A stretch of 33,819 nt of DNA, taken from the NCBI GenBank assembly GCA_021731295.1, contig JAKFXQ010000040.1:1-33819 (forward strand), written 5' to 3'. The translations under genes and the position numbers were made by a program. Under the pieces are notes generated by a model that saw nothing but the letters and a program-made list of their open reading frames with translations, did not search any database and had not been told where the DNA came from. Positions 1 through 33,819 of the stretch are shown here, piece after piece. Position 1 is the first letter of the stretch. Each line of letters begins with the position of its first letter. The stretch is from Patescibacteria group bacterium (GTDB taxonomy: Bacteria > Patescibacteriota > Minisyncoccia > Phycocordibacterales > UBA2100).

Positions 1-1
1 C

Positions 2-2539
2 ACCGCAACCTCAACAGCAACCTCCACCTTCGCCGGTGGCCTCCAGTCCACGGCTCTCAACATCACCTCTACGACGGCGACCTCGACCTTTGCGAATGGT
101 ATTCAGCTTTCTGGTGGGTGTTTCCGAAGCGCGGCTGGTTCGTGTATCGGCGGGAGTGGAGGCACGGTCACAAAATCAGATATAACCAACTCCGGCACGC
201 TTTCCTTCGACTGGGATGATACCGAAGTCGCAGACGCACTCACTATTTCTGGCGGCACCATCAACAACACGGCCATAGGTGGAACAACGCCTCTTACCGC
301 AATCTTCACAAACTCGACGTCCACCAACGCCTTCGCCACCAACTTGCTCGCCAACACCGCGCGCTTTGGTCAGTCAGCCACATCCACCTTCTCCTCTACG
401 GGCCAGCTCACGCTCTCGTCTTCGCTCCTTCTCTCTGCAAACGACGCCGGTGCACTCGGTGCATCCGGTACAGCATTCTCTGACTTGTTCCTCGCATCCG
501 GCGGCGTGATGAACTTCAATGCAGGTGACGTGACGGTGACCCATAGCGCTGACGCTCTCGCGTTTGCAGGAGCTGGAGCTTCCGGATATACGTTCGATAA
601 CGGTATTAGTCTTGGTTCTGGAACGGCAGGCGCGGCAACAACCGTCACCCGCCATCTGGCGCTTTGGGGAAGCACGTATGGCTTTAGCGTAACCACCAAC
701 ACACTCAACTATGTTTCGGGCTCTGTGCATGATTTCTATAGCGCGGGAACCCACGAGCTTCGCCTCAACGCGACAAACCTGCAACCAGGAGCCAACGATG
801 GTCTGGCACTTGGTGCATCCGGCACGGCGTTCTCTGATTTATTCCTCGCCAGCGGTAGTGTCATCAACCTGAATGCAGGAGACGTCACCGTTACGCACGC
901 TGCAAACGCTTTGACCTTCGCCGGCGCGAGCTCCGGATATACGTTTAGCGACGGCAATTCATTCGTCAACACCCAGGCGAACTCGGGAGCGAACCCAAGA
1001 AACTTTGGACCTAAACTATGGACCGACGGACTGTTTGGCATGGAACTCGGTAATAATGCCGGTGGCCTCTGGACGACTCGTATCCTTACGCGCGACTCGG
1101 ATGGCGGCATAGAGTTCGGTAAATATCCGACAGGTTCAGTAACAAACGTGAACGACTTCACGCCGTGGGCCACATTCACAAACGGAGGAAACTTCGGAAT
1201 CGGCACGACAACGCCATGGCGCAAGCTTTCCATCACCGACGCAGTTTCGACCGCGCAGCAGGTCATCGCATACGACACCACGCGCTACGCCTCGTTCCTC
1301 GTGGACTCGGTTGGAGATTTGACGATAGACCCACAAGGAGGCGATGTGCGCATCAACGACGACAATTTGTGGGTCTGTTCTGGCGGCAGCTGTCCTACGG
1401 GCTCGCCAACCGCGAACGGCACGATTATCGCAGAGTCAGCAGTCGGTATCGGAACCTCGACGCCAAGCAACATGCTCCACGTGCATCTCGGCACAGGCGG
1501 CACCGCCTCTCGCATAGAGGTGGCAACAGACGACGCAACTGCGCGCTTTATCCAGACCCTCGTGCGCAGCCGCAACGATACGACGGCGCCTGCGGCAGAC
1601 TTCGGCGGCATTCTCGCCTTCGGTCTCGAAGCGTTCACCAACAACACCATCCGCTATCCGGGCTCTATCCGTGTTGCATGGGAGAGGACACAGGCAAACG
1701 ACACGACCGATCGCGATTCCTACATGACGTTTAATACGACCGCCGATGACGCGAGTGGCGGTACGGGCGGCACCGAAAAGGCGCGCATCACCTCTGCCGG
1801 CTATCTCGGTGTCGGTACGACTTCGCCAACACAACAGCTCTCCGTCGCCAACCTCCTGTACGTCGGCGCAGGTGGTGCAACCGGTATGGGTACTGCAACT
1901 TCCACGTTCCAAGGCGACATCAAGATTACCGGCAAGCTCGACGTTGCAACGATCGACCCGCCGTACATGATTGATGGCACGAAGTACGCAACATACGTAC
2001 CATCGGCAACGGGTGTGAAGGAAGAGACGATGATGACGTTGCAGCTCAACTCGCTGAATGAAGAAACGGGCAAGTACGAGAAGATCATCAACTTCGACGA
2101 TTTGGAACAGGGAAGCGACTTGTGGCTCTTCTATCAGGTAACGGACTTTGGTGACGAGTGGGAGTACCTCGTCGTCCAGCTTACGCCAGCATTCGACGGC
2201 CAGGTCTTCTATAAGAAGGATACCGAGAACAATACGCTCACCATCACTGGAAGCGAGAAGGGTGAAGTGTCCGTGCGTCTCACCGGCAACCGTTATGACC
2301 ACGAGAAGTGGCCGAACATCCGCCCTGACCAGGATGGCAACACGGACGGCGTCCACGTCATCACCTCGAAGCCAACTGGCGGCGACAGGGACGGTTCTGC
2401 GGAACAGACGGCATCCGTCGGCGCGGCAGCGATAGTAGAAACTATCGTGGAAACGGTGCGCACGTTTGTGACGGAGCTCATCGCAAAGGGGACAGGCTGG
2501 TTCTCTGGACTTTTCGCGGCGAGCGCCGATAGTGAATGA
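2..2539 (+). CDS. Large tail-fibre/adhesin-like surface protein, 5' end outside window
   Basis: The frame is open from base 2 to the stop, so 845 C-terminal residues are visible and the true start lies to the left. A TTG at 344 is only an internal codon. The protein is rich in Ser, Thr, Gly, Ala and Asn. Short TSTF/ATST units lead in, followed by two copies of a module containing GASGTAFSDLFLASG and NAGDVTVTH (about bases 449-603 and 800-957). Three I/VGxGTxxP units follow (near 1196, 1441 and 1806). A distinct C-terminal part starts near base 1955 (DPPYMIDGTKYATY) and ends in an Ala/Val-rich helix. Such units are known from phage tail fibres and bacterial adhesins with trimeric shafts; I infer an exported fibre. 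The ligand cannot be read, and no S74 autoprotease motif was identified. Confidence 0.8.
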   Translation, partial: TATSTATSTFAGGLQSTALNITSTTATSTFANGIQLSGGCFRSAAGSCIGGSGGTVTKSDITNSGTLSFDWDDTEVADALTISGGTINNTAIGGTTPLTAIFTNSTSTNAFATNLLANTARFGQSATSTFSSTGQLTLSSSLLLSANDAGALGASGTAFSDLFLASGGVMNFNAGDVTVTHSADALAFAGAGASGYTFDNGISLGSGTAGAATTVTRHLALWGSTYGFSVTTNTLNYVSGSVHDFYSAGTHELRLNATNLQPGANDGLALGASGTAFSDLFLASGSVINLNAGDVTVTHAANALTFAGASSGYTFSDGNSFVNTQANSGANPRNFGPKLWTDGLFGMELGNNAGGLWTTRILTRDSDGGIEFGKYPTGSVTNVNDFTPWATFTNGGNFGIGTTTPWRKLSITDAVSTAQQVIAYDTTRYASFLVDSVGDLTIDPQGGDVRINDDNLWVCSGGSCPTGSPTANGTIIAESAVGIGTSTPSNMLHVHLGTGGTASRIEVATDDATARFIQTLVRSRNDTTAPAADFGGILAFGLEAFTNNTIRYPGSIRVAWERTQANDTTDRDSYMTFNTTADDASGGTGGTEKARITSAGYLGVGTTSPTQQLSVANLLYVGAGGATGMGTATSTFQGDIKITGKLDVATIDPPYMIDGTKYATYVPSATGVKEETMMTLQLNSLNEETGKYEKIINFDDLEQGSDLWLFYQVTDFGDEWEYLVVQLTPAFDGQVFYKKDTENNTLTITGSEKGEVSVRLTGNRYDHEKWPNIRPDQDGNTDGVHVITSKPTGGDRDGSAEQTASVGAAAIVETIVETVRTFVTELIAKGTGWFSGLFAASADSE
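449..957 (+). repeat. Tandem protein-level repeat in the fibre gene
   Basis: Two in-frame copies of a roughly 52-residue module occupy about 449-603 and 800-957. Both contain GASGTAFSDLFLASG, then NAGDVTVTH, then a GYTF segment. The DNA copies differ at many third positions, so this is an old duplication kept by selection on protein sequence. Confidence 0.75.
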
Positions 2540-2591
2540 AGTGCGCAAATGTCTCTGAAGTCACAGTGAAGCTCACCTTATCGCTTACTGG

Positions 2592-2597
2592 TATTAT
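2592..2597 (+). promoter_or_regulatory. -10 box TATTAT of a leaderless gene
   Basis: TATTAT, preceded by TGG (extended -10 form), ends 6 nt before the ATG at 2604. Transcription would start at or next to the A of ATG. No Shine-Dalgarno sequence is present. Confidence 0.65.
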
Positions 2598-2603
2598 GCA
2601 AAC

Positions 2604-3176
2604 ATGGGCATTCCTGTGAATCGCAACGCATACGGTGTGGCTGCGGCGCTTGTCTGTATCGCAGTCCTCGCTTTATTGCTCTGGAAACTTTCAGGTGCGC
2701 GGCCGGATACCGGCTCTGTACGGTTCGTGGGCGCCGTAGGGGCTATGGAGAGCGACTACGTCGTCCCGCCGATGGAGCGCGACTACCAGAACGAACAATT
2801 CAGATTCTCGCTCAAGCTCCCGCAAGGATTCACAGCCACGGAACTGCCTTTCGATGGTGAAGGAACCCCTGTTGTTTTGCAAGATGCGCAAGGCAACGGC
2901 ATCCAGATATATGTGCGCGAAGTAGAAGGGAATCCGCGCAATCTTACTGAAGCCCAAATTCGTACAAGTATTCCTGATATGAAGATGGAAAATGCACAGG
3001 CGGTGGAAATAGGAGAGAACAGCAGCGGCGTTGCATTCATGAGCGACAGTCCGGATTATGGCGGCGCCTCGCGTGAGGTGTGGTTCTACTTCGGCGGCAA
3101 TCTGTACCAAGTCTCGACCTACGCCCGTCTCGACAATCTCCTGCAAGCCATGTTTTCCTCTTGGCAATTCTTTTGA
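2604..3176 (+). CDS. Membrane-anchored exported protein of unknown function (190 aa)
   Basis: I do not recognise a named family. Residues 10-30 form one hydrophobic segment (VAAALVCIAVLALLLWKL), an uncleaved signal anchor that places the rest outside the membrane. The exported part, from about residue 60, reads as one alpha/beta domain beginning QFRFSLKLPQGF, loosely like PsbP/lipoprotein-type domains. It has no cysteines, so it differs from the Cys-rich family downstream. The ATG at 2604 was chosen because it directly follows the anchor-sized leader and a -10 box 6 nt away. The next gene begins 2 nt after the stop, so the two are probably co-transcribed. Confidence 0.75.
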   Translation: MGIPVNRNAYGVAAALVCIAVLALLLWKLSGARPDTGSVRFVGAVGAMESDYVVPPMERDYQNEQFRFSLKLPQGFTATELPFDGEGTPVVLQDAQGNGIQIYVREVEGNPRNLTEAQIRTSIPDMKMENAQAVEIGENSSGVAFMSDSPDYGGASREVWFYFGGNLYQVSTYARLDNLLQAMFSSWQFF

Positions 3177-3178
3177 TT

Positions 3179-5317
3179 ATGTTCCAGACACCCTTTTCAC
3201 TCGTCAAACCATCTTTCTATCCTGCGTTCGTTTTCACGCTACTTTTTGTGGCCTATCCATCCTTCGCCTACGCAGCCTTCACCAATACTGAATTAATATT
3301 CGGCGCAGTCACTACGAATACGCATACATGGGCCAGCGCGGACATCGGCACCGCATCTGCAAATAGAAAGGTGATTGTCTTCATCGAGATGAACGAAAAT
3401 GGTAATGCGCATGCAGCTGACGGCGCACCTTCTTCCGTGACCATTGGGGGCATCAGCGCGACAAAAATCATTGATAACTCGTTCGACAATGGGTACGGCA
3501 ACAATCAATCGCTGACGGTCTGGACCGCCGCTGTTCCTACTGGCACCGCGGCGGATATCGTCGCATCAGGCATTCCGAGCGCGCTCTATAACGGAGGTCT
3601 CGCAATACTAACGACGACAGACAATATCGATATATCTGCGGCACACGATTTCGCTCTCTTAGGGACTGACGTTGATGGAGGGAATCTGAATTTGGACGTT
3701 CTTACTGGTGGCCTTGCCGCAGGAGCCGGCGTAGCCTGGCCGGCAAGCGGGCATACGTGGACAGGACTTACGGAGCAGGGCGAAGTCGCAGATGGTGATG
3801 ATTATTTTAGCGTGGCTACGTATGAGGCTGCGAGCGACCAGTTGCCGCTTTCTGTGACTATTTCGTACAGTGCGCAAGTATCAAATTTCGTGACAGTATC
3901 ATTCGCACCGTTGCCGAGTAGCGTTGTCGCCCTCTCCCGCCCGCCGAACAACCTCGGACTCGTGGGGTATTGGAGTTTTGATGATGGGACCGGCACCGTT
4001 GCAACGGATTTTTCCGGCAGAGGAAACCAAGGGACATTTACCGATACTGGAAATGGATTGCCCGTATGGACTAACGGGAAGCGAGGGAAAGCCGTCGAGT
4101 TTGATGCGAATCACGTCGATATGGGCGACATCAATGCGATGGATGGCCTCGCGAATGTCAGCGTTGTCGCGTGGCTGAAAGCAAGTTCGCCGGGAGTGAA
4201 TGAATCGGAAACGCCGTTAATTGTTGGCAAAGCATCGTGCGACTCCGGAGGCCCTTTTAATTTGTTCCTTTCGTCCGGGGTGCCGAGTTTTTTGGTGGCT
4301 GACAGCAGTTCAAATGAAGTGTTTGCAACCGATTTCGCTACGAATGTCGATGATGGAAACTGGCATTTCCTTGTGGGTACATTCGACGGGAGCGATGCTG
4401 CTATCTGGGTCGATGGAGTACAGACCGATACGGAACCATTCGGTTTCTCATTGGGCAGTTCAGCGAATCACTTCGAGGTCGGCGGGGACTGTAACGGAGC
4501 ATTCCGCAACTACTATGGCACGATTGACGATGTTCGTGTCTACAGCCGAGTGCTGGGCGCGACCGAAATCGCAGCGCTCGCGCGCGGCGGAGCCGCGCGC
4601 CTCGGTGCTTCTTCCGTCGACTTACAGCGCGGCTCATCGCTCGAGAGCGGCCTCGTCGGGCACTGGACATTCGACGGCAAGGATACGAATTGGACTTCGG
4701 AAACCACCGGTACAACTGCGGACCAGAGTGGTAGCGACAACACTGGCACGATGACGAATATGAGCCGGACACTTTCTGCGGAAGGCGGAAGGTTGGGACA
4801 GGGTATTCGATTCGATGGGGCAGACGACTACATTGCCGTGACCTCATTCGATGAAACGCTCACATCAGCGACGTTTGCAGTGTGGGCGAAGGTTGAGGAA
4901 GACGAAATTGAGACGTGTGAAGGCCCAATATACTCACGCGGGACAACCGTCGATGGAATTGATATTGCCTCATGCACTGATATATCTCGCGTAGGCTATA
5001 CGTGGGATGATGATGCTGACACGTGGGGATGGGCTGGGGGACCTCTAGTGCCAATCGGCAAATGGTTTCTCGCTGTCGCAGTCATTGAGCCGACGCGCGC
5101 AACTGTCTATGCGTACTCTGAGGATGGACTCAATTCTGCTGTTCGCACTGATACGCACCCTCCCACTGTTATGGATGCGTTAGAGCTTGGCAGAAACAAT
5201 TTTGGTTCACGCTACAGCAGCGGTGTGTTTGATGATGCACGCATCTACAACCGCGCGCTAAGTGAAGCTGAAGTACGTCAACTCTATAACCTCGGCCAGG
5301 TCCGCATTCGACAGTAG
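3179..5317 (+). CDS. Exported protein with two LamG/concanavalin-like domains (712 aa)
   Basis: The ATG at 3179, 2 nt behind the previous stop, gives a signal peptide (hydrophobic core about residues 14-32, ending SFAYA-A). Residues 35-250 form a beta-rich domain without clear motifs. Residues 260-470 are a LamG-like jelly-roll fold (LVGYWSFDDG at the start, DDVRVYSR near the end). A second copy spans about 488-705 (GLVGHWTFDG at the start, DDARIYNRALSEAEV near the end). These opening and closing motifs are typical of concanavalin A-like LamG domains, which bind glycans or proteins. I infer a surface adhesin or binding protein. No catalytic residues are evident, and the ligand is unknown. The gene converges on P1 with only 7 bp between stops and no hairpin terminator visible. 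Confidence 0.82.
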   Translation: MFQTPFSLVKPSFYPAFVFTLLFVAYPSFAYAAFTNTELIFGAVTTNTHTWASADIGTASANRKVIVFIEMNENGNAHAADGAPSSVTIGGISATKIIDNSFDNGYGNNQSLTVWTAAVPTGTAADIVASGIPSALYNGGLAILTTTDNIDISAAHDFALLGTDVDGGNLNLDVLTGGLAAGAGVAWPASGHTWTGLTEQGEVADGDDYFSVATYEAASDQLPLSVTISYSAQVSNFVTVSFAPLPSSVVALSRPPNNLGLVGYWSFDDGTGTVATDFSGRGNQGTFTDTGNGLPVWTNGKRGKAVEFDANHVDMGDINAMDGLANVSVVAWLKASSPGVNESETPLIVGKASCDSGGPFNLFLSSGVPSFLVADSSSNEVFATDFATNVDDGNWHFLVGTFDGSDAAIWVDGVQTDTEPFGFSLGSSANHFEVGGDCNGAFRNYYGTIDDVRVYSRVLGATEIAALARGGAARLGASSVDLQRGSSLESGLVGHWTFDGKDTNWTSETTGTTADQSGSDNTGTMTNMSRTLSAEGGRLGQGIRFDGADDYIAVTSFDETLTSATFAVWAKVEEDEIETCEGPIYSRGTTVDGIDIASCTDISRVGYTWDDDADTWGWAGGPLVPIGKWFLAVAVIEPTRATVYAYSEDGLNSAVRTDTHPPTVMDALELGRNNFGSRYSSGVFDDARIYNRALSEAEVRQLYNLGQVRIRQ

Positions 5318-5324
5318 TCTGTAT

Positions 5325-6764
5325 TTAGGAGCTTGGACAATCCTTAGTACGATACGTTGTCGGGACACGGCGACAGGCACTATCCGCAAGCTCCGTAGCG
5401 TACGTAATGCGCACCTCCTCTTGGTAGCGCTTGAAGCACATGCGTTTCTCTTCATCCGACAAGAGCGCTGACATGCAGAATTCGAACGCGTGCTGGTATT
5501 CGATGCCTGGTTCGCCAGCGAACATGATGCCGCCAAAGAGACCTGCAATACACTCGGTCTGTAATTCTTGTGGGGCCGCGCGGCAGAAGGCGATGACTTT
5601 CTCGAACGTTTGCTCTTTGACGGCGCGTTTTCCGATGTTAAGTGCGAAAGAATGTGCGGCAATAGGCGCGTAGTAATCGTAATCCTCTGGATTGATGTGT
5701 TTCTTAAAATCGAATACGCTCGCGACTTGCTCGGAATTCGGGATACTCATCAACCGCTTGCCCAGCTCGTGGTAGCAACCTTCTTTGATGTACTCTTTTT
5801 CGCTGATGCGGCACCACGAGAAAAGGTTTTCCGGTTGATAGGTGGGATCATTCGGCTCTGCATGTTCGCCCCAAGTGCGAAAGACGTCGTAGACACCAGA
5901 TGAGCACCGCTTCTGAAAGTCCCGCTCGGTCTGTGTCTGGTCGCACACCTCCATTGCACGCGTGAGCATCTTCGCGATGTCTCGCCGCAAGTACGGTTCG
6001 TCGCGCACAAGATTCTCAAGCGCACCGTGACCGATGCCGTGCACACACTGACCTTCGGCGAGAGGAAATGAGGCGCCAATCTCGCGCCCCACACGGTCGC
6101 AGAAGGCGATGATGTCATCAGGGTCAGGGTGTTCAGCGACAAAACCCTCCATGTACCCATGGAAGAATCCTGCATTGCAGTATCCGGCTTTGGGAGTGAG
6201 TTCAACCTCGGGGCCATAGAGTCCGTATGCTTTGAGGCCGATATCGTGTGCGTAGTCATGACACGTTTTTGCGAAGCGCGGATAGGTAGCATGCAGGGTA
6301 AGTAGTGTGTCGAATGCTGCGTCGAGGCCGTCATCCTGGAGTGAGCGGAAAAGCATGGCGGTCCAGCAGGCCGTGCCCCCATCCTCGTCGCAGAGCGTCT
6401 CGGTGGTGGCCCCGTCTTCATCAACAACGATGACACCGCCCATGTGCGCTTCCAGATGGTCGTGGAAGCCCCATTCTCCGGAACGTGTGAACGTGAACGA
6501 CCATGAGGAGAGGGGGGCGAGGCTGCGTTCCGGGTCGAATTCTTTGTACGCCGTATGTCGCGGATGCATGTCGGAGGCTGGCCACGACAGGCGTGGCGTC
6601 ATGTTGACGAACGTGACTGTTGTTCCGGGAGTAATGGTGAGCGTCGGGGGCTCGAATCCATAGGTCGTACGGGTAATCGTGATACTAGCATCGTTGGTGG
6701 ATGAGGCACCGTGGAGTGCCGCCAAAACAAAGGCGACGAGTATTGTAGATACTGCGATACGCAT
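5325..6764 (-). CDS. P1: cupredoxin domain fused to HxxxH/HGxGH Cys-rich domain (479 aa)
   Basis: A signal peptide (about residues 1-20) is followed by a cupredoxin fold (about 27-115) with HPRH at 67-70 and FHDHLEAHMGG at 100-110. The usual type 1 copper Cys is Asp here (HDH instead of HCH). After a linker comes the Cys/His domain found twelve times in this window: H169xxxH173 (CHDYAH), H202 (FFHG) and H242xxxH246 (CVHGIGH). C-x(10-14)-C pairs follow to the C terminus. The ATG at 6764 has TAGAAT 6 nt upstream. The gene is divergent from the fibre operon at 6821. With P8 it shows that cupredoxin and Cys/His domain work as one polypeptide. Metal binding outside the membrane is inferred; the reaction is unknown. 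Confidence 0.85.
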   Translation of the reverse strand: MRIAVSTILVAFVLAALHGASSTNDASITITRTTYGFEPPTLTITPGTTVTFVNMTPRLSWPASDMHPRHTAYKEFDPERSLAPLSSWSFTFTRSGEWGFHDHLEAHMGGVIVVDEDGATTETLCDEDGGTACWTAMLFRSLQDDGLDAAFDTLLTLHATYPRFAKTCHDYAHDIGLKAYGLYGPEVELTPKAGYCNAGFFHGYMEGFVAEHPDPDDIIAFCDRVGREIGASFPLAEGQCVHGIGHGALENLVRDEPYLRRDIAKMLTRAMEVCDQTQTERDFQKRCSSGVYDVFRTWGEHAEPNDPTYQPENLFSWCRISEKEYIKEGCYHELGKRLMSIPNSEQVASVFDFKKHINPEDYDYYAPIAAHSFALNIGKRAVKEQTFEKVIAFCRAAPQELQTECIAGLFGGIMFAGEPGIEYQHAFEFCMSALLSDEEKRMCFKRYQEEVRITYATELADSACRRVPTTYRTKDCPSS

Positions 6765-6770
6765 GCCGGC

Positions 6771-6776
6771 ATTCTA
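6771..6776 (-). promoter_or_regulatory. -10 box TAGAAT for P1
   Basis: On the minus strand TAGAAT is followed by 6 nt (GCCGGC) and then the ATG at 6764. This fits the leaderless pattern and lies back to back with the promoter of the gene at 6821. Confidence 0.6.
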
Positions 6777-6808
6777 CAGTGCATCATCTCGAGAGTCCTA
6801 GGGCGGTG

Positions 6809-6814
6809 TATGAT
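6809..6814 (+). promoter_or_regulatory. -10 box TATGAT of the fibre operon
   Basis: TATGAT ends 6 nt before the ATG at 6821. There is no Shine-Dalgarno sequence, so a leaderless mRNA is predicted for the three-gene operon 6821-9380. Confidence 0.65.
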
Positions 6815-6820
6815 ACGGAT

Positions 6821-8047
6821 ATGCGAGTAAGCCCTCGTTCTGCATTTGTGGTGGCCGTGGCGCTATCGTGCGCGTTCATCGCACTCAATGAATCACGCGT
6901 TTTCGCCGCTGGTGCGGACAGCAGCACACTCCTGTTGCTTCACGGTGATGGGGTAGACGGAGCCGTTCTCTTTCCTGACGACTCTCGTTTCGGCCGCACT
7001 ATTACGGTGGTCGGGAATACATCAACGCAAAAGGAAGAAAGCAAGTTTGGTTTTTCTGGCATTCTGTTTGATGGCACAAACGATGAACTGGAAATTGCAG
7101 ACGCAACGGAACTCACGTGGGCAGGGAACTTCACCATAGACTTCTGGTTCTGGCGCTCAAGTGGTCAGGATGCGGCACAAGACGCTTTTTTCGGGACATC
7201 GAACACACCGGCGAGCGGCGCAGGATATGACCTCAACATCAACACCTCAAGAAATCCAACGTTTGTGGCGGGCACCGACACCAGCGTTACGTGCTCCAAC
7301 ACGGTCGCCGCGACCACGTGGCAGCATCTAGCGGTCGTGCGCAGTGGCGCGACGACGACGATGTACGTAAACGGCCAAAACTGCGGCTTCGATAGTTCCT
7401 CGACGGTTACCATCAACCCGGTAACGACGGAAATCGGCGCCAACGGAGGTGGCGGGGATGACTTCAACGGGTACATGGACGAAATACGATTTTCGGACGT
7501 GGCGCGATGGACAACGACGTTCACGCCGCCAACTCGTGCCTATGCTGGCGCGATTGAATTCACGGGTCCCGTACTTATCACGGGAAATGCGCATGTAACC
7601 GGCACTATTTCGAAGGGTGCGGGCACGTTTGCGATTGACCATCCGCTCGACCCAAAGGCCATGCTTCTGTATCACTCGTTCGTCGAATCACCGGACGTGA
7701 AGAATGTGTACGACGGCATCGTTACGCTTGATGAACGTGGTGAGGCAGAAATTCCCTTACCCTCGTATTTCATAGCCCTCAATAAGGATTTCCGTTACCT
7801 CGCAACACCATTTGATGGCGCGATGCCGGATTTGCACCTGAAAAATCCCGTCAATCGGTCCTTCTTTGATGGCGACATTAGTTTTGAGATAGCGGGAGGG
7901 ACGCCCGGTGGGCGCGTGTCGTGGCAAGTAACAGGCGTTCGTCATGATGCGTTCATTCGTGAACATCCCGTCGAAATCGAAGTGCCGAAATCATCGGAAA
8001 CGATAGTGCCGCAGGGAGAATGCCTGCACCAAGCTGCCTGTATATGA
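6821..8047 (+). CDS. LamG-domain fibre protein with shared C-terminal module (408 aa)
   Basis: A signal peptide ends near residue 28 (VFAAGA). Residues about 33-240 form a LamG-like jelly roll: LLLLHGDGVDG at the start, FDGTNDELEI, and MDEIRFSDVARW at the end. A short shaft (GPVLITGNAHVTGTISKG) leads into a C-terminal module of roughly 135 residues opening IDHPLDP, then LLYHSFVESPDVKN, and later VSWQVTGVRHDAF. I recall this module as a recurrent, uncharacterised C-terminal domain of bacterial surface proteins; it recurs in the next two genes. The protein ends with a C-x4-C pair (ECLHQAAC). The start at 6821 is preferred over an in-frame ATG at 6779 because the signal peptide begins there and the -10 box lies between. 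Surface attachment is inferred. Confidence 0.85.
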   Translation: MRVSPRSAFVVAVALSCAFIALNESRVFAAGADSSTLLLLHGDGVDGAVLFPDDSRFGRTITVVGNTSTQKEESKFGFSGILFDGTNDELEIADATELTWAGNFTIDFWFWRSSGQDAAQDAFFGTSNTPASGAGYDLNINTSRNPTFVAGTDTSVTCSNTVAATTWQHLAVVRSGATTTMYVNGQNCGFDSSSTVTINPVTTEIGANGGGGDDFNGYMDEIRFSDVARWTTTFTPPTRAYAGAIEFTGPVLITGNAHVTGTISKGAGTFAIDHPLDPKAMLLYHSFVESPDVKNVYDGIVTLDERGEAEIPLPSYFIALNKDFRYLATPFDGAMPDLHLKNPVNRSFFDGDISFEIAGGTPGGRVSWQVTGVRHDAFIREHPVEIEVPKSSETIVPQGECLHQAACI

Positions 8048-8718
8048 TGCGCAAACTCCTCATCTGGATGGTCGTCTGCACTCTCATGCCGGGAGTTGTC
8101 AGCGCCGGCTGCGGGTACGCCCAAGGTGGCTACTATGGCGAAAGCGGATACTACGGAGAAAGTTCGTACTACTCGCAAGGCTCATACTACTCTCAAGGTT
8201 CCTACTATTCGCAGTCGTACTATCAGGGAAGTTATGCGACGACGACGTTGTCAGGAAACGTGCGTTTCGCGCAGGCGCTGTTCATCTACCAGAAACTTTC
8301 GAAAGGTTCCGGAACCTTCGTCATCGACCACCCATTGAATCCGTGGGGGAGCCTCTTGTATCACTCGTTCGTCGAATCGCCCGATGTACTGAATTTATAT
8401 GACGGCGTCATACAGCTGGATGGGAACGGGGAAGCACGCATTGAATTGCCAGCGTACTTCGAAGCGCTGAATACCGATTTCCGCTATCAACTGTTCCCAC
8501 ACTATGCGCCGATGCCAAATTTGCATGTGAAAGCCGAGGTTGTGGGTAACTCGTTCGTTGTTGCCGGCGGACAACCGTACGGTGAGATTACGTGGCAGGT
8601 AACTGCAGTCCGCCACGATCCATACATTCGCGACAACCCCATCATCAACGAAGTGAAAAAGGGGCCAAACGAACTTGTTCCTGCAGGGCAGTGCCTCTAC
8701 GAACCGTTATGTCTATGA
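8044..8718 (+). CDS. Exported Tyr-rich protein with shared C-terminal module (224 aa)
   Basis: The start overlaps the previous stop as ATGA, so translation is probably coupled. A signal peptide ends VVSA-GCGYA near residue 22. Residues about 25-60 are a low-complexity tract of GYYGES/SYYSQG units, made almost only of Tyr, Ser, Gly, Gln and Glu. After a short strand-rich shaft comes the module shared with both neighbours (IDHPLNP, LLYHSFVESPDVLN, ITWQVTAVRHDPY), about residues 93-224. There is no LamG head, so the Tyr-rich tract takes its place. It probably self-assembles or sticks to surfaces; this is inference from composition. Cysteines at 24 and near the C terminus may cross-link. Confidence 0.82.
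   Translation: MMRKLLIWMVVCTLMPGVVSAGCGYAQGGYYGESGYYGESSYYSQGSYYSQGSYYSQSYYQGSYATTTLSGNVRFAQALFIYQKLSKGSGTFVIDHPLNPWGSLLYHSFVESPDVLNLYDGVIQLDGNGEARIELPAYFEALNTDFRYQLFPHYAPMPNLHVKAEVVGNSFVVAGGQPYGEITWQVTAVRHDPYIRDNPIINEVKKGPNELVPAGQCLYEPLCL
8127..8235 (+). repeat. Tyr-rich short-unit repeat (GYYGES/SYYSQG)
   Basis: About six imperfect hexapeptide units encode paired tyrosines every six residues. Codons vary between units, so the repeat is kept at protein level and is not a fresh DNA slippage product. Confidence 0.7.
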
Positions 8719-9380
8719 GAAATCGATTACTCCTCGCATGTGTCGCGTTCTCTCTGATGCCGGGCGTTGTCAGCGCGGCCTGTGGCTACGCGGAGAGTGG
8801 GTACTACGGGCAGAGCGGATACTACACTCAAGCGACGTACCAGACGACATTTACTCGCAATACCTATGGCTTCCGCAATGTGTTCGTGAACGGCGCAATT
8901 TCCAAGGGTTCCGGCACATTCGTGATTGACCATCCGCTCGACCCAGCAAATTCGTTGCTGTACCACTCTTTCGTCGAGTCCCCAGATGCGAAGAACTGGT
9001 ACGACGGCACGGCGACACTCGAAGCTTCTGGGAATGCAACTATTGCACTTCCGGATTATTTTCAAGCGCTCAATCACGAATATCGTTACCAGCTGACGCC
9101 AATCGGTGCAGCCATGCCCGGAGTGCATGTTGCACGGGGCGTCGTGGAAAACGAATTTATTGTAGCGGGCGGCGTGCCGAACGGCCGTATTTCTTGGCAG
9201 ATTACCGGCATTCGCAAAGACCCGTACATTCTCGAGAATCCCATCACCGTTGAAGTAGAGAAGGGAATCGATACAGAAGTTGGTCCCGGTGCGTTTATGC
9301 ACGAGGATGTTTCCCACGGCCTGCGTGACTTAGGTATTTGGGTGCGGCACACACTTGAAGCGTGGGGATTCACCCCGTGA
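8715..9380 (+). CDS. Exported protein with shared C-terminal module (221 aa)
   Basis: The ATG at 8715 overlaps the previous stop as ATGA and is chosen over an ATG two codons earlier because all other joints in this operon are ATGA. A signal peptide (LLLACVAFSLMPGVVSA) closely matches that of the upstream gene. A reduced Tyr tract follows (SGYYGQSGYYTQ), then a shaft and the shared module (IDHPLDP, LLYHSFVESPDAKN, ISWQITGIRKDPY). It extends beyond its paralogues with an amphipathic tail (LRDLGIWVRHTLEAWGF). It is a duplicate of the 8044 gene with a shortened repeat. The function is inferred to be surface or fibre related. Confidence 0.82.
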   Translation: MRNRLLLACVAFSLMPGVVSAACGYAESGYYGQSGYYTQATYQTTFTRNTYGFRNVFVNGAISKGSGTFVIDHPLDPANSLLYHSFVESPDAKNWYDGTATLEASGNATIALPDYFQALNHEYRYQLTPIGAAMPGVHVARGVVENEFIVAGGVPNGRISWQITGIRKDPYILENPITVEVEKGIDTEVGPGAFMHEDVSHGLRDLGIWVRHTLEAWGFTP

Positions 9381-9390
9381 CTTTCCGGGG
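9373..9390. terminator. Small GC-rich inverted repeat between convergent genes
   Basis: CCCCG (9373-9377) and CGGGG (9386-9390) can pair around an 8-nt loop, exactly between the stops at 9380 and 9397. There is no T-run, so a bidirectional terminator is only a possibility. Confidence 0.25.
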
Positions 9391-9396
9391 GCAGGA

Positions 9397-9837
9397 TTAC
9401 GGCCGCGGAAACGGGTCGCCAATGAGGAGATGGTCTATGCGATAGACGCCGTCTTTATACAGGCGCATAACGCCCGAACCTCTCATGCCTGCTTGGAGAT
9501 CCGACACTGACGCTTCTCGCGCCGGCGTAACCCCGACGATAACGCCATCTTCGATAATGGCATCTTGTCGGGCCACCGTAAGGCCGTTCGCGATGAGTGT
9601 TACCGGCTGATACTCTCTCATAATGCGGGAGTACAGCATGACTTTCAGCTTCAGTGTTTCTGCATCGTAGTCGAGAATGACGAGGTCCTCAAACATCTGC
9701 ACTTGGAATAGGTAGTCCGGTGACCGTATCCACGCGAACGAAAAATCGTTGTCCTTGAGTGCGACGTAGGCACCAGCGGCCGCGGAGACGAGTGAGCCGA
9801 TAAGTATTGAAGCCAACAAGAGTGCAGTGCGGGTCAT
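9397..9837 (-). CDS. Anchored exported protein of unknown function (146 aa)
   Basis: I do not recognise it. Residues 4-26 form a signal anchor (ALLLASILIGSLVSAAAGAYVAL). The rest is a small beta-rich domain with alternating charged and hydrophobic residues (LVILDYDAETLKLKVML), no Cys and no obvious catalytic motif. It is translated from an ATGA overlap with the gene upstream (stop at 9834), and the two proteins share size and layout: anchor plus a beta domain starting with a strand that reports on a residue pair. They may be distant duplicates or partners. The gene converges on the fibre operon. Confidence 0.7.
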   Translation of the reverse strand: MTRTALLLASILIGSLVSAAAGAYVALKDNDFSFAWIRSPDYLFQVQMFEDLVILDYDAETLKLKVMLYSRIMREYQPVTLIANGLTVARQDAIIEDGVIVGVTPAREASVSDLQAGMRGSGVMRLYKDGVYRIDHLLIGDPFPRP

Positions 9838-10262
9838 ATATCAATGCGCCGGAAGAAAATAATTGACTCGGCGACGAAAGCGTTTTCGTACGGATCACGT
9901 ACGACCATGACGAACGTATCCGGCACCAAGGTCGGCATGTGGTCTAGGAATTCGTACTCGAAACGTTCAATTGTGCCGCTTGCGAAAGTGACGGTCCGTA
10001 CCCCCCAGCGTGTATCGTCAGTGTACGCGAAGCGAACGGGCATGGGAGGCAGTACGCTCGGCAGTGTTGATGCCTGCATGACAGTAAGTTCGCGTAGACC
10101 TACATTGTGACGGAGCACAACGCCCGTATATCGTGATGTCTGCGTTGGGTGTGGGGGTAGCTCGGTGAGCGCCTGTACAGAGAAGAACGAAGCCCAGAAC
10201 GCTGCGCCCGCAAGGCACGTCGCGCCTAACACCAGTACGATATTCCACAGCACTGCCCTCAT
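9834..10262 (-). CDS. Anchored exported protein of unknown function (142 aa)
   Basis: No family is recognised. An N-terminal anchor (residues 4-30, LWNIVLVLGATCLAGAAFWA) precedes a beta-rich exported domain with RYTGVVLRHNVGLRELTV and FVMVVRDPYENAFVAESI. The ATG at 10262 was chosen over one ten codons upstream because it directly precedes the anchor and has a TACAAT box 7 nt upstream. The stop overlaps the start of the next minus-strand gene as ATGA, so the pair forms a two-gene operon divergent from P2. Confidence 0.7.
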   Translation of the reverse strand: MRAVLWNIVLVLGATCLAGAAFWASFFSVQALTELPPHPTQTSRYTGVVLRHNVGLRELTVMQASTLPSVLPPMPVRFAYTDDTRWGVRTVTFASGTIERFEYEFLDHMPTLVPDTFVMVVRDPYENAFVAESIIFFRRIDI

Positions 10263-10269
10263 GGACGAT

Positions 10270-10275
10270 ATTGTA
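10270..10275 (-). promoter_or_regulatory. -10 box TACAAT
   Basis: On the minus strand TACAAT lies 7 nt before the ATG at 10262. It is back to back with the P2 promoter in a 55-bp divergent gap. Confidence 0.5.
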
Positions 10276-10305
10276 CCGTGTGATGCGGACATAATCGACG
10301 TGCGG

Positions 10306-10311
10306 TATTAT
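10306..10311 (+). promoter_or_regulatory. -10 box TATTAT for P2
   Basis: TATTAT ends 6 nt before the ATG at 10318. This supports that start over the upstream in-frame codon at 10165, and a leaderless mRNA. Confidence 0.65.
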
Positions 10312-10317
10312 TCGCGT

Positions 10318-11286
10318 ATGAAGCGAACACTTATCATCAGTGCACTAGTCGTCTCCAGTGTGGCGCTTGCCGTCTGGTGGCTACCTACTGGTTCGCAGTC
10401 TCGAGCGAGTGCTCAAGAGATTGGTCTCGAGACGCTGGTGCATACGGACTACTGGCGAGCGTTGGTACGCGACTCAGGACCGCATCGTGCCCGAACAGAG
10501 TTTCTTCGTATCACGAATGATGATTGGTTGTCGCTCGGCTTGAAGCACACGATTGCGCACGCCTTTTCGCAGGCGCTGTATAAAGAGGTTGGCAGCGATG
10601 GTCTCTCATACTGTGGGGATGAGTTCGTGTATGGATGCCTCCACGAGATGATGGGGCAGATACTCGTTGAGAACGGCTCTTCGATAGACGCCTCCCGCGT
10701 GTGTCTACAACACCCTGACCGAGTCGAATGTGAGCATGGTCTCGGACATGGATTCCTCGCTTTCAGTGGGTATGAAAGAGAGAAAGTGCCTGTGGCGATG
10801 GAGATGTGTACCACTGCGGGTGCGCTGCCGGCCCTGCGTGGATGCGCGTGGGGCGTCATGATGGAATGGTATTACCAGCAAATGAGTGGCGACTTTACTT
10901 TGCAGCCGACCGACCCTGACGCGTATGTACTCTGCCGAGAGTTCGAGGGCGCGGCACGAGCAGGGTGCGTGTATAACATACCGACACTGTGGTCGCACGA
11001 GACACCCCCTGCTACACGTGATGCAACGACGATAGCCAGTATTGCGAAGCGTTGCAGCGAACTCGATAGTGGCGACAGGGAAGCGTGCGCGCGCGGTACT
11101 GGGCGACTGATTCAGGGTCTTCCCGCGACACGAAGTGTAGAGAGCACGTCCTTGTGTGTGGATGGTTTTCCCGAGGCGACGCTCCAAGAGGCGTGTTCGG
11201 AGACGCTTCTCGAGTACCTGAATCAGAGCTCATCGATGAACGGTGGCGATTCAGCAGGAGAGTTCCCGCCGGTTGCGACGCGCTGA
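10318..11286 (+). CDS. P2: HxxxH/HGxGH Cys-rich exported protein (322 aa)
   Basis: An N-terminal anchor (residues 4-22) precedes an exported domain without cupredoxin. The family signature is complete: H77xxxH81 (KHTIAHAF), then C99 and GCLHE with H109, then H140xxxH144 (CEHGLGHG), then GCAWGVMMEWYY with Glu183. Cys pairs follow (AGCVYNIPTLW, EACARGTGRLI). P2 belongs with P3-P6 and P11 in a subgroup whose pre-domain reads WRALVRDSG..RARTEFLR. The start follows a TATTAT box. Its last 64 nt overlap, tail to tail, the 3' end of P3. A metal-binding or redox role outside the membrane is inferred. Confidence 0.85.
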   Translation: MKRTLIISALVVSSVALAVWWLPTGSQSRASAQEIGLETLVHTDYWRALVRDSGPHRARTEFLRITNDDWLSLGLKHTIAHAFSQALYKEVGSDGLSYCGDEFVYGCLHEMMGQILVENGSSIDASRVCLQHPDRVECEHGLGHGFLAFSGYEREKVPVAMEMCTTAGALPALRGCAWGVMMEWYYQQMSGDFTLQPTDPDAYVLCREFEGAARAGCVYNIPTLWSHETPPATRDATTIASIAKRCSELDSGDREACARGTGRLIQGLPATRSVESTSLCVDGFPEATLQEACSETLLEYLNQSSSMNGGDSAGEFPPVATR

Positions 11287-12266
11287 CACTCTGTGCGTAG
11301 TGCTTCAGGGGCCGCATCACAAATACGATCGGTTTCTGGCAGCCGTGCATTAATTGCACGGCGCGCCATGTACGACAGGCAGTGCGTCAGGTCATCGTCC
11401 GTGTAGCTGGAATCTCTGCATACCTCAACTCCGTCATGAATAGTCGGCACGCGCCGTCCAATTGAGTTGCCGAGTCCCGCGAAGCAGGCCTGTCGGTCAT
11501 CGCCGCGCATCTCCGCTTCGACGCAGCGCGACGCAATTTCGCGCGTTGTCTCTGACATCGGCATGTCCTGCATCAGTAGTCGCCACCACGCCTGGGTTCT
11601 CCAGAAAGAGCAGGACGAATTGTATTCGGTCGGAACATCACCACAGAGCGCGAAGATGTCATCGGTCTTAACGGGCTCGCTTTGCGCCGCGAGCGTTTGC
11701 AAAAAATACTCCATCATGACGCCGCCGGGACAACTGCGATGTGATGGCAACTCCTCACAGCGACTTAGGGCCCAGCGCACGCCATCTGCATCACGTTCTG
11801 CGGCATACGCGAAAGCATGGCCGATTGAATGTTCACACAAAAGCGATCCGGTGCCGCCCTCATGGCATTCTTCGATAATCTGCGCAATCAGTGCCGTATC
11901 CTTTAGTTCCGATACGTGGAGCCCGAGCACTTCATGATGGCAGGCTGCGCCATTTCGCTCTTTACTCATCATGCAATACTGTAGCGCCCCATACCCTTCA
12001 TGAAGAAAAAGTGCACGCGCAAAGCGGTGTTCAAGATCATGGCGACGAGCGAACGACAAATCCGCGATAGATGATTCAAATAATCCGTATGCCGTGTTCG
12101 GGCTCACGATAAACAGAAGGCCATGCCACGTCGACGTGTATGCTCGCTTACCGATGACCTCATCGTGCTGTGAAAGCGCGCTGGCGAGCATGGTCCCCGA
12201 AGCCACCAAGAGCAGTGTGCTGACGATACAAACGCCCAGGACCGTAGCGCGCACACGTTGAAACAT
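11223..12266 (-). CDS. P3: HxxxH/HGxGH Cys-rich exported protein (347 aa)
   Basis: The anchor spans residues 7-30 (ATVLGVCIVSTLLLVASG). Signature residues are H76xxxH80 (RHDLEH), ACHHE with H111, H146xxxH150 (CEHSIGHA) and CPGGVMMEYF with Glu186. At the position where relatives have CFYNISTLW it reads CSFWRTQAWW. Further Cys pairs follow (CFAGLGNSIGRR, CDAAPEALRTEC). The ATG at 12266 fits a TACCAT box 6 nt upstream; an in-frame codon at 12428 would run through P4 and is rejected. It is the only plain member on the minus strand. It is divergent from P4 with 20 bp between starts and convergent with P2. Confidence 0.83.
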   Translation of the reverse strand: MFQRVRATVLGVCIVSTLLLVASGTMLASALSQHDEVIGKRAYTSTWHGLLFIVSPNTAYGLFESSIADLSFARRHDLEHRFARALFLHEGYGALQYCMMSKERNGAACHHEVLGLHVSELKDTALIAQIIEECHEGGTGSLLCEHSIGHAFAYAAERDADGVRWALSRCEELPSHRSCPGGVMMEYFLQTLAAQSEPVKTDDIFALCGDVPTEYNSSCSFWRTQAWWRLLMQDMPMSETTREIASRCVEAEMRGDDRQACFAGLGNSIGRRVPTIHDGVEVCRDSSYTDDDLTHCLSYMARRAINARLPETDRICDAAPEALRTECQRVATGGNSPAESPPFIDEL

Positions 12267-12272
12267 TGCCCC

Positions 12273-12278
12273 ATGGTA
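12273..12278 (-). promoter_or_regulatory. -10 box TACCAT for P3
   Basis: On the minus strand TACCAT ends 6 nt before the ATG at 12266. It shares two bases with the plus-strand P4 box, so both promoters cannot be occupied at once. Confidence 0.55.
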
Positions 12279-12282
12279 CCCT
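12277..12282 (+). promoter_or_regulatory. -10 box TACCCT for P4
   Basis: TACCCT lies 4 nt before the ATG at 12287 and 10 nt before a second ATG at 12293. The spacing departs from the usual 6-7 nt, so the assignment is weaker than the others. Confidence 0.4.
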
Positions 12283-12286
12283 AACG

Positions 12287-13207
12287 ATGCGTATGCCCAA
12301 GTACCTGCTCCTCGTTGTAGTAGTGACTCTTGTATCGGCTGGAGTCTACATTGGGCACAGGTATGTTGATGCCTCCGGAAAGACATATGACCATGAGGCA
12401 CTCTTTGATTCGCTGACATGGAGCGCACTTATCGAACGCGATGGTGCGGAAAAAGCACGAGAAGAATATCTGCGCGTAACGAAAACAGTGACGCCTGTCT
12501 CTCAGCACAGTGCAGCGCACGCATTCGGGCGCGCATTGTACGAGCAATTTGGCGTCGAGGGATTGCGCTACTGTGACGTCGAATACCGAGGTGGCTGCAT
12601 TCATGAAATGATCGCCCGCGACTTCCTCGATGAGGAGGATCCGCTTTCGAGCGCGTCGCAATGTGTAGAATACGAGATTTCTGTCGCGTGCGAGCATGCG
12701 CTCGGGCACGGATTCGCCGCATTCTTTGGGTATGACGAAGAGGGATTGCGGAAAGGATTGGCACGGTGCACGGAAATCGGCGCTGCCGAAATGATTCACG
12801 GCTGCGCGTTCGGAGTCTTTATGGAGTATTACTTCAAGGATTTGCAGGGCCCGTCCGTACAAGACCCGGATTCCACGAATGCATATGAGCTCTGTGGTTC
12901 GTTTGAAGGTATTTCGCGAAGCGCATGTTTCTATAACATTTCGACCTTGTGGTTTTTGTCGAAAGAAGGGAGCGCGGATGGCGAAGCCTGGCCCTTTGAA
13001 ATTGCACAACGGTGTCGTGACCTACCCGATATGGGGACGGACCGCGTCGATTGTGCCGCTGGTGTCGGACGTTCCATCGCATCTTTGGGGACGATTGAAA
13101 ACGCGAAACGCATCGCACTGTGCCCCGAAGTATTCCGCGGCGAACCAGAGCATATTCGTGCATGCGTGGACTTCTTGTCGTTGTTTCGTTCACTTTGGGA
13201 AAATTAA
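12287..13207 (+). CDS. P4: HxxxH/HGxGH Cys-rich exported protein (306 aa)
   Basis: The anchor spans residues 5-24 (YLLLVVVVTLVSAGVYIG). Signature residues are H74xxxH78 (QHSAAHAF), GGCIHE with H106, H137xxxH141 (CEHALGHG; the first Gly is Ala) and GCAFGVFMEYYF with Glu180. CFYNISTLWF and DCAAGVGRSI follow. It is the closest relative of P5: residues 58-126 match P5 56-124 at 57 of 69 positions, and both proteins have exactly 306 residues, so they are a fairly recent tandem duplication. The start could also be the Met two codons later. The function is unknown; exported metal or redox protein inferred. Confidence 0.85.
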   Translation: MRMPKYLLLVVVVTLVSAGVYIGHRYVDASGKTYDHEALFDSLTWSALIERDGAEKAREEYLRVTKTVTPVSQHSAAHAFGRALYEQFGVEGLRYCDVEYRGGCIHEMIARDFLDEEDPLSSASQCVEYEISVACEHALGHGFAAFFGYDEEGLRKGLARCTEIGAAEMIHGCAFGVFMEYYFKDLQGPSVQDPDSTNAYELCGSFEGISRSACFYNISTLWFLSKEGSADGEAWPFEIAQRCRDLPDMGTDRVDCAAGVGRSIASLGTIENAKRIALCPEVFRGEPEHIRACVDFLSLFRSLWEN

Positions 13208-13236
13208 AGGCAACGTGTCTCGCTAAGTGCCTATGG

Positions 13237-13242
13237 TATTGT
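13237..13242 (+). promoter_or_regulatory. -10 box TATTGT for P5
   Basis: TATTGT, preceded by TGG, ends 7 nt before the ATG at 13250. It supports this start over the GTG at 13241 that lies inside the box. Confidence 0.55.
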
Positions 13243-13249
13243 GACCTTT

Positions 13250-14170
13250 ATGAGCAAGCGCACAGTTGTAATGGTGCTTATCCTCATCGCAGGCGCCATC
13301 TTTGCCGTGCAACAGAATTTCTTTGCACCGACGGAGCGTGTCTACGGGCAAGAAGAACTCTTTGACGTCCTTACCTGGCAGGACCTTATCGATGGGGACG
13401 GTGCTGACGCGGCGCGTGAAGAATATTTACGTGCAACGAAACCAGTAACGCCTGCCGAACAACACATCACCGCGCACGCATTCGGGCGTGCGCTGTATGA
13501 GAGATTCGGCGCGGAAGGGTTGCGATATTGCGGGCTCGAGTACACAGGGGGCTGCATTCACGAGATGATTGCCCGTGACTTTCTGGATAAAGAAGACCCG
13601 CTTTCGAGTGCTTCGCAGTGCGCCGACTTTGCGACGCCTATTGCGTGCGAGCATTCGCTGGGCCACGGATTCATTGCGTTCTATGGTTATGAAGAAGAGG
13701 GTCTGCGGCAGGCATTGGCCATGTGCGCAGACATTGGTGCGGAAGAGTTGATTCACGGTTGTACGTATGGCGTCATTATGGAGTATTATTTCCGGAACTT
13801 GCAGGGCCCACTGGTTAGTGAGCCGGATGATTCGAACGCGTACGAATTGTGTGATTCGTTCGAAGGGGTCGCTCGTCGCTCTTGCTTTTACAACATCTCG
13901 ACCTTGTGGTTCCTGCGGATTGAAGATGATGCGGACATTGAACGGCCGTTCTTTAGGATTGCTGAGAAGTGCTGGGCGCTGCCCGACAAAGAAAGTGATC
14001 GCGAGGACTGCGCGCGGGGGGTGGGGCGCTCCATCGGCTCGTTAGGTACTATTGCGCGTGAGCGACGTATTCAGATGTGCAACGATGTCTACGCGGTAGA
14101 GCCTATATACCTGCAGGCATGCACCGAAACGATCAAACAATTTCGCTCGCTCTGGGGGGAGTTGCGATGA
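13250..14170 (+). CDS. P5: HxxxH/HGxGH Cys-rich exported protein (306 aa)
   Basis: The anchor spans residues 5-22 (TVVMVLILIAGAIFAV). Signature residues are H72xxxH76 (QHITAHAF), GGCIHE with H104, H135xxxH139 (CEHSLGHG; the first Gly is Ser) and GCTYGVIMEYYF with Glu178. SCFYNISTLWF and DCARGVGRSIG follow, and the protein ends FRSLWGELR. It is a tandem copy of P4 but has its own promoter, so the two may be expressed separately. Differences from P4 cluster in the anchor and the C-terminal third. The core around the histidines is nearly unchanged, which argues for constraint on that site. Confidence 0.85.
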   Translation: MSKRTVVMVLILIAGAIFAVQQNFFAPTERVYGQEELFDVLTWQDLIDGDGADAAREEYLRATKPVTPAEQHITAHAFGRALYERFGAEGLRYCGLEYTGGCIHEMIARDFLDKEDPLSSASQCADFATPIACEHSLGHGFIAFYGYEEEGLRQALAMCADIGAEELIHGCTYGVIMEYYFRNLQGPLVSEPDDSNAYELCDSFEGVARRSCFYNISTLWFLRIEDDADIERPFFRIAEKCWALPDKESDREDCARGVGRSIGSLGTIARERRIQMCNDVYAVEPIYLQACTETIKQFRSLWGELR

Positions 14171-14186
14171 GGCAGGGGAGAATTGC

Positions 14187-14192
14187 TAGAAT
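14187..14192 (+). promoter_or_regulatory. -10 box TAGAAT for P6
   Basis: TAGAAT, preceded by TGC (extended form), ends 6 nt before the ATG at 14199. No Shine-Dalgarno sequence is present. Confidence 0.65.
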
Positions 14193-14198
14193 ACAGAT

Positions 14199-15134
14199 AT
14201 GGTAGACACAGCTGTTTCTCATGCACTGAATGCACGTGTGTACGTCGCACTTTTTGCTATCGCCGTTTTTGTGACAGGCATTTTTTTATACTCCGACTGG
14301 GCCACACAGGAACCAATACTCACCGAGGATGCTGCGTACTGGCAGAGAGTTATTGAGGATAAAGGACCGAAAGCGGCTCGGGTTCGATATCTTTCTTCCA
14401 CGGAGTATTTTAGTGGGGGGAGGAAGCATGTGGCTGCGCACGCTTTTTCGCGCGCGCTCTACAACGTCTATGGGGCTGCTGCTTTGGGGTACTGCGGGTC
14501 GGAGTATGTCGGCGGGTGCATCCATGAGGTCAGCGCGCAGATATTCCTCAATTCGCCCGACCCGACCGATTTCGTTGCAGAATGCACCGCGAAACATGCG
14601 AGCGAAGACTTCATAGACAGGGCATGTGTTCATGGGCTCGGACATGCGCTCATGTGGCGAGAAGGATACACGCGCGAAGGTATCCACAGGGCCATGCAGG
14701 GGTGTGACGACATGGGACTAAGCGCGTTAAGCATCTCCTGTTCCTACGGTGTCATTATGGAATGGTACTTCCGCTATATTGGCGGTAATCCTGATATTTA
14801 TCCGAGCGATGCGGCAGCGCTCGCGCTCTGCCAAGAGTTCTCTGGGCCAGCGCGCGACGCATGTTTTTTCAACATAAGTACAGTCTGGATAACGCTGTAC
14901 GATCCTACGCGCACCACATCGCGCGAGAGTGTCATCCGAGTCGGAGAGGCTTGTCGTGCATTGACGAATGTCGAGCGCGACAAGCACTACTGTGTCCTTG
15001 GTGCCGGACGCCTTATCGGATTGCGCGGACAGTACTCGCGCTACGAGCGGCTCGAGGCGTGCGACGCAGCATTTCCTGATGAACGCGATGCTGCGACATG
15101 CAAGAGTAATGTCGAATACGCTCTGTCACTCTAA
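14199..15134 (+). CDS. P6: HxxxH/HGxGH Cys-rich exported protein (311 aa)
   Basis: The anchor spans residues 13-31 (VYVALFAIAVFVTGIFLYS). Signature residues are H77xxxH81 (KHVAAHAF), GGCIHE with H109, H145xxxH149 (CVHGLGHA) and SCSYGVIMEWYF with Glu188. ACFFNISTVW and YCVLGAGRLIG follow. The pre-domain WQRVIEDKGPKAARVRYL matches P2, P4 and P5. It ends at 15134, touching the Lnt-like remnant on the opposite strand. P7 and the intact lnt show the same tail-to-tail arrangement. The reaction is unknown. Confidence 0.85.
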   Translation: MVDTAVSHALNARVYVALFAIAVFVTGIFLYSDWATQEPILTEDAAYWQRVIEDKGPKAARVRYLSSTEYFSGGRKHVAAHAFSRALYNVYGAAALGYCGSEYVGGCIHEVSAQIFLNSPDPTDFVAECTAKHASEDFIDRACVHGLGHALMWREGYTREGIHRAMQGCDDMGLSALSISCSYGVIMEWYFRYIGGNPDIYPSDAAALALCQEFSGPARDACFFNISTVWITLYDPTRTTSRESVIRVGEACRALTNVERDKHYCVLGAGRLIGLRGQYSRYERLEACDAAFPDERDAATCKSNVEYALSL

Positions 15135-15243
15135 CGAGGCAACAGACGTACGGCGTAACGATGACCATGCAGTAAGAAATAGGGTCGATAATCTCTGCGG
15201 GAGCAGAATCCGTGGCGACAACGAAATAGCGGTCGGTTTCGGC
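15130..15243 (-). pseudogene. Remnant of a second Lnt-like (CN-hydrolase) gene
   Basis: On the minus strand the translation reads AETDRYFVVATDSAPAEII, then about ten unrelated residues, then TPYV. The intact Lnt-like protein downstream has VETDRYFLVATDSAPAEII, 28 residues, then TPYV. So 17 of 18 residues match, followed by a shorter linker, consistent with a deletion of about 18 codons. No further homology is visible on either side and there is no start, so this is a decayed fragment. Nucleotide differences in the matched stretch (about 12 in 44) are nearly all at synonymous third positions, so the copy diverged under selection before it decayed. Confidence 0.75.
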
Positions 15244-15294
15244 TATGTGTTCAGACGAGTGTCGTCGCGGATTGTGCATATAGAGCGCCGAGTA

Positions 15295-15300
15295 TATCCT
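15295..15300 (+). promoter_or_regulatory. -10 box TATCCT for P7
   Basis: TATCCT ends 6 nt before a GTG at 15307 and 9 nt before the ATG at 15310. The 6-nt rule seen elsewhere favours GTG as the true leaderless start. Confidence 0.45.
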
Positions 15301-15309
15301 CTCTGTGTG

Positions 15310-16452
15310 ATGTTCAGCCGACGTACACGCTGGGTGCTGTCTCTTTGTGCTCTCGGCACAGTCGTTCTTTTGGCGGCACTGTATGCGTCCCGTGACGTTG
15401 CTGTAGAGGATCCGTTAGTGGAGTGGCGCACACGCATCATTACGTGCATTGAATCTGGTGAGCGCTCGTGGCGAGGGACATGTTTCCGCGAAATAGCGAC
15501 AGAGATGCGCGCTCAGCATGCATTTCCGGACATACTCGCGATGCTCGCCAAGCTGGACGACGAATCACCGGTTAAAGAGAGCTGTCACGCGCTGATGCAC
15601 TACATTGGACAAGACGAGTACGCGGCAACGGGCGACCTGCCGACGACGTTCGCTCGCTGCGCGACACAGATTGCCTGCGGTGAAGGGTGTTTCCATGGAG
15701 CTGTAGAAGGGTACATGATGGACACGGGAGACATTGCTGCGGAATTTTTGCCGGCATTGTGCGACAAGTCTTTTACGCTGACACAGACCAATCACGATGC
15801 CTGTACGCATGGTATTGGGCATGCATTAATGCTCGTCCATCGTGGCGACATTATGCCGTCTCTGGAGCGGTGCGACGCGCTCACGGAAGAGCGTGCTCGT
15901 GAATTCTGTTACGCAGGGGTGTTCATGGAGAATGTGTTCGGCTACGGCAGCCCGTTTCATCCATCCCGCTTCTTAGACCCGGAACGGCCTGCATATCCGT
16001 GCACAGTCTTGCCGGAACGATACGGCGACATGTGCTACGAATCGCAATCTAGCTATGTGTTTAATTACTTAGGTGGCCCTGATAAAGCAGCTGCATTCTG
16101 CGCGACTGTCCCAGAAGCGCATCAAACAACCTGCTATGGAAATATTGGCGGCGACGTCGTCGTGGGAACCGCGAGCCCGGGCGCGGTGCGTGCAGCATGT
16201 TCGCTCGCTCCGGAGGGGGTGGCACGAGAGCGGTGCTATCAGCAGGCATTAGTGTTTCGGCTCCATATGACATCGGGAGACGTCCGTGCACTTCGTCCAC
16301 TGTGTGATGCGGCCGATGCAACCGTGCAGACGTCGTGTGACGAAACGGCAGGCGTCACCATTGAAGATTGGTATCCAGGAGAGCGAGAAGTCCGTTGCAC
16401 CGAGGCTTATGCGGATGTGCCCGAGCGATTCGCGCTCTGTGTTGGGACATGA
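15310..16452 (+). CDS. P7: HxxxH/HGxGH Cys-rich exported protein, CHxxxH type (380 aa)
   Basis: The anchor spans residues 8-25 (WVLSLCALGTVVLLAALY). The frame is open far upstream, but that extension would cover P6 and the Lnt remnant and has no export signal. A GTG one codon earlier (15307) is an equal candidate. Signature residues are H93xxxH97 (CHALMHYIG), GCFHG with H129, H167xxxH171 (CTHGIGHA) and CYAGVFMENVF with Glu207. Paired Cys units follow to the end (FCATVPEAHQTTCYG, LCDAADATVQTSC). It groups with P1, P8, P9 and P12, where a Cys directly precedes the first His. Its last 46 nt overlap lnt tail to tail. Confidence 0.83.
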   Translation: MFSRRTRWVLSLCALGTVVLLAALYASRDVAVEDPLVEWRTRIITCIESGERSWRGTCFREIATEMRAQHAFPDILAMLAKLDDESPVKESCHALMHYIGQDEYAATGDLPTTFARCATQIACGEGCFHGAVEGYMMDTGDIAAEFLPALCDKSFTLTQTNHDACTHGIGHALMLVHRGDIMPSLERCDALTEERAREFCYAGVFMENVFGYGSPFHPSRFLDPERPAYPCTVLPERYGDMCYESQSSYVFNYLGGPDKAAAFCATVPEAHQTTCYGNIGGDVVVGTASPGAVRAACSLAPEGVARERCYQQALVFRLHMTSGDVRALRPLCDAADATVQTSCDETAGVTIEDWYPGEREVRCTEAYADVPERFALCVGT

Positions 16453-17981
16453 CGCGCGCTTCGCACGTACATCCACGACACGAACATGAGGAGTGCTGGT
16501 ACGAAGAGTACTCGTTCGCCAAGCAGTACGTACGGCGTTAACGTGTCTCGTAATCCGACTGTCGCAACCGCGGTGCCGGTAACGCCAAAATCGGTGCGCG
16601 CGATAATGCGGCCGCTTGGGGCAATAATTTCGGCGGGCGCTGAGTCAGTGGCGACGAGGAAGTACCTATCAGTTTCAACAGCTCGTACACGGTTCATTGT
16701 AGAAACTTTGCGTTGCACCCATCGCGATTCATTAAACCAGCCGAGTGCCGAACCATTAGTCAGAATGTCCGCACCCTTGAGCGCGAGTTTTCGGCTGTGC
16801 CGAGGCGACATGCTCTCAAGGCAGATAGAGCCGCCAATGGTCATGCCGCGCATCACGGCAGGTTCAGGATGTTCGACGACCGATAGCCGGCGCGAAATGG
16901 CGTTCACCGTCGCAGAACGAGCCATGATATATGGCGTGTACTCGCGTGGAGGCGCGAGGAACGTTTTGTCCGCGTAACGCCAGAGCGCATCACGTGGCGA
17001 ATAGAACGCGCTCCGTTTAGTGCCAACGTTCGCCCGCCACTCAATGATGGAATCAACGATGGTGAATCTCGAATCGCTCGATTTCCATTCGTAGGTAAGA
17101 CCCGTGGATGTCGCGAGTAGTTCCAAGGATTCTGGAAACACGAGTAAGCCTAAGTCCGGATGGGCATCCTGCAGCGGATTCAAGAGCATCATCACGTCAC
17201 TGATTTTTCGATGCGGGGGGATGGTGTTGCCATGCGAATCGATGGAGACCGATGCCGCGACAAGTTGCGACGCGTCCTGGGCACTGCCAATCAGTGCGGA
17301 AAACATGAAGAGTGTGCCGAGCAGGACTGCCGTTGATGTGAGTATTACCCATTGCGTCTGGCGGCGCAGCATGAACGCAAGTCCAATAGAAAGTGCGTAG
17401 GCTACCCAAGACAACATGAAGATGCCGCCTAATTTCGCGAGTGCGATAAACGGAGAAGCGGCGATGCCGTATCCGGCCATATGTGCAGAGAAATCGGCGC
17501 CCATGAAAATCCCTGGCCCGTGCATGATGACGGCATACAGCCACATCTGTGCGTATTCAGTTAGTACGAACAACGATGCGCCGAAGATTACGCTGGTGAT
17601 GGGGTGTGTATATGAGGCGACACGCGCGAAGAGCAGCAGATTGGCCGTCATGAGTGCGGCGAAGGGAAGAACAATAAGAGACCACTGTAAGAAGACCACG
17701 AACGCGCTCGCGACCCACGAGTCAATGCCCAGCCACAGGAGGGGGATGGTTCCCCAAAATGCACCGAGCGACGTGCCGATGAACACGAAGGAAAATAGGG
17801 CAGCTCGGATACGAGTGAGTGTGGAGCGTATCGCTGCGTGCATGATGGGCACAAGCCCGAGAATCGCGAGCGGCCACGCGTGTGGAATGTATGCGGCACT
17901 TCCGGCAAGGAACGCGCCAAGCGCAATCAGGGCCCCATCTCGCGAAGCGAGTGCATGCACACCGCTATACAAACGACGCAT
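16407..17981 (-). CDS. lnt: Apolipoprotein N-acyltransferase-like CN hydrolase (524 aa)
   Basis: The N-terminal half (about residues 15-235) has six to eight membrane segments. The C-terminal half is a nitrilase-fold domain outside the membrane. The catalytic triad is visible: Glu284 in VFPES, Lys339 in ADKTFLAPPREY and Cys387 in GSICLES. The order and context match Lnt, which transfers an acyl chain to the N-terminal Cys of lipoproteins. A last membrane helix (about 498-512) follows. The length is usual for Lnt. Some motifs are loose (PPREYTPY rather than PFGEYIP), so another acyl acceptor is possible. None of the P proteins shows a clear lipobox. The gene lies inside the array, overlaps P7 by 46 nt and is divergent from P8 with 15 bp between starts. 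Confidence 0.82.
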   Translation of the reverse strand: MRRLYSGVHALASRDGALIALGAFLAGSAAYIPHAWPLAILGLVPIMHAAIRSTLTRIRAALFSFVFIGTSLGAFWGTIPLLWLGIDSWVASAFVVFLQWSLIVLPFAALMTANLLLFARVASYTHPITSVIFGASLFVLTEYAQMWLYAVIMHGPGIFMGADFSAHMAGYGIAASPFIALAKLGGIFMLSWVAYALSIGLAFMLRRQTQWVILTSTAVLLGTLFMFSALIGSAQDASQLVAASVSIDSHGNTIPPHRKISDVMMLLNPLQDAHPDLGLLVFPESLELLATSTGLTYEWKSSDSRFTIVDSIIEWRANVGTKRSAFYSPRDALWRYADKTFLAPPREYTPYIMARSATVNAISRRLSVVEHPEPAVMRGMTIGGSICLESMSPRHSRKLALKGADILTNGSALGWFNESRWVQRKVSTMNRVRAVETDRYFLVATDSAPAEIIAPSGRIIARTDFGVTGTAVATVGLRDTLTPYVLLGERVLFVPALLMFVSWMYVRSARHVPTQSANRSGTSA

Positions 17982-17983
17982 GC

Positions 17984-17989
17984 TACATT
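17984..17989 (+). promoter_or_regulatory. -10 box TACATT for P8
   Basis: TACATT, preceded by TGC, ends 7 nt before the ATG at 17997. The opposite-strand promoter of lnt (possibly CACAAT, 17987-17992) must lie in the same 15 bp, which also contain a GCTAC direct repeat. Confidence 0.55.
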
Positions 17990-17996
17990 GTGCTAC

Positions 17997-19430
17997 ATGA
18001 ATGTGCGATTGCAGAATTTTTTTATACCCGCCGTTTTCTTGGCATTGTTGCTACCGACTACGTCAGGGGCGCAAGAGCGCATAGTCATCCGGCAGACGGA
18101 ACAGGGCTTTGATGCGCCAACGGTAATTATCGAGGCCGGGGACACCGTCGAATTCATCAACGACCGACAGGACCCGGTATGGATTGCCTCCGATTTACAT
18201 CCGTCTCACACGGCGTATCCAGGCTCCGACGTGAGTGCCTGTGGAGGAGACGTGCTCATGTTTGATGCGTGTGGCGCAACGGCACCTGGGGAGTCGTTTA
18301 CATTTACCTTCACTGAAGGCGGAGCGTGGGGATACCACGACCATCTACACCCAACGTTTGGTGGGCAGATCATTGTGCGCGGCGGTGAAGAGAGAGTATG
18401 GCGATCATCCCTTTCTGGATGGCAACGTTTCAAGGCGGTCTTCTTTCGGCAGTGGTTCGAGTTTGCTCCGGCATTCGCAGATAGTTCAGTTCGCGGTTAC
18501 CCTGTGCGCGATGCGATGAAAGACCCAATCATGCGTGAATATCTGATACGGATGTATGGACACAATCGCGTCCTCGCGGCACTTGAGCGCCCGCGCGGGG
18601 ACGAGCGCACACCGGTCATCTGTCATCTCGAGGGGCATTACGTCGGGCGAATGGCGTACGAACTTGGATATGTGGCGCTCGGTGACGTGGCGCTCGATAC
18701 GCGATGCCAGCTTGGGTTCTACCATGGGCTTCTTGAGACGGGCATCGGGTCCGTCGGTACTGACGAAACGATTGCGAAACTCGCTGCGGATTGTGAGACG
18801 CGCAAAGGAGAACCCATTTTCGTAGTGAGCTGCTATCACGGTCTCGGGCACGGGCTGATTGTGTACCATCGATATGACTTACCGACAGCGCTAGAGAAGT
18901 GCAGAATAATCCAAAATGAAAAAGCGTGGGACCTGTGCTATCACGGTGCGTTCATGGAGAATGCCTTCGTTGCGCGCGGGTTTGGTGTCGAACATGAGAC
19001 GGAGTGGCTAAAGGAGGACGATCCGTGGTTCCCGTGCAATGACGAACATGTTGCGACACGAGATGGAGCGATTGTCTGCGCATTCTCACTTCCGGCGATT
19101 TGGAGCGCTCCCATGTTCAATCCGGACGAGCAGATTGCGCGATGTGCAGAGTTCGACGACGCGCGCCGCTCCTTCTGTTTCCAAGGATTCGGTTTCAACA
19201 CCACCGCATGGTACATATTCGATGAGCGCACGATGATGCAAACGTGTGAACGTGCGGAGCGTCCAGATGATGTTATAGACTGCGTGTCAGGGGCCGTCGT
19301 CATGGCGAGTCTCATACGGACTCAATCGACAGACTTCGTCAATGCACGGCTGTGCCAAGTGCATCCTGACGGGCCTGAAGCATGTGGCAAGGCAGTCGCA
19401 GAAAGACTTTCGTGGGTATTCAATCTCTGA
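17997..19430 (+). CDS. P8: cupredoxin domain fused to HxxxH/HGxGH Cys-rich domain (477 aa)
   Basis: A signal peptide (residues 7-25, ending TTSGA) precedes a cupredoxin fold at about 28-128. It shows DLHPSHTAYPG (H68, H71) and WGYHDHLHPTFGG (H114, H116), with Asp where type 1 copper proteins have Cys. An inserted loop (about 79-97) has two Cys not found in the other cupredoxins here. The Cys/His domain follows: H210xxxH214 (CHLEGHYVG), GFYHG with H243, H281xxxH285 (CYHGLGHG) and CYHGAFMENAF with Glu321. Cys pairs run to residue 470. The start at 17997 is set by the signal peptide and the -10 box; longer forms would read through the lnt start region. It has the same architecture as P1, 11 kb away on the other strand. 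The function is inferred as a metal-binding exported protein. Confidence 0.86.
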   Translation: MNVRLQNFFIPAVFLALLLPTTSGAQERIVIRQTEQGFDAPTVIIEAGDTVEFINDRQDPVWIASDLHPSHTAYPGSDVSACGGDVLMFDACGATAPGESFTFTFTEGGAWGYHDHLHPTFGGQIIVRGGEERVWRSSLSGWQRFKAVFFRQWFEFAPAFADSSVRGYPVRDAMKDPIMREYLIRMYGHNRVLAALERPRGDERTPVICHLEGHYVGRMAYELGYVALGDVALDTRCQLGFYHGLLETGIGSVGTDETIAKLAADCETRKGEPIFVVSCYHGLGHGLIVYHRYDLPTALEKCRIIQNEKAWDLCYHGAFMENAFVARGFGVEHETEWLKEDDPWFPCNDEHVATRDGAIVCAFSLPAIWSAPMFNPDEQIARCAEFDDARRSFCFQGFGFNTTAWYIFDERTMMQTCERAERPDDVIDCVSGAVVMASLIRTQSTDFVNARLCQVHPDGPEACGKAVAERLSWVFNL

Positions 19431-19476
19431 CAAAGGCATTGAACACTCTTCGTGGGCATTCCAACTATAGTCGCGG

Positions 19477-19482
19477 TATGAT
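19477..19482 (+). promoter_or_regulatory. -10 box TATGAT for the cupredoxin-P9 pair
   Basis: TATGAT ends 6 nt before the GTG at 19489, which selects this GTG over the one directly adjoining the box at 19483. Confidence 0.6.
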
Positions 19483-19488
19483 GTGCGC

Positions 19489-19848
19489 GTGAACCGGTAC
19501 AGCAGTATCGCCATAGCACTGTGTATTGTTGTGGGGATAGCAGGCTATCTGTATCTATCTCCGCAGACGCCAGAGGCGCGCACCATCGTCCTCACGGAGG
19601 ATGGATTTGTACCTAACGAGATTTCTATTCCACGCGGAAGTACGGTGACGTTTACCAATACACTCGAGAAGCAATACTGGCCCGCTTCGAACCTGCACCC
19701 GGACCACTCTATCTATCCTGAATTTGACCCGAAGCGCCCGCTGTCTCCGGAAGAGGAATGGTCGTTTACGTTTGATAAAGAGGGGACGTGGCGTTTCCAC
19801 GACCATCTCCGTTCGTATTACACTGGCGTTATCTATGTCCGCGACTAG
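19489..19848 (+). CDS. Stand-alone anchored cupredoxin with HDH motif (119 aa)
   Basis: A single anchor (residues 6-24, SIAIALCIVVGIAGYLYL) carries one cupredoxin domain. Strands include TIVLTEDGFVPNEISIPRGS and VTFTNT, then WPASNLHPDHSIYPEFDP and WRFHDHLRSYYTG. The HPxH and HDH motifs are those of the cupredoxin parts of P1 and P8, again with Asp instead of the copper-ligating Cys. The GTG start is chosen by spacing to TATGAT. The 3' end overlaps P9 by 14 nt in another frame, so the two-domain protein seen twice elsewhere is encoded here as two coupled genes, each with its own anchor. Confidence 0.82.
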   Translation: MNRYSSIAIALCIVVGIAGYLYLSPQTPEARTIVLTEDGFVPNEISIPRGSTVTFTNTLEKQYWPASNLHPDHSIYPEFDPKRPLSPEEEWSFTFDKEGTWRFHDHLRSYYTGVIYVRD

Positions 19849-21034
19849 AAGGAATCTGTTCTTCGTGGGACTCCTGGTCGGAGCTGCGGCATCATTCCTT
19901 TTGATTACTCGGGTTGATGCGGATACGCGCGCGATTGCCGCATGTGTGGATGCGCACGAGGGGCCCGAACTCATCGACTGTTTGTATGCGTTGATAGACG
20001 AGCGAATGGCCGAGGAGAGCATTACGGAATCCATGCGCCTGTTCCAGCGTGTGTATGAAGGCTCAACACATTTCGCGCGCACCGGGTGTCACACGCATGC
20101 GCACCGGGTGGGGGACATGGCGTACTACAACATCTTTGTGCCGACGCGCGATTTGGCGGCACTCGATTTGGGTGTCGAAACCGGCGCCTGTGGCTACGGC
20201 TTTTATCACGGATTGTTTGAGCATTTGGTGCAAGACAACCTTGAGCCGGAGTATGTGATGAATTTGTGCGAAGTGATGGCGGTGCGTTTGCAGCCAGTGT
20301 TGGGTGACATACGCAAAATCTGCTACCACGGCAGCGGTCACGGATTCATGTTGGGACACGTCGAAGATTTGCCGCAAGAAGTGTGGGGTGATATTCATGC
20401 ATTTGTCGACGTGCCGCTCTCGCTCTGTGCGCGCCTTGATCGTGCGACACAGCGCGAAAGGGAAGAATGCGAAGAAGGCATCTACAACGTCATTGTCGAA
20501 TGGATGGAGACGACGCAGTTTGGATTTAGGTACGATGACGACGCACCGTTTGCGGTGTGTGAAGAGGCACAGCCAAGTCATCGGCGAGCATGCTATTACG
20601 AGATGGCGCAAAAACTGGACCGTCTCGCCAGCGGGTCAGTACTCACCCTGCATCGCATACTCGAACAGGTCTCGGATGATGAGTTACGGCGCATGTCCTT
20701 CAGTGTCGCGATTGCCGGTATGGTTCAGCCAGTCGCCTATGGCGATGGGTACCAACCGCTTTTCAGTGAATGTTTTCTCCTCCAGACGCCCTATAAAGAG
20801 ATTTGCGTCGACGCCATTATTCATGGACTTTTCGAGCATGGGCTACCGACAGAAGAGTACCGTAAGCCGCTTTCGTTGTGCGCCGATTCTCGCGTCGCTA
20901 AGCACGGCCTTGTCGAAGGTTGCTACGCAGCGGTTGCCCGACGACTTCCACGTTTCTACGAGCCAGAACGACGTGTGCACATATGTGCAGAAATGCCCGT
21001 GGATTACCGAGAAGGATGCTTGGCGGCGCGATGA
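19835..21034 (+). CDS. P9: HxxxH/HGxGH Cys-rich exported protein (399 aa)
   Basis: The anchor spans residues 8-25 (LFFVGLLVGAAASFLLIT). Signature residues are H86xxxH90 (CHTHAHRVG), GFYHG with H125, and H165xxxH169 (CYHGSGHG). The next unit reads CEEGIYNVIVEWM, so the Glu found 7 residues after the Cys in most members is displaced by three positions. Several Cys pairs follow. The ATG at 19835 lies inside the end of the cupredoxin gene (14-nt overlap), with no separate promoter seen; translation is probably coupled. A frameshift of one fused gene is unlikely because P9 has its own complete anchor right after the start. Confidence 0.83.
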   Translation: MSATRRNLFFVGLLVGAAASFLLITRVDADTRAIAACVDAHEGPELIDCLYALIDERMAEESITESMRLFQRVYEGSTHFARTGCHTHAHRVGDMAYYNIFVPTRDLAALDLGVETGACGYGFYHGLFEHLVQDNLEPEYVMNLCEVMAVRLQPVLGDIRKICYHGSGHGFMLGHVEDLPQEVWGDIHAFVDVPLSLCARLDRATQREREECEEGIYNVIVEWMETTQFGFRYDDDAPFAVCEEAQPSHRRACYYEMAQKLDRLASGSVLTLHRILEQVSDDELRRMSFSVAIAGMVQPVAYGDGYQPLFSECFLLQTPYKEICVDAIIHGLFEHGLPTEEYRKPLSLCADSRVAKHGLVEGCYAAVARRLPRFYEPERRVHICAEMPVDYREGCLAAR

Positions 21035-21040
21035 TACCAT
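21035..21040 (+). promoter_or_regulatory. -10 box TACCAT
   Basis: TACCAT, preceded by TGA, ends 6 nt before the ATG at 21047. The box starts at the first base after the P9 stop codon. Confidence 0.55.
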
Positions 21041-21046
21041 AGAGAC

Positions 21047-22144
21047 ATGCAAGCCCTGGTGCGATTCCTCTCGTACAACAACGCGGTCCCTGTCGGGCTG
21101 TCGCTCCTCATGCTTTCCGTGACTGCGGCGTTCGCCTCGAGCGAGGAGATGCGCGAAACGGTGTACGACTCGGAAACGCAGGTAGTCGCCGTCGACAATA
21201 CCTACATTTCCAACATTGACCTTGCGACGTTCCAGCCGCGCGCGGAAATCACGGCGGTAACCGAAGATGAAGAGCAGTTCTACGTCTCATACACACTCAG
21301 TACGATAGATATTGAGGATGGCGTCTGGCAGGATGTGGTGAAAGACCGTTCTATTACCGTTACCAAAGCGTTCCTCGGAGACAGCATTGACCTCGGTCTC
21401 CATATTTCAAAGGAGCTAGCGCAGGTCGTTGCGGCAGAGCACGCCCGTCTGAGCGAAACGCAACAGATAGAGCAGAGAAATGTCACACCACGCATTGTTG
21501 CGACTGAGTACTCAGGGCTCATTGGCCGCTTCATGGACCCGACAGTTGAGGAGTTTGAGGGCTATCAGCCTGTAGTAGTCGCGCCAGAACCCGAGCCGAA
21601 TACTCCGCAGGTTGCCGGCGCTGCGGGCTCGACCAATACGTCAGCACCATCCGGTGGCGCGCCGGCAACGCTCTCTATCACACTCCTCGGTGATTCTCCG
21701 GCGCGCGTCGCGCGGGGCGGCGACTATCGCGAACTGGGCGTCGCAGTAACGGGCGGTTCTGGCGCACCAACAGTATTGGCGTCAGTTGATGGCGGAGCGC
21801 AAAAGCCGAGCAATCAGATTGTCCTCGATACGACCTACGATCGAGCGTGGCATATACAGTATGAGGTGCGCGACGGAGGCGCGGTTGCCTACGCGGAGCG
21901 ATACGTGCTCGTCGGGAACGCGCAGATACCTGGAAGCCAGCCTTCGCCGGAGCCGCCTGCGCCGGAACCTGTACAGGAACCCGTACCAGAACCGGAGCCA
22001 GCGGCGCTTCCCGAAGAATCTGCCTCGAGTACCGAAACAGTCAACGAACCTGAGCCTGTACCTGATGTGGTGCTCGGACCGGAGGCACCAATCGACGACA
22101 CTGTTTCAACGAGCACTGAAGCCACCGAAGTCGTATCAGAGTGA
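21047..22144 (+). CDS. Exported protein with Ig-like domain and Pro/Glu-rich tail (365 aa)
   Basis: A signal peptide ends near residue 30 (LMLSVTAAFA-SS). Residues about 30-180 form an alpha/beta region without a known name (ISNIDLATFQPRAEIT, TEYSGLIGRFMDP); I have the impression that this domain recurs in parcubacterial proteins. Residues about 205-288 look like a bacterial Ig-like (DUF5011-type) domain: SITLLGDSPARVARGGDYRE and IQYEVRDGGAVAYAERYVLV. The last 75 residues are a disordered Pro/Glu/Ser tail with PEP, PVPEPEP and APEP repeats, suited to crossing the cell wall. It has no cysteines, so it is not part of the P family, though it lies within the array. The role is probably structural or surface related. 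Confidence 0.78.
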   Translation: MQALVRFLSYNNAVPVGLSLLMLSVTAAFASSEEMRETVYDSETQVVAVDNTYISNIDLATFQPRAEITAVTEDEEQFYVSYTLSTIDIEDGVWQDVVKDRSITVTKAFLGDSIDLGLHISKELAQVVAAEHARLSETQQIEQRNVTPRIVATEYSGLIGRFMDPTVEEFEGYQPVVVAPEPEPNTPQVAGAAGSTNTSAPSGGAPATLSITLLGDSPARVARGGDYRELGVAVTGGSGAPTVLASVDGGAQKPSNQIVLDTTYDRAWHIQYEVRDGGAVAYAERYVLVGNAQIPGSQPSPEPPAPEPVQEPVPEPEPAALPEESASSTETVNEPEPVPDVVLGPEAPIDDTVSTSTEATEVVSE

Positions 22145-22168
22145 GTAGCGCCGACATCAGCTCTGCGC

Positions 22169-22174
22169 TAGTAT
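22169..22174 (+). promoter_or_regulatory. -10 box TAGTAT for the P10-P11-P12 operon
   Basis: TAGTAT ends 7 nt before the ATG at 22182 and covers part of an in-frame upstream ATG (22173), which therefore cannot be in the mRNA if the transcript is leaderless. Confidence 0.6.
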
Positions 22175-22181
22175 GCTTGAC

Positions 22182-23360
22182 ATGAAAGCACTTGGCGTGC
22201 CCTTGTTCGCTCTCGGCATACTCGCGCTCGTCGTCTGGGCCTTATCCAGGGGATTTGGGGCAAGCTACGATGCGACGACCATCGCCGAGGGAGTTCAGTC
22301 GTTCGACGAACTCGCCGATCGTTTCGAATTGGTCGCGCAAGAGAAAGGAGGCGTGTATGCGTTTAACCTATTGCGTGAGGCGCGATTGCCACCAAATATT
22401 GATATGCATCTTTTAGGACATCGCATTGGAGACGAGATGTACAAGCAAGAAGGCATAGAAGGTATCGCGCTGTGTACCGATGAATTCAGGAATGCCTGCT
22501 CGCACACAATGGTCATAGGCGCTCTCACAGATCACGGTGAAGCTGCGCTCCCAATGATTCGTGACGCCTGCAAGCGAGCGCCCGGTGGGCCCGGTGCGTA
22601 CACCATGTGTTACCACGGACTCGGCCACGGGGTCTTCGCGTACTATGGGTATTCGATTCCAGAAACGGTAGCGATGTGCGAAAAGACGGGAACGGAAGAA
22701 TATCGAAACAGGGAAGCAACGGAGTGTATTGGCGGCGCGGTCATGGAACTTTCAGGCGGCGGCGGGCACGACCGAGAGCTGTGGTTGGATGCGCGTGCGG
22801 CGTATATAGAAGAAGACCCTGTCGCGTTTTGCTTAAGTGACGAGATGCCGGATTTTGCAAAGTCCCAATGCCTCACGTACATCACACCTGAACTGTGGGC
22901 TCAAGTTGGGATAGACATGGGAGAGCCCGACCCACGACAGTACGTTGATGCGTTTGCGCTCTGTGCGCCAATACGTAATCAGGAATTGCGCACCACCTGC
23001 TACGGTGCATTTGGCAAAGAGTTCGTCCCACTGGCGGCGAATCGCGACATCCGACTTGTCGACAAACTTCCGGACGAGAAGTACCAGGACGTCATTCTGT
23101 GGTGTGGATATGCGAACGTCGCAGAAGGAATAGACGCCTGTCTCTCGCAGGCAGTGTTCTCCTTGTTCTGGGGCGGAGAAAACGACCCTGAAGCGTCGTT
23201 CCGTTTCTGCGCACTCGTGACTGACCCTGGACGCGCCACGGCATGCTACCGAACGCTGGGCGACAATATTCGATACTACATTCGTGATGATCGCCGGTCG
23301 GCCCTCTGCGGTCGGTTGCCGTCATACGCACAGGAGGCCTGTGCGACAGAACAATCATGA
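22182..23360 (+). CDS. P10: HxxxH/HGxGH Cys-rich exported protein (392 aa)
   Basis: The anchor spans residues 7-22 (PLFALGILALVVWALS). Signature residues are H76xxxH80 (MHLLGHRIG), ACSHT with H108 (Thr where most have Glu or Gly), H145xxxH149 (CYHGLGHG) and CIGGAVMEL with Glu189. The C-terminal half shows the Cys repeat most clearly, with spacings of 10-12 residues inside each pair: FCLSDEMPDFAKSQC, LCAPIRNQELRTTC, WCGYANVAEGIDAC, FCALVTDPGRATAC, LCGRLPSYAQEAC. This suggests helical hairpins each closed by a disulfide. It is the first gene of a three-gene operon joined by ATGA overlaps. Confidence 0.84.
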   Translation: MKALGVPLFALGILALVVWALSRGFGASYDATTIAEGVQSFDELADRFELVAQEKGGVYAFNLLREARLPPNIDMHLLGHRIGDEMYKQEGIEGIALCTDEFRNACSHTMVIGALTDHGEAALPMIRDACKRAPGGPGAYTMCYHGLGHGVFAYYGYSIPETVAMCEKTGTEEYRNREATECIGGAVMELSGGGGHDRELWLDARAAYIEEDPVAFCLSDEMPDFAKSQCLTYITPELWAQVGIDMGEPDPRQYVDAFALCAPIRNQELRTTCYGAFGKEFVPLAANRDIRLVDKLPDEKYQDVILWCGYANVAEGIDACLSQAVFSLFWGGENDPEASFRFCALVTDPGRATACYRTLGDNIRYYIRDDRRSALCGRLPSYAQEACATEQS

Positions 23361-24400
23361 ATCGGGCGCATTGGGGGCTGGTTGTTGTCGCACTGCTCGT
23401 AGTCGGGCTTATCTTCATGGGTGCGAATCGTCGCGACATGGCGACGCCCCCGCTCGGAGTCGAGTACGAAGAGGAATGGAAAGAGTTCATCAGCACTGTC
23501 GGCCCGCAAGAAGCGTATCGTGCATTTGCGGAATCCGTGCGCGATTTGCAACCGGGCCCACAACACACCAACGCACATTTCTTTGGCGCTGCGCTTTTCG
23601 GTGCCGTAGGGACGGACGGACTTCCGGCATGCGATGACCGTTTCTCGTTCGGCTGCTACCACGAGTTTCTTGGCCACGCGATACGTGATTTGGGGCTCGA
23701 CGTTGTCTTCGAACTCAACGCACGGTGCCGCGAAGTAATTCCGCATAATCCACTTTCGTGCCAGCACGGCATCGGGCACGGCGTGCAAGCGCATTTCGGG
23801 TACGAAGACGCAGCGCTCTTCTCCTCACTTGATGTGTGCAAATCGTTGCCAGACGCTGACATCATTGGTGGATGCTACGGCGGAGCGTTCATGGAGTACA
23901 ATTTACGCACCATGGTCGGGGAATCGGCGCCTCTGCGCGAAGGATTTGAAGATCCGCACTATCCGTGCTCCGTCGTTGAGGACGATTACGTAACGGCATG
24001 CGTATTTTGGCAGCCGCAGTGGTGGTTGGCCCAAATGCGCACGACGATGCTCGGTTCGACCGTGCGTGAGCGCGTCGGTGAGGCAGGACGACTGTGCACC
24101 AGCTCGCGTGACCGTGAGCATTGTTTCGAAGGCGTGGGGAATATCATGCTGTCGGAAGCGCGTGATGAACGAGGTGTCCCGCAAATCGCGGTCGCTCAGG
24201 ACTTATGTGAAGCAGCAGCGCGCACCGATGCCGACGAGTTGCGCTGTCTCTCCATTGCCGCGAATCACTTTGGTATTGAAGTGTCGCACGAGGCTGGGCG
24301 CGACGTGTGCAGCAAGCTCACTGGGGAAAGTCGTATCTTTTGTGAGAATCATGCGGTCAACATTGCAAACATCGCGAATCGGCCGCCGTTCCCCCTATGA
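23357..24400 (+). CDS. P11: HxxxH/HGxGH Cys-rich exported protein (347 aa)
   Basis: The anchor spans residues 6-22 (WGLVVVALLVVGLIFMG). Signature residues are H70xxxH74 (QHTNAHFFG), GCYHEFLGH with H102, H137xxxH141 (CQHGIGHG) and GCYGGAFMEYNL with Glu180. ACVFWQPQWW replaces the CFYNISTLW of P4-P6. The YHEFLGH stretch is not an HExxH zinc-protease motif (spacing is one residue too long). The start overlaps the P10 stop as ATGA, and its stop overlaps the P12 start likewise, so the three proteins are probably made in fixed proportion and may form one complex. Confidence 0.84.
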   Translation: MNRAHWGLVVVALLVVGLIFMGANRRDMATPPLGVEYEEEWKEFISTVGPQEAYRAFAESVRDLQPGPQHTNAHFFGAALFGAVGTDGLPACDDRFSFGCYHEFLGHAIRDLGLDVVFELNARCREVIPHNPLSCQHGIGHGVQAHFGYEDAALFSSLDVCKSLPDADIIGGCYGGAFMEYNLRTMVGESAPLREGFEDPHYPCSVVEDDYVTACVFWQPQWWLAQMRTTMLGSTVRERVGEAGRLCTSSRDREHCFEGVGNIMLSEARDERGVPQIAVAQDLCEAAARTDADELRCLSIAANHFGIEVSHEAGRDVCSKLTGESRIFCENHAVNIANIANRPPFPL

Positions 24401-25590
24401 AAAAGAAAACGTCCGCAACAATGAGTCGTTTCGCCCTTGCGCTTGGTGGTGTCGGCGGACTGCTCGTCGCACTCTGGGTATTCGCGCCTAGTGGCACGAC
24501 CGTGCATGCGGAAACACAAATCATTCTCGAGACCTGCGCAGCGGAATCCTCTCGAGAGGCCTGTTACGAGCGTGAGGTTCCGGAGCGGTATGGGGACTTT
24601 GATGTCCCCGAGCTCTTTGAGGTCGTGCGCGCCATTTTGCGTGAAGACCGCAACTATCAGTTCTGTCACGTGCTCGCGCACAAAATCGGCGAGCGCGCGG
24701 TCGCCGAAGACAGAGATGCATGGCTTTCTTTGGTCCCGAAGAACCCTGCGGATGGACTGTGCAGCAACGGATACATTCATGGCGTCATTGTCGGCCGATT
24801 CCGAGACGATGCGTTCGATGACGCACTCCTTAAGGCAACGTTGCCCGATTTCGCGCGGGCCTGTGAACCTCAGACGGACTGGAGTCCGTCGCCCCTCGAT
24901 CAAGCCATTTGCTATCACGGCATGGGGCACTTGTTTATGTTTATTACCGATGCCGACTACCGGCGTTCTTTGGATTCGTGCGAAGTTGTCGGAGACAGTG
25001 TATCTGGCGATTTCCGACGTGTGTGCCGCGAAGGTGTCTTTATGCAGACATATCAACCCCTTGAGCCAGACGATTTTCTACTTCTAGAACTCTTGCCTGA
25101 AATCCCTAATGCTGATAACTACCGCCGCATTTGTGCGAAGTTCCCTGATGACGGCGAGGAAGCTGCATGTCTCCGGGAGGCGTGGCCGCTCTTCAGAGAA
25201 GGCATTATTGACGGTACGGGGATTGGCGCGTTTTGTTCGGGACACCCACGTGGGCATGAAGATGCGTGCTATGACACGGTGTTCGCCATCATTGGGCGCA
25301 TGTCGCAGGGCGAGCAGCATCGCGACCGTATAGCGTCGTCCTGCTCTGGCGCGCCCCGCGAATGGCAGGGTTACTGTTTCGGAACAGTGGCGTACGCATT
25401 TATTGAAGAGAATCGCACGGCGGTAGACGAGGCGGTTGGTGTCTGTGCTCGTGCCCCTGACTATGCGCAGGACGGATGCTACGAAGTGCTCGTCACTCGT
25501 CGCAACTTTGCGTTTGGTTCGAATACAGACGGCATCGCGCGACTGTGCGCCGCGCTCCCTTCATCGTGGCGCGCTCAATGTGAGTACTAG
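24397..25590 (+). CDS. P12: HxxxH/HGxGH Cys-rich exported protein, CHxxxH type (397 aa)
   Basis: A positively charged start (MKKK) and anchor (residues 12-31) precede the exported part. Signature residues are H91xxxH95 (CHVLAHKIG), GYIHG with H128 (in SNGYIHG, no Cys next to the His), H174xxxH178 (CYHGMGHL; Leu replaces the usual final small residue) and CREGVFMQTYQ, with Gln217 in place of Glu. C-terminal Cys pairs are regular (FCSGHPRGHEDAC, SCSGAPREWQGYC, VCARAPDYAQDGC, LCAALPSSWRAQC). It is translated from an ATGA overlap with P11 and ends the operon. Its substitutions make it the most divergent of the trio, perhaps with a different ligand set. Confidence 0.84.
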   Translation: MKKKTSATMSRFALALGGVGGLLVALWVFAPSGTTVHAETQIILETCAAESSREACYEREVPERYGDFDVPELFEVVRAILREDRNYQFCHVLAHKIGERAVAEDRDAWLSLVPKNPADGLCSNGYIHGVIVGRFRDDAFDDALLKATLPDFARACEPQTDWSPSPLDQAICYHGMGHLFMFITDADYRRSLDSCEVVGDSVSGDFRRVCREGVFMQTYQPLEPDDFLLLELLPEIPNADNYRRICAKFPDDGEEAACLREAWPLFREGIIDGTGIGAFCSGHPRGHEDACYDTVFAIIGRMSQGEQHRDRIASSCSGAPREWQGYCFGTVAYAFIEENRTAVDEAVGVCARAPDYAQDGCYEVLVTRRNFAFGSNTDGIARLCAALPSSWRAQCEY

Positions 25591-25592
25591 GG

Positions 25593-25598
25593 TAGAAT
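25593..25598 (+). promoter_or_regulatory. -10 box TAGAAT
   Basis: TAGAAT ends 6 nt before the ATG at 25605 and begins 3 nt after the P12 stop. Leaderless pattern. Confidence 0.65.
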
Positions 25599-25604
25599 GC
25601 ATCT

Positions 25605-26135
25605 ATGCGCGCACTCATACTGTTCGGCATACTGCTTTTGCCTCTCAGCGTTTCTGCGCACGCGAGCATGGAATCACTCTATGCGAAGAACGATGCAGGC
25701 ATCCTGATTGACGTAGGCTATGACCCGGCGCCGCCACAGGTAGGGCAACGTTTCCTCCTCGACATCGCATTGCGCGAAGGCGAAGAAACGGGACCCATGG
25801 TGGACTACGATTCTGCGTGGGTTCGCATGAGTCGTGACCGTACGACCTATTTCGCCTCAGGCATCGCCGAATCGTCCATTGGACCGACGACGCTGGTGTT
25901 GACACTGCCACCCGTTGCCGAAGGTGAGATGACGTTGTCATTGCGATTCGAAAAAGATGGTGAAGCCGTCGCCGAACATGCATTTACGCTTACGGTTCTT
26001 CCACCAGAAAACGAACTCACCACACAGGACTATGCGCTTATGGGTGCCGTGGGCGGACTCGTCATCGCGCTCATGCTAATGGCGCGAATGAGATATACAC
26101 AGGGCAAGAATCGCGGTGCTATACTGCGCACATGA
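25605..26135 (+). CDS. Exported YtkA/CopC-like beta-sandwich protein with C-terminal anchor (176 aa)
   Basis: The signal peptide (residues 1-18, LLPLSVSA) may be cut before His19, giving a mature N terminus beginning HASMESLY, as in CopC-type copper proteins. Cleavage two residues later (after AHA) is also possible and would remove the His. The body (about 25-135) is an Ig-like sandwich: GYDPAPPQVGQRFLLDIAL, VRMSRDRTTYF and MTLSLRFEKDGEAVAEHAFTLTV. This layout resembles YtkA-like or FixH-like domains. One membrane helix (about 143-162) and a basic tail follow. It stands directly behind the P array. The last base pairs overlap the start of gap (26132) by 4 nt. A metal-handling role is inferred from fold resemblance and neighbours only. 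Confidence 0.7.
   Translation: MRALILFGILLLPLSVSAHASMESLYAKNDAGILIDVGYDPAPPQVGQRFLLDIALREGEETGPMVDYDSAWVRMSRDRTTYFASGIAESSIGPTTLVLTLPPVAEGEMTLSLRFEKDGEAVAEHAFTLTVLPPENELTTQDYALMGAVGGLVIALMLMARMRYTQGKNRGAILRT
26120..26125 (+). promoter_or_regulatory. -10 box TATACT for gap-rpiB-rpe
   Basis: TATACT, preceded by TGC, ends 6 nt before the ATG at 26132, although it lies within the last codons of the upstream gene. The metabolic operon can thus start its own leaderless mRNA. Confidence 0.62.
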
Positions 26136-27115
26136 TAAACGTCGGTATCAATGGATTTGGCCGTATCGGCCGTGCATTTTTCAGAATAGCAGCAGAACGC
26201 GACGACATAGCGGTCGTCGCAATCAATGATTTGGGATCCAAAGAGAACCTCGAGTATCTCTTGAAGTACGACTCAGTCTACGGGGCGGCATCAGCGCGGG
26301 TGATGGAGCGATTCGGCGCCGCACAATTTTTTCAGGAAAAGGAACCGGCGAAGATTCCGTGGGGGTCTGCAAATACAACGGTCGTAATCGAATCCACAGG
26401 ATTCTTTACGGACTATGACAAAGCGAGAGCACATCTCGACGGGGGTGCTAAGCGCGTCGTTATTTCGGCACCGGCTAAAGGCGACGCATCGCAAGGCGCA
26501 ACGGTGCTCATGGGTCTGAACGAAGAGAAGTTGAAGGGCTGTGTCATATCCTCGAATGCCTCATGTACGACGAACGCATCCTCTCCCGTTATTGCGATAC
26601 TTGATGAGAAGCTCGGTATTGAAAGAGCGCTCTTGAACACAACACACTCCTACACCGCAACGCAGGCACTCATCGACGGCCCTTCGAAGAAGGGACTCCG
26701 CGAAGGACGCGCGGCGGCACTCAACATGATTCCGTCCTCGACGGGCGCTGCGATTGCCGTGACCCAGGCGTACGAATCACTCGCAGGGAAGTTCGATGGC
26801 ATCTCGGTGCGCGTACCGACGCCTGCCGGCTCCATTGCTGACATTACGTTCATTGCCAAGAGAGACACTACGCGCGACGAAGTGAACGACATTCTGCGCG
26901 CAGCTGCGAAAGACCCGCGCTGGGCGGGAATCTTCGACGCGACTGACGAGGAGTTAGTCTCGTCAGATATCGTGGGGAATGCGCATGCCTCGATTGCAGA
27001 TTTAACGATGACGCGTGTTGTCGGTAATCTCGTGAAGGTTCTCGCATGGTATGACAACGAGACTGGCTACACCCACACGCTAGTTCGTCACGCTATAGCC
27101 GCTGGGTCAGCATGA
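26132..27115 (+). CDS. gap: Glyceraldehyde-3-phosphate dehydrogenase (327 aa)
   Basis: It oxidises and phosphorylates glyceraldehyde 3-phosphate with NAD(P)+ in glycolysis. Residues 1-14 are the Rossmann start NVGINGFGRIGR; Asp33 in the AINDL segment suggests NAD preference. The active site is Cys145 in SNASCTTN with His172 in NTTHSYT. Later motifs include AALNMIPSSTGAA, VRVPTPAGSIADIT and WYDNETGY. The length is normal. It is the first gene of an operon with rpiB and rpe through ATGA overlaps, which links lower glycolysis to pentose-phosphate interconversion. Confidence is high from the uninterrupted family motifs. Confidence 0.97.
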   Translation: MINVGINGFGRIGRAFFRIAAERDDIAVVAINDLGSKENLEYLLKYDSVYGAASARVMERFGAAQFFQEKEPAKIPWGSANTTVVIESTGFFTDYDKARAHLDGGAKRVVISAPAKGDASQGATVLMGLNEEKLKGCVISSNASCTTNASSPVIAILDEKLGIERALLNTTHSYTATQALIDGPSKKGLREGRAAALNMIPSSTGAAIAVTQAYESLAGKFDGISVRVPTPAGSIADITFIAKRDTTRDEVNDILRAAAKDPRWAGIFDATDEELVSSDIVGNAHASIADLTMTRVVGNLVKVLAWYDNETGYTHTLVRHAIAAGSA

Positions 27116-27600
27116 AAATCTATATTGGATCCGATCATGCGGGGTTTGAAATGAAGGCCGCACTAATTGACGGACTGCGCGCGAAAGATTACGTGGTCGA
27201 AGACTGTGGAGCGCACCTCTATGACCCCGACGACGACTATCCTGCAATCATCAAAAATACAATGAAGCGCCTGCTCGTCGATGTGAAAGACGAAGCGGAC
27301 TCGCGTGGCATCATCATCGGTGCATCAGGGCAGGGAGAGGCAATTGTCGCCAATCGCTTCAAGGGGGTGCGCTGTGCCGTGTACTACGGGGCGCCGCGCG
27401 GACCGCAGACAGATTCCTCGGGGCATGACTTGAACATGCTTGAGTCATCGCGAGCGCACAATGATGCGAACGTACTCTCACTCGCGGCTCGTTTTATGAC
27501 GCCGGAAGAAGCGCTCCGCGCGGTAGAACTATGGATAAAGACACCGTATTCTGCCGAGGATAGACATACCCGCCGTATTTGGCAGATAGACTCAGCATGA
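27112..27600 (+). CDS. rpiB: Ribose-5-phosphate isomerase B, Glu-type active site (162 aa)
   Basis: It interconverts ribose 5-phosphate and ribulose 5-phosphate. The family opening IYIGSDHAGFEMK carries the substrate-binding Asp8 and His9. The central loop reads GASGQGEAIVANRFKG. Escherichia coli RpiB has CGTGIG here with a catalytic Cys, whereas mycobacterial RpiB has a GSGNGEQ loop with a catalytic Glu; Glu76 here fits the second type. RAHNDANVLSLAAR matches the usual HNDANVL motif. A small insertion (GAPRGPQTDSSGHDLNMLE) lies before it. Starts and stops overlap neighbours as ATGA on both sides. Confidence 0.93.
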   Translation: MKIYIGSDHAGFEMKAALIDGLRAKDYVVEDCGAHLYDPDDDYPAIIKNTMKRLLVDVKDEADSRGIIIGASGQGEAIVANRFKGVRCAVYYGAPRGPQTDSSGHDLNMLESSRAHNDANVLSLAARFMTPEEALRAVELWIKTPYSAEDRHTRRIWQIDSA

Positions 27601-28259
27601 ACCCCATCATCATACCGACGGTCGTTCCTGCCGGACCCGAAGACATCAGTGCCGCGCGTGCGCGGTATTCGTTTGCACAATCCATTCACGTTGATGTAAC
27701 GGATGGCGAGTTTGCGCCAACGAAGACATGGATGCCGCCACCGGGTTACAAATTGCCCGATAATGCGACGGTCGAATATGAAGTGCATCTGATGGCGGAA
27801 AATCCGCTCTCTCTCGGTCTCGCATACGCGCACGCGGGCGCGAAGCGCATGATTGGGCACGTTGAGACGTTCGGTCATTCAGACGGTGCGCAGGACACGT
27901 TTTCTATGTGGCGGGGTTCTGGTGTTCGTGCCATCGGTATTGCACTCTTGCTTGAGACATCGCCGAAAGACATCATTCCGTTCGTCGAACTTATTGATTT
28001 CGTCCACGTCATGACAATTGCGGAAATAGGGGCTCAAGGACAACCGTTTGATGAACGAGCACTTGAGCGTATTGCCCGTGTGCATGCACAGTATCCGGAG
28101 CTCGTGATTTCTGTGGATGGTGGTGTGAATGCAGACCGTATTCCTGAACTTGCCCGCGCGGGCGTCTCCCGCTTTTGCGTGGGGAAGGCACTTGCCGCTG
28201 CGCCTAACCCGGAAGCGCTGTTTAACGCACTCAGTGCACTGTGCACACCGGCGGCGTAA
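27597..28259 (+). CDS. rpe: Ribulose-phosphate 3-epimerase-like protein (220 aa)
   Basis: It probably interconverts ribulose 5-phosphate and xylulose 5-phosphate. The TIM-barrel metal-site motifs are present: HVDVTDGEFAPTKTW (H31, D33), EVHLM (H64) and SVDGGVN near residue 178. The phosphate-binding FCVGKAL follows. The loop after strand 6 reads VMTIAEIGAQGQPF, where typical Rpe has VMSVNPGFGGQ, so substrate handling may differ. The ATG at 27597 overlaps the rpiB stop as ATGA and is preferred over an in-frame codon six residues earlier. Operon position beside rpiB supports the call. Another ribulose-phosphate-binding barrel enzyme is the main alternative. Confidence 0.82.
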   Translation: MNPIIIPTVVPAGPEDISAARARYSFAQSIHVDVTDGEFAPTKTWMPPPGYKLPDNATVEYEVHLMAENPLSLGLAYAHAGAKRMIGHVETFGHSDGAQDTFSMWRGSGVRAIGIALLLETSPKDIIPFVELIDFVHVMTIAEIGAQGQPFDERALERIARVHAQYPELVISVDGGVNADRIPELARAGVSRFCVGKALAAAPNPEALFNALSALCTPAA

Positions 28260-28276
28260 GAGTACCCAGAGACTGC

Positions 28277-28282
28277 TATGAT
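28277..28282 (+). promoter_or_regulatory. -10 box TATGAT
   Basis: TATGAT, preceded by TGC, ends 6 nt before the ATG at 28289 and lies just behind the rpe stop. Confidence 0.62.
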
Positions 28283-28288
28283 GGTCCT

Positions 28289-28549
28289 ATGGGAGAGATA
28301 AAATACCAGACAGAAACGGACGAATATTCGTCACCACGCGCACTCACGTTTAGAGGACCGCCCTACGGTATTGTGACAGATTTTATTATTGCCCGGGGAC
28401 TTGCGAAGACGCGTCGCCAAGCAGAATTGCGCCTCGTGCTCATTACCATTCTCTGCTTTGCGATCGTCGCACTACTTTTCTTGTGGGGGTCTTCAGGTTC
28501 CACTGAAGCGCCTGTCACGCCCGAGCAAGCAGAAGAAATGCAAGCCTAA
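28289..28549 (+). CDS. Small single-pass membrane protein (86 aa)
   Basis: A hydrophilic N-terminal half (IARGLAKTRRQAEL) precedes one membrane helix (about residues 50-66, LVLITILCFAIVALLFLW) and a short acidic tail (TPEQAEEMQA). The basic stretch before the helix predicts N-in topology. No named family is recognised. The start at 28289 is chosen by the -10 box; an in-frame ATG at 28241 lies inside rpe. It lies 14 nt upstream of the prepilin gene and may be co-transcribed with it, so a role in pilus assembly is possible but unproven. Confidence 0.72.
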   Translation: MGEIKYQTETDEYSSPRALTFRGPPYGIVTDFIIARGLAKTRRQAELRLVLITILCFAIVALLFLWGSSGSTEAPVTPEQAEEMQA

Positions 28550-28563
28550 TCATCACACGTACC

Positions 28564-29130
28564 ATGCGAACTTCCCGCGGATTCACGCTCATAGAGCTCC
28601 TCGCCGTCATCTCCATCATTGGCCTTTTGTCGGCAACAATCATGACAGTGCTTGGCGGAGAGCGCGCAAAAAGTCGCGATGCGCGGCGCATTGCCGATTT
28701 AGCGCAAATTCAGCGGGCACTGGAGTTGTACTACACAGAGAACCGCGTATACCCAAACTTCAACGGCGTGAACACCCCGACCACTGCTAACTGCACGACT
28801 GGCGGCACAAGTAATGATTGGTGTGGACTTGAGACCGCGCTCCTAAATTTCATTCCTAAATTGCCGCGAGATCCAGCAGGCTTCCAAGCGACGTACGCGT
28901 ATTACTATGACGCAGACACCGGCAATGGGTTTCAGAGCTACGGACTCATGGCGCGTATGGAACATCGTAATAATTTCGCTCGCGTAGCGAGTGATGGCGG
29001 GTTCTATACGGGAAGCAGTGGCACCACTGGCCTTTACTACGAAATTGGTGACCAGCCCTCGTACTGTATGCGGCGGTACGCCGGTAACTGGTTTGGGGCG
29101 CAAACCACTGTCTGTAACGGTGGCAACTGA
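28564..29130 (+). CDS. Type IV pilin-like prepilin (188 aa)
   Basis: The class III signal RG-FTLIELLAVISIIGLL is clear: a short charged leader of six residues ending in Gly6, Phe7 at the mature N terminus and Glu at +5. PilD-type peptidase would cut after Gly6. The hydrophobic helix (about 7-27) continues into an amphipathic helix (DARRIADLAQIQRALELYY). A beta domain with four Cys (CTTGGTSNDWC and a C-terminal pair C..C) follows. The protein is a major or minor pilin or pseudopilin of a type IV pilus, used for adhesion or DNA uptake. No assembly ATPase or peptidase gene lies in the window. Confidence 0.92.
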   Translation: MRTSRGFTLIELLAVISIIGLLSATIMTVLGGERAKSRDARRIADLAQIQRALELYYTENRVYPNFNGVNTPTTANCTTGGTSNDWCGLETALLNFIPKLPRDPAGFQATYAYYYDADTGNGFQSYGLMARMEHRNNFARVASDGGFYTGSSGTTGLYYEIGDQPSYCMRRYAGNWFGAQTTVCNGGN

Positions 29131-29135
29131 CGCGG

Positions 29136-29141
29136 TATACT
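29136..29141 (+). promoter_or_regulatory. -10 box TATACT for the transketolase operon
   Basis: TATACT ends 7 nt before the ATG at 29149 and follows the prepilin stop by 5 nt. Leaderless pattern. Confidence 0.62.
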
Positions 29142-29148
29142 CTGCTGC

Positions 29149-29967
29149 ATGGCACTCGACGAAACGGCGCTCAAAGCTCACGCGCGCGATATCCGCGCAA
29201 CCATTATTGAAATGCTTCTCGCGGCAGGGTCCGGTCACACGGCGGGCCCCCTCGGCATGACGGACATCTTCACCGCGCTGTATTTCCACGTACTCAAGCA
29301 GGATCCAAAGAATCCTGAATGGGAGGAGCGCGACCGCCTATTCCTTTCAAATGGGCACATAACTCCAGTTCGCTACGCGACCATGGCTCACGCTGGCTAC
29401 TATCCAGTCGAAGAGTGCCTGACTCTGCGTAAATTCGGTTCGCGCATGCAGGGGCATCCGGAACGGGAAGTGTTGCCTGGTGTCGAATCCACGTCCGGCC
29501 CTCTCGGCTCGGGACTCTCGCAGGCCGCTGGGTATGCGTACGCGGCGCGCATGGACGGCAAATCATTCCGCGTCTTTTGCGCGATGTCCGATGGCGAACA
29601 GCAAGAAGGGAACACATGGGAGGGCGTCATGTTTGCAGGCAAGTACAAACTCGCAAACTTGACCGCGATTATGGATAGAAATTTCATTCAGATTGATGGC
29701 AACACAGAAGACATCATGCCGCTCGAACCGATGCGCGCGAAGTATGAAGCGTTCAATTGGCACGTGATAGATGTAGACGGACATGACATTCCTGCGTTCG
29801 TCGCTGCCTGTGAGGAGGCGACTCGTGTCACGGACAAGCCGACGCTCATCCTTGCGCGCACCATTCCGGGAAAGGGCGTGAAGGAGATAGAAAACGACTA
29901 CCGCTGGCACGGCAAGCCGCCTACGAAAGAAGAGGCTGAACGTTTCCTCGCTGAAATCCGGGCGTAG
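29149..29967 (+). CDS. tktN: Transketolase, N-terminal (thiamine diphosphate) subunit (272 aa)
   Basis: It is the half of a split transketolase that binds thiamine diphosphate and Mg2+. Motifs include SGHTAG (H30), LSNGH (H70), QGHP (H103) and the cofactor motif SDGEQQEG (D148) with Asn178 (MDRN) about 30 residues later. The first Gly of the classic GDG is Ser here. Its partner is tktC, two genes downstream; together they move two-carbon units between ketoses and aldoses in the non-oxidative pentose-phosphate pathway. The length is usual for the split form. A PPC-domain gene follows after 1 nt. Confidence 0.93.
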   Translation: MALDETALKAHARDIRATIIEMLLAAGSGHTAGPLGMTDIFTALYFHVLKQDPKNPEWEERDRLFLSNGHITPVRYATMAHAGYYPVEECLTLRKFGSRMQGHPEREVLPGVESTSGPLGSGLSQAAGYAYAARMDGKSFRVFCAMSDGEQQEGNTWEGVMFAGKYKLANLTAIMDRNFIQIDGNTEDIMPLEPMRAKYEAFNWHVIDVDGHDIPAFVAACEEATRVTDKPTLILARTIPGKGVKEIENDYRWHGKPPTKEEAERFLAEIRA

Positions 29968-29968
29968 T

Positions 29969-30394
29969 ATGCGACATCGTCGCGAGGACACGTTAGACGT
30001 TATCGTACTCGCTCGCGGCGAATCGCTCATCGAATCGCTCACCACGCTCGCTGCACAAGAGGGAATCACGCATGCGTCGTTCCAGGGCATCGGAGCAGTT
30101 GAAGACGTCACTATCGGATACTACGAACTTGCAACAAAGGAGTATCATTTCAATACCTATACGGAGACGTTCGAAGTCGCGTCTATGCAGGGCAATATTG
30201 CGCTTGTGGAAGGGAAACCGTTTGTCCATGTGCATGCGGTGCTGTCGCGGTGTGATGAGACGCTTGGATGCATCGGTGGGCACATTAAGGATGCGCGCGT
30301 CGCCGTCACCCTTGAAATTCATCTACGGCGTGGCGTAGAAGCAATCACGCGTCTGCCCGATGATACAATCGGTCTCAAGCTCATCACACTATGA
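29969..30394 (+). CDS. PPC/DUF296-domain protein (141 aa)
   Basis: The whole protein is one PPC (PD1-like, DUF296) domain. It opens VIVLARGESLIESLTTLA, has THASFQGIGAVEDVTIGYY in the middle and the metal site FVHVHAVLSRC...GGHI with H87, H89 and H105. In known bacterial members the three His bind zinc and the protein forms trimers; plant relatives have an added AT-hook for DNA binding, absent here. The gene sits between the two transketolase halves, 1 nt after tktN and overlapping tktC as ATGA, so it is made with them. A regulatory or structural role toward transketolase is inference from that position. Confidence 0.85.
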   Translation: MRHRREDTLDVIVLARGESLIESLTTLAAQEGITHASFQGIGAVEDVTIGYYELATKEYHFNTYTETFEVASMQGNIALVEGKPFVHVHAVLSRCDETLGCIGGHIKDARVAVTLEIHLRRGVEAITRLPDDTIGLKLITL

Positions 30395-31368
30395 TTAACC
30401 CTGACGCACGGCTTCGCGACGATATATGGGAAGCAAAAGAAAAAGGACCGACCCGCGACGGCTTCGGTAAAGGTGTTGTCGAAGCGGGACGCGCAGATTC
30501 GCGCGTCGTGGTGCTCTCGGCAGATCTAACAGAATCCACTCGAGCCGAATGGTTTCAGAAGGAATTCCCAGAGCGCTTTATCGAAATAGGCGTCGCGGAA
30601 CAGAATCTCGCAACCGTCTCCGCCGGCATGGCTAATTATGGAAAGATCCCATTTTTTACCTCGTATGCGGCGTTCTCTCCGGGCAGAAACTGGGAACAGA
30701 TTCGTACGACAATCGCGCTCAACAATGTGCACGCCGTTGTCTGTGGCATGCATGCCGGGGTTTCTGTAGGTCCGGACGGTGCGACACATCAAATGCTTGA
30801 AGACATGGCGCTTATGCGCGCAATGCCGAACATGATAGTGCTCTCGCCGTCGGATAGTGAAGAAGCGCGCAAGGCGACTATGGCTGCGGCGAAAGCAGGG
30901 AAGCCAGTCTACATGCGCTTCGGTCGTGAGAAAACTCCGGTAATGACAACCGCAGAGACGCCGTTTGAAATAGGGAAGGCGAACGTATTGTGGCGCGGAG
31001 AGAATCCAAAGGTTGCCATCATCGGCACGGGGCCGGCTGTCTTCAATGCGCTGCTTGCCGCACGCGAGTTAGCGGAGAAGGGCATCGGCTCTATTGTCGT
31101 CAATGTGCATACGATAAAACCATTGGATCCTATTATCGCGGAGATTGCCCGCGAGTGTTGCGCCGTCGTTACGGTAGAGGAACACCAAGTGCATGGTGGT
31201 ATGGGAAGCGCGGTCGCAGAGATGCTCGCGAGCACTGCGCCGACGCGCATGGCGTTCGTCGGCATGCAAGACCAGTTCGGACAATCAGGAACGCCTGCTG
31301 AACTCATCGAGCACTACGGCATGGGCAAAGACGGCATTCTTGCGACAACACTCAAACTTATCGGATGA
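30391..31368 (+). CDS. tktC: Transketolase, C-terminal subunit (325 aa)
   Basis: This half carries the pyrimidine-binding and C-terminal domains of transketolase. Glu70 in EIGVAEQN is the residue that activates thiamine diphosphate. FTSYAAF, GVSVGPDGATHQMLED and YMRFGRE follow as in the family, and the C-terminal domain has VAIIGTGP and VEEHQVHGGMGSAV. The start overlaps the PPC gene as ATGA, and the stop overlaps the next small ORF in the same way. With tktN, rpiB, rpe and gap it completes most of the non-oxidative pentose-phosphate route; transaldolase is not in the window. Confidence 0.94.
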   Translation: MINPDARLRDDIWEAKEKGPTRDGFGKGVVEAGRADSRVVVLSADLTESTRAEWFQKEFPERFIEIGVAEQNLATVSAGMANYGKIPFFTSYAAFSPGRNWEQIRTTIALNNVHAVVCGMHAGVSVGPDGATHQMLEDMALMRAMPNMIVLSPSDSEEARKATMAAAKAGKPVYMRFGREKTPVMTTAETPFEIGKANVLWRGENPKVAIIGTGPAVFNALLAARELAEKGIGSIVVNVHTIKPLDPIIAEIARECCAVVTVEEHQVHGGMGSAVAEMLASTAPTRMAFVGMQDQFGQSGTPAELIEHYGMGKDGILATTLKLIG

Positions 31369-31535
31369 CTATGCGCGGGCATTCGTTCCTCTCGCAGCAA
31401 GTCAATTTCATCGTGTCCATCGTCTGTGTCGGTTCGGCGGCACTTCTAGGCATGGTCCTCATGATTGAGGCCGCAGAGATGCCCAATCCCGTGGCTGAAA
31501 TAATGGCTCAAAATATAGAGTTTTCAGGGTACTGA
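31365..31535 (+). CDS. Small membrane protein, 56 aa
   Basis: An ATGA overlap with the tktC stop starts a 56-residue frame (MTMRGHSF... to FSGY). Residues about 14-32 form one membrane helix (FIVSIVCVGSAALLGMVLM), followed by EAAEMPNPVAEIMAQ. A second Met two codons in (31371) is an alternative start. The regular joint and the clear helix after a basic N terminus favour a real gene; no homologue is recognised. It is the last gene of the transketolase operon. Confidence 0.6.
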   Translation: MTMRGHSFLSQQVNFIVSIVCVGSAALLGMVLMIEAAEMPNPVAEIMAQNIEFSGY

Positions 31536-31561
31536 CCGTTCGACAAAGAGATAAAATGTTG

Positions 31562-31567
31562 TATAAT
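31562..31567 (+). promoter_or_regulatory. Consensus -10 box TATAAT with a normal 5' leader
   Basis: This is the only perfect TATAAT among the boxes found. It lies 50 nt before the GTG at 31618, so the transcript has a leader of roughly 44 nt. A weak -35 (TTCGAC at 31539-31544) is 17 nt upstream. Confidence 0.6.
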
Positions 31568-31601
31568 AGATTCGGTTCGTTCGAAACTAGAAGCCTGAAA
31601 A

Positions 31602-31617
31602 GGGAAAGGAGGTTCCC
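31602..31617 (+). promoter_or_regulatory. Shine-Dalgarno AGGAGG in the loop of a small hairpin
   Basis: GGGAA (31602-31606) and TTCCC (31613-31617) can form a 5-bp stem with AGGAGG as the entire 6-nt loop, directly before the GTG at 31618. The AAAGGAGG stretch matches the 16S rRNA tail and is spaced 5 nt from the start. It is the only strong Shine-Dalgarno sequence I see in the window. Confidence 0.6.
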
Positions 31618-32325
31618 GTGAGGGAATTCTTCAAACTGCTCCGGACAACGCTAATGGCGCTTGCCATCATCGCTGCTTCGGGCGCGCTCGGTACAGCGGC
31701 GTTCCTTATGTATCGAGTATGGACGGACACCGGAGACGTGGCAAAAAGCGTCGCGGCGCCGGTAACTGCGGTCTACGACTACTTTCGGGTAGTTCGTGGA
31801 ACGCAGAACCACACTAAGCCGTTGGATAAGCCTGCGTTGGACGCTCTGACGCAGGAAATGGCGGCGGTCGCAATCGCTCGGGATTCAACTGGTGAAGATG
31901 CGCGTCACGGCCGCGAGGTAAGGACGCTCATGTTCGATACCATGCTGCGGAATGTAGAGGATGGCTTGTCGATTCCGGATAACTTCCGGAAGGGGCACAC
32001 CTTCTTCCCGCCAGGATGGAATCACCAGGAGAACGCACCACTCATCACCCGTTGGACGACGGGCTGGGTGGACCGCGACCTCGATAAAACGCGACGAACC
32101 GTGCCGCCTGACGTCATGACGGAGGCACGCGACATCGTAGCGACGCGAAAGGTTCCCGACCCCAAGCACTGTGCGGTTGTTGTTATCCGTGCAGAGGGAA
32201 CTGGCGCAACCAGTTGGTCGGGCGAAAAAGCAGCCCGCGACTGGATTCTACGGAATATGCGTGAGGATGAGGCGCTCAAGACGCGCGGATTCCGAACGCG
32301 CTTCTTTTGTCCAAAGAAGCAGTGA
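31618..32325 (+). CDS. Membrane-anchored protein of unknown function (235 aa)
   Basis: I do not recognise the family. An anchor (residues about 11-33, TLMALAIIAASGALGTAAFLMY) precedes a hydrophilic, exported part rich in Arg, Lys, Asp and Glu. Segments include FPPGWNHQENAPLI and KHCAVVVIRAEGTGATSW, then KAARDWILRN and FFCPKK; the two Cys could pair. The GTG start is fixed by the Shine-Dalgarno sequence 5 nt upstream. The unit is unlike its neighbours: own TATAAT promoter, leader and intrinsic terminator. It may be newly acquired or strongly expressed; base composition alone does not settle this. Confidence 0.75.
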   Translation: MREFFKLLRTTLMALAIIAASGALGTAAFLMYRVWTDTGDVAKSVAAPVTAVYDYFRVVRGTQNHTKPLDKPALDALTQEMAAVAIARDSTGEDARHGREVRTLMFDTMLRNVEDGLSIPDNFRKGHTFFPPGWNHQENAPLITRWTTGWVDRDLDKTRRTVPPDVMTEARDIVATRKVPDPKHCAVVVIRAEGTGATSWSGEKAARDWILRNMREDEALKTRGFRTRFFCPKKQ

Positions 32326-32331
32326 CTTATG

Positions 32332-32373
32332 CCGCTCGGCGCCACTTCGGTGCCGGGCGGTTCGTTATTTATT
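32332..32373 (+). terminator. Intrinsic terminator
   Basis: CCGCTCGGCGCC (32332-32343) pairs with GGTGCCGGGCGG (32349-32360), twelve pairs including two G-U, around the loop ACTTC. A T-rich run (TTCGTTATTTATT) follows. It lies 6 nt behind the stop of the gene at 31618. The T-run covers the 3' end of the convergent minus-strand gene. Confidence 0.8.
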
Positions 32374-32670
32374 GAAGTATCTAATGAACCACTTCACGGC
32401 ATGAATGGAGGCCTGCCAGCCGCCGATTATGAACGTGGCCCAGAAGACATAGCTGGGAATCTCAATCGTAAAAATCCACGGGTTATACATCACGTACGCA
32501 CTTACATACATAATGGTGACGCCGCTGAGGATTGCGAGCAAATCAATAATCCATGCGTACCACGCGGTATAGACCGCGTGCCGACCTGCTGGATGCTTGT
32601 AGAAGAAGAAGAATGCGACAAGCTGCACCAGAACTATCGCGATGAAGCGCAGCGCGATGAGGACCGGCAT
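32365..32670 (-). CDS. Small polytopic membrane protein (101 aa)
   Basis: About three membrane helices are visible: residues 3-23 (VLIALRFIAIVLVQLVAFFFF), 39-60 (AWIIDLLAILSGVTIMYVSAYV) and 70-85 (IEIPSYVFWATFIIGG). It is rich in aromatic residues and has no recognised motif. The ATG at 32670 lies 4 nt after the stop of the PfkB kinase gene, so the two form an operon. A longer in-frame start within the kinase gene is rejected because it adds a non-hydrophobic leader antisense to nothing known. The function is unknown. Confidence 0.72.
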   Translation of the reverse strand: MPVLIALRFIAIVLVQLVAFFFFYKHPAGRHAVYTAWYAWIIDLLAILSGVTIMYVSAYVMYNPWIFTIEIPSYVFWATFIIGGWQASIHAVKWFIRYFNK

Positions 32671-32674
32671 AGTA

Positions 32675-33664
32675 CTAGAGCGCTGTCGCGACGAATTCTG
32701 CTGGGCGCTTGCCGTACCATTCTTCGACGCCAGCATCCGTGAGCGTGCCGAGCTGCACGTGCACGGCCTGCACGCCTGCGGCGGCGTTGATGAGTCCACG
32801 CATCAAGGCGTCCTTTGGCGCCATGCCTTTTATTATGTACGAGACGGTGGTTGCCGCTGTCGCGTCCCCCGCGCCCGTGCGCGAAACGGGTGGCGCTGGA
32901 TCTGGGTACATGGGGATGTGATACGCGGTGCCGTCCTCTTCCAAAATGTAGGAGCCGTTGCGTCCGTCAGTGATGACGGGAATCTTCGGGCCGAGCGCCT
33001 TGACGCCGTTTAGTAGTACTTTCACGTCAGTCTCCTGTGTACCGAGGATGAGTTGGGATTCCTCTTTATTACAGAAGAAGAGAGTGGTGGCCTGATACAT
33101 CTCCTTCATTTTCTCCGTACCAAGCTTCATCTGAAAGGTGCCTGGCTGGAAGACGAGCTTCACACCGTTTTGTGCCGCGTAGCGTGCGATATCGAGCTGG
33201 TATTCGAGTGATTCTTCAGGCAGCGACGTGACGTAGAACCACGTAGGCGCCTCGGCGAAGGTTGGGAGTTTGTATGGGTACATCTCGTGCTTGATAAGAA
33301 TGGTGCGCTCCGCACCGAACTGGAGAATGTAGTGATAGTTCGTGCGCATCTCCGGGTGTTTCTCGATGTACTCCGTTGCAATGCCGCGCTCGGTAAGTGC
33401 CTGGAGACATGCCGCGCCGTTCTGGTCTCCACCAATGTGGGCGACCAAGGCGCTCTGAAGTCCGAGACGCGCTGCGCAGACAGCAGCGTTCGGACCGTTT
33501 CCCACCGCCAGCACCTCGGTCACAGACTCGAAGGGGAGTTTCGTGCCGAATTTCATGCAAATCTCACAGTCCTCATTGTTTATTTTGCACGTAACGTGTG
33601 CGTCTTTCAGGCGTATAAAAGCGTCGGTCGTAATGTCGCCGAACGAGATCATGTCGTATTTCAT
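32675..33664 (-). CDS. PfkB-family carbohydrate kinase (329 aa)
   Basis: It is an ATP-dependent kinase of the ribokinase/PfkB fold. It opens YDMISFGDITTDAFI, has VGNGPNAAVCAARLG (substrate-binding GGxxxN-like motif) at about 54-68 and HIGGDQNG at 76-83. The signature SRTGAGDATAATTVSYI ends the fold, with catalytic Asp267 in GAGD. An unusual insert CKINNEDCEICMKFG (26-40) has three Cys. In this gene context (aldolase divergent, pentose-phosphate genes nearby) a sugar or sugar-phosphate is likely, but the substrate (ribose, fructose phosphate or nucleoside) cannot be told. TACACT lies 7 nt before the ATG. Confidence 0.87.
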   Translation of the reverse strand: MKYDMISFGDITTDAFIRLKDAHVTCKINNEDCEICMKFGTKLPFESVTEVLAVGNGPNAAVCAARLGLQSALVAHIGGDQNGAACLQALTERGIATEYIEKHPEMRTNYHYILQFGAERTILIKHEMYPYKLPTFAEAPTWFYVTSLPEESLEYQLDIARYAAQNGVKLVFQPGTFQMKLGTEKMKEMYQATTLFFCNKEESQLILGTQETDVKVLLNGVKALGPKIPVITDGRNGSYILEEDGTAYHIPMYPDPAPPVSRTGAGDATAATTVSYIIKGMAPKDALMRGLINAAAGVQAVHVQLGTLTDAGVEEWYGKRPAEFVATAL

Positions 33665-33671
33665 GGGAATT

Positions 33672-33677
33672 AGTGTA
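33672..33677 (-). promoter_or_regulatory. -10 box TACACT for the kinase operon
   Basis: On the minus strand TACACT lies 7 nt before the ATG at 33664, in a 38-bp divergent gap shared with the aldolase promoter. Confidence 0.5.
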
Positions 33678-33689
33678 TCACGCGCATGC

Positions 33690-33695
33690 TACTCT
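33690..33695 (+). promoter_or_regulatory. -10 box TACTCT for fba
   Basis: TACTCT, preceded by TGC, ends 7 nt before the ATG at 33703. Confidence 0.5.
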
Positions 33696-33702
33696 TTCCG
33701 GC

Positions 33703-33819
33703 ATGACGTTGAGGGAAGCGCTTGAGCGCGCGAGAGCGAACGGACAGGCCGTCGGCCATTTCAATATTTCGGACTCGACGCAAGTGAATGCCATTTGTGC
33801 TGCAGCACGTGACCTGAAA
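33703..33819 (+). CDS. fba: Class II fructose-bisphosphate aldolase, N-terminal fragment
   Basis: Only 39 residues lie inside the window; the gene continues beyond it. The start LREALERARANGQAVGHFNIS and STQVNAICAAARDLK match the N terminus of class II aldolases (typically LREAL..A...G.AVGAFN......QAI..AA). The zinc-binding His residues and the catalytic Asp lie outside the window. The enzyme splits fructose 1,6-bisphosphate to triose phosphates, consistent with gap in this window and with the divergent sugar kinase. Confidence 0.85.
   Translation, partial: MTLREALERARANGQAVGHFNISDSTQVNAICAAARDLK

Follow-up and report, generated by a model that had tools for sequence, protein, structure and literature searches.

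Twelve exported five-histidine proteins encoded side by side in a Patescibacteria genome: a putative system for handling copper outside the cytoplasm

Introduction

Human COA7, a protein of the mitochondrial intermembrane space built from helix-turn-helix repeats that disulfides tether, has been reported to bind haem (PMC12114033). The proteins described here share with the Sel1-like disulfide proteins, to which COA7 and the Helicobacter Hcp proteins belong, a predicted make-up of alpha-hairpin repeats in an oxidising compartment, with Cys residues 8-12 residues apart that would tie helix A to helix B. The intra-repeat disulfides characteristic of Sel1/Hcp repeats have their likely counterpart in the helices of our models and in Cys pairs that co-vary with a phi of 1.00, from which the disulfides are predicted. 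However, neither the Sel1 profile nor any PDB sequence matched: the Sel1 repeat (Pfam PF08238) gave no match at E up to 1 in ten proteins of the window and 12 A3 members, and COA7 (PDB 7MQZ) was not matched at E up to 10 in PDB sequence searches with two profiles. To our knowledge, neither the Hcp proteins nor COA7 have an invariant set of five His.

Three further systems invite comparison. Copper uptake proteins of the CopC/CopD/YcnI type resemble the five-His family in gene company (adjoining CopC-CopD genes and a CopD fusion) and in a proposed exported metal-binding role, whereas CopC has a beta-sandwich fold and its His site is N-terminal, and the five-His family is predicted to be all-alpha with internal His. 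Deoxyhypusine hydroxylase has a metal site between the helices of an alpha-solenoid but, unlike the five-His family, is a cytoplasmic diiron enzyme with His-Glu motifs and no disulfides; a HEAT-repeat profile had no match in ten window proteins and 12 A3 members. Cupredoxins of the plastocyanin/amicyanin type compare only with the domain fused in P1 and P8, whose fold they share; their Cys ligand is not conserved there, and invariant HPxH and HDH motifs are found instead.

Results

The window, that is, the whole stretch of 33,819 nucleotides that was analysed, comes from a tiny groundwater bacterium. An ORF check of the window confirmed all twelve paralogues between 5325 and 25590 (Table 1). 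They form one profile family, and an N-terminal hydrophobic segment, with no second one, is present in 12/12 (Kyte-Doolittle 17-mer mean 1.8-2.8), which bears out the sequence-only reading of this region as an array of twelve paralogous exported proteins. Two of them, P1 and P8, carry a fused cupredoxin domain. The same genome encodes three more family members beyond the window, one of them degenerate. In six further genomes, homologues of the small protein at the end of the array touch family genes or lie within 300 bases of them, and each has Ala-His where signal cleavage is likely; as expected, profile comparison found no relation between this protein and the five-His family.

Table 1. Positions of the array genes and associated genes in the window; solenoid domains are predicted.
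Feature	Position	Strand	Description
P1	5325-6764	-	Signal peptide, cupredoxin domain (about 6414-6695) and five-His solenoid domain
P2	10318-11286	+	Five-His solenoid protein; in local duplicate group
P3	11223-12266	-	Five-His solenoid protein; long branch
P4	12293-13207	+	Five-His solenoid protein; 59% identity to P5
P5	13241-14170	+	Five-His solenoid protein; codons of the invariant His begin at 13463, 13475, 13559, 13652 and 13664
P6	14199-15134	+	Five-His solenoid protein
P7	15310-16452	+	Five-His solenoid protein; closest relative in congener G003
Lnt-like apolipoprotein N-acyltransferase	16407-17981	-	Within array; adjoins P8 orthologue in congener G007 too
P8	17997-19430	+	Signal peptide, cupredoxin domain (about 18069-18383) and five-His solenoid domain; structure modelled
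Stand-alone membrane-anchored cupredoxin	19483-19848	+	HPxH and HDH; G007 orthologue in equivalent position
P9	19835-21034	+	Five-His solenoid protein; G007 orthologue sits after cupredoxin gene
Exported protein	21047-22144	+	G007 homologue has bacterial surface Ig-like domain; adjoins family genes in G007 and G003
P10	22173-23360	+	Five-His solenoid protein; many congeners carry orthologues
P11	23357-24400	+	Five-His solenoid protein
P12	24397-25590	+	Five-His solenoid protein; orthologues in G007 and G022
C-terminally anchored small exported protein	25605-26135	+	Homologues by family genes elsewhere

An alignment of P1-P12 has 16 invariant columns, among them five His and nine Cys, despite the fact that these residues make up only 3.1% (His) and 4.0% (Cys) of the proteins. 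A profile built from the twelve sequences recovered each of them at E values of about 1e-80 to 1e-107, although this search is circular; with P5 as a single query, six other paralogues were found at E 4e-11 or better. The sequence-only reading had not recognised a named family, and profile searches, set beforehand as the test that could refute this, found no characterised one: Pfam, NCBIfam, PHROGs and PDB sequences gave no match to the five-His family, and no description of it was found in the literature searched. P10 alone matched CutC, at an E of 0.0024 that falls short of the cut-off, and this was taken as chance.

Relatives were found in Patescibacteria, Woesearchaeota, Nitrospira, Gemmatimonadota, Actinomycetota and Binatota, with multi-copy clusters recurring in several Patescibacteria. 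The family is not peculiar to small genomes, being carried also by Nitrospira, Kitasatospora and Gemmatirosa. The many diverged copies side by side are real, but in a tree 7/12 have their nearest relatives in other genomes, and local duplicates are limited to P2 and P4-P6, perhaps with P3. The array is therefore mostly a set of old subfamilies, and recent tandem amplification is ruled out for these seven copies. Phage or plasmid cargo was likewise rejected: there was no phage match, plasmid records numbered only two, and none of 14 pattern matches in IMG/VR was confirmed as a five-His relative.

Structural models of a family member (L037) and of P8 predict an alpha-hairpin solenoid. Cys co-variation was counted over 203 family members as both, one, other or neither residue present, and three pairs gave 140/0/0/62, 174/0/0/25 and 195/0/0/3, each with a phi of 1.00; a replacement pair occurs in 59 of the members lacking the first. 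Since co-variation within the pairs is perfect and the models put them at the ends of helices, they are probably structural disulfides, and the same two observations rule out Cys as metal or redox ligands. VKOR was considered as a link to disulfide machinery and discarded, being absent from genome G000 and not associated with the family. A DsbA-like gene lies near one family cluster (L174). For the solenoid domain, Foldseek found no solved relative at E 0.001 (best E 0.059) and the best VIA rows were designed repeats (Z 8.7, residues 166-297), neither of which proves a new fold; the fold search gave no viral match.

The five His (HxxxH, a single H and HGxGH) are 99% conserved among the 203 members, which share about 20% identity. 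In the L037 core model (pLDDT 91) they fall on three successive helices (29-47, 67-80 and 104-120), and their placement in the P8 model is the same; both models put the shared motifs on equivalent helices, and the structural test set beforehand did not refute the sequence-only reading. Two members lack the site, having lost most of it as a block (RAERR, HLQRR). Because of this conservation, the placement on three successive helices and the loss together, we read the five His as one putative site for a metal, or for haem. In the motif order put forward from sequence, the ME of the CxxG(V/A)xME unit is not general, with M in 86% and E in 72% of the 203 members and both absent from P1.

A cupredoxin domain is fused to the five-His domain in 18/203 members. 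Its assignment is supported by Foldseek (E 1.2e-4), by VIA (Z 13.1 to plastocyanin 1bxu, rmsd 1.3 over 84 residues) and, in several fusions, by a Pfam Cupredoxin_1 match. Of the cupredoxin genes, 20/34 lie within 1 kb of family genes against 0.9 expected. Across 15 aligned fusions H67, H70, H113, D114 and H115 are invariant, and the domain has no invariant Cys, the type 1 copper ligand of the C-terminal loop thus not being conserved.

Other copper genes accompany the family. CopC-CopD lies 1.1 kb from family genes in a congener (G016), CopD is fused to a family protein in an actinobacterium, and in Kitasatospora purpeofusca CtaG adjoins a family gene with a CopD/YtkA protein near. CopC and CopD profiles had no match in the solenoid domain, a CopD-like match being confined to the extra N-terminal part of one member (L158). 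The copper nitrite reductase NirK was found in 9/17 congeners with the family and in 1/19 without it (p 0.002, a nominal value because congeners are not independent samples); in a sample of the phylum, 3/8 NirK genomes carry the family against 0.44 expected. In this genus a main role in copper supply to a haem-copper oxidase is unsupported, COX1 being absent from all family-bearing congeners but one.

Discussion

Among the functions first proposed for the array, metal capture is the best supported, host contact drew no support from any result, and a redox or metal role of the Cys gives way to structural disulfides. We favour, with a probability of about 0.52, the view that these are exported or anchored metalloproteins that collect, hold or pass on copper outside the cytoplasm and so supply extracytoplasmic copper enzymes. 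Each protein would be an exported or membrane-anchored solenoid of about eight alpha-hairpins, most of them closed by a predicted disulfide from the end of helix A to the start of helix B. The five invariant His, borne by the B helices of hairpins one to three and often joined by a Met on the fourth, would form one metal site, with copper the most likely metal. The Cys-less cupredoxins, fused and neighbouring, and the small Ala-His protein may be partners, and copper may be delivered to enzymes such as NirK. It counts against this view that a simple chaperone role would not call for as many as twelve different copies and that the fused cupredoxins lack a conserved type 1 Cys ligand.

Kaiserbacteria have been reported to possess a copper nitrite reductase, the electron route to the enzyme being left unresolved (PMC5581439), and the five-His family offers a concrete, testable candidate for copper supply to this NirK. 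Its single-copy homologue in Nitrospira and Gemmatimonadota carries the question to important nitrogen-cycle bacteria. More tentatively, the family may be a superfamily of extracytoplasmic copper proteins that has so far escaped recognition, present in Bacteria and DPANN archaea and built on a disulfide-stapled alpha-solenoid that bears a new five-His site; the dozen subfamilies co-resident in some Patescibacteria would then make up a copper system at the cell surface linked to nitrite reduction. If the metal site is real, its architecture lies beyond any profile library searched. The family also explains a stretch of exported, Cys-rich coding sequence in these reduced genomes.

Alternatively, the five His could form a mono- or dinuclear catalytic centre of an enzyme using copper or another metal for surface redox chemistry, with the subfamilies acting on different substrates and the cupredoxin loading or feeding the site. 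The two (i,i+4) His pairs with a fifth His resemble dinuclear centres, old subfamilies are retained side by side, and in a single-copy subfamily Q190, S192, R226 and D227 are invariant along the next helices, as in an active site. However, the P1-P12 alignment shows that the array paralogues have not retained these polar residues, the neighbours imply no substrate or electron partner, and a Cys-less cupredoxin is improbable as a classic electron carrier; we consider such an enzyme unlikely.

By analogy with COA7, whose disulfide-tied hairpins also reside in an oxidising compartment (PMC12114033), the proteins might be haem carriers or assembly factors. The conserved His and frequent Met would suit this role, CtaG and CcsB are encoded nearby in Kitasatospora, and cytochrome b5-like genes adjoin the family in Rubrobacter and Saccharibacteria; these last neighbours count against copper, since haem fits them also. 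We nevertheless regard a haem role as quite doubtful, as neither COA7 nor any other PDB chain is matched in sequence, five His exceed what haem needs, the cupredoxin, CopC and CopD company concerns copper, and the haem-copper oxidase is missing from almost every array genome in this genus.

Copper is also called into question by a ZIP transporter beside family genes in two genomes (G016 and L100) and a Fur-type regulator in one of them (G016), neighbours that zinc or iron would fit as well; many single-copy loci, in Nitrospira, Gemmatimonadota and Actinomycetes, have no copper genes nearby. The proteins could thus capture zinc, for which all-His sites are suited, or iron at the cell surface and feed ZIP under Fur/Zur control. 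This is improbable in our view, given that ZIP occurs at two loci only as against the repeated cupredoxin, CopC and CopD links, and that zinc leaves the NirK co-occurrence unexplained. Least credible is that no metal is bound, the His being structural or holding a non-metal ligand in diversified surface adhesins: although surface proteins with LamG and FVIDHPLDP domains are encoded upstream of arrays in this genus, an exposed adhesin surface would not retain five His, which across several phyla are as conserved as the disulfide Cys and are lost as a block.

Organization and history of the array

The array of twelve paralogues proposed in the sequence-only reading is real: the twelve ORFs encode one protein family, with H75, H79, H107, H138 and H142 (P5 numbering), nine Cys and two Gly as invariant columns among the proteins P1-P12. 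The export signal or anchor proposed with it was borne out by a hydrophobic N-terminal segment in 12/12, with none further along. P1 and P8 are fusions with cupredoxin on the N-terminal side, and a separate cupredoxin gene precedes P9. The source genome (998 kb, 95% complete; the window is its contig C9) has three further members elsewhere: a conserved single-copy type on C27, a cupredoxin fusion on C2 and a degenerate copy on C1. Between P4 and P5, dN was 0.31 with dS saturated, which shows purifying selection on this pair at least.

In a FastTree phylogeny of 201 members, P1, P7, P8, P9, P10, P11 and P12 have their nearest relatives in other genomes, and P2, P4, P5 and P6 cluster within the source genome, as does P3 with weak support. 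Congener G007 also has both the cupredoxin-then-P9 order and Lnt adjoining the P8 type, and gapA-rpiB-rpe flank the array here, in G007 and in congener G022. Several congeners have groups of 8-12 members, other families have smaller groups and many congeners have none. Together, the tree, the partial conservation of order and the patchy presence indicate that the array is an accessory locus of long standing, made up of distinct subfamilies and some local duplicates.

Homologues of the three tandem exported paralogues lie upstream of five-His arrays in at least seven congeners; a Pfam search with one paralogue gave no match. A pair similar in size and layout to the overlapping small exported proteins occurs in the G007 array (L162, 16465-17516).

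Features of the array, its surroundings and one related fusion
Feature	Position	Strand	Remarks
Large repeat-rich surface protein	window 344-2539		upstream of array
Protein with two Laminin_G_3 domains	window 3080-5317		upstream of array
Five-His array, P1-P12	window 5325-25590		
Three tandem exported paralogues	window 6779-9380		common domain KGSGTFVIDHPLDPxxxLLYHSFVESPD
Two small exported proteins, overlapping pair	window 9397-9837 and 9834-10292	minus	family not recognised
Small exported protein	window 25605-26135	+	just after P12
Type IV pilin-like protein (GFTLIELLAVISIIG)	window 28564-29130		flanked by the rpe and transketolase genes
Five-His domain fused with DCC1-like thiol oxidoreductase and MauE-like membrane part	G037:C1 (L040)		single reading frame

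Distribution

Pfam, NCBIfam and PHROGs gave no match outside the cupredoxin part, only weak single matches below cut-off, and family profiles matched no PDB chain; the earlier reading did not recognise a named family, and the family is in none of the libraries searched. It is nevertheless wide in taxonomic spread. It was present in 20/60 near relatives, in 22/380 genomes sampled across the phylum and at 223 confirmed locations in a species-level genome collection, the best 80 of which include many Patescibacteria lineages, Woesearchaeota, Gemmatimonadetes, Chloroflexi, Nitrospira, Binatota, and Rubrobacter and other Actinomycetota. Plasmids of Kitasatospora purpeofusca and Gemmatirosa kalamazoonensis provide complete, named examples.

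Predicted structure and conserved sites

The AlphaFold2 model of a congener member (L037 core, 299 residues, G006; mean pLDDT 91, pTM 0.87) consists of hairpins built from sixteen helices. In the P8 model (pLDDT 80), residues 27-127 form a plastocyanin-like sandwich (Foldseek E 1.2e-4 to 1bxu; VIA Z 13.1 with an rmsd of 1.3 across 84 residues), and a solenoid like that of L037 follows. Foldseek found no significant solved relative of the solenoid domain; its C-terminal half aligns to designed helical repeats (VIA Z 8.7), possibly only through a common arrangement. Both models place the His motifs on consecutive B helices (29-47, 67-80 and 104-120 in L037; 205-221, 235-252 and 272-289 in P8), so that the shared motifs are predicted to occupy equivalent positions, as the earlier reading required.

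Among 203 members, with proteins about 20% identical, the five His are 99% conserved, level with the Cys; in GVFME, the Met is 86% and the Glu 72% conserved. The exceptions, RAERR at the five positions in the degenerate C1 copy and HLQRR in its sister in G010, support a joint role of the five His. By comparison with known metalloproteins, two (i,i+4) His pairs with a fifth His on neighbouring helices suggest a putative mono- or dinuclear metal site. The two exceptions, the sister members L023 (G000:C1:32123-32689) and L170 (9358-10557), lost the five-His site together, retain much of the Cys frame and are possible pseudo-members.

The Cys columns are paired among the 203 members, three pairs having phi of 1.00: the first is present in 140, absent in 62 and mixed in none, the second is found in 174 and missing from 25, and the third is found in 195 and missing from 3. 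A replacement pair lies nearby in 59 of the members lacking the first. Most pairs join one helix's end to the next helix's start in the model. This pattern and placement look like structural disulfides of an oxidising compartment rather than a Cys redox site, and the surface redox chemistry once suggested can be dropped as far as it would rest on the Cys.

Association with copper genes

Cupredoxin is fused to 18/203 members, at the N- or C-terminal side or with a doubled solenoid. Of the 34 cupredoxin genes in family-bearing congeners, 20 have a family gene no more than 1 kb away vs 0.9 expected (naive binomial 3e-23, not to be taken literally as the genomes are related). Fifteen fusions share invariant W, AS, HPxH and HDH and have no invariant Cys in the domain, which makes type 1 electron-transfer copper unlikely; we infer an all-His copper (or zinc) site.

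Homologues of the small exported protein encoded just after P12 abut family genes or lie within 300 bases of them in six other genomes, with Ala-His at the expected signal peptidase cut point in 7/7 sequences. In histidine-brace copper proteins, CopC among them, the N-terminal His is the residue that chelates the metal (PMC10952591, PMC7529816); signal cleavage and copper binding of the small protein are putative. In congener G016, a CopC-CopD gene (CopC match 65 bits) lies 1.1 kb from a group formed by two family genes, a cupredoxin gene and a gene of this small type. In an actinobacterial member the fusion partner is a CopD-like domain (NF033808, 60.7 bits, E 1.7e-16, under the equivalog cut-off). 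In Kitasatospora the family gene adjoins Caa3_CtaG (248.6 bits), and a gene eight places on encodes a protein annotated CopC that matches CopD and, weakly, YtkA.

Within the genus, the copper nitrite reductase NirK was found in 9/17 genomes with the family vs 1/19 without (Fisher p 0.0023); COX1 showed no positive association. Across the phylum sample, leaving out the source genome, 3/8 NirK genomes had the family vs 0.44 expected (p 0.007). NirK adjoins a CopC protein on contig C10 of the source genome. That cluster (L190, about 11800-17000) also encodes an exported protein with HETHVYDVGGTHYQF directly after its signal, and a similar HETH-type protein lies upstream of CopC-CopD in G016.

Possible functions

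We give a probability of about 0.52 to the following reading, offered as a supported hypothesis rather than a result. After export, the protein would form a disulfide-stapled alpha-solenoid in an oxidising extracytoplasmic compartment, its five His would bind a metal, most likely copper, and the Cys-less cupredoxins and Ala-His small protein would be partners in handling copper for enzymes such as NirK. At many single-copy loci no metal genes were found near the family. The ZIP, Fur and cytochrome b5-like neighbours of members elsewhere, and the fusion to DCC1-like and MauE-like redox parts in G037, leave ligands other than copper open. Alternatively, the family may itself be enzymatic, which is unlikely. 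Haem carriage as in COA7 is less likely still. Cytochrome b5-like genes neighbour the family in Rubrobacter and Saccharibacteria. COA7 is a disulfide-tethered five-repeat protein (PMC12114033), called haem-binding in the title of a source cited there. In its way of working the family may have something of COA7 or of CopC, but on the tests run it belongs to neither. Zinc or iron as the bound metal is improbable; ZIP adjoins family genes in two genomes, and Fur does so in one.

At L104, L130, L107, L126 and L133, loci of Rubrobacter and Saccharibacteria, a membrane-anchored cytochrome b5-like protein is encoded immediately after a single-copy family gene.
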